From Hydractinia symbiolongicarpus (taxonomy: Eukaryota; Cnidaria; Hydrozoa; Anthoathecata; Hydractiniidae): 64,000 nucleotides of DNA. The stretch is from assembly GCF_029227915.1 (NCBI RefSeq), contig NC_079883.1, positions 22,258,001 to 22,322,000 of the forward strand, written 5' to 3'. The notes under the pieces are model-generated. The model did no database searches. It was not told where the DNA came from and saw nothing but the letters and a program-made list of their open reading frames with translations. Numbering within the stretch: position 1 is the stretch's first letter; the number at the start of each line of letters is the position of its first letter. Shown piece by piece: positions 1 to 64,000 of the stretch. The position numbers and the translations under genes are program-made.

Positions 1-540
1 GTCCGATATCCAAAAAGAGACATGTCCTGGGATCGAGGTTGAGTCCGCATATATAATATGTACTATATGTATAGAAGCGTTCTGTTTTGACACAACTTAA
101 AATACCGTCCCAAGGATTTGCCGGTCAATAGACAGATTATTGCGTTCGCATTTGGGATGGTCATCTATTCACGTGCCTGGCATAACAATGGACTAATGTA
201 CATAACGAACGCTGCAAAATAGGCTAGGCCCAACGATTGATAAACGCTATTTAATATTAAAAATTGAAGGTGTGACAGGCTCGACTGCGGACAAATGCAA
301 AGTTTCTGGGGTTGGAGGAAAGAAATAAAGAATAAAGATAGCAAATGTAACAGTTGACAACGTACGCTGTTTAAAATCGGAAGATAATCTGTTTATATTC
401 AAACTGAGGATATGATGATAAAATACCAGTAAACAATACCAGCGTAGATGATATAATTGCAGATTATCTTCTTTTCTCAATATTGATGAGCAATCTGTGG
501 AATAAACCGAAAGAAAAGAGCGTTTTAGATTATATGTTAC
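1..540. other. Intergenic, no gene seen
   Basis: No convincing coding sequence. A CTGGGATCGAGG stretch near base 28 resembles, in the opposite orientation, the dispersed CCTCGTYCCCAG repeat found elsewhere in the window. The rest is AT-rich with no other recognisable structure. Confidence 0.4.
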
Positions 541-697
541 GTTTATGTTTTATGGCGCACTTCGAGGACCGAGCGGCCTTTATAAGCCAACTCGGGCCGT
601 CTCTTTTTTGAACTTCGCGAAACAGATGAGCAGCACAAAAAATATTTAAAAAAATTTCACATTTCCATATCTATGAATACGTACAAAATCATGTAGA

Positions 698-2045
698 GTG
701 AGTCAAGGTACAGATGATGGAGAAGAAGAAGTTCGCCAGAAGTATGTAACACCCTCAAAATACCTCACGATAAGGATAAGAATGAGAAGGAGGAGGATTC
801 ATCGAACTTCTAAAAGGTTTCGACCGACTACCCTTGAAGAAACTTCAGCAGATTGGGAATTACCCCTAGAGCTACAGAATTTCGTTTATGGGAGCAGACT
901 GGTTGAAAAAGAAATGGAAAAGCTCGTGGCAATACCGCTGCCACCTTGCCAATATGAATCAGTCGGTTAGGCTGGACCCATCCATGCGGTCATATGTCGA
1001 GTCCTTTTAAAACCTTACCAAATCACAGGTTAGCTTGGTAAAATGTGGAAAGACATTCAATTATACATTCAAGATGAAAATATCCAGGAAATAATCTTAT
1101 GCACGAACGCCGCCTGTCAATATTGCCAGCGATATTTGATTTCAAAACGCCGAAAGGGCAAATTAAAGACCACTCGTAATTCATCGATGATGAGAGAAAC
1201 CTATTGTTTGTTGATTTATTTCAAAAGGTATTGACAGCACCCAGTAAGGCACAAGAATCTACCGACAAACTGTTTTCCCGTCAAGCACCGTAATGAAAAC
1301 CATATCCGGCTGTTTTAATCAGGATCCTCCGTGGAATCGACTCGAACCTTGTCACCATGTTCCATAAACATACATTGGAAAAAGATATAAGAAAGTTTGC
1401 TCTAATTTCTCCTAAAACCTTGTGTGTACATAAACTTCAACATATCTACCCCTGCTTATTAAAACTGTTTCAAAGGCTAGCGAAAATTAAGGACCAACCA
1501 GGAAATTCTGAGAATAGTAAAGGGTTTAGAGCAACACATAAAGCCAAACTTTTTAAGCTGAAAGTACCCACACTAATTCCAATGTCAGTGCAGGAAAAAT
1601 TCTATTCCACCGTATTTGCGCGGCCTAAAAAAGAATTAGAAAGATTCTAGCCAAAAATCAAAAATGTAGTGGACCTTTTTCCATAAGGAGACTTCGTGGT
1701 AAAGATAGACCTGAAATAAGCCTATTGGCATATTCCAATTCATTTGTCATCCCAAAAACCTAATGTTTTATTGGAGACAGAAGCTTTACATAAATGTTGG
1801 TGTTAGCATTTGCGGTGGATATGGGCCCCAGAATTTTCACGGAACTAATAAAAGTTCCCCTAACCATTTTGCGGCGGTTAATGACCATAATTATTGCTTA
1901 CCTAGACGATCTATTGTTGAAAGCACAGACAAGGGAGGAAGCAATTCAGGACTGGGACTCAGTGATTTTTCTTTTCATTAACTAGGCTTCACAATAAATT
2001 GGAAGAAATCTGTACTCAATTCATGGAATATCGAGGCATGAGAAT
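698..2045 (+). pseudogene. Decayed DIRS/Ngaro-like retroelement (gag-like and reverse transcriptase remnant)
   Basis: Broken reading frames on the plus strand resemble a tyrosine-recombinase-type retrotransposon. At 1560-1650 a fragment reads like the RT start (FARPKKE). From 1673 a damaged frame gives VVDLFP followed by a stop, then DFVVKIDLK. At 1794-1985 another frame contains MGPRIFTELIK and the RT catalytic box AYLDDLLLKAQTREEA. It continues past 1985 with FTINWKKS, a match to the DIRS-type stretch after the YLDD box. Several stops and frameshifts interrupt it, so it is dead. The upstream frames at 698-970 and 1043-1234, both with basic segments, may be gag-like remnants, but that part is weak. 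Assignment to DIRS over other RT classes rests on the spacing and wording around the YLDD box, as remembered from the family. Confidence 0.55.
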
Positions 2046-2341
2046 AAACAGCTAAAAAAAAAGACTTAGAAACTATACAGTCTTCTTCAGTTGAAGATGC
2101 TAAGTTTTTATCACGTCCTGCTGGATGTACCTTAGTTGCAAAGGTGCTACAGCTGGTTACGTGACACACAATTTCCTTATTAGGCTGCCGAAATTTCGCA
2201 CTGGAAGTGTTTCCCAGGCTAAGACTTGCAGTTACTAGACCAATATTCACATACCCTCCTATTTTTCGGTTTTATAAACCCACACTGCGCAGTTACTTCT
2301 ACTCTTCAGACTAGGCTGAAGACAGTGCGTACTGATGTCTC

Positions 2342-2373
2342 CATTTTTTTTTTTGGGGGGGGGGGGGGGGGGG
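2342..2373. repeat. Homopolymer tract poly-T then poly-G
   Basis: A run of T followed by about 21 G bases, with no other complexity. A very similar T-then-G junction occurs near 50917-50937. Such tracts are prone to length error in assembly. Confidence 0.85.
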
Positions 2374-3125
2374 TGCTATACTCTATCAGCTGTATCTTCT
2401 AATGCTTTTTAATATGGTGGTGCTACAGTTGTTTTGAAACGTGGCATGAAAGTAGTCAAATAAATTTGATAATTATTCGTTGATTTGACGTCATATACAA
2501 CGATATCCATATGCTGCAGCTTTGTCTTCCCAAGACAAACTTCTTCTGTTAGATGAAGATGATGACGAAACAGATGAAGTTAACATTATGTATTAAATTC
2601 GAAAAATAGATATTGTGTTTAAAATTGCATTATTTATTTATCCCCCTCCCTTTATTTACCCCCTCCCCCCCTTCTATTAGGCCCCCGTATAAAACATCCA
2701 GAATTAAATAATCATAAAGGGTTAAAAAAAGGAATTATGGTAATTGAATCAGTTAGTCCAAATACGCAGAAACATTTATTGAGGGATGTGTCTGGGGATA
2801 CAGTCGACGCTCGTTATCTCGAACTCCCAAGGGACCGAAAGAAAAGTTCGAGATAGCGAGCGTTCGAGATAGCGCAGGTTCGACATAACGAGCGTATTTC
2901 ATGAAAAGTTCGAGATAACGAGTTTTTCGAATTTTTTTGAAATTTTCAGAAAAGGGCAAGGGTCAGAAGTTCGGTCATAAGTATCTGTGGGCAAACTTTT
3001 AAAATTAAAATTCACCTGAATTAAGGGTACTTGAAGGAACTGTTTGGTCAAGAAAGGGAAATGGATAATAAAGAAAACAGCATTTTGCGTACATGTATAC
3101 TTATTGTTGATTACAATTACATACA

Positions 3126-5354
3126 TTATTTTTGATCGAAAAAGCTCAAAATACTAGTTTGCTTCTTGTTTTTCATTTCACTTTTAAGAAACAAATCTTC
3201 AAAGCGAAGCAGGAGGCGTTGCATGTCATTTCCATCATCAGTGAATAGACAAGCATTTTGTAAAGTCTCCACTGCAGTGTTTATTTCTGATTTTGTTGAC
3301 TTGCTCACTGGCTCATCAAACACCTCGATGACATCGGCATTTTCATCATGCTCTTCGTCATTCTCATCTGTACTTGGCCGTACCGACTCAAGGATTTCTT
3401 CATCAGTCACGGGATTTTCGATTGTGGTCAAATCTTGGTCAATATCGACAACATCACGGGCCGAGAGATCAGCAGGAATAATGGTATCGTCAATGGCACG
3501 CAGTTGTGTGAGATCTTTCTCCAGTTGTTTAAATGGATCATCAATATCATCAGTTGCATTCTGTTGAGCTTTCTTGGAAATCTTTGATTTCTTGAAGCAA
3601 TTTACGATGGTTTCTTTCTTCACTTTGTCCCACGACGAAACAAGTATTTGAAGAGCACGCAGAATTGAAACTTTTGGAAGATCTTTGCCTTTTTCTAGGT
3701 TTTGAATCATCATGTTGACCAATTTTTGGCGATAAAGAGACTTAAGACATCTTATGACACCTTGGTCCATCGGTTGTGACACAGAAGTTGTATTTGGAGG
3801 TAAGAAAATCAATTTAATGTTGGACAGTCCACCGACATCAGGGTGAGCGGGACAATTATCGATGATCAAGACTATCTTTCGACCTTCTTTTAGAAACATT
3901 GCATTGATTTCTCGCACCCACTCTTCAAAAAGAGAGCTGTCCATCCAACTCTTCTTCTGCGCTCTGTACCTTCAGGGTAGGGATGTTACATTTTTGAAGC
4001 ACCTTGGTTTCTTCGATTTACCAATCACAAACATTGGTAGTTTATCTCCGACAGCATTGGCAGCTGCAAGCCCGGTTATTCGGACTTTGCTATTTTTACC
4101 CCCAGAGCATTTTTCGGATTTGTAGTGATACGTTTTATTTGGCAAGCATTGGTAGAAGAGACCGAATTCGTCGGCATTGTAAATATCTTCTAGTTTGTAG
4201 TTATTAATAATGTTGGTAAAGTGGTTTCAAACCAAGATGCTATCATATCAGGATGAACAGAATTGCTTTCACCAACGACCGTCTTGAACGTTACATTGTG
4301 CCTGAAATAGAAAATAAAACAAATACCGACTTGTGTAAAAGATTTATTGTTAACCTGTTCGTGCATTTTTTCGAATACGAATGTTCGAATTTTAATTCGA
4401 ATGTTTTTAAAAATACTTGTGTGAACACCCTGTGAACATTATCATTATTACTTGTGCATGGCAACAAGGAAAAGCAAACCAGGAGAAAAAGGAGAAGATG
4501 GATCTTGCAAAAATGATAATTGATCAAAATTTAATCAATGTTGTAATGATAAAAGAATTTGAATTGGCTTCACATGTTAAGGGGTTCCACGTTTATAAAG
4601 CATTGTGGACTCCAAAAAATGGGGAGACTTTACAATGCGAAGGAGAGCCTAATAATCCCGTTGACAAATATGCTGTGTGTGTCAAGAAAGAAAACAAGAT
4701 AGTTGGACATTTACCACTTGGAAAATCTGGAAAATTTGCTAAAACAATATTTTATTTCCTCAGAGCTGATGAATTAAGCTCGTGCAAAGTAACTGTGACT
4801 GGAAAACCAGTTAATTTGGGAAATGGTGAAGGCATGCAAGTGCCATGCAATTTGACATTTATTGGAACGGAAAAGTGCATCGAGATACTCAAGAAACATA
4901 TTTAGTTTATGTTAGTCTTTTTAAGATTTTAATATCAAAATAAAACCAATTCGAAAAAAAGAGATTTAATATTCTTACCTTTTTTCCATTTACCAAGCCA
5001 ACCGTCTGAAGCTTTGAAATCTTCTACTCCAAGCTCCTGTGCATAGCTTTTAGCTTTCTCCTCTAGTATAGTCCCATCGATTGGTATGTTTTTGCTTCGT
5101 TGTGAAACAAACCATTTGAACACGACAAGATCTACTTCTGAGAATTTTCCATCTCTGATCTTTATTTTCTTGCTCGAAGATTTTTCGAGAGCAGAAAAAA
5201 GTTTTTCCTGATTGGCTAGCCAAGTTGATATCGTGTTTTTAGGCACCCCGTACTTTTTAGCGATATCTTTATTTGGAATACCTTTTTCCAATTCTTTTAA
5301 TGCTTGGCATTTTTCTGCCAAAGTTTTTACAACGAGCTTTCTTTTCGGTGGCAT
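3126..5354 (-). pseudogene. Tigger/pogo-type DDE transposase, two exons, disabled
   Basis: Exon 1 (5354 down to about 4979) starts with MPPKRK and encodes a psq-type HTH (KDIAKKYGVPKNTISTWL) and the start of a CENP-B-type DNA-binding HTH ending SDGWLGKWKK at a good donor (GGTAAGAA). The acceptor (CTATTTCAG) lies at 4302-4303. Exon 2 runs to 3126 and holds the DDE nuclease, with all three acidic residues visible: NADEFGLFY, LIIDNCPAHP and MDQGVIR. Three lesions are seen: a phase mismatch of one base at the exon junction (an A run next to the donor), a +/-1 frameshift near 4205, and an in-frame TGA near 3975, just before MDSSLFEEW. A C-terminal acidic tail (DENDEEHDENAD) is typical of the family. 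The copy cannot make a functional enzyme, though its ends may still respond to a transposase supplied elsewhere. Confidence 0.88.
4498..4905 (+). CDS. Stand-alone HIRAN-domain protein, 135 aa, inside a transposon intron
   Basis: The ATG at 4498 is the first in a frame that is also open upstream on non-ATG codons. Residues of about 18-133 form a HIRAN domain: VKGFHVYKALWTPKNGE, then ENKIVGHLPLGKSGKFA, then FLRADE, then QVPCNLTFIG. HIRAN domains are known from HLTF/Rad5 helicases, where they bind DNA 3' ends, and also occur as small stand-alone proteins. Here there is no helicase partner. The frame is fully intact, and an AATAAA lies at 4939-4944, 34 bases past the stop. It sits antisense in the roughly 675-bp intron of the dead Tigger transposase, so it travels with that element or was captured by it. 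DNA binding is inferred from the family. Its role, cellular or element-borne, is unknown. Confidence 0.8.
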   Translation: MDLAKMIIDQNLINVVMIKEFELASHVKGFHVYKALWTPKNGETLQCEGEPNNPVDKYAVCVKKENKIVGHLPLGKSGKFAKTIFYFLRADELSSCKVTVTGKPVNLGNGEGMQVPCNLTFIGTEKCIEILKKHI

Positions 5355-5699
5355 TCTGACAAAGGAAATCACAAAAAAAACATTGCAAAATCTACCTGTT
5401 TTACAATGGAATGTCTTCTTTTTATTACAAAATTTTGTGACTTTAAAACAAGCAGTGCAAGGTCTTCTTTTTTCAAAATTCCTCTTCAAGAGTTCGAGAT
5501 AACGAGCGTAAATCAGTCCAAGGGACTGAGACAAAAGTTCGAGATAGTGAAAGTTCGAGATAACGGAGGTTCGAGATACCGAACGTTTTTTTGCCTACTA
5601 TTGCTTACAGAACTCAAGGGACCGAAGAAAAAGTTCGAGATAGAGAAAGTTCGAGATAACGGAGGTTCGAGATAATGAGCGTCGACTGTAGTTTTGAAG

Positions 5700-7195
5700 A
5701 AAAGTAGAGAAAAATTCCGAGTAGGGCTATAAATGTCGCTCAGACTACGGAGTGCGCCATGTGATCTTAAAAGATTACGTAACATAGTATTTACGAATTT
5801 TTTAAGCTTTCTCGAAGCGTAGCGTGACCAACCCTGCATTACATTATTTTGTGACATACTATTGTCACTTGTCTTAGGATCGTATAGAGGATCACAACAG
5901 GGACAGTTTATAAACACAACAGTTTTGACAGCTTTATTCGTATTAAATTAATATTCCTGATGAGCGTTTTGTTAAAAGTTGATTCTGAAAAATACTATGC
6001 TCGTGGAGACATGGGGTATTCAGAACTTGCCATTTTTTTGGACAGAGCTTTATTTTAATAACCTGATTCTGAAAATATAATTTTTTCCTAAAAATTAAGT
6101 CGTTGTGGAGATATAGCAATTTGGAAAAAGTGTAATTTACAGACCGGTATTTTACTGACAAGAAATTAAAACATGAATCACTCAAAAACTACATTCTTAT
6201 ATTCTGTCAATTTGATGAATGTACTTTATATAATCTATATACAATGCGAAAAACATTGTGCCATGGAATTATCAGGACCGGAATATTAACAAAAATTGAA
6301 TTTGTGGGGTTTTTTTGCTAAAATACTGCCATTATGGAAAAAATAGATATGTCTCTATGGAAAAATGTGAAGTGTTGCAGAAAAGCAGAGTTGGAATCAG
6401 GTATAAAATAAAGGCATTTTTCCCTAACAATAGCCAAGTTTAACATAGCATGGGTTAGATTTATATGCTTAGATTCAGTATGGGGAATGCTGCGCTGCCT
6501 CTGAATTGTTAAAATTTCACCAAAAAAGACATTAGAGCTTTTTTGTGCTGGTGAAGTTCATTGTTCTCTAAAGAGTATTTTTTTGGCCATATATAGTCAA
6601 TTAAATACCAATATAATCATCTGGAAGCTGGAGTAAACAATTTTTTAAAGGACAATTAACCTCGTTTCCAGCATCTCCTGCACTTTTTACATTGAGGCAT
6701 CCTAAATTTATTTGCCAATTTATTTGGCATTATATACCGCGGGATAATAATTTTGACTTAATAAAACATTTAAAAATGCATCCATCATTCTGAAAAATAC
6801 GTTATAAAGAAAGTGGAAAAGTTTCAAACTGAGATCACTTCGAGTTCTAAAAACCTTAACTATCACTGAATTTTTTTTAAGAAAAGAAAACAATTAGGGG
6901 CTATGACCTTTCCTTCTCGTAACTTGTAATAAATGATATAAACGGATTAACTTCCGTAACGAGCATTTCCGGTATAATTCGCCTAATGAGCCCTGGTTTT
7001 TCTTCTCCATTTCATTAGGCATTAACAAAACTTATACAATCACGGATGCTACAAAGAAACCAGTTTGAATTCTGGCATCTCAGATAATGAACTTAGACCT
7101 CACTTCGATTACATAGCCAACTATAAGACTGAATTACAAAAGTTAAAATTAAAAACCACCATTTTAGAATTTACTTTCGACTAAATACACACAAG
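5700..7195. other. Intergenic, no gene seen
   Basis: AT-rich sequence between the Tigger element and the first receptor gene. The short frames here show no domain features, and I see no clear repeat ends. The last 100 bases are the presumed promoter and leader of the receptor gene at 7196. Confidence 0.4.
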
Positions 7196-8338
7196 ATGTT
7201 ATTTTCGTACTTCTTACTTGGTTCTATCAATATCGTTGCTTCTTTGAGTGGGATCAAATTCACAAGAGAGAAGGGTTTTTTTCGTTACAAGGGCCGTCTG
7301 TTATCGTATCGATTTACCAATTCTACGTTTGATGCCCGAAAATACAGTTACATACTTCAAGCTTGTCCCAGTGGGTTAAATGATTTTTACTGCAAATGCA
7401 AAGGTAAAGCTGGTTTCTGCGAAAATTTTAAGGCTTATAAAAATGAAACTTGTGACGTCACAGACAGAAATCACGTGTTATGTCCCATATACAGTTTCAG
7501 ATATGGAGAACCATATACATTACGACTAAAGGCTTCTGCTGATGGACAAAACGTAACATTTATTGAGTATAAACAGAGCTCGTACACAATTAACGGCGGT
7601 GCACAGAGGTGGATTTGTGACGGATTTTCACTAAATGTACGTCTTAGTATTCTTGAACTTGATTCCGGTTTTTCAATTCATTTCAGTTGGGCAGATAAAA
7701 TGCCAACAAAAGTTGTGGATGAGCAATCAGTTTCAATTAAATATAAAAAATCAAACGAAACTAATTTCTTTGAGACGTGCGGTCGATATATTTCAGGTGA
7801 TACTACTGAAGTTAAAAGTTGCTATCTTGAAATTAAAAACGAGTGTACTTATTATACAATATGTGCTGAGGTGAAAAACTCAGAGTGTGAAGAATATCAA
7901 AATGGTAGCTACATTGAAACACAAACTTGCAAGACCGTATTCTTTGGTAAAAACTGTGAAAAACAACAACACACTGATCGCATTACACACACTAATCCCA
8001 TTACACACACTGATCTTCTGCCAACTCTAAGAACAAAAATTGAGGATCAAAGCGCGGGAAAACTTAGCAAACTCGACATTGTTGCTATTGTTATGGGTGT
8101 TGTGTTTTTACTTGGTCTGATTCTAGCTGTTATTTTGTGGTTTAAGTGTAAAAACAGAGAAAGCGGAGATGAAAGTAATGCAGCAGTTATGAATGAAGAA
8201 GATTTATTCGATTTGACTGAAGAAATTAATGAGAGACATGAAAAGCATAAATTAAGAAATCCAGTCAGATATCATGATGTCACAGAAAGTAAAGAAGAAA
8301 CAGAAGAAGAACAATATATCAGTTTGAAACAGACATAA
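7196..8338 (+). CDS. Receptor paralog 1: type I membrane protein with ITAM-like tail, 380 aa
   Basis: An uninterrupted exon encodes a signal peptide (about 1-19), an ectodomain, a membrane span (about 293-316, IVAIVMGVVFLLGLILAVIL) and a 64-residue acidic tail. The N-terminal domain has the family hallmark of cysteine followed by Cys-Pro and a strand ending YTLRLK (86-112). The next domain is fibronectin III-like, with NECTYYTICAEVK (215-227) matching LNPCKLYTVCVETK of paralog 2. It lacks the last ectodomain unit and the C-x2-C-x-C signature of the other five, and has instead a Thr/His spacer with THTNPITHTD. Tail tyrosines form YHDV (359) and YISL (374) separated by 11 residues, close to an ITAM, with V in place of L/I at the first site. 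Several N-glycosylation sites are present. An AATAAA lies at 8589-8594. The function as a receptor is inferred. The family is not one I can name. Confidence 0.82.
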   Translation: MLFSYFLLGSINIVASLSGIKFTREKGFFRYKGRLLSYRFTNSTFDARKYSYILQACPSGLNDFYCKCKGKAGFCENFKAYKNETCDVTDRNHVLCPIYSFRYGEPYTLRLKASADGQNVTFIEYKQSSYTINGGAQRWICDGFSLNVRLSILELDSGFSIHFSWADKMPTKVVDEQSVSIKYKKSNETNFFETCGRYISGDTTEVKSCYLEIKNECTYYTICAEVKNSECEEYQNGSYIETQTCKTVFFGKNCEKQQHTDRITHTNPITHTDLLPTLRTKIEDQSAGKLSKLDIVAIVMGVVFLLGLILAVILWFKCKNRESGDESNAAVMNEEDLFDLTEEINERHEKHKLRNPVRYHDVTESKEETEEEQYISLKQT

Positions 8339-8361
8339 AATATTAGCATTCAAAATCCCAA

Positions 8362-8480
8362 CCTCGTTCCCAGATTGCACTTTAGTCGTGGAGACTAGGT
8401 TGGCCGTACAATATTTAAATGAAAAAAATGCGCCAGAGAGTGTCTTACACGTATATGTTAATCAACCTCGTTCCCGGGAC
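8362..8480 (+). repeat. Two copies of the dispersed CCTCGTTCCC repeat
   Basis: CCTCGTTCCCAG begins at 8362 and CCTCGTTCCCGGG near 8466, about 105 bases apart, just 3' of receptor paralog 1. They belong to a family of short repeats scattered in both orientations through the window. Confidence 0.7.
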
Positions 8481-8785
8481 ACTTTCCTTTTCAACAACGA
8501 CGCTTTTAGCCACAGTAGAAGGTGCTAGAATCGACCTTGTCCGTATTGGGATCTGTTCCAATATTCTTCAGTAAACCAATATTTAAACAATAAAACTCAA
8601 ATTTTTTTGGATGCTTTTTAACTAGATCAGGTTACGAAAAAAACTTCTCAAATTCTTTTTTTACCAATATAGCGAACTTCACCGCCTATCAAGAGATAGT
8701 TAAAAAAAAGAAAAAATATTTTAACTTTGTAAAATCAATTACCAACGCCTCACAACAACAAAAAATACAAAAAATATCACAATAA

Positions 8786-8830
8786 CAAATTAGTTAGTTT
8801 GTTTGTTTGTTTGTTTGTTTGTTTGTTTTT
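8786..8830. repeat. (GTTT)n microsatellite
   Basis: About eight tandem GTTT units followed by a T-rich tail, between the convergent 3' ends of receptor paralogs 1 and 2. Confidence 0.9.
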
Positions 8831-8867
8831 GTTTTTTTGTCTGTTTCATGATAAATGGTTAAAATGG

Positions 8868-9989
8868 CTACACTTTTGCTTCCTCTGATTCTTTTTTACT
8901 ATTAATGTCTTCAGTTTTCCAGCATTTCTTTTTTAAGTGATAAAAGATAAATAAAATCAGCAAAAGAAGTATAACACACAAAACAATAAACGAGATGTTC
9001 AGCGTATCTCTCTTTGCAGAAGTAAATTTGCCTGTTATAACAGTCTGGGTACAAAGTTGCGTGTTTTCACGACAGTTACAATCTTTACATGTTTTCAGGT
9101 AAAAAGAGAACCCCTTTGAACCTGTCTGAAAAATGTTAAAATTATTTTTATTCGTTTTTCCTTCTAATAAAACTATCCCATTCTTATCCTTTAGTCGATA
9201 TTCATAGGACGCATTTAAAATTTTTCCATTACGCCAAAATATGCTGACATGACCATTTCTTTGCATGCATTTTACATTATGCGGTTTTATGGCTTCGGAT
9301 GGCGATTCTGTAAGACCGTATGATTTGATATCAATACACTTCAAATCTTCTTTACAAAGATCAACTTTTGTTTCTACACAGACAGTATACAGTTTGCACG
9401 GGTTTAATTTTAACTGACACTCCCAATCAGTTTTTCCTCTTTGTAACGGCGCTCCATTCAAACAATGATCAACGGTAACAAATTCTTTCTGACCAATCTC
9501 TTTGTGCATAACCTTAGATCTTAATTTTGATTGGTTGATAACAAATGATGTCAAATTATACCGATATGTCAATTTCCGATTCTTTCTATTAATGTGCATG
9601 ACAGGACGGAAGGTTTCTATATCACAATGACATTTTTTCGGCATCATTTTAGGGCTTGTTATAAAACTTTCGCCTGTAGATCTTTTTCTTTTCAATCGAA
9701 TCAAATAATTGCTACCAAAAGTTTTTAATGGGCACCAGAATTTTTTCTCTCTCAAAAAACACTGAACAAAGCTTTTTGCAATAAATCGGGTGTAACACGT
9801 GTAATCTTGACAAAACTCCAGCGTGTGGTTAAAATCCATGTATGACTCATTTATATAGGTTCTGTTGCTGTTGTAAGCGATGAATTTTTCGCCATAGGTG
9901 TATATACACATAGGGTCATTTTTGTTTTTCTTTATACCACTTGAAAAATCTATTAATGTCAGGATCAGTATACACCAAGTCAGAACCAT
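8868..9989 (-). CDS. Receptor paralog 2: type I membrane protein with no tail tyrosine, 373 aa
   Basis: A single coding exon starts at the ATG at 9989, 20 bases after a strong splice acceptor (CTATCTTTTTCAG, ending at 10010). It encodes a signal peptide (1-18), an N-terminal cysteine domain (about 25-115, with CFLREKKFWCP), a first FnIII-like domain (about 118-215, KCHCDIETFRP to LNPCKLYTVCVETK) and a second (about 220-315) closed by CKDCNCRENTQLC, then a span at about 331-351 and a short basic/acidic tail of about 22 residues. The tail has no tyrosine beyond the membrane edge, so the ITAM/ITIM-like motif of its relatives is absent. Residues 175-210 are almost identical, at DNA level too, to paralog 3. 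Convergent with paralog 1, 530 bp between stops. It could be a decoy, or a chain that signals through a partner, which is inference. Confidence 0.82.
   Translation of the reverse strand: MVLTWCILILTLIDFSSGIKKNKNDPMCIYTYGEKFIAYNSNRTYINESYMDFNHTLEFCQDYTCYTRFIAKSFVQCFLREKKFWCPLKTFGSNYLIRLKRKRSTGESFITSPKMMPKKCHCDIETFRPVMHINRKNRKLTYRYNLTSFVINQSKLRSKVMHKEIGQKEFVTVDHCLNGAPLQRGKTDWECQLKLNPCKLYTVCVETKVDLCKEDLKCIDIKSYGLTESPSEAIKPHNVKCMQRNGHVSIFWRNGKILNASYEYRLKDKNGIVLLEGKTNKNNFNIFQTGSKGFSFYLKTCKDCNCRENTQLCTQTVITGKFTSAKRDTLNISFIVLCVILLLLILFIFYHLKKKCWKTEDINSKKESEEAKV
9361..9467 (-). other. Gene-conversion-like tract shared with 19751-19857
   Basis: These 107 bases match 19751-19857 with two mismatches by eye (about 98%). 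Flanking coding sequence of the two genes is only roughly 75% similar or less. The tract encodes HCLNGAPLQRGKTDWEC and the following LNPCK-x-YTVCVETK strand. Confidence 0.85.
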
Positions 9990-10008
9990 TATTCTGTTTG
10001 TTTATATT

Positions 10009-10022
10009 CCTGAAAAAGATAG
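10009..10022 (-). promoter_or_regulatory. 3' splice acceptor upstream of receptor paralog 2
   Basis: On the minus strand the sequence CTATCTTTTTCAG ends 20 bases before the ATG, a textbook polypyrimidine tract plus AG. It implies an upstream non-coding exon or a spliced-leader addition site. Confidence 0.7.
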
Positions 10023-11181
10023 AATATATTAAAAAACTGAGCTTATTGCGAAAAAGGTGATGGTTAGGTGTGTCGTAGACGGTTTACGTCGTGCTGCAGT
10101 GAGAGAGTTCTAACTTTTGATAGCGCTTTCGTTTTTTCTTAAGAATATTAAGATTATTTAGACATGTCTGGTAAATCGTATAGCTACTAGTTTTTAGCCT
10201 GTTAGATAATCTAACGGAACGTCTGGCTAACTTTCCGCCGGCCTGAATAGGGTTCATAAGGTCCATATTTTCAAGAAATGATAAAGAGAACTTATATACA
10301 TAAAAACACGATGTGAATAATGCAACTGTTTGGATGGCAAAAAAAAGGGTTAGTGCCGCTTTAAAATTCTGCAGAAGCGCATCTCACCACCGCATACAAA
10401 CATAGTCTCTCTTCTATTCGCTGTATATATGTGTGGTTAATATTAACAAATACAGAAAATCCTCAAATTCCTTGCGCCATACTCTACAGATAGATAAACA
10501 GTGAAATAAAATAGATGCGGATAAAGTTTAAGGTTCCCTAAGTTGTCCGATCATACCATGACCCTTAAGAACACTTTAAATCAGAGTTTTATGACAACAT
10601 TAAGACGTCATTTGGACAAACCAGTTTCAATTTTAGTTTAATATTACATGAAATATGAACGTTCTTATTTGGGGTAGTGCATGTTAGCTTGGCGATGTTC
10701 GTAACCACAGTTGAGAAAATAAAAAATAGAACGTAGATACGTATAGAGACAAGTCATAAAACCTGTAAATAATGTTAACAACTTTGTTTCCAGGGCGAAT
10801 TGCCTGTCACCACCGATACGCTGCTGGATATATAAAAAGAATCCAACCTCGCCTGCAGGCCAATCGGTCCTAGGATGTAATGTCTTATGTTTTCAATACC
10901 TTTTAATTTTGTTTTGAAAGATACTCTCCTGACATCTTCCGACACAAATCCAATCAAAAATGCATCACCAAATACAACGACCCCTCTTTGAAATTAACCA
11001 GTCACTATTATAAATACATCGTCAGCAAATGGCCTCGTGTTATTAGTAAGAAGTCATTATGTCGTTAGTGCAACGTCGACATGTCGTAGCTATGACGTCA
11101 TTCTATTTTGGTGGTGTTTGTTTAACTTCGAAATATTAATAGCATATATTATGTTTATTTTTTATTGTTTTGTAATCCAGC

Positions 11182-11255
11182 ACCCTCGTTCCCAGATTGT
11201 TTCCTTTCTGACTACAGTTATACCAAAAGGCAAAAACCCTGAAAACGAGGGTGGC
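11182..11255. repeat. Short hairpin element, CCTCGTTCCCAG family
   Basis: CACCCTCGTT at the left pairs with AACGAGGGTG at the right around a roughly 55-base middle. A similar hairpin arrangement is seen at 14964-15035 (CACCCTCGTC with GGAGGGTGGC). Confidence 0.65.
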
Positions 11256-13130
11256 AATCCAGCTTTAATAAATAAAAAATATAAATATGAATATAAAAAA
11301 GCAAAACAGGGTACTGGGGACAAAGTTGTGTTTAAATATAATCAGTTATAATGCTGTCAAAAGAACATAATGGCGCGAGTCAGACAGTGAAGTGTTTTTG
11401 TTGATTTTATAACGTTCCACAAACATTTGTCTACATAAAAAATTCAATATTTCTTAAAATCAAGACGAAAAAATTATTTTGCTGTGCAAAACTTCACAGA
11501 AAAAAAGAGAGAATTTTCTAAATTTACGATTAGTATTTCTCTGTTTCAAAAACAAAAACAAAACAAAAATGAAAGAACATAGTTTTAAAACGTGGATGCA
11601 ATTAGTGTCAAATATATATGCACATTTTTCAAGCAGGCAAAACCTCAATTTCTCACAAAAACTCAATTTAAATAAAAAATCTTCAATAAACTAAGTTAAA
11701 AGTGTACTTTTAAAACTAGACCCTCACCAGGCTATAATTAAAACGTGTTTAAAAAAAATAATATCTACATACGACTACTGGGTATGAAGTGGTTGTATTT
11801 GTGAGTGAAAGTTCTAGATTCCATGCAGTAAAAAAAAACATTAATGAGCTAGCTTTATTTAAAAATAGCGTTATAATGGAAGAAACAAAGTTTATGGATG
11901 TCTTATGTTAGTATTAAAAGAGGGTTCAACTTCCACAGTGATGTCACATTAGAATCTCAACGAAAGCTTAATCACCACTAAGTCAAAACCTTTTACGTTG
12001 GTGAATAACTAAATAGTAATTTTAAAACTTCAGGAATGGTACCACTTTTTAAATTGTTACCAAATAAAGCGGAAAATTCCGAATATAATATTGATTACGA
12101 GGTCTTTTTATTTATTTATCTATTTACTTTGCTCTAACTAAACGTGAATAACTCAATCCTTTTTTCTCAGGAATTTCTTGTCGTCCAAAACTAGACAAAA
12201 AAAGACGACCTGGGAATGAGTTTGGTATTTTTTCACATAAACAAAAGTTTTTCTTTTTTTCTTATTATTATTGCTATTATTGTTATTTCACCGTTAAAGA
12301 ATTTATATTTTTTTTTTGCCAAAAATAAATACAAAACTAAACCTGATATAATGTAGAGACATGTATATCTAGAAATGTGTGATTGCATATACTTAGGGTC
12401 AGCAAGGAGGTTTAAGAAACCTCATTGGGTTTAGCTTTAGTAGTTAAAAAAAGGCAGAAGCAGGAAGATGTTAGCTTCATTAGCCGTAGCTACGTATTTT
12501 ATCCCTTCATTTTATACTAAAAGTAACGAAATGAAATCCAAATACGTTTAAAAAGTTTTTCATCAATCTTTTTGTTTGTTAACCTATCGCACTTGAAAAC
12601 TCCAACTTTGTTGATGAAATAGAATTGGAATTTATGCATTGGACTTAGACACTGGGCAACTCCTTCTCCCCTCTACCCAAACGTTTCTCGAAGTAAAGGG
12701 CGCACAAAATAACGCCAACCATGGAATAGAGCAAAAGAAAAATTGGATATCACGCCCTCAAATATGATCTTAAATTATTTGATTTAAGGCACTTTTTCAT
12801 GCCAAAAATTATGCAGAAATAAACAAAAATATTTCGATATTTGCAAATAACTACAAACGTTTCAAATCTTAACAAAAAAAATAGGGGACAGGGGCCTAAG
12901 TGCCCTGGCATCGACGGCACCACAACCAACAATGAAATTTATAATTGCATTATTTTTGGATGATTTTATAAAATTTTTCGTCCTCGACCCTAACTGTGGC
13001 AGCCCCTAGTGTAGACACTACACTTTGCATTTTTGAAACGATTTTTGCTTTTTGAGTCCTGTGACACTGGGTTGACGTTTGGTTAACTTTTCCCTACCTG
13101 GTGCAAGTAACTTATGCGATAAAATTTACA

Positions 13131-13165
13131 AAATAAATAAATAAATAAATAAATAATAAATAAGA
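13131..13165. repeat. (AAAT)n microsatellite
   Basis: Tandem AAAT units with one irregular copy, within a gene-free AT-rich spacer. Confidence 0.85.
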
Positions 13166-14963
13166 AAGTACCTTTAAAATTGATGCAACGTGTATTTCGT
13201 GTATCTTGTACACGTGCAGAATTGCTAGTTATATAGCCACGAGAAACAGTAGAGCGCGTGATGTATTGTTTTCCTACGTAAGCATTTTAATGAGGAAAGA
13301 ATGACCATCCCATGTTTATTTGTTCTTTTCTTTATAGTTGTCATCAATTCTAAGAAAATTCAATTGTTTTAGAAATATTCTAAGGTGTTAGCAGACTTGA
13401 TATTGCTGATAGCGCATAAACTTCGAACTTAGTCTACTCATAAAATGAGGACTAAAAAAAAAATAGATTTTTATTTTCTCGAAATGATAATTGCTAGATG
13501 TGTTTATTTTTTTATTTGGCAGCCTCAAATGTTCCTATATGTGTTCTTCCAAGAACGAGAAGGATATATAGTCAGATCTATGGATGATGACAGGGCCTGT
13601 AGCGTTTCTATACGATATGAAAAAAACGCAGTTGGATGATGAATGATATTTTTAGGAATAAAAGAATTAAATGATGTTGTAGTTAAATCATTTTGAGTAC
13701 GTTCTAAACTTTTTGCAGCATCTCGGCTTTAAAGTTCTTATGAAAATAAAAAATTGTATGGTGTGTATTTAATATTTTGAAAGTTCTGATTGACAATTTA
13801 AACCCTAAAACTCATGACACTTTTCTGACATTTTCTAAATTTTTCTGACATTTTGACAATATTTCGAAAATTACTTTTTCTGATATTTCTTGAAGATGTT
13901 ACACGTCTTTTCGAAATTTGTATGAAACCTGACTGTTACTTAATATTTTCATTTCTCAGCCTAAATGTTTCTTATAAATGTTTCTTAAAAACAGTCTCTT
14001 AAATTTCCCACGGGGAACGTTTTTGTGGTGTTCATTTTGTAGTTAAAGAAAAAGATGATAGCTTATTGAAAAAATGGATGTAGATGAGGGAGACTGCGAT
14101 CAAAATATCCTTCACATCACCAGCCACGCAATATCTGCTGAACCTTACAACGTATAACTTTTTGTATTTTTGATTAATGCTAAACTTCCTTTCACAAAAC
14201 TGTTTACTTTTTGCCTAACTTAACCTCCAATTGTTTCTTAAATGATTCTTAATATTTAGGAAATCTTAGCCTCGTATTTCTTGTAAAAAAAGAAGTTTAG
14301 TTAAAAACCAACCTCACTTTTCTAATAAAATTTTGACAAAGAGCGTACATAAAAATCATAAAAAAGATCCTTTCGTAGACCATCCAAAACAATAATAGCA
14401 TTTCTAATTTTGTACATTTAACATTGTTTTCCTCTCTATAAAAAACCTGCATACAGTTTCGCGCGCATTTATTAGTATCAAAAAGCAAGATGGATATTTC
14501 AAAACGAGTTGATAGCAAGTAATAAAATTCTCGCACGCTTAAAACAGAAGCAACGTTAAAGAATAAATTATGTAGTTACTTAAAAGTTAGATATTTAGGA
14601 ATAAAGTTAAAAAGAATTTTGATCATTGAGAATAAATCTTGATTATCCAAGTGTTAAAATTGTGTATCCAGGTGCATAATCGAACCTTGGTTACATAATT
14701 TTAATCCTTGGAATTGAGGCGTGTTAGGGTGTGGGAACAAGCAATGACTTCCATGAATGCTTATGAAATGTGTTTTCTTAACAATGGTTGTTTGACAACA
14801 TTGATTTCCAAAGACAAACCAACGGCTGCTTAACAACGCTAATTTCCTGATACGTCGTCATCATCATCATCATTACAAGATAAGTATGGACAACATTTTA
14901 ACAATCAGCCTTTCTCTTTCTTCAAAGTGAAACTTTAAAATTTAGCTATGCGCTTTGCTCAGC

Positions 14964-15035
14964 TGCACCCTCGTCTTCAGGTTTTTTTGCCTTTTCGATT
15001 ATAAGAAAAAGGTAAAAACTGGGGAGGAGGGTGGC
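14964..15035. repeat. Short hairpin element, CCTCGT family variant
   Basis: CACCCTCGTCTTCAGG at the left pairs imperfectly with CTGGGGAGGAGGGTGG at the right, and the middle GCCTTTT and AAAAGG portions also pair. It resembles the element at 11182-11255. Confidence 0.55.
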
Positions 15036-18000
15036 TTAGCTTTTGCCTGGGCTGACTGTAATTTATAAGTTAATCGTTTTTAGAAAGATTTGAGCTTCAT
15101 GTTGCTAATAAAAAACAAAACTGCTATATATCTAACGATTCTTTATTCTCTCAACAAACATGGTTACTTTTATAGATAGACATTTACCTAACTCTCTTGC
15201 CTTTAATACATTAAAACTGTGTTGAGAGAGGGACTCTATCCGCAACCTTTTTAAGCATTCATTTTAATGTCTGTGTTCTGTCAAAGTGTATGTCGAAGTT
15301 TAGGTAAGGGGTCAGATTATGAAGTATGTAATTTCAACGTGTAAATCCGCATGATTAACCACATAAGATGGCGGCGAAACCGCATAATAGGGAAGAGAAA
15401 CTACGGGAATAAGAGGGTGGAAAAGGGGATTAGGAGATAAGAGGAAGAGGAAGAAACACCCAGGTTTAAGTACTGTAAGAGATTAATTAACACGTGGTCT
15501 GTTTTACTTTAAAACAATAGTGATATCATTTTGTTACTTTCTATAATGTGAAATTTCAAATTGCTTTCTTGGACTTGCGAACACATTACTATACACCTGC
15601 CGAGTTAACCCTTTATTATAGAAACAATGACATACGATTTTGTCTTCTTGAAAAGAGAGTAAAAGCGACACCCAGTACAAAGACCACTAAATTTATTTTT
15701 TTCATTTTTTTTTTTTTTTTGCAAATTAATTCAAACTTTCTCAGTACATAGAGACACGAAAAAGAACAAGGGTTAAGCTCACGGCAATAAACCCTTGGAA
15801 CGAAGATTAAACAAAGCCTCAGAACGAAGTCGCTTGTTTTCTTCCACACTTCTTTGATGTGTTTCTCACTTGATAACAGCTCTAAGTATAGGTTCTGAAA
15901 ACAAGAATGGAGCAATACTAGGAACGAAGTTGCTTTTCTTCTCCCACGCTTCTTTGTTTCGCTTGTTTTTTGAAAAAGCGAAAGAGGTATGTGAAAAATT
16001 ATCTTAAGGTGATCACGAGAATTTGTGATGGTTGACGTGGGAGGGTGGTGTGATTCAAATCCTGAGAAAACACATGTTCACAAGACAAGCATAAACAAAG
16101 TAAACGCCAAGATCCAGTTCCAAGTTTTTTTTTATTGTTGTATTCATGCAGAGAATATTTGTCTAAATTTGTAAATGTTTAAAAAATGTTTCAATTACAG
16201 TCACAACTCCATATTCAAACCCATTGGCCAATAAAATTAAAACAATTAGTCATTCTTACCCAATTAAATTCCTGTCAATAAAAAAAGGATATTTCTTTGA
16301 ATATCCAAAACTACTGGGATTCTAAATTGCCCCTTCTAAAACAATCTTTAAATTCCCATGGACGCGCATAGAATCAACCTCGTTTTCCAGAGAATTTTGA
16401 CCTTTATGATGAACTTGATGATTACCGTCCCATGATAACAACTCTAGGTAAAAAACCTGGTAACAAGTTCGGCATAAAAAGATTAAAATTTACATCCAAA
16501 TGTAACAGATGTTAGCATGCGCTTCAGACGGATGGAAATAAGTATTCTATATGAGACTTGCTAAATCTAAGGAGATTCTAAATGTAGGAATTAGAACATG
16601 GTGCAAGGTCCGAGGGTCCAGGATTTAATACTGATGCAGAAACGTGCTCAAAACAGTGTCCGATGATAAATTAGACACAAATCTCAAAAAGTCCCTTCTA
16701 CTTAGAACCTGCAACCGCGCTCAAAGACCCTGGGGCGAAGATACCTGCATCGTTGTAAACAACCAAGACATGTTAGTCCAAGTCACCCTACTTCGAATAA
16801 AATCAAGCTGGTATATTTAATTTTAAAACTACGATGATTCATGAGAGCTGAAACTATTAACTTTTTTCAATGTTTGTCTCATGACTATGCTACAGGAACA
16901 CATATACGCAGTACGCTAATAAACACTCCTGTAAATAGGACTGGTTTTTTAGCGAACATAATTCTTACTGAAGGACAAAAAAGTATGGACACAAGATCCG
17001 TCTTTCTCTTAATTTTGACATTTACATCGTAATCATTCAAGCTTTCTATTCCCAATATTCCTCCCTCTTCGAACAAGCTGTCTCAATTTTTTTTTGAGAG
17101 GTTTACCTTAGAGAGCCCTGGGGACGAGAACGGAGCCTGTATAATAACGTTAAAAAAATTGTTTTTTGTAACACGAAATAACATAACATAAAGTGTGAAG
17201 ATAAAATCATGTTTAAATAACACGCTTAGCACTCCTTAACAACTCGGGCTGAAGTTAAAATTTTAATTTATCCAATCAGAAGATGGGGAGTGAGGTTATG
17301 ATCCAAAAGTTTATACGTATTTTGTATTTCTATTCACGCTGTCATACGAATCTACAATCTATATTACTGTGTTCTTATTTATAAAAATATTATATCTTAT
17401 TTTTACGTGCACAATATATAAAGCATGCATTTTTATAAAAAGATATGTCAGCTATACAACGATATAGCTAAAAAAGAGTTTTAAAAAATCTTTCCACACA
17501 ATTCGAAGTTTTTCTCAAAATTCTCAATACAAATAAGTCTCGAATCATGTTTTTTTTAACTTGAAGATCCTCCGTAATTCCGTTTAAAAGAAAAAATATA
17601 TATATAATACATTTTAATATATAACAAAAAGGTATTTAAAGGTATATTTACACTTACTCTATTTTTTTACACTAATTAACAAAGAAACTCAAAAAAGGCG
17701 TACATAAATAAGATATAAATTATTAGGGGTTTAATTAAACAAATCTACCATGGGCGTTTTTTTCTCAGGGGAAGATAAAAATTATAGATTGCCGGAAAAC
17801 TGATTCAAATTCAAAAAAAAGTTTTTTTTAGTATTTGTATGTTTAAAAAAAAGGGAGAAACATTTGTACACATAAATTAAAATACAAGTTTTCGATGCCT
17901 TTACCTTATCTAGAAATTATTTTCCATCTTTACGTAGCTGCTTTAATAAGAACAGGTGTAACACATTGTTTTTGAAAGTCGTAGGTGTCTATCAATATAA

Positions 18001-18654
18001 ATTTAGGATTGTCTAGAAATGTAATGTTACACTGTTAAAATAAACGGCGGTTAAAAACTTATTTTTAAAATCACTACTTTAATTCTAGTACCAATTTTAA
18101 TTTTTTACATTCCTAAAGAAACATTTCACCTTCATAACTATATTTTTCTCCATTTTCATTCAGTTTAGCGACGCAGCGCAACAGAATATAACGAAAATAA
18201 AAAAATTCTCTAGACCCTAAAAAAAATTATAAGCAATAGAAAAAATAGAAAATAAAATAATAAAACAACTATAAAAATTAAAAAAATATATATATACCTT
18301 CAAAAATATATATATATTTTGAAAATATTTATAACAAAACTACGCGCTAGAAATCCCTTAATTTTTATTCATTTTAGGAAATTTCATCACTGGCCGCTTT
18401 AAACGTAGAAGCTTATCAAAATTTTCGATTAGACCGGAAATAGGTAAAATAGGTGTTTTTAGGAGCCTTGGACATACAATCATTAGTTAACAATCAACCA
18501 ACTCCAGCTTCGATTATAGTTTATCTTTTATAATCAGTTTATATTATTTGGGAGATAAAAAATACCCTTGGGGAGATAAAAAATACCCTAGGATCCCACA
18601 GCAGTACACAAGGATACATCCTGCATCGCTGTTTTATTGAAGAGATAACCACCT

Positions 18655-19087
18655 TAGGTGCCGTTTATATGGTGGCGGGCTGGCTTGACAAATCAAGCTG
18701 GCTCACTTGCCGGGCTGGCTTTTAACTTGTGTTTATATGCAAAAGAAAGACTACCTCGGTTAGGCGGGCTGGCTTTGAACAATGAAAACATTAAATAATA
18801 CAGAACAAAAAAAATTAGTGTCAAAACAAAAGAATATAATTACGTGATTATAATAAACCATCTCGCCTAGGACCAGCCCGTGTTGTTACTGCTTATATGG
18901 GGATTTATCCAGCCCACTTGCCATGAACTCGGGTAAAATAGGGGAGAGGGGAGCAAGCAGGCCAGCCAGCCATAAAGTCTTTTAGAGAAATTTTAAATTT
19001 CTTTAAAAATAGCGTTTAGGCGAGATCACGGCAAACGGGCTGGCCCTGCAACCAGGCTGTTTCGGCTTCCATATAAATAGCCTCATA
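18655..19087. mobile_element. MITE-like element with GC-rich GGGCTGGC repeats
   Basis: The left end GCCGTTTATATGGTGGCG and the right end, read in reverse, GCTATTTATATGGAAGCC form an imperfect inverted repeat. Inside are repeated GGGCTGGC units and their complements (GCCAGCC, CCAGCCC), unlike the surrounding AT-rich DNA. It lies 36 bases from the stop of receptor paralog 3. No coding capacity and no clear target duplication seen. Confidence 0.55.
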
Positions 19088-19122
19088 CTGTGGATTTCAA
19101 CTACAAAAGATATCCAGAAATC

Positions 19123-20394
19123 TTACTGTTGTGATTCGATCGGTATAATCTTATTGTACACTTCCTCCTCATTGTCATCATAAACATCGGCGTACGACAC
19201 CACAGGTTTTACATAGCGAACCTCGTCCATTATAACGTTTTCATCTACGACGCCATTCGACACTGTCACCGTGTATTCGTCATTTTTGACCTGTTTATGC
19301 CGAAAATGTCGATAGATGTACACCATAGACAACAGAACCACAATAAATGCTATTGGCGCGACACTCACAACTAAAATTATCGACTTTTTACGCTCAATTG
19401 AATCTTTCTGTTCACCTATTTTGATTGGTTCACATATTGCCGTAACCGGCGCACTACAATAACAGTCCTGACAACTTTTGATGGCAAGGTGAACCGGTCT
19501 TCGAATTGAGTTAGTCAACTTTATAGTTTCATTCGACATGGTACCATTATATAAAACCGCATCAGTTCTTATCATTTCAGACACTTCGACATAATAAGTT
19601 ATATTTTTGTGAGCGCCTTTTATCAGAGAAACAAACAGATTATAATCTTCCGTGCTACATCTCGTAATATTTGGTCTTATGGCTTCGGTTATCAACTCTG
19701 TGGGACCATGTGACTTAATATCAAAACATCTTAAATCTCTTTCACAAGAATCAACTTTTGTTTCCACACAGACAGTATACTGTTTGCACGGGTTTAATTT
19801 TAACTGACACTCCCAATCAGTTTTTCCTCTTTGTAACGGCGCTCCATTCAAACAATGTGTGACAGTTAAAAAAGATGTTGTATTTTGACCAATCTCCTTG
19901 TATAAAATTCTGGACTTCAATTTTAATTGGTTAACGACAAATTTTTTTAAATTATAACGATAAGACAACTTTCGAGTTTCTTGATTAAAGTGAATTTCTG
20001 GTCTGACCGATTTTATATCGCACGAACAATTACTTGGTAGAAATGTCGGCTTGGTGGTAAAATTATAAGAACTATTTCCTCCTTTCAATCGTATTATATA
20101 TACATTGCCAAAAACCGGGACAGGACAATGTAACTTTCTATCAACAAAACGGCAACGCGTGTGTCTATATACTTTGAAATGTTTCATACTTAAACAAGTA
20201 TGTCCTTTGCATAACTGCAAGGAATAGTTGAGAATTGAAAATGGAAATGTAACGTTCGATTTGATGGCATAATTAACGATTTTGCCTTCAGATGACAGCG
20301 AACATTCAGGTTGGCGTATCTCTCCGTACTGTGCTGAAGTGCTTTGAACAAAGAAAATATCAACTAATATGGTCAACAGTGTTAAAATAAGCAT
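19123..20394 (-). CDS. Receptor paralog 3: type I membrane protein with tyrosine-rich tail, 423 aa
   Basis: A single coding exon starts at the ATG at 20394. A splice acceptor (TTATCTTTTAG) lies 34 bases upstream. It encodes a signal peptide (1-21), an N-terminal domain (about 30-115, CRFVDRKLHCPVPVFG then YIIRLK), an FnIII-like domain (about 122-217, NCSCDIKSVRPEIHF to LNPCKQYTVCVETK), a second one (about 225-325) ending CQDCYCSAPVTAIC, a span (about 338-361) and a 60-residue tail. Tail tyrosines are Y374, Y394, Y401, Y405 and Y413. VSYADV (399-404) fits the ITIM consensus, and YADV-x8-YNKI also has ITAM spacing. EVYNKI matches the [IV]-Y-[EDN]-x-I motif of paralogs 4-6. Closest to paralog 2, with which it shares a 107-bp near-identical tract. 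A role as a phosphotyrosine-signalling receptor is inferred from the tail. Confidence 0.85.
   Translation of the reverse strand: MLILTLLTILVDIFFVQSTSAQYGEIRQPECSLSSEGKIVNYAIKSNVTFPFSILNYSLQLCKGHTCLSMKHFKVYRHTRCRFVDRKLHCPVPVFGNVYIIRLKGGNSSYNFTTKPTFLPSNCSCDIKSVRPEIHFNQETRKLSYRYNLKKFVVNQLKLKSRILYKEIGQNTTSFLTVTHCLNGAPLQRGKTDWECQLKLNPCKQYTVCVETKVDSCERDLRCFDIKSHGPTELITEAIRPNITRCSTEDYNLFVSLIKGAHKNITYYVEVSEMIRTDAVLYNGTMSNETIKLTNSIRRPVHLAIKSCQDCYCSAPVTAICEPIKIGEQKDSIERKKSIILVVSVAPIAFIVVLLSMVYIYRHFRHKQVKNDEYTVTVSNGVVDENVIMDEVRYVKPVVSYADVYDDNEEEVYNKIIPIESQQ
19751..19857 (-). other. Gene-conversion-like tract shared with 9361-9467
   Basis: Partner of the tract in paralog 2. The two mismatches are at TTTCCAC versus TTTCTAC and TACTGT versus TACAGT. 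Similarity falls sharply at both borders. Confidence 0.85.
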
Positions 20395-20427
20395 TGTTTC
20401 TGTTTTCTTTCACGTGAAAAATTTTCA

Positions 20428-20439
20428 TCTAAAAGATAA
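20428..20439 (-). promoter_or_regulatory. 3' splice acceptor upstream of receptor paralog 3
   Basis: TTATCTTTTAG on the minus strand, ending 34 bases before the ATG. The exon so defined would begin with an out-of-frame ATG, which could dampen translation of the main frame. Confidence 0.55.
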
Positions 20440-22297
20440 ATAATATGAAAGGAATAATGTTGAGCAATGTTCGCAAGACATCACTAGCTTTTTCGACACC
20501 AAAATAAATACTAAATACAGGTAGAATAGAATATACCCACGTGGCTCTACACCACAACGTGGGCGTTTGAAACTGAAAACACTCGAACACGCAAAACCAA
20601 TTAAACAGTATCTACAACGAAAACAAATTGATGTGATGATGTATTACACTCTAATATTCTGTAATAATATGAATAATGTGTTGGAGAAATTAGTGAAAGA
20701 AAATATCAATGTAGCTAAAGAATAATAAAACACGTGCAGGAAGCGTGGGACCTATAACAGACATATAGGTAACTCCCTTCCTATGATATATCGACCAATC
20801 ATGATGCAATGAAATGCAATTAACTCAATTAGAAGGAGATATAAAACAGAAAGAAATTGCAACCTTTGCTTCCTTCTTTTATAATATCACCTCAAAAATT
20901 ATCCATAAAAAAACCATCAACACTCATATAAGTTCACTAAAATTAACTACATAAGTTTTGTGGATGACGTTTAAATAACAGTTTGTATATTCACTTATAA
21001 AGAATAAAAATAAATGTTAAGTAATAGACATAAAAAGTCGATCTTTGATGTGTCTGGCTTTAAACTATCCATTAAAAACAAAGAATAAACTCTATAATAG
21101 TCCAGCGGAATAATATAATGGCTATTTTCATTCACAAAACATAGCTTGAAAGGAAACCATTGGAAATGAAAGCATAATGAAAGAAACTGAAATAATTATT
21201 AAAACACACTGAAAGAGTAAACCAAATGTTTACATAAACAACGGAAAGTGTAAACATACTCAACAGCTGATCATATTTCATCAACTTTTTTATTGTGTTT
21301 TAATACAAGATTCCAATAAATCAATAAATATATGACAAAATGTCTGACAAAGGATGCTATTTATAATAACCATTCGTTAAAATCATAAATCTCCAACATT
21401 TTTAAAATTTCTCTATCTGCTGAATCAATAATTTTTTTATTAGCATACAATAATTACCCTATTAACCACCTCTTAGGGGAGTTGGATAAAATAGGGGGCT
21501 GTTAATTTTTTTTCTACTACGCAAAAACGAGTAGGCGATAAAACATAGATATATATCATACGCAGGAATCGATAATTGAAATGTGTTTGTAGAATATCCT
21601 TCTTCTTTGATAAGATGGCTTCCAAACAGATTGGTCCAACTGCTACATCTATTGTGGATGAAAACTTTAGATGATAAGTTTAATTAAAGAAGACAGTATT
21701 AAAAAAAGGATAGATCTATTGAAAAAAAGGGTTAAAAATTTTCTAGTTCAGCAATCATAGTAAACTGATTAGCGTGGCAAAACTAAAAATACATAAAAAT
21801 ATACACAATAAAAATAATATGTAACAAAATATCGCAAAAGCATAATGTAAAAAGCAAAATAAAATTATAGTATTCAAACGTCACATATATACAGCCAATC
21901 TGTATCAATAACCTACTAACTATGTAAAATTGCTAACAATACGTTGACTGAGGTACTGCTTGCATTGTATTTACTTTAAATTCAAGTTCAAACTTGAAAG
22001 TTGAACAAGAACACACTGCTTTTGTTTTGATACTGACTTTTAAGAGCTAATGAAGTAATATTTTCATGCGAGACTTATATAAACATACATCATGCTGAAG
22101 CTGAAGAAGACTTTTAGTTGTATTGCAAATCGGGCTTTTTTGGCAAACTTCGTATTCTTAAACCTCAACTATATACATCTATATTGGATGTATTACTTTC
22201 AAATTTTAAAATAGAATTAGTAGATAAACCTGCATCCTTAAACGTCAAATACTGTATCAGATATTTTTAATGAACAACAGAAAACTAATTACAACTT
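20440..22297. other. Intergenic, no gene seen
   Basis: AT-rich spacer between paralogs 3 and 4, both on the minus strand. It should hold the paralog 3 promoter, but I see no specific motif I can defend. No element ends recognised. Confidence 0.4.
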
Positions 22298-23494
22298 TTA
22301 GCTTATACTAGTAAAACTCGATTGCTCATGTGTGATATTAGCCAATGGTACATTGCAAATCTCATCATATATGTGTTCGCCAACATATTGTGCATTTGAT
22401 ACTACTTTTTCAGGTTGATTTCTTGGCCTGATAACCACATTTTCCCTTTTTTTATTCCTCCAATTACAACAAACAATGATAGCAACCAAGATAATAAAAC
22501 AGGCAACTCCTGTCACAGCATATAAAATCCACCACAAGTAAAGACTTCTTTCTTCAAAATAGGTACAAACCATTGTTGCATTTGCGCACTGGCACTGGTT
22601 ACATGTTGAAACTTTAACAAATACATTTTTAATGGATTTAGCCATACCCTTAACATCGACTGTTGAACCTGTTACATTGCCACTTCTTGCACGCACATTG
22701 TTAACAAAAACTGAATAGGTGGCCTGAAAATCTAATGCCACGCTGTTTAAAACTTTAAACATTAAGTCGCCTTTATTAGAATACATGCATTTATATATTT
22801 TGGGTCGCCTTGGTAACAGTAGTAAAAAGGTGTATTTTATAGATTGCTCACTATATTCTTGTCTCAATTTACACATTTTGCTGTCAATTTTTGTTTGCAC
22901 AACGTAAGTGGAGCACACTTGCAGGTTCTTGAGAAAGAAGCGTAATGATTTACTATCCTGTTGCCACACTTGTGTGAATGAATGCAATGTAGTATTGTCT
23001 AATCCATACGTACCATTTAAATCAACTTTCTCAAAATCTTTAGGATCTTCTGGAGTCACCGTTAGCATGGCTGAATTTCTATCATGCCTGGCTACTTTCA
23101 TTTTCCATTTGAAATTATAACCACAAAAACATTTTTTAGAACTAAAATTCTCCTTTCTTCCAAGAAAATCGTTAGTCTTATTCTTTATAACAAGTCGACC
23201 AGGCCTAGTTTGGCCATCAAGGTTTAATGTACACTTGATTAAAGACTTGGTGCTGTTTACAGAGCAATGATATTCTTCCATATCATCCTTTTTCCATTGA
23301 TCAAATCTACAATATTTATTACTATATTTTGCATTACACAACTGTATTGTGTAATTAAACACACTGCAATTGATGGTTTTGTTTAGATGGAAATATTGGT
23401 CCACCTGAAATTTTGAAGACTCGCAGTAGGAATCAATGATGACAGCCATAAAGACATACGGTAATAGCACCAATATAAACAAGCACAGCCGCAT
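22298..23494 (-). CDS. Receptor paralog 4: type I membrane protein with IYDEI tail motif, 398 aa
   Basis: The start is the ATG at 23494 (MRLCLFILV). An upstream in-frame GTG is not a likely eukaryotic start. A signal peptide (about 1-21) is followed by an N-terminal domain with paired cysteines (about 24-115), an FnIII-like domain (about 121-205, KCFCGYNFKWKM to LQVCSTYVVQTK) and a second (about 210-315) ending CNQCQCANATMVC, a span at about 320-343 (YAVTGVACFIILVAIIVCC) and a 53-residue tail. The tail has Y370 and Y376 in AQYVGEHIYDEI. IYDEI is close to the pYEEI sequence favoured by Src-family SH2 domains. The primary sequence is far from paralogs 2 and 3, but cysteine spacing and tail motif are shared. 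Single exon. Ligand and function unknown. Confidence 0.82.
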   Translation of the reverse strand: MRLCLFILVLLPYVFMAVIIDSYCESSKFQVDQYFHLNKTINCSVFNYTIQLCNAKYSNKYCRFDQWKKDDMEEYHCSVNSTKSLIKCTLNLDGQTRPGRLVIKNKTNDFLGRKENFSSKKCFCGYNFKWKMKVARHDRNSAMLTVTPEDPKDFEKVDLNGTYGLDNTTLHSFTQVWQQDSKSLRFFLKNLQVCSTYVVQTKIDSKMCKLRQEYSEQSIKYTFLLLLPRRPKIYKCMYSNKGDLMFKVLNSVALDFQATYSVFVNNVRARSGNVTGSTVDVKGMAKSIKNVFVKVSTCNQCQCANATMVCTYFEERSLYLWWILYAVTGVACFIILVAIIVCCNWRNKKRENVVIRPRNQPEKVVSNAQYVGEHIYDEICNVPLANITHEQSSFTSIS

Positions 23495-23962
23495 GGACAC
23501 TTTCTTTTAGTGGCCATCAAAAGCACTGAGTTTTACAAATTTGTTCGGTAGGGTAGTATCCATAACAAAACAGCAATATGACATCTAATATGGCATCTAC
23601 TAAAATGACATTCTAAAAAAAATAGTTTTCAGTATTAGTTATTGGTTACTTACTCTCCTACGGAAGACTAATTACTAGCGCAGCTTATTTACCCTCAAAA
23701 AATAAAGAAACCCTTTGGGGAGCTGGAGATCATGCATTACCTTAATATTGCAATTTTCTCTACATTTTTTTGAAGAAAGCAAGAAAACTTAAATAGCAGT
23801 TGTTTAGTACTTGTTTGTTCGACACACACAAATTTTAACTAAAAAGATGACACTTATTACCCCTTCAGTCTGTTCAGTTATTGTCATTAAATATATAATA
23901 ATTATCATGTCATGAACAAGTGAGTCTAGGAACAAGCAGGTTTATTCTATAGGCTACTTTAC

Positions 23963-24012
23963 AGCTGTCATCGATTTGCAATGACAATCATCATTGCAAA
24001 TCGATGACAGCT
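23963..24012. repeat. Perfect 22-bp inverted repeat with 6-base loop
   Basis: AGCTGTCATCGATTTGCAAT and two more bases pair perfectly with the right arm, separated only by CAATCA. It lies about 470 bases upstream of the receptor paralog 4 ATG. Whether it is a transcribed hairpin, a protein site or element debris cannot be told from sequence. Confidence 0.9.
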
Positions 24013-27000
24013 TTATACAGATTAAAATTAACCAATCAGATCACTAAGTAAAGTAATTAACTTTTTGCAAACCTGGATGAAAAAATAAATTGATTACAAT
24101 CTTTTCTTTTTCAAAAAATTTCGCTTTCCATTACATCTATCATTCACTTTTAATAAATGTTTGAAATACTATTGATGTAAGTATTTCTGGTTTATTTTTA
24201 CGTTTCTCATTGTCCAACCGGATTCTTAGGCTACGGTATTCCTATCATCCCAGTTTATAATATGATCATTCTTCCGGCCATGGCCCACAATCTCATTTAC
24301 AGACAAAATGGTTTTCTATTTCAAATCGTGAAACAAACAAAAAAATAAGTTATTATAAATTTTAACACAAAATAAAAATTGTGTTAGTTTCCTAAATTAC
24401 AAATATTACCAGTTTTAAATTTGAAATTTTTCATTCATTGTCAAAAAAAATTACAATACGTACTAATTGTTATTTCTTTTTTGTTTTACCTGTGCCCTTA
24501 ACACTTGGACACTACCCCAATTGGGTTCAAAGAAGTCCAAAATACTGAAATACTATCTATTAGTCATATCTCTTGGTAACTAAATTTAAAGATATCAAAA
24601 AAGAAGACTATATGGAAAAAAAATTCTCCCTCCATGTTGCAACAGCAGGTGGACAAAAATCTTGTTTAATTATGAAAGATTGCAAAAATCATGAATATTT
24701 CAAGTTTTTTAATAAATTCCCTAGAGGCTAAAGTTTATTGTTTAAACGCTACAATTTCACATACTCTGACAGTATCTGTAATGTTGTAAGCACCCATGAA
24801 CAAGCTATGCAAGTATGATTAATTCTTTTTAATGAATAAAATTCATAAATGCATATTTTAGTTCCATAATTACAATGAGTTTTATTTCCCTCCAAGTTTA
24901 TCAAAAACCTGCAATGGCTACATTGCCTTTTGACTTAAGGTCTACACAGAATTTAGGTTAGCAATATTATATAGGTGACAAAGTATATGGTTAATTTAGT
25001 GATTAAATTAAAACTTCATTGGAAATCAAGCTTAAAACAACGTAAAATAAGTATGATGTTGTTGGTTGGTCTATCAAGCAATAATAACACCCTAAAACAA
25101 ACATGAGTAAAACTAAAGAATTGGAAATATGTTGCAAATGTTGTCACACTTGATACTGAAGGAAGAAGGGTTAAAAATAGCTATAGGTTATCATTATTCT
25201 GTATGCACATACAATCTGTGTAAAAGGTGAAGCAGCAAAGTAAAAATATCAAATTATAACATGTGGTTAAAAAGTTCTTTTACGAAATGAAAACAAAATT
25301 AACTTACTAAAAAAATTTGAAGCCTCACAAACTTTAACAAACAACATTTCTGATTCACTATCAAAGCATTCACAAAAATTTTTTGCAAGACAATATCCAA
25401 ATTTCACATGCCTTAATTTTACTTTGAAGGCAAAACAGTTAGTATATACACAATATAACAAAAATTAATTCAATGACAAGATGAGAGAAAAAAAATCTAG
25501 ATAAAGTATAGATAATCAACCTATAGACTCTAAGCTTATCTGGTTGATATCATCTGGACAATATCACCTGAACGACTGAAATGTAATAACCTTACATGTA
25601 TATACACTGTAAAATATTTCTCCTCACAACAACTTCTCAATTTACTCAACAATTATTTCTAGATTACAAAAAAATTCAACAAATTAACCAATACATTTTA
25701 TTATGAGATGACCTATACTTTATTATGTAGAATTTTATGCTTGCATAATTACGTGAACAAATTTCAAGCGCCTAAAGACCTGCTTAACGTCAAATGATAC
25801 GTGTGTATGTTTACATGAAATCCATTAAAAGAAACAAATAGATTTAAAATAAGAAAACACGCTATTTAAATTCTGGTCATCTTGTGAGTTGTAAATGTAA
25901 TAATATTGTGGCTTTAAATAAACAACGTCCTCTAACATCTGATTACTCTAAAGTTTGAGGGATACCATTGTTATAAATTGTTACATAAACATGGTGTTCT
26001 TCAACTTCAGCGTGTGAAGATGCAGTTAGCCTCTTTCATCTAAGTTCCACAACAAGATTTTTTATTGGTAAATCCCTGGCATAATAGATAATTTGATCAC
26101 ATTTTTAACTAGTATAACGTATTAAATATATAAAAAAGTCAATGGTAACCAAAGGAGTAAATTTCTATTTCACAGCATCTTTTTCTTTCTTGTTATATTT
26201 TAAATTACTAGATGATATTAATTTTCAAAAGGAAGCCTGAGAATGCCCAGAAACTGACACTAATCTAATGGTCTTTGGCAATCTGACAGGAAAGCAGAAT
26301 ACGTCTCTCTTAGGATTCATAGTGGATACTTCAGGAAGAAGAATGTAACCAACGCAATAAACTTTGACATCCAAATGGTGTAAAAATACTGAAATATATA
26401 CAAATGCTTACATATTTAAAATAGCCTTATGAATGGGTTTTTTGGTACAGAGGGTAAGGAATTGTAACTAGGGTTTTCTTTGAAAGCTTGTTATAATTTG
26501 TTCTAATATATCAGTTTTCATTAAATCCCTTGATTATCTGAAGGTTTATCAAATTATTTTTTATTAAATAAAGACTAAAAAGCAGATTAAGTGGAAAAAA
26601 AACATCACCATTTCATCAATTAAATTTATTGATGACGTTTGTCAATATTTTGGATTGGGATAACCTTGTTTTTTTTTTCAATTAAAAATTTTTACTGATC
26701 AATAAAAAAAAACATCCTACCAGGTGTGAAAAAACAAAGTTCATATACCTTTCTATATTTCCATAATTCCTTTTAGTTGCCCACTTCTTGTTCATATTTT
26801 ACTAACCCTATGATATACTGCAGTCGATTAAAACAACCTGTATAAATATCTTTAAACTTTAACTGAAACAAATTCTTTAATAATTTTATGTATTCTTATA
26901 CTGAAAAATATTTCTTTTCAAATATCCAGATAGCCAGTCTTTTATTTTGTGAGTCATATTTAATTATTCTACATATAATCTAATCATAAATAATTAATGT

Positions 27001-27122
27001 GATATTTTTACAATCATTGACCACCTGCTAATTAAGGATATTATTTTTTCAATGTGCAAAATCTCTCAGTAAGACAAAAATATCGAGAATTTGGAATGGA
27101 AAAAACAAAATCAGAAATCAAT

Positions 27123-27152
27123 TATATATATAATATATATATATATATATTA
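27123..27152. repeat. (AT)n microsatellite
   Basis: Alternating AT with one interruption. Confidence 0.85.
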
Positions 27153-27944
27153 AAACAAACTGAATAAAATAAACAAAAACAAACAAAAAACAGATTGTGA
27201 AGAGTAATATACAATCATTTAAAAAAAAACATAAAAATATTATTTGTACATAAATAAAAGAATATTAAGAATCACTGCTTCCTACAAATTCCAAGATTGT
27301 TTATCAAAATACATAAAAGTATTAACTTACGGTTTTCTATTTTTTTAAACTTATTAGTTCTTATTAGTTCTTGACGGTTTATAAAATTCACTTTAAACAA
27401 ATAATTCCTGCAACAACGCTTAGGGTAAAAGACCAAATAGTTTCAGTAGGACTAAAAAATATAGTGGTATTGGTTATTACTGGTGGGTAAATACAAAACT
27501 AAATATTCACAATTGTTAAATTGATTCTGCATCACCCCTTTATTAAAAAAGGGACATTTTTGTGGGGTAAAAGCTGCAAGTTCAGCATTTGGCTTACCTA
27601 ATCTTTAACATTTACGCCCCAAGGATCCTTAAAATCCAGATTTATCTTTCTCATAACATATAGGAAAGTGTTTTGCCTGATCTTGTAGATTACATTATTA
27701 GAAAATCACTGAATATTTAAAAGTGTATCTTGTTTTTGTTGTAAAAATTTCCACTTTTTGTGCACTATTTCATGTTTATTTACTTTATTCCTGAAAATAA
27801 ACTTTGGCGAAGTAAAAAAAATTGACAATTTTCACAATCCCACATAAGAAAGGTCTGTTGTATATAAATATCATATGTCTCATTTTCACTTCACAAATGC
27901 TCACATTACATAATCACAAAATAACAACAAATAAAAAATATACT

Positions 27945-29102
27945 TTAAAGATTTATACTTTGTTTTACATCAGCAGGTATCATGTATGGATTAATAGTTT
28001 CATATATATTTACATTTGCATCATCATGTGATTTAGGTCGCGGTCGAACCCTCTCATTTGCATGCTTCAGTTTCTTCTTTAAATACATGTATTTCAGTTT
28101 AAAACTTGTAATGATAACAATGAACAAAGACGCTACTGCTATAAGGATACCTGTTAAAATATCATATGGAAAGTTTTTTCTTTCAATAATCTCACTTGTT
28201 TGATTTTTCTTTAATTTTAAGCACTTTACTGTTGTTTTAGTTCCACATTGACAGACGGAGCATTGCTTCACTTGTATCAAAACATCCTTTTCTGTGTCTA
28301 CTGATAAATTGAAAACATTATTGAAGGTTTCTCCACTCCACAAAACAGTGCTATTATTATTAGCATCCAGAGCAATGTATTTAAAAAAATATGCATTTGT
28401 CTTACTACCATTCACAAGTATGTATTTCTCATGGTGAACACACTTTATTACAGGAGTATTAGGCTGTCTAGATAATGGTAATTTATGACATTCACTTAAA
28501 CCACTACAAACTTGAGCTTTAACTACATGTATGCAGAAGGAGTAACTCTTACAGGGATCTAAATTAGCTGCATAACATAAAACGCTGGGGCTGCATTTCT
28601 GATCTAGTGATACCAACTTTGTCTGATTGTCAGCATGGCTTGTTAATCGCACTGAAAATTTATACTGATGACTTTTCTTAAATTGGACCTTGAGAACATT
28701 TGCTGTGTTTGTCCATGTGTACTCAGGTAGATATTTATTATGACATTTACACTGTGGACTGATACTAAAAGGTTTAAACTCTGAGTATACGATTTGAGTA
28801 CTATTTTGTATTATCAACCTTGTTCGAATGCTTTGCACCACAACCATAAGACTTAATGGACATTTGACGCATTTTTCATCCATTTGTGAACAAGTTGTTT
28901 TAACTGGTTTGTCACATAACTTTTTAGCATTACGTTGGTATTTACATCTCTGCAACGAGAAACTAGTATTTTCATTTATGTTCAGTGAGTCAGTACAATA
29001 CACCAAATACACTTTTCGACTTCCCCGCAAACAGTGTGTTCGATGAAACACATTTTGGACTGGTACAAGTATTGCCAGAATGAGAAAAACTCTGAAATAC
29101 AT
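27945..29102 (-). CDS. Receptor paralog 5: type I membrane protein with IYETI tail motif, 385 aa
   Basis: A single coding exon starts at the ATG at 29102. A splice acceptor (TTATTATTTTTTAG) ends 5 bases upstream. It encodes a signal peptide (about 1-18), an N-terminal domain with many cysteines (about 24-115, CSQMDEKCVKCPLS), an FnIII-like domain (about 118-200, QCKCHNKYLPEYTW to LDPCKSYSFCIHVV), a second (about 205-296) ending CSVCQCGTKTTVKC, a span at about 315-335 and a 50-residue basic tail. Tail tyrosines include Y367 in NIYETI and Y373, plus juxtamembrane KYMYL. The motif matches those of paralogs 3, 4 and 6. The cysteine layout places it firmly in the family despite low overall identity. 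Confidence 0.82.
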   Translation of the reverse strand: MYFRVFLILAILVPVQNVFHRTHCLRGSRKVYLVYCTDSLNINENTSFSLQRCKYQRNAKKLCDKPVKTTCSQMDEKCVKCPLSLMVVVQSIRTRLIIQNSTQIVYSEFKPFSISPQCKCHNKYLPEYTWTNTANVLKVQFKKSHQYKFSVRLTSHADNQTKLVSLDQKCSPSVLCYAANLDPCKSYSFCIHVVKAQVCSGLSECHKLPLSRQPNTPVIKCVHHEKYILVNGSKTNAYFFKYIALDANNNSTVLWSGETFNNVFNLSVDTEKDVLIQVKQCSVCQCGTKTTVKCLKLKKNQTSEIIERKNFPYDILTGILIAVASLFIVIITSFKLKYMYLKKKLKHANERVRPRPKSHDDANVNIYETINPYMIPADVKQSINL

Positions 29103-29106
29103 AGCA

Positions 29107-29122
29107 TCTAAAAAATAATAAG
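29107..29122 (-). promoter_or_regulatory. 3' splice acceptor upstream of receptor paralog 5
   Basis: TTATTATTTTTTAG on the minus strand immediately before ATGCTATG, in which the second ATG opens the receptor frame. A long pyrimidine run supports real use. Confidence 0.65.
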
Positions 29123-29139
29123 ATAATGCTAGATGAAAA

Positions 29140-29460
29140 AATTATATATACAGTCAGTGCATCTAATCGTTGCGCACTTGATAGAAAATTTTCGTAAAAC
29201 TTCGAAAAACAGTAGCGTAACCGAAGAAGCGACAAAAAATATGATAAAAAATAGAAGTAGCGAATGTAACAAGTAACAGAATCGCTCGATATCCCACAAA
29301 AACTTAGCGAAACCGTTTTTTTATTGCAAAACAGCATGCGCAATGATTTCCGTCCAGGATCACAAATCGTTGCGCGCTTGCCGTATATTTTTGCGCACTT
29401 GCGCAACTATTCGTGACTATTTGCGGCCTGCAGGGCAAGTAATTGTGATCATTTGCGACC
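29140..29460. repeat. Short repeats of TTGCGCACTTG type
   Basis: ATCGTTGCGCACTTG, AATCGTTGCGCGCTTG and TTTGCGCACTTGCGCAAC recur within 300 bases upstream of receptor paralog 5, mixed with GTAGCG and GCGAC units. It may be degraded mobile-element sequence covering the promoter. Confidence 0.45.
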
Positions 29461-29812
29461 AATATTATGTACTTATTATTTCTTATTTCAGGTTCTCAAC
29501 ATGCCTTGAACACGCAATTATCATGATTGCAGAAACTATTCAACTCTCTCAGCAATCCTCAGGTTTTATCAACCTCGTTCCTGTTAATCGCGCAAAGCAT
29601 TTTGTTAGTTCAGAAAACGAGACAAAGTTTATATCAAATAACTTCCAGAAAAGAAGCTAACTAATTATTTTTATTCTCAGAACACAAGAATAAATTATAA
29701 TGTTCTTGGAGGTCCAGCTTGTGGCCAAACTATATAATTTTCGAAGTGCTTGATGGTCATGCACTTCAACCTTTCTCTTAGAGCGATATGATGCCGTGGA
29801 CAGAGATACCAC

Positions 29813-30736
29813 TCACAACGGTCCAGCGATTATTTGGGGAATTGGCACGATATCCTGATCTATTTCATCAATAAGATTCTTTTCAAAAATGTTGTCATCG
29901 AGGTCAACTGTTTTCTGCTTTAAGAAATAAAAACTTAATGCTTGAACTGTCCCCTGTACATTTTGACGCCACTGCCGTAATGCTCTTCCTACGAACATTG
30001 ATTTTCTTCGTCGTGGATCAATGTAAACTACTGCATAGTAAATCTCTTCGTTTTCGAAATACATTGCACTTGCCGAGGTCTGTAGTGAAGCCCAGGATTT
30101 GAATATGATATTATTCAGAGCATCTTCTACATCTTTAGGAGGCTCAATTTTGTTTCCTTCATCTTTTGCCATGCTGTCTTCGTCGTCGTCATCATCTTCT
30201 TCCAACTCACTCTCCTCTTCCTCTTCTTCAACCACCCTTTCCTTCCCTGAGTCAAATTTTCCATCAAATTCATTCTGATCTTCATCTTCCTGGTCATCAT
30301 CTTGGTCTTCTATATCTTTCTTTTGTCCTCTAATTTTCGCCCTACTTATTTTCTTCTCTTCTCCTTCCTTATTTTTAAGCAACTTTACTTTTTTTTTACT
30401 GTTTTTCTTTTCGCTTTCCTTGTTAATAATTTCTTGCAGAAGTTCTGCATCGCTAACTACAGTAGCAGCCAAGTTAATTTTGCGTCTTTTTTTCACACCA
30501 GGTTTTTCCATAGGCTTGATCTTGTTTAAGAAAAGCTCCTCCAAAGACTTATTTACTACTATTGGCGCAGTCGTTGGTGTTGGTGTTGATGACACTGGTT
30601 CAAGCTTCCAGCCGTTGGGTACCCACTGAAAACCTAATGGAGCATCAAAGGGGAACGGGCCAATAGTATCCATCACTTGTTTAGAAAAATGCTTAGGTGA
30701 TGAATGAATTTCTGTAGGAGTATTGTTGTTACACAT
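29813..30736 (-). CDS. Unrecognised acidic/basic low-complexity protein, about 307 aa
   Basis: The first ATG in frame is at 30736 (MCNNNTPTE). The frame is open upstream to about 30825, so an earlier exon could join there (AGTATAG is a possible acceptor). Residues of about 20-55 are proline-rich (GPFPFDAPLGFQWVPNGWKL). The middle is lysine-rich, then there is a long Asp/Glu run. The C-terminal 100 residues look folded, with ASAMYFENEEIYYAVVYIDP then KSMFVGRALRQWRQ. The composition suggests a nuclear protein. The C-terminal pattern seems vaguely like proteins carried by mobile elements in cnidarians, but I cannot name a family. No inverted repeats are evident around it, so it may be cellular. 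Confidence 0.6.
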   Translation of the reverse strand: MCNNNTPTEIHSSPKHFSKQVMDTIGPFPFDAPLGFQWVPNGWKLEPVSSTPTPTTAPIVVNKSLEELFLNKIKPMEKPGVKKRRKINLAATVVSDAELLQEIINKESEKKNSKKKVKLLKNKEGEEKKISRAKIRGQKKDIEDQDDDQEDEDQNEFDGKFDSGKERVVEEEEEESELEEDDDDDEDSMAKDEGNKIEPPKDVEDALNNIIFKSWASLQTSASAMYFENEEIYYAVVYIDPRRRKSMFVGRALRQWRQNVQGTVQALSFYFLKQKTVDLDDNIFEKNLIDEIDQDIVPIPQIIAGPL

Positions 30737-31343
30737 TTTCAACCCACTTGCTATAGGTGTCGATATTTTGGTTTCTGTTGATGTGTTATCTACAGCGAAC
30801 TCTACATTACTATCTGTCTATACTAAACTTTTCTGCCAAACCCTGTATTTCATTTGTATTAAAGATTGTGTAATCAGAAAGTTGAAGTATAATTTAGCCC
30901 ACAATGTTAGACATTTTAACAATCAAAAGTTTCGTAACTTTTGCAAAATAGACATCTTATTAACAAAATTAAATTTCCTTTTTTTGGACCAGATTACAAA
31001 AATAAAATGATTTTTGAGACTAAATTAATTCAACTTCATTCCTTGCTAAGGCACACTGGTGTATTTAAAGTACTAGAGTCTGAGAATAATTCGGGTGAGT
31101 TGTGATTAAACAAAAAGCAAACTAATGTCTGGTGTGAGTACACCATCATTAGATCATACACACATCATGTTCACGTCCTGAAATCTTTTTAAAAGTAAAT
31201 CCCTCAGTTATCTAGATTTTCCTCTGGCAGTTCCCTATGGGATAAAGTAAATTCATTTCCTATTAAGTATAGTCATGTAATAATGATCCTGTCTTTGCAG
31301 CCCTTGACCTTGATGTATTTTGTTCTGACACAGGGAAATGTCG

Positions 31344-31560
31344 CGTACAGTGGTACATTTCGCCATAGGTACAATTTAGTGAGATAATAAATACTAATAG
31401 AAAATAAATACTGTTAACGCTATTGTGAGGCATTATCCTCACTTTTGGTGATGTATAACGTACAGTGGTACATCTCCTCAATATGTACAATTTAGCCACC
31501 TAGAAATAAATATCATTAACACTGCCGTTAAGGCTTTACCCTCACTTTTGGTGATATACG
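31344..31560. repeat. Diverged tandem duplication, two units of about 100-115 bp
   Basis: CGTACAGTGGTACAT starts both units (31344 and 31459). Both contain GTACAATTTAG and end CCTCACTTTTGGTGAT. A minus-strand frame through the second unit (31478-31675) is open but has no recognisable domain. Confidence 0.75.
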
Positions 31561-32965
31561 CCCCTTCTGTGGATCCATCTTCAATGTTTAGATAAGCAAG
31601 GTAAATTTCTGTGGACCGGCAGTAAAATTGTACCTCTGCTGGTGAAATTGTATCATTTAAGGTCCCATTGGCCAAGGCTATTTGTGTCCTGCAGGCAGTT
31701 AGAATTTAATTTCTTTTTCAATTTTCAGTGTCCTGCAATTTTTAATCTTCACAATAAGCGACAACAGGGTGGCGCTAAGCCAAGCGCAACGTAAATAATG
31801 ACTTTTTTCTCAAAAAGTGGTAAAATTGTACCATTGTACTCTACCTAATTTCCCTTGTTTCGAATACTAGGAAACTTCCAAAGTGCTGTTTTCCAGCAAT
31901 ATTAAAAATCATGCTTTTTCACTACACACACTTATTATTGACATAGATGAATTCATCTAATTTGTTGTTTTACATTTCTAGCAGTAAGCTTTCAGCTCAG
32001 GCATCTGCATGGTAGATAAAAAGATGGATGCGCTAGGTGAATAAAAGTTATTTTTAGTCTATTTCGTCACACACGAAGGCATCAATAACACTTTAAAGAA
32101 ATTCAAATAAATTAGAAGCCATCAATACATATAGCTATACTCGACAACAGTTTAAAACAGATGTTTCACAGTCAAATTCTCACACCAGAAGCTTTAATTA
32201 AACAAGAACTTCAAGTATTTAAATTAAACTGAAACAAAAAATGTCACGTAGAAATTCATCTATAAGAAGTGTGTTAAAAGTGTGTATTTTTAAAAGCACT
32301 TTTCAATGGTGGCCCAATAATTAAAGCTATTTCCTGTTTGATCTTTTGTTGCTTAAAAAAGAATAGCTGTAGAGGCAGATAAAAGGATCTGTCTATGTAT
32401 TTTTGTCTATGTTTATGGTGAAGCAAATCACATAAATATAGCTAGCTACATGTCAGTAAGGTAGAAGATCTGAAGTTGAAATAATGGTTCTTAGAGGTAC
32501 TAGAAAATAGAGTTTATATAAGAAAAACGAAAGTTTAAAGGGTTTAAAGGGTCAAAAGTTACTCGCCATCATCCAGTGTCCATAATGAAACGTAATTTTT
32601 GTTTATCTAACGTGAAAAAAGCGAAAGCGAAACGTTGACCTCGTCCCTTGACCTGAAGTCGGCATTAGCGTAAAGAGGAATAGAGTGCGCACATCTGAAT
32701 ATTTTCAGGACCAAAATATTTACAACCATTTTTTATTTATATTTTCTTTAATATTTGCTACTTCCTTTAATATTTTTTTTCATTAATATATGACCGCAAT
32801 CCATCATAAATGTAGGACATGCTCCCAAAGAGTGACGCTAGCTATGGACAGTCTCGGACGGCGAGAAAAAAGCCCGGTAAGGTTTTATTTGTTTTTGACA
32901 TCATACCCTGAGATTTTGGATATATAGATAAGATCAATATATAAATGGTTCCGAGTATAATTTGC

Positions 32966-33007
32966 TGCCTGCGAACATAGGGAACAGGTTCCCTATGTTC
33001 GCAGGCA
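32966..33007. repeat. Perfect 20-bp inverted repeat with 2-base spacer
   Basis: TGCCTGCGAACATAGGGAAC at 32966-32985 is followed after AG by its exact reverse complement at 32988-33007. Outer bases (CGAGTATAATTTGC on the left, GCAAAAAATTATGCTCG on the right) extend the pairing imperfectly to about 32952-33021. Confidence 0.95.
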
Positions 33008-33254
33008 AAAAATTATGCTCGACGGTGTAATCAAGAAAAAGGATTTTTTATTATAGCGCGGTTTACAAGTCTTCGGAGTTTCTCTTTAGAATACATCCTC
33101 GTCCCCGGGGTTTGTTGCCTATGCCAAAGCCGCTAGCGCTTACTTGACGTCTTATAATAATAATAACTATCGACTCGCGGGTATCAAAAATTGTAGACAT
33201 AAGAGGCACGTGACGAGAACCCCTTTCCGATTGAATAAAAAAAGGCCTGGGTCG

Positions 33255-33325
33255 AGTCGACGGTTATAAGGTGCGGCGACAGCTATAAGTGTCAAGTCGA
33301 CAGTTATAAGGCGCAGCGACAGTTA
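33255..33325. repeat. Short tandem repeat GTCGAC-GTTATAAGG-GCGACAG
   Basis: Two to three imperfect units of about 40 bases, each with GTCGACRGTTATAAGG followed by CGACAGYTA. Confidence 0.65.
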
Positions 33326-33741
33326 CATTGGTATGACTTTAGGGAAATATAATCTACTTAATATTCTAATATTAATCTACTTATTTATTACTTAGTGTGT
33401 TATTATATAGCTAGTCTTAAAGGGAGCCCGATGTATAAAATGATATTGGACTTTTATATAACGTTAAAAAACGTTGGTTAACAAGTCTTCTTAAATTTTT
33501 TTCGTTCTCAAGATATAATAGTTTGAAAAATAATTTGAAAAAAAAATTACAGGACCCTAATAGATAACAGTACCATTTTGTAACTGGTTAGGCCATCCTG
33601 TGTAAATATTAACTAACAAATAAATAAATAAATATTCACATTTAAAGAATTTTTAGATTTAATTATGTTGCATAAATTATGATGTCATATTTTAGTAATA
33701 GTAAATTTTGACATTTTCTGTCATCAGTAATTTTAGACTTG

Positions 33742-34050
33742 TTAAAGGGGCTACGGAACGGCTGTTGGTTTTCGACTGTAGTGACTTACACGAAAGTCGA
33801 GCTAATGGCGGTAAAAAACAAATTGGCTATTTTTCCGGCATGTATGTAATTTACAGACCTTAGTCATGTTTTCATCAAGAATGAATCTCGCTGAAATATT
33901 TCTTTGTAATATACTTTCCGAAAAAAAAATTGAACCAACGAGCAAAGTGCGAAGGTCTTTTCATTGCGCAAAACGCGTTTGCCGGATTTTTAATATGTGA
34001 GCTGGCAGGATATACGGAATGTGAACATTTTAGCCGGTTTGTAGTCCCTT
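33742..34050. mobile_element. TTAA-flanked MITE, copy A (interrupted near its right end)
   Basis: Begins TTAAAGGGGCTACGGAACGG and runs to TAGTCCCTT at 34050, where a foldback element starts. The expected last bases (TTTAA) are found at 39580-39584 beyond that element. A complete copy in the opposite orientation is at 57740-58059. TTAA borders suggest piggyBac-type mobilisation. No coding capacity. Confidence 0.8.
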
Positions 34051-35751
34051 CCCAGCCGGCACAAAGAGTTCTAAAAGACGTCTTTTAGACATCTTCCGCA
34101 ATTCTAAAAGACGTCTTTTTTAGCGCTGATTTGTCCGTCTATAATGCATCTTTTTAAGCGTCTAAAAGATGTCCTTTTAAAGATGCATTTCAAAAGATCT
34201 CTTTAAGACATCTTTTAAAAGACGTTTTTCAAAAGACGTCTTTTGGACGTTTTTAAGAAATTTTTTACGACGCGTTTTTTTAAAGACGTCTTTTAGACCT
34301 TTTACAGATGTAGCAGCAACTAAAATGCATCTTTAATGTAACTTTTTAAATGCATGTTTAGAAAGACATCTTTTATATTGTGTTTTTATTGTTTTTTTTT
34401 ACTTAACTTTTTAGAAAAAATAGGCAATTTATAAAATAAATTTAAGACGTTTACGTTAACGTTTTGAAACGTACATTTTTAATAAATTGCAGAAATAACG
34501 ATATCAAAGACGATAAATATTTTGCGATAAAAATATTTTGAACTTTTTGTATCAAATTCGTATTGACACTTTAAAAAAATATATATTTTAGAATTACAGT
34601 AAGCAAATATAACCGGTAGTAAGTAAATAAAATATTATTTATAATAAACACTATACAATTAAATCATTCATATTCATATTTATAAATTCTAATTATTAAA
34701 ATATTCTGTATTACGAATTCTACCTATGAACTTATCCATGCGTAGAAATGTACACTAATCTCTACGTTAGTTTTTAAATGAAGCATGCTATGTAAAGCAT
34801 AAATTGGAACTCTAATCGAAAAAATCTTAAGCATAGTAAGCTTAGCCCATAGGAAAGAATCACTTTAAAAATTCTGTGAACATTGGTAGTAGTTGAAATT
34901 CGTCGTAACGCTTGCAAGGCCGAAATAAACAAAATAGATATTTGAAATAATAAAAAATTCAATTCAGAAGAAACAAGAAATAAATATTAAATGTATAAAT
35001 GTCGTTCATAAATGAGTAAAGTCGAAAGGGTTTTTCCTTTGTTTATACATTTAATGTACCCCTTATGTCTCTGATCCTCTGACTGGGAGCTTTTCGCAGC
35101 TTGTTCCCAATTATGCGTCGCTTTTCTTGCTCATTCGCATCTTTAAAACGCTCGTTGACAGATTCTAGAGAGAAAATAATAGCTTATTTCCAAATAAATT
35201 TTCATAGAAACGTAGTCAGAAAACACACCATACATAGAAGGGTAACAACGTAATACATCAGCTAATACACTTACCTACTATAATTTTATAAATTAATTTG
35301 CCGAGAATCACAAACAAAAGTACTTACTTTTTAAACAACAGGTGTCCCGTAGATGTTTTCATAAAAATACCGCCAATTTTTATTGAATGTTCCGATGATC
35401 AATTGTCAAAGAATATCCGCCAGTGGGTGCAGGAAAACAAAATTACGACGTATTTATTAAAATTAAAACAAATTATGAAGGCTCGCCAAAATACATTAGT
35501 ATTTTAAAATTATTAAAATTGACGGTTACCACTTTCAATTTCGTGAAAAATTGATTTTCGAAAAAAATAAACATGCTAACTAAGTTTGCGAACACCCCCG
35601 TCTTTTTAAATCGAATTTTTCATATAAAAACGAACGTCTTTTGAAAGACGCATTTTAGACCACCTTTAGAAATAGGAGAAGACGTCTTTTAAAAGACGCG
35701 TTTTAGATGCACTATAGCAAGAAGAGAAAGATGTCTTTTAAAAGATATATT

Positions 35752-36029
35752 TGTTGAAATGTAAACTTTATATATTTGCAGAGTTGCTTCGACTGCTCCA
35801 ATAACTTTATGACTCTATGACTCTAAAATTTACAAGACGTTCTCCTATTTATATATTAAAGATAAGATACTTTAGAATGTTCTAGTATATTCCAGATGTT
35901 CTATATTTACTATTAGTAGTTTCTAGTATAGTTATCTTATTTCTGGAATATTCTCCAATGTCCCTTATATTTCTAGATAGTACACAAGGTTCTAGAATGT
36001 TCTTGCGGCAAGAGTGCCTATTTTCAACA
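35752..36029 (-). repeat. 3' LTR of the copia element
   Basis: Identical by eye to 39065-39342. Ends TG...CA, with a short inverted terminal motif TGTTGAAA/TTTCAACA. Confidence 0.95.
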
Positions 36030-36039
36030 CTCCTCCTCA
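36030..36039 (-). promoter_or_regulatory. Polypurine tract of the copia element
   Basis: Read on the minus strand this is TGAGGAGGAG, touching the 3' LTR. The TGA is also the stop codon of the polyprotein, so coding region and plus-strand primer overlap. Confidence 0.8.
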
Positions 36040-38877
36040 CTCGCAGTCCGTAAGGTTCTTCAATCCGATCATCGTTCGCAACTTATCAAACTGTACTCGT
36101 CCGATTCCTTTCGTCATTATATCTGCGATCATATCTCCACTTTGACAGTACTTCAATTGGATTTGGTTTGATTTAACTTGCTCTCTTACGTAATGATATT
36201 TCATATCGATGTGTTTGGCTCGTCCGTGAAATTGAGGATTCTTTGTCATTGCGATGGCTGATTGATTATCTTCATTGATGATTGTTGCGTTTGGCTGCTT
36301 TTCTCCCATGTCTGCTAAAAGTCGTCGTAGCCAAATCGATTCCTGTGAGGCATTTGATAATGCAATATATTCGGCTTCTGCAGTTGACAAAGCTACACAT
36401 GTTTGTTTCTTTTTGTATACCCATTTGCTGCCAACAACTTTTCTGTTTGGAGGTAATTCAGTCAACTCCCATACTTCGTTTTTGTGTAGAGAATCCAATT
36501 CGGCTTCCATTGCTTGCATCCACTTGTCTGCATCATGTCCTTTGATTGCTTTAGAAAATGTATTTGGATCTTCTTCTTGAGTGATGTATACCCATTCTCC
36601 GTAACGATCAGGAGGCCGTCGTTCTCTTACTTGTCGCTCTTGCTCCTCCTGTATTTGATTATCTGTGTTTTCTTCACGAGGTTGTAATTCGATCTCTACT
36701 TTTGGTTCGTCTATGTCACGGTCGTCTTTCAATTCACCACAGATTTCATTGAATGTCACATTTCGGCTGTAAAAGACTCTCTTCTTGTCGTTGTCATATA
36801 AACGATATCCCTTGATTCCATCACCGTATCCAAGAAATACACTCTTCTTGGTTTTTGAATCAAGTTTCTTTCTTTCATCTTTTGGTACGTGAGCATACGC
36901 ATCACATCCGAAAATTCGTAGATTTTCGACATTTGGTTTCTTTCCAGTTAATACTTCAAAGGGTGTCTTCCCTTTAACTGCTGTCGTTGGACATCGGTTA
37001 CGAAGGTACGTTGCTGTAGCCAAGGCTTCGGCCCAAAATCGTTTTGGTAACTTTGAATCTGCTAACATTGATCTTACAGATTCCATGAGTGTTCTGTTCA
37101 TCCTCTCTGCAACTCCATTTTGTTGCGGTGTTTTCGGAATTGTCAACTCATGATGAATACCTTCTTTCTTCAAATAGTCTTCGAACTCTTTGGATGTATA
37201 TTCTCCACCATTGTCAGTTCTAAACGTTTTTATCTGAATTCCAGTCGATTTTTCCACAGTTGCTTTCCATTCTTTAAAATTCTCAAACACTTCACTTTTG
37301 TGTTTCATGACATATACCCATACGTATCTTGATTTATCGTCAATGAATGTAACAAAATATTCTGCACCACTAAGTGATTTTGTTTCTATCTTTCCACAAA
37401 CGTCGCTATGGATTATACCAAGGAGATTTTTCGATCGATCTCCTCCTGTCTTCGGAAACGGTATTTTGCTTTGTTTCCCATCAATGCACGGTTCACAAAA
37501 TGTCGGTTTCTTTGTTGCATCATAATCAAACCCTTTAACAAGTTTGTCCCTTGCCAATCGTTTAAGATTCTGCACACCGAGATGACCGTATCTTCTATGC
37601 CAAATTTCTTCCTTTGTTGTAGCGTTATTATCACATTTCATAACTGTGTGATTCTTCTTATTTCTCAATCCATTACAGTTGAGATGGTAAAGGTTGCCAT
37701 GCTTTGTTGCTGTACCAATGATTCCGTGTTTCGCATCCACGATGTCACATTTGAAATCTTCAAACTGAAACTTCTTTCCATTTGTTGCAGCTTTTGATAC
37801 ACTAAGTAAATTGTACGAAAGTTGTGGTACAAATAAGACATCAGATAACTTGCATACAACGTTTCTGTTTTCTGAAATGTTCATTTCCAAGGTTACTGTT
37901 CCTTTTCCAATTGCTTGTACTGAATATCCATCACCGACAGTGATATCTTGTGGTATTTCAAGTGACGAAATTTCTTCGAACAATTCCTCTTCGTTACACA
38001 TGTGACATGTTGCGCCTGAATCAACTATCCAGTTACTTTTTCCTTTGACTGCCAAAGTATTTTCAGCAACTAAACTGATGATTTCTTCGTCATCATCTTC
38101 TTCTTCTTCAGCCGTACACACATTTTGCGGCTTCATTCGATTTTTACCGTACGTCGAAGGAGTCTGTCTCTCGAACTTCTTCGTTAATTCTTTGCAATAT
38201 CGTTTCACATGACCAATCTTTCCACAGTGATAACATCTGGGTCCCTTTCTTGGCTTTCCATGATTCGATGTCATTGCTTTGACATTCGTTTCCAAAGTGT
38301 CCTTATATTTCCGCTTGCTTTCCTCGTGTAACAATCGTTCAGTTACGACTTCAAGCTTCGGTACTTCAGCACTAGCCTCCAGAGCTGTAACTAGCATATC
38401 ATACGAGTCTGGTAAGCTTGCTAACAAATGAACAACTTTACTTTCATCATCCAACGGGTCTCCAATAATTGCAAGTTCATCGAAAATTTCTGTCAAAGCT
38501 TTAACGTGCTTTTGAACAGATTGCTCATCTTTCAACTTCAAGTCATACAACTTCCTGCGTAGTGTCAATTTATTACTCCATGTCTTCTTTTGGAACTGGT
38601 CTGCCAACTTCTTCCAAACCTCAGTAGGATCTTCTGGATCTGGTCCAAGCAGGTATAACAGCGTTGGTTCCACCGACAAAACAATCGTTGCTAACGCACG
38701 ATCTCTACGCAAATTAAATTTCGGAATTTCTCTCTCTTCAGTTGGAGCATTTTCTCTTCCATCAACAATTCCCCAAAGTCCATCTTTGATTAACGCCATT
38801 CTACACTGTACCTTCCAGGTAGCATAGTTTGTTCCATTCAATGGTTTTATCAATACTTTGGTGCTTTCCATCGCCAT
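36037..38877 (-). CDS. Copia Gag-Pol polyprotein with internal deletion of the reverse transcriptase, 946 aa
   Basis: The start is the ATG at 38877. Residue numbers below count from a non-ATG codon five positions earlier, just after an upstream stop. The order is Gag (about 1-210), a zinc knuckle CYHCGKIGHVKRYC (220-233), an aspartic protease with DSGATCHM (291-298), a pre-integrase His/Cys motif (HRRYGHLGVQNLKRL ... CEPCIDGK), an integrase with HSDVCG, DNGGEYTSKEF and PQQNGVAERMNRTLM, and then the first residues of RT (AMEAELDSLHKNEVWEL ... VVGSKWVYKKK). There, near 36405, the frame jumps directly to the RNase H/C-terminal part (QTCVALSTAEAEYIAL ... IADIMTKG). Family members have several hundred residues of RT between these, including the YVDD active site, all absent here. 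The deletion is in frame, so a shortened polyprotein may still be made, but it cannot reverse-transcribe alone. Confidence 0.93.
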   Translation of the reverse strand: MAMESTKVLIKPLNGTNYATWKVQCRMALIKDGLWGIVDGRENAPTEEREIPKFNLRRDRALATIVLSVEPTLLYLLGPDPEDPTEVWKKLADQFQKKTWSNKLTLRRKLYDLKLKDEQSVQKHVKALTEIFDELAIIGDPLDDESKVVHLLASLPDSYDMLVTALEASAEVPKLEVVTERLLHEESKRKYKDTLETNVKAMTSNHGKPRKGPRCYHCGKIGHVKRYCKELTKKFERQTPSTYGKNRMKPQNVCTAEEEEDDDEEIISLVAENTLAVKGKSNWIVDSGATCHMCNEEELFEEISSLEIPQDITVGDGYSVQAIGKGTVTLEMNISENRNVVCKLSDVLFVPQLSYNLLSVSKAATNGKKFQFEDFKCDIVDAKHGIIGTATKHGNLYHLNCNGLRNKKNHTVMKCDNNATTKEEIWHRRYGHLGVQNLKRLARDKLVKGFDYDATKKPTFCEPCIDGKQSKIPFPKTGGDRSKNLLGIIHSDVCGKIETKSLSGAEYFVTFIDDKSRYVWVYVMKHKSEVFENFKEWKATVEKSTGIQIKTFRTDNGGEYTSKEFEDYLKKEGIHHELTIPKTPQQNGVAERMNRTLMESVRSMLADSKLPKRFWAEALATATYLRNRCPTTAVKGKTPFEVLTGKKPNVENLRIFGCDAYAHVPKDERKKLDSKTKKSVFLGYGDGIKGYRLYDNDKKRVFYSRNVTFNEICGELKDDRDIDEPKVEIELQPREENTDNQIQEEQERQVRERRPPDRYGEWVYITQEEDPNTFSKAIKGHDADKWMQAMEAELDSLHKNEVWELTELPPNRKVVGSKWVYKKKQTCVALSTAEAEYIALSNASQESIWLRRLLADMGEKQPNATIINEDNQSAIAMTKNPQFHGRAKHIDMKYHYVREQVKSNQIQLKYCQSGDMIADIMTKGIGRVQFDKLRTMIGLKNLTDCE

Positions 38878-39044
38878 TTGTTCCGTATTCAACTAATCCG
38901 GATAATCCGTTTCAGGTTTCCACAATACGATTTTTCGTGCGAACTTCACACCAATCCAAACCAAAATCAAAACAAACTCGTCGGACACACAAGATGGCTT
39001 CTTCTTCTTGAATATTATTTCTGTAAATATTCAATCTTCTTGGG

Positions 39045-39064
39045 CATAGACTGGGCCCATAACC
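39045..39064 (-). promoter_or_regulatory. Copia primer-binding site (initiator tRNA-Met half-molecule type)
   Basis: On the minus strand, directly after the 5' LTR, the sequence GGTTATGGGCCCAGTCTATG is complementary to the anticodon stem-loop of initiator tRNA-Met (CTGGGCCCATAACC on the plus strand), not to its 3' end. Drosophila copia is known to use such an internal site. Confidence 0.85.
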
Positions 39065-39342
39065 TGTTGAAATGTAAACTTTATATATTTGCAGAGTTGC
39101 TTCGACTGCTCCAATAACTTTATGACTCTATGACTCTAAAATTTACAAGACGTTCTCCTATTTATATATTAAAGATAAGATACTTTAGAATGTTCTAGTA
39201 TATTCCAGATGTTCTATATTTACTATTAGTAGTTTCTAGTATAGTTATCTTATTTCTGGAATATTCTCCAATGTCCCTTATATTTCTAGATAGTACACAA
39301 GGTTCTAGAATGTTCTTGCGGCAAGAGTGCCTATTTTCAACA
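39065..39342 (-). repeat. 5' LTR of the copia element
   Basis: Identical by eye to 35752-36029. It should hold the element promoter, reading towards lower coordinates. Confidence 0.95.
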
Positions 39343-39584
39343 ATATTTTAGATAACTTTTAAATGTATTTTAAAAGACCTCTTTTAAAGATCTTCTAAAA
39401 GACATCTAAAATGCGTATACTACAAGATTTAAATTTATTTACTTTCAAGAGACGTTTAAAAGATGTCTTTTGAAAGACGTTCTTAAGAAGATGCATTAAA
39501 GACATCTTAATAGCGCTTTCTAACAGAAAATTTAAAAAGACATCTTAAGACGTCTTAAAGACGTCTTGTGCAGGCTGGGTTTAA

Positions 39585-42550
39585 GGGATGTGCATTTAAA
39601 CTTTATCAATGCATAGATATTATAAAGGTGAATTGGTTAGCATGATTGCTTTTTTTACCTGATTTTCCATGAATAAACAAATCAATTTTTTTTGTTTTTG
39701 GTTAAAGAATTTAAGGTGGTTCCCCTAATAAAAAATGTCTAAATTTCAAGAATTGTCTTTTACCTGTTTTCAGACCACAAATTCATTAGAATACGGTGGT
39801 AAGTAGCGCTAATTATAAATTCGGTTTATTATTGTGCAATCCGGCACTTTTCGCAACCACGCGCAAAAAAAACTTCATAGCGACCATTTTTGTCATTTTC
39901 AGGGAGCTTTCTCATCTTGTTCCATGGTTAACGCCTGAAAATCACTAGATGCCACTTTCGAGCCTCTCAAGACAATAAATTACATTTCCAAAATGTGAAA
40001 CGTATTGTTGCACAAGCATTCACAAAGCTTCATTAACAGTGTACCCACCAAAGTGAACTCGTCAAAGTTTACTCGTCATCAATTAAACTTAAGACTTAAG
40101 TATTTGGTGCTTTACAGGTCGAAATAGCGCTGTTGTTGATCCACAAGTCAAGAACGTCCATAAAATAACCTTTAAACAAGCTTTTTGCCGTTAAGTTGGG
40201 AATCCACGCGAACAAGAATTCTCAAGATCGAAGCACACACACTTTACAATTTCTTCTGTCATTGCAGGCATTAGTACCACCTAGTGTTTAAATGAATCCG
40301 ATTTTCAATTCGAAGTTTTGCCTTTCAGTTATTTTGTCGAGGTAATTGCTAGTTTCTCTCTGTTTTTTTTGTCCAAAAAATACCGCATATCCAGTTCTCT
40401 GGAAGACAAGTCAGCCTTACGAAAATGCGTTCCACTTAAACCATACACGTGACCCTTAAGAAACATACGCGGCCAAAAAGACGCTTGGAATAGCGCATGT
40501 TATTCAGTTATTTGGTTAGGCGTTGAGCAGCAAAATATCATATTTTGCCTATCTTAGCATCACCACCCCGTACAACCAAATCAAACCTCAGAAAGAAAAT
40601 AACTATCTCACATAAGAGTGCCGCTGGAAAACTGATGAGCAATTAGCAGGAAATTACAAATTCCGGGACAGAACCTTGGTTACTTAATTCTAAAGGATAG
40701 TGCCACATCCCTCAAAAGCAATTACAACTGTGCCATACAGATTCTTGTGAGAGAGATAAGATGTGCAGGATGTAAGAGGGAAGCCAACTTTACATGTGTA
40801 TGTTGAGTTACGTATCCTTGCAAAGATTTATACCGCTTTTAGATCGCAATGAGCGTAACTTGGGACGTTGTTAATAATTTTCGGCAAAAGTTATGTTTCA
40901 CGACATCTTTGAGAATTGATCCGCGTGCAATTTACCAATCTCCACCGGTGAAATCAAAAACAAACAAAGTTTTTCTCGCCAAGCAGCAAGATGCGACAAT
41001 ATTGATGAGTGGTAGTCCAAAATTTACGATATACCGGTTACTAGATTTGCGCATGCGCAAATTTCTAATGACAATTGAAAAGTTCTATTTGGTGTCTTAA
41101 AATCCTCTCTTGCCAGTTCAGCTGGGACGTCGCAAATCTGGCTGGACGAAATCTGGATTTTTATGTCACAACTACTGTGATAAGAATAGTGAAATAGAAA
41201 CGAAAAAATATAAAGGATGACAAACACGTGTTTGCAGAAAGAGGTTTCTTGCATAATTGTTTTTTTTCGGGAGGGGTATTGCTTAACCCTTATTTAAGAA
41301 AGAAATATGGAAATTTTGCCCATAAACTTGCTTGTAAGTACAATCAACAGGCAAAGGCGCAGGAAGAAGCACGCCCACAGTCATGGAATTGGCCGCGCTC
41401 TCAGTTGCCTGTTTAAAATCTGGAGCAAAAAATTAACAAAGTTTGTTTGGACATAATATTATTGGAAAAGGCCGATTTTGGGCTATTTCTCGGACTGGCC
41501 AAATGGAATCGCCTTGTCAAAACTCTGCAGCCGGCAGGCTGCAAAAGCTTTGCTTTGGGAGATGTTCAAGCCAGGTAAATAGCGTCGATAATGCGCTACT
41601 GGCAGTTTCTGCCATGTCTACATTTAGGAACAATCCACACGACGGCCCGCTAAGTTGCTAAAATTCGGGGAAACGGGGTGTGCTCACGTCAGCAAAAATT
41701 AGTATGGGTTAAGAATTTAAAACTAACCAAATAACCAAAGATCTAAGTCCTAAGTCCGTTTGCGATCATTGACAAGTGAACTTTGACAAGTTCGCAATGC
41801 CTTAGTTTTTTGTAGAAACAATGTTTATAACTGCCTGTGGGACGAACTATGAAATTCGGCCCTCTTTTCCAATAAATTAAATCCGGGATTGTAGTTACCC
41901 ATTCATTCCCAAAAAATATCTGGATTTGCACCCCTGCAAAACATTATTTGCTCTATATCACCTTCAACGATTCTCTACAGATTGCTATTTGATTTATTAA
42001 TTTTTTCTACATTGAACCTGTGCACGGTGCAGTTGTGGAGAAAGTTAGCAACGAAATAAATGTTTATAAAAAGAGGGGGGAGGGTCTTATACTCGGGTGA
42101 GCCTAAATTCGGGGTTTACTGTCGACTCTCTGAGTTCCACTTACTATAGTTTGAACATCTTTATTTAAACAATTTTTCCGGTACGGTTTTAATCCCTAAC
42201 AACAATTCCTCGTATGTATTTTTCGTTAATTCCAATCTACATTATTTAAACATCTACATAATTCAAACACTTTTTCTGTCGTTTTAAACATTTCGTTTCT
42301 TAATTTCAAAGACTGTGTCATGTGCAAAGGGTCTTAAGCAAATAGAATGTCACAAAAATTTAAACGTCTAAGGTCAACTTGGTCGACGGGATGCCTCTCC
42401 AATAGTCTTGCGAGGTTGAGTTTGTACTATATCTACCAAAATCTTAGCCTCAAGTTTCTTATAAATTAGGTTTTTTTGAAAAAACGTGTACTATACTTCA
42501 AGATCAGACAAAAAACTCGTATCTCTGGGTGTTATTTATTTATGACACAT
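39585..42550. other. Intergenic, no gene supported
   Basis: About 3 kb without a convincing coding region. The frames at 40849-41100 and 41228-41661 show no domains. Near 42118-42165, ACTGTCGACTCTCTGAG resembles an isolated end of a Tigger-type element. Confidence 0.4.
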
Positions 42551-42556
42551 TTCATT

Positions 42557-42749
42557 CTAAATTATCGCGTCATCCATGCCGTCACCCAGCATGCCACTTG
42601 CGTCATCGCTTATGTGATCCGACACATAACCGACTGTGTCATCTGGCAAGCTACACTCTTTTAAGATGTCTTGTGCGTCACCACATTCTGTTGTATATTT
42701 CTTTAATTCGCATAGAGCTGCCATGATCTTGACGTTTTCTTCTTCCAAA
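42557..42749 (-). CDS. Candidate terminal exon of an unrecognised gene
   Basis: A good acceptor (TTCCGTTATAG) precedes an open frame reading LEEENVKIMAALCELKKYTT ... and ending in an acidic stretch (DDTVGYVSDHISDDASGMLG) and a stop. Composition is protein-like: a short helical segment and an Asp-rich end. It enters in phase 2. It may be the last exon of the minus-strand gene whose first exons lie at 47.3-47.9 kb, but the phase of the nearest upstream candidate exon does not fit directly, so an exon is missing or they are different genes. Confidence 0.4.
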
Positions 42750-42876
42750 CTATAACGGAAATAAAGCAATAGTCACGTGAGTTAATCAGAAGAAAAATAT
42801 CATGCTATGTCACGTGATATCAAATCGTTAAAAAGAACGTTTTAGGTAAAGCTAGTGTGTAATATAATAACTCAAC

Positions 42877-43058
42877 CTCGTCCCCAGGGTTTTGTCATAG
42901 GTAACAAACGAGGATGCATATATCACCTTTTCTTTATTTAATAAGAACCAGTATAATGTGATCTAAGACTGATTTGCAACCTCGATTCAAAGACTAATTG
43001 TCTTTTTTTATATACCTGATATACCGCCGGTAAGAGACGATAGGTCCTGGGGACGAGG
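42877..43058. repeat. Two opposed copies of the CCTCGTCCCCAG repeat
   Basis: CCTCGTCCCCAG at 42877-42888 with ACGAGG close downstream, and CTGGGGACGAGG at 43047-43058 in the opposite orientation. Confidence 0.7.
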
Positions 43059-43341
43059 TTCCAGATTATTTTATATGAGAAGATTGAATGTTGTTCCTGA
43101 TGCAACAGTATTGTGTTCCTGTGTGCTGATATGAATATGAACATTGCTTGGCAATAAAAAAAACAACGATCGCAAGCAAAATCAGTTATCGGTACTTTCG
43201 CACCTTTGAATTGTAAAGACCTTATTTTGGATTGTTTAATGGTCTTTAGATTCGCGTTGTTCTTAGATTTTTAAGCGACGGTTTGGGGCTTAGGGTGTTC
43301 TTAATTTGCTCTTTTGAGGTTCGTGTATTGTTCTTATAAAA

Positions 43342-43557
43342 ATGGATGAAGTGTTCCTTCTGGATATAGGACGAGGGTCACCAGTAGAAACAAAGTTGTT
43401 TTATAACATCGAACATCGACGGTTTTTTGAAATTTGGAGACAAAATATTGTCGGAATCAAGTTAACACCCACGCTTGAAATTTCTGATCATTTCCACGTT
43501 TATACACTACGTACAACAACTACCTCTATCAAAAGACAAACATTTGATGTTTTTTAA
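43342..43557 (+). CDS. Small open frame of unknown status, 71 aa
   Basis: ATG at 43342 in the context AAAATGGATGAAG. The frame reads MDEVFLLDIGRGSPVETKLF and on to a stop. It has no known domain and no obvious splice donor that would extend it. It could be a first exon or a chance frame. Confidence 0.25.
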   Translation: MDEVFLLDIGRGSPVETKLFYNIEHRRFFEIWRQNIVGIKLTPTLEISDHFHVYTLRTTTTSIKRQTFDVF

Positions 43558-43559
43558 AG

Positions 43560-44240
43560 AAATGACCACGCAAATTAACTGCAGTGAATGTTATGGTAAA
43601 ATTTTATAAAATTTTAAATTACAATAATGGTATTCAAAATTTTCTATCCTATATAATTTTTGTTGATAATACAAATATACCATTCGTTTCCCTTAAAACG
43701 CTTTTTGTTTTTTCTTTTAAAATTTGATGATGTTAACCCGGATCCGAGAACAGTTACTTTATCTTGCCGAGAATTGGCGCCAAACCAAGTAGGCGGTCAC
43801 AAATTATGAATGTTAATTTCATAAACGTTGGTAAAAGACAAAAAGAATTGGCACATGTTAGTAAAACATAAGTAAAAATGGCGTGTAAGGATAAGTAAAA
43901 AAAAAAGATATTGACACAGGATAAATTACTTTCACTATGCTGTCATGAAAATGAAACACACGAACAATTAACAAAGGTTTATAAACATAGCCGGGTTTTG
44001 GGTTTACCTATATTTAGAAGAAATTTGATCACTTATGAAAATCTTTAAGGAAAATTTATTTTCTTTTATCGCCTTCACAATTTGGAAAGAAACATGGAAG
44101 AAAGAAAACTGTTGGCGTAGATATCACGGTAAATTTCTTTTTAGATTTTTTGATTTTCTCGTCCCCAAACTCTTTTGCGATGCATCATAAAGAGCTTTGA
44201 GGATGAGAATGCATTTTGACGACAAATCCCCTCGTTAACA
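43560..44240. other. Intergenic, nothing recognised
   Basis: AT-rich with a CTCGTCCCCAAAC repeat fragment near 44159 paired with TTTGAGGATGAG near 44197, a possible hairpin of the dispersed repeat family. Confidence 0.35.
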
Positions 44241-44244
44241 AAGG

Positions 44245-44530
44245 GGCCATTCAATAATTACGTAACGTCTGAGGGGTGGAATTTTTGCTAATTTAGGGAA
44301 GGGGGAGGGGAGATTCAGAGCTTTTTTGTTATGTATTAGGGATATTTTGATTATTGCATAACATAGTTGGTAGAGCAGTATTTAAGATATTAAAAAAAAA
44401 ATAAGAACGATAAAATCAACGACATATCCAAAATATATCTTTCAGTAAGATTTCGCCAATGTGTTACAATGGGTGGGGGGATGGTGGTAAAAAATGGTGA
44501 ATTTGGGTGTTACGTAATTATTAAATAGCC
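44245..44530. mobile_element. MITE with 22-bp terminal inverted repeats, 286 bp
   Basis: The left end GGCCATTCAATAATTACGTA and the right end, in reverse, GGCTATTTAATAATTACGTA match at all but two positions. The inside is non-coding. Ends of this type (GGCCATT...TTACGTAAC) are widespread MITE ends as I recall them. No target duplication was resolved. Confidence 0.75.
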
Positions 44531-44539
44531 AACATAACA

Positions 44540-45820
44540 GAAATAACAAAGAAATAACAAAGGGGTCATGATTACTTTTTCAGTTTCTCTTTGCTTGTTT
44601 CTATTTCACATTTGATTTTTTCGTCTTTTAACTTTACTTTTCCCTTTGCCAGCTGTGATGATGAACACTAAACAAAGAAGTTCTGTTATCACTTCCAGAG
44701 GAACAGAATTTTTTTCGGAATTAATTTTCGTCAAGGACAAGTATAAAAACTTAGAAAATATTATTTTGGCGATTCATGTATCGTTAAATAAGCCAAATTA
44801 CTTTTTGCGATTTAAATTTTTCAAACTATCGCCTGACAAAGTAAATCTTTAAAAATTACAAATAAGATATTTTTTTATTGCAAATGGGTCGTGATTGGTC
44901 CATAATCCATTATATCGTTATGGTTGATCGTACTATTTATTTTAAAGAGTCCTTTTTAAATTGCGAAACAATCTTTAACTGCATTAAGCGCAAAAACTTT
45001 CGCAAATAAATTCTTTAGCATTTCGCAAAATTTCACAAAATTTTCCACGAGCATTGATTCGCGAAAGTTTATGAATGCGAGGATAAAAAAAAATGTTCCT
45101 TTTACTCGCGAAAGTTTCTCTTTGCGAAAGTTGATTTTTGGGAAAGTTTTTAGGATCAATTCATGAAAACAGACTTTGAAAGTCAAACACTAGGAAGATG
45201 TATTGCGGATTCCCCTGTTCAGTTTTCCCCTGCTAAAAAATCTACAGAAAGCAAAACTCTTTTAGACTCACAATTTATTTTACACTTTATTTATAAAACT
45301 TTTGACGCTAGTATAAATTACGCGATTATTAGTATTCCTTTTTCGCGCATTTAATTTTCGTTCGCCCAGTTCAGCCACATTTTATTTTTGCGTATTTGTA
45401 AGCTTCATGAACACATCAAAGAACCGCACAAAATTTAAAAATATAAAACTTTTATTTTGTAAAGGGACCATTGTATATGACTGTCTTGGATCAATCTTGG
45501 ATTTACTCCAACTAACACGGAATATCTATGCTACTAAGTTTTATGATTAATTCTACGTGGAAAAAGGGCGATTCTTTATTAACTCTCATTATTTATTTAT
45601 CCAATTTCGCGTCATTAAATTTTGGCACACCTCAAAAAACATATGCTGCACACTTCAAATTTTCACGCGAGCGAAAAATTAGGATTTATGCGCAAACAAT
45701 TCTTTTCGGAACGGCTCCGCGCGAAAAGATGTAGCTACGCAATGAATTCATAAATTAAAGTATCTTCTTTTTTATGGACATCACAAGTCAGCAAAAATTT
45801 TAAAATACAAAAAAAAAAAC
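44540..45820. other. Repeat-like region rich in TTCGCGAAAG motifs
   Basis: From about 44960 to 45730, TTTCGCAAA, CGCGAAAGTTT, TTTGCGAAAG and TTCGCGC motifs recur on both strands, with AATTTTCG and CACAAAATTT between. It reads as a degraded interspersed repeat. The short frames crossing it are not credible genes. Confidence 0.4.
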
Positions 45821-45824
45821 GTAC

Positions 45825-46077
45825 CAAGGACAGTTCAGGATTTTTTGTAGGTATTTGTAAAGACTGAGATTGGCTTGCTCCCGGTAACAAAAATGAAGGA
45901 CGTCGAAAAGCTGGATTTAGTAGCAGCTCTGGATTAATAGTAGATGATATATTTTCCCTCCTTCCTTCTTCTTTTTGTTCTTCTTGTGAAGTAGGTTTTT
46001 GATCATCATTAGGAACCAGAAAAACTTGGCATTGCTGAACAGACTCTTCTAAACCTTCATAACAAGATATACACACC
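45825..46077 (-). CDS. Candidate internal exon of an unrecognised minus-strand gene
   Basis: An open frame reads VCISCYEGLEESVQQCQVFL, then a Glu/Gln/Lys-rich stretch, then LLLNPAFRRPSFLLPGASQS. It ends at a good donor (TTG then GTACGT) in phase 0. Entry is one base after an AG lacking a strong pyrimidine tract, which weakens it. Entry phase would agree with the donor chosen for the exon at 47344-47472. No family recognised. Confidence 0.35.
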
Positions 46078-46456
46078 CTTTATCAATCTTTTTACGTTTT
46101 AACCTGACCTTGTGGACACATTCCTTGTCCTGCACTCATATTTTTATGGATACACTCTTATTAAAGGATACACTTTATGTCAAGATTTTTGTATGCTTGC
46201 CCAAGATTTTGATAGAATAAAGAAATTAAAAGTTCCGATTAAGCTTTGAAATATTTTCAACGCAAAATTATCCGGACTGAACTTTTTCTAAGTTTCATTT
46301 TATTTTATTTTTCATTTTCATTTTTCATGTTGTTTATATTTTGATTTATTCATATTGACTCCTAGCAATCATTAGCTTCTGTTTATTAACTGCTGATCAT
46401 CAAACATTCTAAAGGCCAAATTACACGATACTAGTTTTGTGTGATTTTTTTATATA

Positions 46457-47060
46457 CAGTATACTCTCCAATTAGCGGACACCATCGGTGTATGAACAAA
46501 GTGTCCGCCTCTTAGAAAGTTTTACATTTTGAGCTCAAAATTAGAAAATAAAGCCGATTTTTGTATTACAAAGGAAAAATAACAAATGATAATAAAATAT
46601 TAACATAGCGATTTGATAAAGACTTTCAAACTTTACGGACCTTTAAAACCTTTCAAACAAATTTTAACAAATGATAGATAAATAATTAAAGATTTTATGT
46701 AAAAAAGTAATTAATTAATTGTTGTTTTCTGCTATTTATCTTTACGATCTTTAGTCTCTCCTTAATGGAGGAAAGAGTTTCTCTTTCCTCTCTATTGAGA
46801 TCGTTTAGTTCTACAAGCTCGTCAAGCATTGTTAGCGTTGTGGCAATAGAAACTTAATTTTTCAATCACAGAATTATGACCATCTTCGTCATCGTCATCA
46901 GATAAAATCTCTTTTTTTTTAATCTCTTTTCGAATATACTCATCTACACATTTTTTAAGGGAGCTTACTTTCCAATCTACCTCATTCCGCTAATCGAAAA
47001 GAAATAAAGCCATATTTGCTCTTTAATGCAAAAAATATTATCTGCTAATTAGAGTGTTCG
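46457..47060 (-). mobile_element. Remnant of a second pogo/Tigger-like element
   Basis: CAGTATACTCTCCAATTAGC followed by GGACACC at 46457 looks like a pogo-type end, and GCTAATTAGAGTGTTCGC near 47043 like the opposing end. Between them a minus-strand frame (about 46990 to 46820) reads NEVDWKVSSLKKCVDEYIRK and an acidic stretch, resembling the C-terminal tail of such transposases. A further end fragment (CTGCTAATTAGAGTGTCCGC) lies at 48337-48356. Confidence 0.45.
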
Positions 47061-47343
47061 CTAATTAAATAAATTGCCGTAACGTGTATACACAGTCCAT
47101 TCCGTCATAATTTAAGTATAACAAACATCGTACCGTGTACTAGGACCTTAAGGTCTGTTTTTTTATTATAGTGATTCCCTTAGCTCTTTATTGACGGTTA
47201 CGGGTTATAGCAAGAAAAAATCTGTTGAAAACGTAAGGGTTTTTTTTAGAATAACAAATGCGATGTTTTCTTTCTACCTACATGTAGCTATAGTCCTAAC
47301 TTATATTGTTAACTAAACGTTACAACATTTTCAACGAAGATAC

Positions 47344-47862
47344 CTACCGGCGAAGTTAAGCAAAAAATTAAATTGTTGACTCAGTCGAAAGGTATCTTGA
47401 AGTATATCGTTCAACGTGATGAAACTACTTGCTTCTTTGTGTGACAACCACTCTACGCATTGTTCGATCAATCTTAAAAAAGGGAAGTAAACAAAAGATT
47501 CGTTCGAAATTCGAAAGTTAGCTAGCAACCATGTAAAAAGAAAAAGCACAATGACTTCGTAAAAAATTTTTGTTTACTTTGCTTCGCTGTGATATTTCGA
47601 TATTTTCAATGTTTAAATATATATTCGCACTAATCCGCCTTGCGAATTCAAACGTGTTTATGACAGAAATGTAAATGTTTCGTAGCTAACATGTGAAACT
47701 TTTTGATATACTTGTAAAGTAATCTGTTGTATTTCTTTGGTTAGATAACTGAAAAAGGAAGGAATATATAAAAATGATGTACCCCGATGTTACAGCAGAT
47801 TGTGTACGCTCTAATGCATTTATTCTTTCTTCATCGCCAGCATCGTAACTTGGGTCGTCCAT
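47344..47862 (-). CDS. First two coding exons of an unrecognised gene
   Basis: Exon 1 (47862 to 47783) starts MDDPSYDAGDEERINALERT and ends after two bases of a codon at GGG then GTACAT. Exon 2 (47472 to 47344) follows an AG acceptor with a TTCCCTTTTTTTAAG tract, supplies the missing base, and reads LIEQCVEWLSHKEASSFITL, then NDILQDTFRLSQQFNFLLNF, before a donor (TAG then GTATCT). The phase agreement supports a real gene. The protein looks alpha-helical, possibly a small complex subunit, but I do not recognise it. Further exons may be at 45825-46077 and 42557-42749. Confidence 0.5.
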
Positions 47863-48064
47863 GTTTTTTACTTTTTGTAAAACAACAAGGAAATCATGTG
47901 GTGTTATGAGGTTCGAATAATTCAGAAGAAACAATAGACCCTGCCCCCCTTTACATCCCTTATAATAGGAAAACTTTATTTTAATGCAGAAATAAGAAAG
48001 TACGAATTCTGTTTCTCTTTCAATTCTAATTATTAAAAAAATCAAGGAAACAAATACACACAAA

Positions 48065-50850
48065 ACCGCCACATTAATCAACTTAAATTATGCTATTTTA
48101 AAAGCCCTCCACCCAACAAATAATACCTACACCAGCCCTCTTAATTATTAACGGATACCTTGGTGCAACCACTTTTGTCCTTTATTAATAGAGGCGTCCA
48201 CTATTTGAAAAGTTTTATCATCCTTGTCAATTCTAGAGAAAACAGGTTTCTAGAAGCCTTGGATAGCGAACAAGATAACTCATGGTCATTTCAGCTTCTT
48301 TGGTTTTTCACTTCATTCAGTGTAAAAAAAGTACCGTCTGCTAATTAGAGTGTCCGCTTATTTAAAGTTTTTTTTTAAAGATTTGACCGTTGGTTGTAGC
48401 GTTGCAATTAGTTATTCTGTTAATTAGTGAACTTCAGCAACCTCGTTCCCAGCGCCTGTTTTCTCTTTTCTTTATCACCCGGGACGGCGAGGGTGGATGA
48501 GGTTGCTGAAGTTTAAGTTTTCCAATTTCTGAAATCTGAGATGAGCCGTGTGTTGTATTTATCATTATCAAATTAGCCGACGTGTGCACGGCGGTATAAA
48601 CATCGCTACCCTGAATAACGTAAAAAAGCGATAGAATTAGCAGACAGGTGATCAAACTTCCCCCTTTAGTTGACCACTAAAATAAGAAAACCGAAAAATT
48701 AAATGTAGTTACCTTACCGGTACAAAATTCGGTAAAAATTGCCTAAATTGTGGGACCAGTGAATACTTTCTGCCGAACAAATTTACCCAACCTCGTCCCC
48801 AGGGTTCTTTTTCATTTGTGACATCCCATAGATGCGAGAAAATGTTTTTTTCTTACCACAAGTTTTTTGTCTTTTTAAAAGGCTTTTTTTATTAAAAATT
48901 ATACTCTATTATTTTCACAAATTCATATTTAGCACATTCTGCAAATTGTAGCAAATTAAAAAAGTTTGCCAGTATAATTTTACGAAGAAAAATGTTAATG
49001 ATTGCAAAATTTGTACCCAAAATTTTCTTTAGAAGTCTGAGAAATATAAATTGAGCGATTTATGGCGCGTTTTTTTTATTTAACAATATTTTGAATAAAA
49101 GGCGCGAAATTTAGGTGCTCGAATTAAATTATAGACGGTTTTAATGATGTTCCAACTGTACAATTGCAACACATGAATCCTTCAAATTGGAGTTATCGTT
49201 TAACGAAATATCTACATATAATATAGCAGTAGCTAATTAGAACTTCTAAACTCATTAATTTTTATTACTAATTTGCATATAAATAGCTAATTTAAAAGCA
49301 CGGTTTCTTCCAGCGGTTATATTAGGACAGAAACACTTTATATATTTCTTATTTTTAAACACTAATATATTCTCTCTTACACTATTTTTATTTTTTAATG
49401 TATTTCAAATCTTGCTGTATCAATTTTTCCTCTGTGTTGTGTAAACAGAGCCTTACCTTATGACTAACCATCCACATGCACTTAAAATCTTTTAAAATCA
49501 AACAGTGAGCTTGAACACTCACAATAAAATTCTAAGAATTTAGTAATATGAAACTTTCATTTTTAGCCTGAGTAAACAGTAAACTTTTGTAAACTTTTAT
49601 AAATATACAGGAGTGATCTATTTTTACAATAACAGAGACTTTTTCATCCAGGTTTATATTTTAATACATATGTTAGCAATTTAACTGGCTATTATTTTCT
49701 GGACTTTTTTTCATAGGCAAGAAGAGCGTTCGTGGGCAGTGTTTATTAGGTAAGTAATTATAAACAAATTATCAACATTCTTTTTATAGAAACTTATAAA
49801 AAATATCATGTTTTTGGTGAAGTTTGGCCTAGTAGCTAATTATTCATCACCTACTCCAAAATTTCAGCAATTCTGACATTTATTATTAAAGTTAGGTTTT
49901 ATGAAAAAGTAGTTCGAATGAAATAGTTGTTTTGGTGTGGTATAGACATTTTGTTTATTCATTTCGTGGTACTTGCTGCAAAACTATATTTTTTCCGGTT
50001 ACCGTGTTTTTTTGCTAAAAAACAACTATGCTATCTATAAGTTTACTATTTCTATCAATGCAATAAATTTGTCATATTTTGGTGATGCCTTTAACGAGGA
50101 ACTTTTCCACTACCAGCGTTGATTCGCTCACACGAAAACAAAACAAAAATTGCAGGAAAGACATAAATGTGGCTGAGTTTTCTCATAAGCTTTTTGAGAC
50201 CTTGAAGTCTGGGAACGAGGGCGGCATAAAATTTATAAAACTCATTTCTTGGCTCCAGTTTTTTTCACGTGATGCTTAAAAAACAATAATATTTTTTCTC
50301 TCGCGTTTGCTAGCAGACTCGGGGATTTCCCCAGTAAATTATTCATAAACAATCTAGAGATAAAATTTCCTTGGTAAATACAAGGTCACGTGATACGAAA
50401 CCTTCCATCATGTTTTTTATATTTGAACGTTTATGTTACTTTTTATATAGATTGTAAATTTCAAACTTTAAAGGATGCAAATAGTTTTTTTCTTTTTTCT
50501 TTTGGAAACTCTGAAAGCATATTTGTTGATTTTGATAAACAGAGAAGATCTAAGTATTGATACTAAAATAACATGAAATTTGAGAATACTTTCATACTGA
50601 CAATATTATCTTGCTGAGATTTGATAAGAAAAATCTCTTACTCGATACGCATTAACTACATCTCCTGTAAAAAAATTCGGCATAAAAAAGGTCGGTAAAA
50701 ATTTTTAATCTATTATTTAGTCACTTTTTTTTCGACTAACTTTACAACATAGTCGTTCTTTGTCGACTAATCGTTGGGAATACTTATCAAGTTACAAAAC
50801 ATAAAATATATCGGAATAAATTTCAAAATTTTTATTTTTTAAATAACATA
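48065..50850. other. Intergenic, repeats only
   Basis: No supported gene. Contains a pogo end fragment (48337-48356), a hairpin element of the CCTCGT family (48431-48513), another CCTCGTCCCCAG copy (48791) and a reversed fragment near 50210. A signal-peptide-like frame at 48434-48655 on the minus strand overlaps the hairpin element and is not convincing. Confidence 0.45.
48431..48513. repeat. 83-bp hairpin element of the CCTCGTTCCCAG family
   Basis: AACTTCAGCAACCTC at 48431-48445 pairs perfectly with GAGGTTGCTGAAGTT at 48499-48513, enclosing CGTTCCCAG and its near complement. This copy shows the full hairpin form of the family most clearly. Confidence 0.85.
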
Positions 50851-50856
50851 AGCATA

Positions 50857-50906
50857 CCGTAATGCTTCGAATAAACGCCCGGGGCGTTTATTAAATTTTT
50901 TGACAT

Positions 50907-50937
<31 letters not shown>

Positions 50938-51316
50938 CTTCTATTCGAGGGGAGCGTTCAAAAGAGGGGGGCGTTTATTAATTTTTTTACACTTCGTCTC
51001 TTTTGCAGTTTTTAAGGATATCTATAATATATATCTTCACAACAGAAAATAAAAGATACTCACATGTTTTAGAGAATGAACTTCAAAAGCGAAAAGCTAA
51101 GTCTCCAACCTTAAACCTAAGATTTAGGAAAAAAGTAATTTATTATCGCCTCGCATAAACTCCCCTTATGAGGGAGGGGCCTCTATTCGAGGGGGGCGTC
51201 TATTCGAGGGGGGCGCCTATTCGAGGGGGGCGTTTATTTAAAAAATGACTGAAAAGGAGGGGCGTCTATTCGAGGGGGCGTTTAATAGAAGGGGGTGTTT
51301 ATTCGAAGCATTACGG
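50857..51316. mobile_element. Tc1/mariner-type MITE with TA target duplication, 460 bp
   Basis: Both ends read CCGTAATGCTTCGAATAAAC (right end in reverse, with one or two changes) and both are flanked by TA. The inside has repeated CGAGGGGGGCGTYTATT units and a T-to-G homopolymer (about 21 G, near 50917-50937). Non-coding. It lies about 400 bases upstream of receptor paralog 6. Confidence 0.85.
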
Positions 51317-51696
51317 TAACAAGCTTTCTTCGAGGATAATAAAATGAGTTTCTTTTATACAAAAGCTTGAATGCAAACAATGTGTCAGAGCAAATCCTCA
51401 AAATTCATATCCACCGCATAGCAAACCCCGAATTACAATCAAGTATAAGCACAAAGCTAGCGTGGTCACATGTTACACTCTTTAATAATACAATAATTAA
51501 TTATATTTGTTTAGGTGAGTGAAGCCATTCTCGCTTAAAACAAAAGATTTTCCGATATTGACCACAAACGCGGTCAGAATTCTGACCTCAGAAAAATCGG
51601 TTAAGACCCAGCGTTATTTTTTCACCTTTAAATTCCGATTTCCTAGTGGTAGGTTTAGGTTCTTTTAAAAAACCTACACTGTCTCATGCTTCGTAT

Positions 51697-51709
51697 TCTT
51701 TGTTTTTAG
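51697..51709 (+). promoter_or_regulatory. 3' splice acceptor upstream of receptor paralog 6
   Basis: TATTCTTTGTTTTTAG ends 56 bases before the ATG at 51766, and no ATG lies between. This supports starting the protein at 51766 and not at an upstream in-frame ATG at 51646, which would lie in the intron or outron. Confidence 0.65.
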
Positions 51710-51765
51710 AATTGCCTTTGCATATCCATCAACACGTTTTACAAAGAGTTTTTATTCCTTACAAA

Positions 51766-53421
51766 ATGGCAGGACGATTTTATAATAGACTGCTATTACT
51801 GGTCGTTGTCTTGATAATAATATGTTTTTTTTACCAAGCTGAATGCAAAAGTGACACCTATTTTCACAGTTGTTTGAGAGGCATTGTTTTGATAGAATAC
51901 ATATATTTCAAACCATACGCAGAAAAAAATCAAACATTAACGTATACAGCCATTTTAAGCCACTCTTCGGAAACCAAGAAATTTAAATGTACTGTTTCAA
52001 AATCAGACAAGCTGGTCAAGTGTGACATCAGAGGTTTTGAACCTCAATTCACCTTTAAATACATCGTCCAACAAGGAAACTTAGTAAAATATGAAGAAAA
52101 AGGTAGCATAATGCTTTCAACAAAATGTAACTGTGAATTGGATTGGATGAAATATACACGCTGGGAACAGACTTTACAACCTGAGCATAATAAAGCAAAA
52201 TTCATTTTCAAAACCTTACTTTACAGCCGAAACCAAGTCATTATGCATTACCATAAAAAACAAGAAAATAATTGGCACTTAAACTTAAACTGGAAATTTA
52301 AAAATGGTGGCATAACGGTCACACTAGACAAACTTGATGTATGTGCGACTTATGAGTTAAAAGCAACTTTGTTACCGAGAAGATGTTTGAAAAGACAAAT
52401 AACGACTTTAAACTTTACGTTGAGAGAAAGTTACAAAACACCTGTGCTTAACATCCATCAATGTTTTCTTACTGGCAGTACATTGAAGTTCAAAATCAAT
52501 ATACCAGACAGTGGGAATGTTGTCGTAAAACATATGTATAGAATTAAAAATAAGAACTGGGTTACTGTTAATAAAAAGGGTTCGTTTAATAAAACAACAT
52601 TTTACTTGAATGCTACAGGTGATGTTTTCATAGAAACATCCAGTTGCATCGCTTGCAAATGCGCCAACAAAGTTTATAAATGTGTCACAGCAGCACGGGT
52701 TTTAGCTGACAAAACAGAAAAGAAAAGAGAGAAAAAAACCTATTTAATTAGAGTTTCTGTAACAGGTATCGCTTCGGGTATTGGTATTTTTGTCATTATG
52801 GCAATTGCATACATTCAAAGTAGGAGAAGAAGAAGAATTAGTCAATTGGATATGGATCCAGCAGATATAATTAACCCTATCAACCAGCAAAGAGTTTTCC
52901 CAGAAGACAATATATACGAACGCATATACGATTCAACAAACACAGGTAGAACTACAGTGGAAATCGCTCCAGAATTACCAGAACGTAACCTTGCTAATTT
53001 TTGTAGAAGTCGTGAGAATTCGCAGTTATCAGATCATTATGTATATGCTGGTAGTTTTGAGGAGAATAATGAAGAGGAAAACTCAGTGAAAACACAGAAG
53101 CAAATAGATAATCCATTTAGGACACTGAAACAAAAACCTGATTTAGAAAACGCGGGACAATATTCTAGGGATGCAGAAATTGACGACACTTTTGAGACTT
53201 TGAAACAAAATTCCGATATGGGTGACGTAGAACAATATTGTGGAAATGCAAAAATTGATGATAGAGTTGAGACATTAAAACAAAACTCTGGTATGGAAAA
53301 CGTAGAACAATTTCGCGGGAATATAGAAACTGACAATGCTGTTGAGGCATTGAAACAGAACTCTGGTATGGAAAACGTAGAAACCGATAATGTTGATGAG
53401 GACATTGAAACAACACTTTGA
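51766..53421 (+). CDS. Receptor paralog 6: type I membrane protein with long repeat tail, 551 aa
   Basis: The ATG at 51766 is chosen because a strong signal peptide (MAGRFYNRLLLLVVVLIIIC) follows and a splice acceptor precedes it. An N-terminal domain (about 30-118, KCTVSKSDKLVKCDI) is followed by an FnIII-like domain (about 121-205, KCNCELDWMKY to LDVCATYELKA) and a second (about 222-306) ending CIACKCANKVYKC, and a span at about 327-350. The tail of about 200 residues is much longer than in the relatives. It has IYERIYD (383-389), HYVYAGS (424-430) and then three full and one partial 25-residue repeats with core ETLKQNSxMENVEQ. The tyrosine motif matches paralogs 3-5. AATAAA lies at 53472-53477. 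Signalling through phosphotyrosine is inferred. The function of the repeat is unknown. Confidence 0.85.
   Translation: MAGRFYNRLLLLVVVLIIICFFYQAECKSDTYFHSCLRGIVLIEYIYFKPYAEKNQTLTYTAILSHSSETKKFKCTVSKSDKLVKCDIRGFEPQFTFKYIVQQGNLVKYEEKGSIMLSTKCNCELDWMKYTRWEQTLQPEHNKAKFIFKTLLYSRNQVIMHYHKKQENNWHLNLNWKFKNGGITVTLDKLDVCATYELKATLLPRRCLKRQITTLNFTLRESYKTPVLNIHQCFLTGSTLKFKINIPDSGNVVVKHMYRIKNKNWVTVNKKGSFNKTTFYLNATGDVFIETSSCIACKCANKVYKCVTAARVLADKTEKKREKKTYLIRVSVTGIASGIGIFVIMAIAYIQSRRRRRISQLDMDPADIINPINQQRVFPEDNIYERIYDSTNTGRTTVEIAPELPERNLANFCRSRENSQLSDHYVYAGSFEENNEEENSVKTQKQIDNPFRTLKQKPDLENAGQYSRDAEIDDTFETLKQNSDMGDVEQYCGNAKIDDRVETLKQNSGMENVEQFRGNIETDNAVEALKQNSGMENVETDNVDEDIETTL
53104..53382 (+). repeat. 75-bp coding tandem repeat in the tail of receptor paralog 6
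   Basis: Three 25-codon units and one 18-codon unit, with core TLKQNSxMENVEQ. The units stay in frame. Later units are more alike than the first, indicating recent expansion. Confidence 0.85.
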
Positions 53422-53539
53422 TATAAAAAAACGAGAACAATATTGTAATATAGTAGAAATGAATAACTTTAAATAAAAGACACGCTTATTTGCATCATAA
53501 ACAGTAAGCGAAATTTTGCCTTACAATAAAGGCTAATAT

Positions 53540-53692
53540 CCACTCCAAGAAAATTTTCCGCGGAACGGGACGGGGCGGAACAGAAAAACATGTGCGCAAT
53601 ATTATTAGGTAAAAATTACTGGCAGAAAATTTTCTGTTTTGTTCTGTTCTGTCCCTGTTCGTTACGCTCCCCAGAAAATTTTCTTGTAGTGG
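53540..53692. mobile_element. Short MITE with 19-bp inverted ends, 153 bp
   Basis: CCACTCCAAGAAAATTTTC on the left and, in reverse, CCACTACAAGAAAATTTTC on the right. The inside has GGAACGGGACGGGGCGGAAC and near-complementary GTTCTGTTCTGTCCCTGTTC, so the whole folds as one hairpin. It lies 119 bases past the stop of paralog 6. Confidence 0.8.
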
Positions 53693-53699
53693 AAAACAA

Positions 53700-54800
53700 C
53701 CTTAATGATATCATAAGCTAATAGAATTTCCATAGAATGATAAGTGTTTTGATAAGTGAAAATTAATAACCTGAATTGTTCTTATTTCGGAGCAAATTCG
53801 GATTGGATATTCTCAATGTAAAAAATATTAGCCTCAATTCTTTTAATTTTGTTTTAGCCTGTGTTCCTAGCAAAACTGTTCTTATCATTAAAAAGGCGTA
53901 CATGTAATTCTTTAGAAATTTTTTAGTAATGAGAAAGATGTCTTCAAAATTTGCGCAAGTTAGTTTATCCGGATTTAAAATTTTCTAATTACAAGCTCGT
54001 GAGCTTGTATTAAAACGCAAATGTGACCTACAAGAATGGAAATTTTTGCCTCTCTGAGCACCGACACGGGAGTAGTCGTGTGTTCGAATCTCATCTTGGT
54101 AACTATTTTTACTTTTTTTTTTTTTACTATCTCGACCGCGAGGACGTGTTTACAGACTGACCTAACGAAAACTGAAATTTCGAGAAATTTTCTATCAATA
54201 TTATTGCCTATCCGAATAGCAAAATTTGTCGTGTCTAACTTCAGCTTTTTATACACTTTTTTGGCGAGGTTGTTTGCGTATATCATACGTCTTGTTTTTT
54301 TTAAAACACAAATAAATTGTTCAATAAATCTTTATTTTAAATGCTTTTGGCGCGAAAACAAATCCAAATTTACCACATTTAGTTTCCGCGCATTTTGTCT
54401 CAATGCAAGAGGGTAGGGGACGCTTCACGACTCCGTGGTTGGCCTTAACATTTTACAAGTTACTTATCATCTCAGTATTTTTACTTCCTTAAATTGTGTT
54501 TATTATAAAATACATAAAGCTTATTCAAAGCGTGGGTTAAAGGTTTAAGCCAAGGTTTTCATAGAAGCATAAGATCGTTCAACCATCAAAAACCATTTTG
54601 TGATGTTTAGTCCTTAACCAGTTTAGTCCTCTTTTTAAAGGATGGACTTATAACATTCTAATAACCATTTGACCGTAAAGGTTTATACCTCCTATAATCT
54701 TCTCCATCTCTGGGTGATGGACGAGTGCTATGCTTAAAAGAAAAAAACAAAATGGCGTTATATTAACTCTAAATTTTCGAAACAAAACACAAAGTTGCAA
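53700..54800. other. Intergenic, nothing firm
   Basis: A TGTTCGAATCTC stretch near 54080 resembles an RNA polymerase III B box, perhaps from a tRNA-derived repeat, but no cloverleaf can be drawn. Open frames on both strands here lack domain features. Confidence 0.35.
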
Positions 54801-54812
54801 AGGATATTTTGC

Positions 54813-56634
54813 TCAAATAAGAGTTTCTGTGATCAACATCTCCTCTCTATTCTTCCAACGCTGATTTCGCAGTTCCCAATAACTAGTCATCTCACCATCA
54901 ACCGACCCACTGGGTAGTTCTGATGTTTCGGCTATTGAGGCCGACTTAATAGGAACGCACGGAGTAGAACCCAAACGAAATCTCGCTCTCAAGCTACCAT
55001 CTTTATTTACAGTGTTATTGTTTTCATTGTTGCTAGAGGAAACGTTACTACCGTTACGACGAAGTTTACGAGACATTTCTTCCTTAATGATTTGAGAGCG
55101 CGATAGCTTTCTCTCTTTCACATTACCGTTTGTTACTTTTGGATCACTTGATATACGTCTAAACATAGGACTTGACAACTTCGTGTACAATCCATCAAAT
55201 CCAAGATATGGCCTCACTACCCTTGCTACAAGACGTTCCAGTTGCATATAATTATCGCTGGGTGGATTTGATTCGTGTACACTGGCCAGCACAAGTAACA
55301 TCTGTTTTATTTCACCAGACACCTTTTCTCCTGTTTCAAGAGCTTCGTGAATTTTTGTTTTTAATAAAACAATATCACGGAAGCCGACTAAAGTGACCGA
55401 ACGCATGTTTATTCCTTGCTCTTGTATTGGATAGAATATTGCTAATAAAGTTGGGAGTATACTCGTATAAAACTGACACCACACATCTGACAATCTTTCC
55501 AATAAATCGTTTCCTTTTTTTTCTTTTATATTTTCGCGAAGCACAATCATACCTAATAAAAATGACAAACCCCATAATACGATGACTTTTGACAACATTT
55601 TGGCATAAAATACAAGCTCTTCTTAAATGCGAGCTGACTTTGGATAGCGAACAAGGATGTTACAACATTTTGGGAATATGATCCAAAATTTGCTTAGCAT
55701 TTACATGTCACTAACCTTAATGTTTGGAAAAATAATCATACTCAAAATATTCTAGCCTGAGTTTTAAATGAAATGTCAGCTGCATTCAATCTCATGCCCA
55801 GAGCTCTATTTACACTTTTCGATATTAAGAAGACGCATCGCAATGTCATAAGTAAAGCCAAAAGGAGCCCTAGGGACGAGGTCGTCGCTTGATTATCCCA
55901 AGATTCTGCAGCCGTGTTTTTTATAAAAGAATGAAATTTCTTTGTTTTTCGCGAGACTTTTGTCGTATTTAAAGTCGATTTATAATTTTATTTAAGCGGT
56001 CACGCTTAAATAAAATTATAAATTTTGCCCTCACTGTGACGCTAATTCGCATCCCTCGTAGCCAAGATTAATCATGATCAATCCCACAATGCATATAAAG
56101 ATAAAAAATTTTGCTCAAACATGTTTAACAAAATACTAAAAATACAGTTTGACACAGTTTACTTATAAAAATTGCATGTTGTCGGAATATAAAAAACATT
56201 TCTTTTCTTACAAAAAGGGCAAAATGGACAAAACAAAAATGTCGAACCCGAACACCAACATTTTTAATATTTTACTTTTGCCTCTGTTTTAGGACTGAAT
56301 TAGGCCAGGGTTTAAATATCTTATTGCGAATCTTACCTTTTTTTAAAATGGAGTCTTTGTAATACTCTACTATGAAAGCTCCAATTTCAGAATCTCGAAC
56401 GTTCCGTACTTTCTCATTCAGTACGTCTAATTCTAGCTTCGGTAATTTCTTTTTGTGAAATAAATAAGTAATCGAGGCTTGTAAGGACTTCCAATCATCG
56501 TCTCGTATAGTCACTATTGATTTTGGCAATGGTTTTAACTCACGCTTACTTGGAATCTCCTCCAGAGAGTCTATTTCTCTTCCTGCTTGTTTTTTATTAG
56601 TGTTTTTTAACATATCGCCGACTTTTCCAGACAT
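54813..56634 (-). CDS. PRR5: PRR5/Protor homolog, mTORC2 subunit, two coding exons, 345 aa
   Basis: Exon A runs from the ATG at 56634 (MSGKVGDMLK) to 56337, ending in phase 1 at a consensus donor (AAAAG then GTAAGA). Exon B starts at 55552 after the acceptor TTTTTATTAG and runs to the stop at 54813. The join restores an unbroken frame through KKG-MIVLRENIKEK. Conserved landmarks are WKSLQASITYLFHKKKLP, ERLSDVWCQFYTSILPTL, LLAIFYPIQEQ, VTLVGFRDIVLLK and MLLVLASVHES followed by YMQLERLVARVVRPYLGFDG, the core of PRR5 and PRR5L (Protor-1/2), which bind Rictor in mTOR complex 2. The C-terminal part is basic and Ser/Asn-rich, as in relatives, where it varies. Another acceptor (CCTTTTTTTAG) 8 bases upstream of the ATG points to a 5' non-coding exon. 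Whether it corresponds to PRR5 or PRR5L of vertebrates cannot be told. Confidence 0.9.
55978..56023. repeat. Perfect 21-bp inverted repeat inside the PRR5 intron
   Basis: Arms 55978-55998 and 56003-56023 (ATTTATAATTTTATTTAAGC plus one base) are exact complements around GTCA. In the intron transcript this would form a stable hairpin. Confidence 0.9.
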
Positions 56635-57253
56635 GATAGAACTAAAAAAGGAACAAACCAAGAGAATTATTTAAGTCTTTTAAATTAACTGATTTAAGAT
56701 CTGGATTGATATGCTTTACCAGACTACGGATAAAAAAGGCTAAATACTTACGTTTCCTTGTATTTTAACCTGCTTGCTATGGCTTTCCAAAAATATATTT
56801 AAAATTAAAATTACGAGGTACTCTTCTATTGTAACATATAACATAAAAAAACAATAACGATCAACATTGATTTGGACAAGTACTTTTAGTGCGTTCTGAA
56901 TGTCTAAGAAAATGAATGTCGACACAACATGCCGCTATCTTGCACAAACGGCGCAAACATACATCAGTTTGGCAACATTCTCAAGCATAATTGGAGGATG
57001 AAATATTAGTTTTTATCACCATAATGTGGCTGATCAAAATACACTGCATATAAAAAAACCCGTTAAAGTTGCTTTCAATTACAGCCTATTTGGTCACAGC
57101 TCTCGTTTAGTATTTGGACATGCACATTGATTTTTTTTTTTGTAGCGACGCCGGTATTTTGACAGCTTTCGAAGTTAAGAGGAGTCAACTTACACACAGG
57201 CAACTTTCTTAACAGCCAATAAGAATTTAAAAAACGCAGCCATCTTTTATGTA

Positions 57254-57550
57254 ATGGAAATTGAGCATATTGAGCGCCGACGTTTAAACGCTGGGGGAGA
57301 TGTGACTATGAACATTAATGTGGAGAGCAGCTTCAATAGTTTAACCACCTTTTTATGCAGTGTCAGAAATACAGAAAAAATACAAAGTGCTTTGAAAATG
57401 CAGAAAATTAAATCATTGTTTAAAAAAAACAAGTTTCCATCTTCGTTTATAGCTGCATATTTTTTCACAACATTCAACAGAAACCCTCCTCCACAATTAA
57501 TTAATAAATGTAATACAACAAGTAAACTGATATACCATAGCATTAATTAA
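57254..57550 (+). CDS. Possible first exon of a gene divergent from PRR5
   Basis: The ATG at 57254 opens a frame MEIEHIERRRLNAGGDVTMN of basic, helical composition. A possible donor (ACAA then GTAAACT) lies near 57523. It lies 620 bases from the PRR5 start in head-to-head orientation, and the interval has two GCC-GC-ATCTT-like motifs typical of bidirectional promoters. No family recognised. Confidence 0.35.
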   Translation: MEIEHIERRRLNAGGDVTMNINVESSFNSLTTFLCSVRNTEKIQSALKMQKIKSLFKKNKFPSSFIAAYFFTTFNRNPPPQLINKCNTTSKLIYHSIN

Positions 57551-57739
57551 ATCTCTATGATATTTTGGTGAAATGCAACTCATAATAGCTACCCAGCCTT
57601 TTTTGACAAAGAACAGTATTAACGTAAAAAGATGATAGTGATCAAAATTGGCATCACTGATGTTCTAGTTGACCCATTAAACTAAGGAATATAACAAGCT
57701 TATACTTTAGAATGGGCTTTCTAGTCTATATATTTTTAG

Positions 57740-58059
57740 TTAAAGGGGCTATGAATCGGTTAAAGTGCTCATATTCCGTACATCCGGCGCACATATTAAA
57801 AATCCGGCAAACGCGTTTTGCGCATGAACAGACCAGCACACTTTTTTTTCGAAAAGTATATTTCAAAGAAATATTTCAGCGAAACTCATTCTGGATGAAA
57901 ACATGACCAAGGCTGAAGAAGATAAAAATTCTAGATATATCTAAATGTAAATTACATACATGCCGGAAAAATAGCCAGTTTGTTTTTCGCCGTCATTAGC
58001 TCGACTTTCGTGTAAGTCACTAAAGTCGAAAACCAACAGCCGTTCCGCAGCCCCTTTAA
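57740..58059. mobile_element. TTAA-flanked MITE, copy B, complete, 320 bp
   Basis: TTAAAGGGGCTATGAATCGG on the left and GCAGCCCCTTTAA on the right, both with TTAA at the border. The body matches the copy at 33742-34050 in reverse orientation, with shared landmarks such as GCGCAAAACGCGTTTGCCGG and its complement. Frames through it are not genes. Confidence 0.85.
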
Positions 58060-58064
58060 CATTT

Positions 58065-60570
58065 TTAGTTAAAAGCGCTGTAGCTATAAAAAGAAATACC
58101 TTTGCAAATCAGGCATAAAAACGCTAAAAATTAAGAACAGCTAGCGTCAGATCAGATTTCAATGCTCCTTATAAAGAAAGCGCATAAATCAAATTGTATA
58201 CAAGGTTATTTTATGTTATTTCTTCATAAAAACATTTATAAGCCCTTTCAGAAATTAAAACTTTCTTGAAAGGGATTCCTTGAAAATCATATTTTTATAA
58301 GTTGTGGAGAATAAAAAGTTGTTTATAGATGTATCGCTTTCAACTAAATATGTAATTGAAAAAAATATATAGACTAGAAAGCCAGTTTTAAAATATATAC
58401 TTGGCGTTTTCCTTAGTTTAATGGATTCGAAAAACTTGAAAAACAATTTTTTATGCTCAATAACATACAAAAATATCATTTTTAATGCATAGATCTATAG
58501 TAGCTTGGTATTTTGATTTATGAAACAAATTTCTACTCAACAAAGGTTGAGATTTTTCATAAAATTAAACCTTCGCAAATAGCATATTTTGGTTCACAAA
58601 TGTCGTGAATATCCAGCAAAATTCACTCCTTGACAAAAGTTTTTTTATATACTACCACATTATACCAAAACAATAAATTCCTTCAATGAAAAAAAAAAAC
58701 GAAGCTTAAACATTTCTAGAACCAAAACAAACTAAAACTCACGTCTTTACAAAAAAAACTTTGAATCTCAATCGTATACAAATTCTTTAAAGTTTCTAAT
58801 TACCGTTGTAATATTCTTACTGCTAAATAACTAACAACAACAAAATTAATAATACTGCTAATATGATCTCGTTACAGACGAGCGAATCTCTTAATGACAA
58901 GTTTTTTAATGTCGAGTTGATTGCGAAAAAAAAACACTCATTAAAAGAATTGTTAAAAAACTTCTACTTCTGTATATAGGTCACCCGATCAAAAGCAGGT
59001 TTAACTTGGTTTTAACGAGAATAGAAATATATTGTATACAAAAATACAATCTAAAAAAATTCATGGAATTTTATTTTTATCGCGTGTAAAAAAATCCGCA
59101 CACATGCACACGGCATTACTTGTGTATTTTGCAGAATGAATCTAACGTCAATTTGACTTATGTTATTTGATTTATGTTTGATCCTCGCTAGAGTTTACCT
59201 CCTAAGAAAAATCAAGTTGACCTAAATCTATTTATAACATCTTCAGAAAAAACAATTTAACGTTTATTTTGGTAAATCGCTACAGTATTCAAGAAACCAG
59301 ACAATGTTTACCTCGTGTTTGATAAGCTTTCACCTCACTTGTTCGCCACTTTGTAAGTGAGTATTTAACAGTATAATTATGCGTCCGACGTCACTAGTTA
59401 GAAGCTCACATTCGGACCCCCGGGATAAGAGGCAAAAATTTGCGCAAAGGGTGTGATTTGTAAAAAAAAAGTTCCACACGTTTCATGAATAAGGACGAAT
59501 CATTTTCTGGCTTCTTGCGCAGTACTTGGTTGTCTTAACCACCAAAAAAAAACAAGGTGTATCTTTTTTCAACTTTCCCTAAGATTCAAAACAACGAACT
59601 ATATGGATCAAACTGATCAAGAGAGAGAATACACTTCCAAAAAATTTAAAGATATGCGAAGCTCATTTCACTTTCGAGTGCTTTGATTTTAGAACCGAGT
59701 TTAAAAGAAAAAAAAAAAAAAGAAGAAGGTTAAAAGATTTATTTATTTTTATCGTCATTCATCGAACTCATACGCTATTATCTAATTCGAATACGTTTTT
59801 TTTACGACGACATGTAAGAAATTCAGTGCACGCAAGTTAGTACCCGGTTCCATTCCATCTATTTTTCCAAGTAAACCAATCACTGTTGAGTGAACGTCAA
59901 CTGCAAGATTAAATCGCATCAAGGTAATTAAGATTATTGTGGTAATTTTCCCCTGCCCGGGTTCAGCCGTTTCCATGAAAATTGAAGCTGTTGTGAAAGT
60001 GACATGGGGACGAAAATGATCAATATACTCATCACACCTCTCCCAACTGGAATCCGAGTCAGTACTTGGTCCAGTATTTCCTTGATAGGCTCAAATTGAA
60101 ATCCTCATTTTTTTTCCTTCACAACTTCTTGGCATTGCAATTGAATGATGATTTCTCAATCGAAGTTAGTATTTATTTTCAAAGTTTCCTGAACTTTCCA
60201 CGGGGGTAAACATAACTCATTATCAATGAATTTCACTACTAAAGTTTGAGTAAAGAATTCCAATGCGGAAGATGATTTACGATCTTCTAACAGGTGACGT
60301 CAGAGCACTCAAAGGTAAAGAAATTTATGAAACTAGTCGTTAGCCTGTGGAAAAGTCCACGGGTTCGCCCGTCCTTTTTATACCGCAATGCGTGCGTTTC
60401 GCTACCTGCGCAGCTAATCTACCATTTTGCGTGACAGACAGACGGACGGACAGACGTATAAAAGCTAAATTTTTAAATCTTTAAATAGGCATTAGTAACT
60501 TAAGGAAAAATCTTTATATTCGTAAATCACGTATGAATATAAGCCAAATTAGGTCAACTTGATTTTTCTC
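58065..60570. other. Intergenic, one doubtful coding stretch
   Basis: Mostly AT-rich without structure. On the minus strand a frame from about 60085 to 59782 reads WERCDEYIDHFRPHVTFTTA, then METAEPGQGKITTIILITLM, and could be an exon, but no domain or clean splice site is seen. Near 60340-60465 a stretch with TGTGGAAAAGTCCACGGG and a GACAGACGGACGGACAGACG run looks like interspersed repeat. Confidence 0.35.
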
Positions 60571-60585
60571 GGGATGTAAGCTTAA

Positions 60586-60823
60586 ACTTGATTTTCATCT
60601 AGCGCTAACTAGCGCTAATGAGCACCAACTAGCGATAAGAAAATGAGCGGTAACTTTTTCTTTAGTGAAAACTGAAAAAAAAAGTTACCGCTTGCTAGGA
60701 ATGTCATGTTTTTTCGAAAGTGGACAATTTTTTTATATTTCGTATCTTAAGTAGAGAGGCTTTATTGTAATAAAGCGTTTTTTGTATGTAAAAACTGTTT
60801 TTGAGAAAAATGGCTGAAAAAAT
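60586..60823 (+). mobile_element. Truncated copy of a Harbinger-like element with MADF gene start
   Basis: The end sequence ATTTTCATCTAGCGCTAACT, repeated AGCGCTAA units, a hairpin (AGCGGTAACTTTTT with AAAAAGTTACCGCT) and then GTGGACAATTTTTTTATATT lead to ATGGCTGAAAAAA at 60810, where similarity stops. The same series occurs in reverse from 61907 to 61590. This copy keeps only the 5' end of the element. Confidence 0.65.
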
Positions 60824-61095
60824 TAAAGGCGTCACCAGTATAAACAAGTGTTCAAAACGATTTTGACATACACTTGTAGGATACACTTGTATAATATCAT
60901 TAAATATATTCTATAATAAAGTTATAATTTTTCTACAATATACTTATAATTTGTTATAATATTGTATGATTTCATTTAATTTCATAACATCGTTGCCACA
61001 ACAACGCTAGCAGATAATAGATCTATTGTCACACAAACAAAAGGCATTCGAAACCAGATCACCAACACAAACCGCTAGGTAAAAAGTAAGCTTTA

Positions 61096-61907
61096 AGCTT
61101 GGTTTCCACCTAGCGCTAAGTAGCGGTAACTAGCGCTAAGTAGCGGTAACTAGCGCTAGTTAGCGCTAACTAGCGGTAACTAGCGCTAACAAGCGGTAAC
61201 CTTTTTTGAGCGGTAACTAGCTTTTTATGTTTCCACATAGCTATAGCTAACGGTAATTATTGTTAATCTTTATGTTTATTTCTTTTTCTAACTTCAATTT
61301 TTTGAAGTTTCAGTTGAAAGCATGGATTCAGAGGAAGAAGATTTAGCTTTACTTGGATATTTTTTTGTTTTTGATGAAGAGAAAAAGAAAAAGAGAAAAC
61401 ATCGTTTTGGGTTCGTCATTAACATACCGTTGCATACAAATTCTAGCTGATATGAAATTTCATTCCACGCATTCTCAACAACTGTTTTTATCTTTATACC
61501 CCTTCTGAGATTTGTCGTACAGACACGGATTCTTTCCAAAGGCTTCAGATAACTCTTCGTTTTCTTGAATACTGAGAGCTTGTGTTCTTATTTTTTCAGC
61601 CATTTTTCACAAAAACAGTTTTTACATACAAAAGACACTTTATTACAATAAAACTTCTCTATTTAAGATATGAAATATAAAAAAAAATTGTCCACTTTCA
61701 CAATCACATCACTTTCTGAAGAAAGAAAATCGGCTTTCTTTGATGTTGAGCGGTAACTAGCGCTAAATAAAAAAAAAATCATATTTAGCGCTAGTTATCG
61801 CTCGTGAAAAAGTTACCGCTAGCAAGCAGTTTCCACTAAAGAAAAAAGTTACTACTCACTTTTTTATCGCTAGTTACCGCTCATTAGTGCTAGGTGGAAA
61901 CCCAGCT
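61096..61907 (-). mobile_element. Harbinger-like element with TTA target duplication, 812 bp
   Basis: Ends AGCTTGGTTTCCACC and, in reverse, AGCTGGGTTTCCACC, both flanked by TTA (61093-61095 and 61908-61910), the 3-bp TWA target of PIF/Harbinger elements. Subterminal arrays of TAGCGCTA and AGCGGTAACTAGCG fill both sides. It encodes a broken MADF-domain frame on the minus strand and no nuclease, so it would be non-autonomous. The superfamily is inferred from the target size and the MADF gene. Confidence 0.7.
61294..61603 (-). pseudogene. MADF-domain protein fragment, frameshifted
   Basis: ATG at 61603 (MAEKIRTQALSIQENEELSE), then AFGKNPCLYDKSQKGYKDKN, then a stop. A shift of one frame continues ENAWNEISYQLEFVCNG. 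NPCLYDKS-x-KGYKDKN followed by AWNEI is the MADF DNA-binding pattern found in Harbinger-type accessory proteins and Adf-1-like factors. The rest is Ser/Lys-rich. The frameshift between the two halves disables it. Confidence 0.65.
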
Positions 61908-61914
61908 TTAGTAA

Positions 61915-64000
61915 ACTTGTAGCCTCGTTATGAGGTCACCTGCTATTATAGTAATTATTTATAAGTTTTTCGGCCAACATGTTCTGCATTTGCCGACAAA
62001 ATGGTAGAATGAAATAGAAATTTCTCAACGGAAAAAATATGCTTTTGTTGCCAATGTCAAAGCGCTAGATTTGACAGCTAAACAAATAAGAGCTAAAGGC
62101 CCTGGGGACGAGGTTAGCATTTAGAAATTGAAAATATTTTACAAAACAACTCCAGGATGGACAAATTGGTTAGAAAAGTGGAGTTTTTTTATGGAAACAT
62201 CAAATTTCACGTACACTTTTTTTAGTCTCAAATGTTCGTGTTTTGGTCCAAAAATTAAGGAATATATGATCAGATTTAAAACGATGATAAAAATTTTCTT
62301 CGTGGAATTTATACTGAGAAAAATAACATTTAACATTTCCTAATTTTGGTATATAAACAGAAAGGCGCGTTTTTTGTCTATTTTTTAAGGACAGACTTAA
62401 ATGTAGTGTCTCTGGAACAAGAAATCATGGTTTTACTTAAAATCAGTGCAACAGGTTGGCTTTAAAGGGTGAGGAAGCGATTTTATTTTTTAATTTTTAA
62501 AAAAAATAATTGGCGCCAGCCATTTCTTTCCACGAACGCTTCTCACGGCACTTTTATGAACATTCACTTCATACATGCATATAACATCTACAGAGCAACA
62601 CCTCATCAAACAAATTTTTTTGTCCAAAACGTGTCTGTATCATCATATGCCTAAAATCATAATCCTACCTGTTTCTTTTTCTTCTTCTTCTTCTTCTTCT
62701 TCTTCTTCTTCTTCTTCTTCTTTTTCTTCTTCTTCTTCTTCTTCTTCTTCTTCTTCTAGCTCTTCACAGCAATCTGGACATACACGAGCACAATTTGGCG
62801 GAATCTGGAAACACCTTGTCTGAACTAATATCCCATTAAGGTAAACGTAACACAAATATAACCATTGTTTGACAAATAAAAGGAATACTATTTTAAATCC
62901 TATTTCTTACAAAAAATAAAGATATCATTTCGATTTTTCATCTTATTAAATTTTTCGCTTATCTTTTGATTTCTCGTCACACGATTTATTTTAGTGCGAG
63001 GCACTCAAACGTTATTTTGATCTGATATATCTTTGAAATAAAGAATCTATTTTCCTTACAAAAACTCACTCTGTTTGCGTCAATTTTGTTCTTTTTAAAA
63101 CATACAAAAGATAAACAGATAAAATTACTTGGAAAATAAATGTTGCAAAATTTAAAAAAACATCATCATATCACTCAACCACAAGTTTATTACGGTCGAG
63201 GTCTTTGCGTGGTGATCCCTTCATCACGTGATTCTTAATAAGATTTCATTAAATCAAATTTTCACGGGTTTCATAATACGTGAAATATAAAAAAGGTATT
63301 ATTTTTTAATATTTATTAGTTACAAACAATGTATTGTGGTAAATTTACATTATTTTGGGGACCAAGGGCATGTGTAAAACTTTTAGAAACCGACGAAAAT
63401 TCATCTTTGTTCGTTCGACGAATGTAAAAACGCTTACCAGAAAAAAAAATTCAATAAATTTTCTAACAATCTCAGAAATAAAGAGCTTGTATGATTTTAA
63501 ATTTCAAAAGACAAACTGGCTAATAAAATAATAAATAATTTAAAATATAATACAGAACTCTAATGGCAGGAAGACTATCGGCCTTTAAAAGTGGACTGGG
63601 TACTACAATCGCTAAGCACGGCATAAACCGAGAAAAACGAGGTTGTCACTGGGAAACGAGGTTGTCACTGGAAAATTATTTTTCTTGTATTTATGGTGAG
63701 AAATGGTATTACGTTTATTCCAAAGACAAGTAGGCTAATAAAATAAATAAATAGTTAAACAGAACTATGATGCAAGGAAGTCTACCGCCCAGTTTGATAA
63801 AAAAAAATTAGTCTTTTTATTATAGATGAACCATATGACGTCATACAGGAGTGGGGTCGGAGAGGGCAAAAGCTGTTTATTTTAAATATTTAAAAAAATC
63901 GCTCGTTTCCGTCATATGTGAATCACAAAATCAAGAAACGGAAGTGCAAATAAAACTGCCCACAGACAAGACGCAACTTACGCTCCATCACATCTTCACA
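61915..64000. other. Terminal intergenic region, repeats only
   Basis: CTGGGGACGAGG (62102-62113) is a reversed copy of the dispersed repeat. Near 63638-63681 AACGAGGTTGTCACTGG occurs twice in tandem. The frames in this region are not convincing. Confidence 0.4.
62680..62759. repeat. (TTC)n microsatellite
   Basis: Some 25 TTC units with one TTT interruption. The minus strand reads as a glutamate run preceded by RCFQIPPNCARVCPDCCEEL, which might be an exon but is more simply a chance frame through the repeat. Confidence 0.9.

Follow-up and report, generated by a model that had tools for sequence, protein, structure and literature searches.

A cluster of six paralogous single-exon receptors with predicted fibronectin-III-like ectodomains in Hydractinia symbiolongicarpus

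Colonial and solitary invertebrates need to discriminate self from non-self without antibodies, and to our knowledge few invertebrate receptor families of this kind are known, the one in Hydractinia being Ig-based. The genes of that family, Alr, are multi-exon. A class I cytokine receptor carries CX(9-10)CXW...C...C in the first fibronectin-III (FnIII) domain of its binding module and WSXWS in the second. As described in the excerpts of two reports (PMC3276163, PMC11067881), the Hydractinia Alr receptors are clustered and single-span, have low mutual identity, exchange sequence between loci and bear immunoregulatory-like tail motifs. An excerpt of a third (PMC12026705) places CRLF3, which has a WSXWS FnIII domain, already in cnidarians and states that the complete cytokine pathway assembled within Bilateria. 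Here, we describe a receptor cluster in Hydractinia symbiolongicarpus that recalls both systems.

A family of six intron-free genes

Six neighbouring intron-free genes in the 64,000-nucleotide stretch of DNA analysed (the window) form one paralogous receptor family, as a preliminary description had proposed. Their features are as follows.

7196..8338, forward strand: receptor 7196, 380 aa; signal peptide, domain 1 (D1), domain 2 (D2), short repeat stalk and span; 60-aa tail with YHDV...EEEQYISL; lacks domain 3 (D3) and C-x2-C-x-C
8868..9989, reverse strand: receptor 8868, 373 aa; three domains (by alignment), C-x2-C-x-C and span; 21-aa tail without tyrosine except one at the membrane border
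19123..20394, reverse strand: receptor 19123, 423 aa; three domains (modelled), C-x2-C-x-C and span; 59-aa tail with VSYADV...EEEVYNKI
22298..23494, reverse strand: receptor 22298 (P0003), 398 aa; three domains (modelled), C-x2-C-x-C and span; 52-aa tail with HIYDEI
27945..29102, reverse strand: receptor 27945, 385 aa; three domains (by alignment), C-x2-C-x-C and span; 46-aa tail with NIYETI
51766..53421, forward strand: receptor 51766, 551 aa; three domains (by alignment), C-x2-C-x-C and span; 199-aa tail with NIYERI and 25-aa repeats

All six open reading frames (ORFs) are intact and uninterrupted at the positions first assigned to them; the start codon of 22298 is the ATG at 23494 rather than the GTG at 23500, and that of 51766 is the ATG at 51766 (551 aa). 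When a profile of five ectodomains was searched against the 2077 ORFs of the window, the omitted gene was the top untrained match in every case (6/6), and blastp tied 22298 and 51766 to the other receptors weakly. Hydropathy revealed an N-terminal hydrophobic segment and a single later span in all six, so that a predicted signal peptide and one membrane span, expected of an FnIII-domain cell-surface receptor and previously described as common to the cluster, are present throughout by this measure. A fragment at 6136-6318 reached E values of 0.02-0.2 in five of the six leave-one-out searches; as a candidate family member it was set aside as a chance match, with ∼40 residues aligned and no cysteine or motif support. 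Rfam gave no match, and scanning 8300-8900 for bacterial promoters was uninformative.

A set of 5.8 billion proteins yielded six distinct proteins, two of them the window's own and four close homologues (P0001, P0004, P0005 and P0006, of 19123, 22298, 27945 and 7196, respectively), and no more distant relative by a search that requires shared 5-residue words. The family may possibly be lineage-restricted, a provisional description because of that requirement and of the uncertain animal coverage of the protein set. Phage records queried with 51766 gave no match, and among the literature matches listed no title or abstract start described such a family.

Ectodomain signatures and predicted folds

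The N-terminal signature, previously given as C...CP, holds as a C-x(8-10)-C pair in 6/6 receptors, but CP itself occurs at this pair in four, with CT in 22298 and CD in 51766. Likewise, the strand written as (L/N)xxCxxY stands as the C-x2-Y of domain 2 in all six, but the residue three before its cysteine is L in five receptors and K in 7196. The C-x2-C-x-C just outside the membrane was recovered in five, as stated, 7196 being the receptor without it. The count of one or two FnIII-like domains is too low for both structural models, which contain three beta-sandwich domains; in 7196, alignment indicates two domains followed by a short stalk of repeats. The corresponding features are these.

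20029..20331, reverse strand: domain 1 of 19123, predicted beta-sandwich, with the C-x8-C pair
19681..20037, reverse strand: domain 2 of 19123, predicted FnIII-like, with L-x2-C-x2-Y
19387..19689, reverse strand: domain 3 of 19123, predicted FnIII-like, membrane-proximal, with C-x2-C-x-C
7969..8015, forward strand: 18-bp tandem repeat, 2.6 copies, in the juxtamembrane stalk of 7196

AlphaFold2 models were obtained for two of the six proteins, 19123 and 22298 (pLDDT 63 and 61; pTM 0.41 and 0.34). Both show a signal peptide, the three sandwiches, a single membrane span and a disordered tail, and their folds agree in element order, as the grouping into one family implied. The Foldseek matches listed for both were mostly tandem FnIII chains, with low query-normalised TM-scores (0.17-0.33 among the matches listed); CD45 was the first row among those listed for 19123. 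Matches in a viral structure library were a mixture of FnIII, Ig-like and phage-tail proteins (query TM-scores ≤0.30) and were uninformative. Consistent with the earlier view that no characterised family takes all six, the structure matches of the two models gave no single one. These data point with modest confidence to an FnIII-type beta-sandwich architecture in these two proteins, the class of domain 1 being its least tested part.

Profile searches agreed that no named family could be assigned. Nine whole proteins (the six receptors and three other ORFs) and ten domain pieces were compared with Pfam, and for the receptors and their pieces no family reached its curated cut-off. The lowest E values were 0.0022 for TMEM132_C, on the span of 22298, and 0.0087 for Pacifastin_I, on a 16-residue cysteine run in D3 of 22298; fn3 itself was unmatched, and the nearest entry was fn3_SORL1 (E 0.1, D2 of 27945). 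A D2 profile matched Tie2 (E 6.6e-4), its sole sequence-profile match and a weak one for each single repeat (i-E 2.2 or worse), and showed no similarity to D1 or D3. The D1 profile had no match; matches of the D3 profile (unrelated proteins, E 0.18 or worse) and of five-member and ten-member profiles (confined to the span region, E 0.16 or worse) were discarded. Queried with 19123 as a single sequence, PDB gave no sequence match. Pfam detected neither a phosphatase nor a kinase domain in the six receptors, nor any SEFIR domain (E up to 1), and five tails are ≤60 aa; IL-17 receptor identity, which calls for an intracellular SEFIR domain, was rejected.

We then weighed two families against these results. 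Derived Alr members whose Ig-type domains were lost or diverged past recognition would share the plan of clustered, single-span receptors with low mutual identity, together with immunoregulatory-like tail motifs and loci that donate sequence to one another, all features noted in the excerpted Alr reports (PMC3276163, PMC11067881), but the fold matches of two models are mostly FnIII and Pfam gave no V-set or I-set match for receptors or domain pieces. The absence of an Ig V-set among the matches of the six, as first described, extended to 80 further window ORFs (Pfam, E up to 0.01). The six genes are also single-exon here, against the multi-exon Alr genes. Published Alr domains reportedly (Huene 2022) lack many standard Ig motifs, and Pfam may miss Alr-type domains for that reason. 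We regard Alr descent as improbable.

A lineage-specific expansion of cytokine-receptor-type receptors, in which D2-D3 would bind a secreted helical cytokine and a tail-bound kinase would signal, appears unlikely to us. In the model of 22298, D2 and D3 are arranged in a manner resembling class I cytokine receptors, and cytokine-receptor entries make up 44 of the best 50 matches listed for these domains, but such entries account for 13 of the best 50 listed for the other modelled paralogue, 19123, which does not favour them. The ectodomain motif CX(9-10)CXW, tested as CX(8-12)CXW, and WSXWS, in strict or relaxed pattern, each occurred in 0/10 distinct sequences.

A gene-conversion-like tract in domain 2, and tail types

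Receptors 8868 and 19123 appear to have exchanged DNA recently, sharing a gene-conversion-like tract. This tract and a repeat in the 51766 tail are located as follows.

9278..9482, reverse strand: gene-conversion-like tract in domain 2 of 8868, 84% nucleotide identity to 19668-19872
19668..19872, reverse strand: partner tract in domain 2 of 19123, containing a 76-nt run identical to 8868
53121..53382, forward strand: 75-bp tandem repeat, 3.5 copies, coding 25-aa repeats of the 51766 tail

Among the ectodomains, that of 19123 comes closest to the one of 8868 (39% overall identity), and the likeness of the two is confined to part of domain 2. Inside the tract, synonymous difference drops from ∼0.7 to 0.06 and a 76-nt run is identical (0 of 5000 permutations). 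Domain 1 of the pair is 13-47% identical per 15-residue block, which weakens the idea of a shared ligand.

The tails had been described as short, which fits five receptors (21-60 aa by the boundaries of this analysis) but not 51766 (199 aa). They fall into three types, two of which bear tyrosines: a tandem YxDV...EEExYxx(I/L) in 7196 and 19123, and a single (N/H)IY(E/D)xI in 22298, 27945 and 51766; the third is that of 8868. Tail YxxPhi motifs numbered 7 vs 3.6 in shuffles, a marginal enrichment (p 0.051). The strict ITAM, Yxx(L/I)-x(6-12)-Yxx(L/I), was present in 0/10 distinct sequences, and identity as ITAM receptors was rejected on that basis; when V is tolerated, the motif appears in 7196 and 19123 and in their respective homologues, P0006 and P0001, in each case in the tail. 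Compared with the close homologues, tails differ at 5/217 positions and ectodomains at 84/1136, so that tails change more slowly, at ∼1/3 of the rate. Spans differ as much as ectodomains (11/121), and the contrast is thus one of slow tails rather than of proven fast binding surfaces.

Ordinary glycoproteins under relaxed constraint, serving adhesion, egg-sperm or tissue-specific functions, could also diverge in this way, since divergence and gene conversion are routine in tandem duplicates and would carry no recognition meaning. Gene conversion is common among tandem paralogues according to the excerpted text of PMC3276163, and the tail-motif enrichment is marginal; however, six intact ORFs, the retention of key cysteines and tail motifs, and the slow change of the tails make this account rather unlikely.

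Proposed role and comparison with known systems

Our best explanation, held tentatively and a little short of an even chance, is that these are clustered single-exon type I FnIII recognition receptors, possibly paired, that signal via tail tyrosines. The recognition role, ligand binding, tail phosphorylation and pairing are what we infer from the features above; neighbouring, fast-changing genes with recent exchange between two members form a pattern also known from recognition receptors. The ectodomain would consist of cysteine-rich FnIII-like sandwiches, three in five genes and two in 7196, with domains 2-3 as the putative module that binds a protein ligand, whether displayed by another cell, secreted or foreign. 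Once engaged by ligand, the receptors would cluster; their tails would be phosphorylated by tyrosine kinases and would recruit SH2 proteins. Receptor 8868 may act as a decoy or non-signalling partner because its tail lacks tyrosine beyond the membrane border and its span core is uncharged. In 8868 and 19123, gene conversion may preserve the similarity of part of the binding region but leave the tails distinct, a pattern known from paired immune receptors.

A bolder version, which we consider decidedly unlikely, is a second, non-Ig clustered recognition family in a cnidarian-type animal, built from cytokine-receptor-like FnIII modules with C-x2-C-x-C near the WSXWS place and partly paired via gene conversion. 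If true, Alr would have a second recognition system alongside it, surface binding modules of the cytokine-receptor-like type would exist beyond Bilateria, and the six genes would bear on when such modules arose. With no named homologue and with ectodomain sequence exchanged between members, this clustered FnIII family offers a small, concrete set of candidate genes.

Among described systems, the class I helical cytokine receptors (for example IL-11 receptor alpha, the common gamma chain, EpoR and LepR) are likewise single-span type I proteins with tandem FnIII-like domains, whereas the six receptors carry C-x2-C-x-C instead of the class I CX(9-10)CXW and WSXWS. The ectodomains of CD45 and Tie2 are also tandem FnIII; unlike them, the six have no phosphatase or kinase domain and end in tails of 21-199 aa. 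The descriptions of Alr, whose ectodomains are Ig, V-set plus I-set, in the excerpt of PMC11067881, set that family apart from these single-exon, FnIII-like receptors. Siglec-11 and Siglec-16, as excerpted from PMC5701461, are Ig-type lectins with extremely similar extracellular regions and reported opposite signalling, whereas the ectodomains of 8868 and 19123 are 39% identical, their exchange covers part of one domain and their pairing is proposed here; in both cases, two receptors have exchanged an ectodomain stretch and bear different tails.

Gene structure and predicted fold of the six receptors

To describe the six receptor genes, which are named by their window coordinates (7196, 8868, 19123, 22298, 27945 and 51766), we recovered the open reading frames and compared their predicted products. 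All six (6/6) were found as uninterrupted frames, single-exon as the preliminary description had read them at the level of coding frames, and each product contained an N-terminal hydrophobic segment and one later membrane span. The start of 22298 was the ATG at 23494, and 51766 started at its own ATG, though its open frame continues upstream.

The agreement of folds across the family was checked with AlphaFold2 models of 2 of the 6 proteins, 19123 (pLDDT 63, pTM 0.41) and 22298 (pLDDT 61, pTM 0.34). The order of elements was identical in both: a signal peptide, three beta-sandwich domains (D1, D2 and D3, from the N terminus to the membrane), a membrane helix and a disordered tail. Receptor 7196, as judged by alignment, is without the third domain; its short stalk contains an 18-bp tandem repeat.

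Beta-sandwich domains in the AlphaFold2 models
19123: residues ~30-113, 133-226 and 243-321
22298: residues ~30-117, 130-224 and 232-310

Foldseek searches with the two models returned tandem FnIII chains as most matches. Among the matches listed, TM-scores were low (0.17-0.33 by query length), which is expected because the angles between domains are uncertain. The D2 profile matched the three-repeat FnIII chain of Tie2 at E 6.6e-4, with each single repeat weak. Sequence searches with the D1 and D3 profiles gave no credible match, and profile comparisons of D2 with D1 and with D3 revealed no similarity.

The D2 tract, rates of change and cytoplasmic tails

We compared 8868 and 19123 along their length and found a stretch of D2 that stood apart from the rest.

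9278..9482 (-): tract in 8868
19668..19872 (-): partner tract in 19123

Across these 205 bp the two genes were 84% identical, whereas identity in 15-codon blocks beyond the tract was 29-64%, except for a block next to it (76%). The synonymous difference was 0.06 at the tract centre compared with roughly 0.4-0.9 in outside windows, and the longest identical run was 76 nt against a permutation maximum of 32 (n=5000, codon columns permuted). The matching synonymous sites are not explained by protein constraint alone. The tract may be an assembly artefact; taken as gene conversion, it is a fairly firm and new piece of evidence, one that fits a recognition role. The identical residue run of 8868 was longer with P0001, one of four close homologues of the receptors (38 residues), than with the window's own 19123 (25 residues), a hint of variation during the exchange or later.

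Residues differing between the receptors and these four homologues (P0001, P0004, P0005 and P0006) were counted by region, over aligned residues only. Differences were found at 84/1136 residues of the ectodomain domains versus 5/217 of the tails (Fisher p 0.004, with residues treated as independent). Outside the Fisher test were the spans (11/121), juxtamembrane segments (5/36) and signal peptides (2/59), as well as gapped positions. What can most safely be said is that the tails are kept steady.

The tails of 7196 and 19123 have in common a tandem tyrosine arrangement ending EEE-x-Y-x-x-(L/I), and those of 22298, 27945 and 51766 have in common (N/H)IY(E/D)xI. The 21-residue tail of 8868 contains no tyrosine; there is one at its border with the membrane. 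Tail type matched ectodomain group in all receptors but 8868. The total of YxxPhi motifs in the tails was marginally higher than in shuffles (p 0.051), and a search of the receptors for a strict ITAM found none. The case for tail motifs, as read from these sequences, rests on shared forms and not on enrichment.

Mobile elements and other features around the cluster

2846-2895, 5534-5587 and 5630-5675: related GTTCGAGATA-type 16-bp tandem repeats, recurring near the transposon
3126-3944 (-): DDE_1 transposase piece (Pfam)
4411-4902 (+): short open reading frame, probably the source of a HIRAN-domain match (E 4.9e-4)
~4938-5594 (-): open reading frame near the DDE_1 piece
29813-30742 (-): open reading frame of 309 aa with many acidic residues and lysines; the Pfam search gave no significant match for it
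35752-39342: Copia-type retrotransposon inside the receptor cluster
51176-51306: 17-bp tandem repeats directly upstream of receptor 51766
54813-55598 (-): piece of an HbrB-like (PRR5/Protor-type) gene (Pfam E 2.2e-9)

The 278-bp ends of the Copia-type element were 100% identical and flanked by an apparent 5-bp target duplication, and most of the reverse transcriptase seems to be missing from its open reading frame, given what we take to be the domain order. The insertion is therefore very recent and probably non-autonomous. The DDE_1 piece and the frame at ~4938-5594, to which a Tc5/CENP-B DNA-binding match is probably assigned, constitute a pogo/Tigger-like element. The HbrB-like piece is a possible conserved anchor for synteny.

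Relation to known recognition systems

Taken together, the six genes form a real and coherent family of receptors. The family has no name, its general kind is recognisable, and we infer for it a role in recognition. The sequences are best read as those of a small family of recognition receptors, two of which may form a pair. In such a family the ectodomains would bind ligand and the tails would be phosphorylated; 8868 and 19123 would be paired receptors with related ectodomains and different tails, and conversion would keep part of their putative binding domain alike.

The model for this pair logic is the vertebrate Siglec-11/Siglec-16 pair, whose extracellular regions are described as extremely similar (PMC5701461). 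Like these receptors, 8868 and 19123 have related ectodomains, an apparently exchanged stretch and unlike tails. Unlike the extremely similar Siglec pair, they are 39% identical overall, and for this reason we put their pairing forward as a hypothesis. The Alr genes, the Ig-type allorecognition family of Hydractinia symbiolongicarpus, are placed on chromosome 3 in PMC11876637. Judged from descriptions of Alr, the domain type detected in the six receptors differs from that of the Alr system, whereas in style the two are similar.
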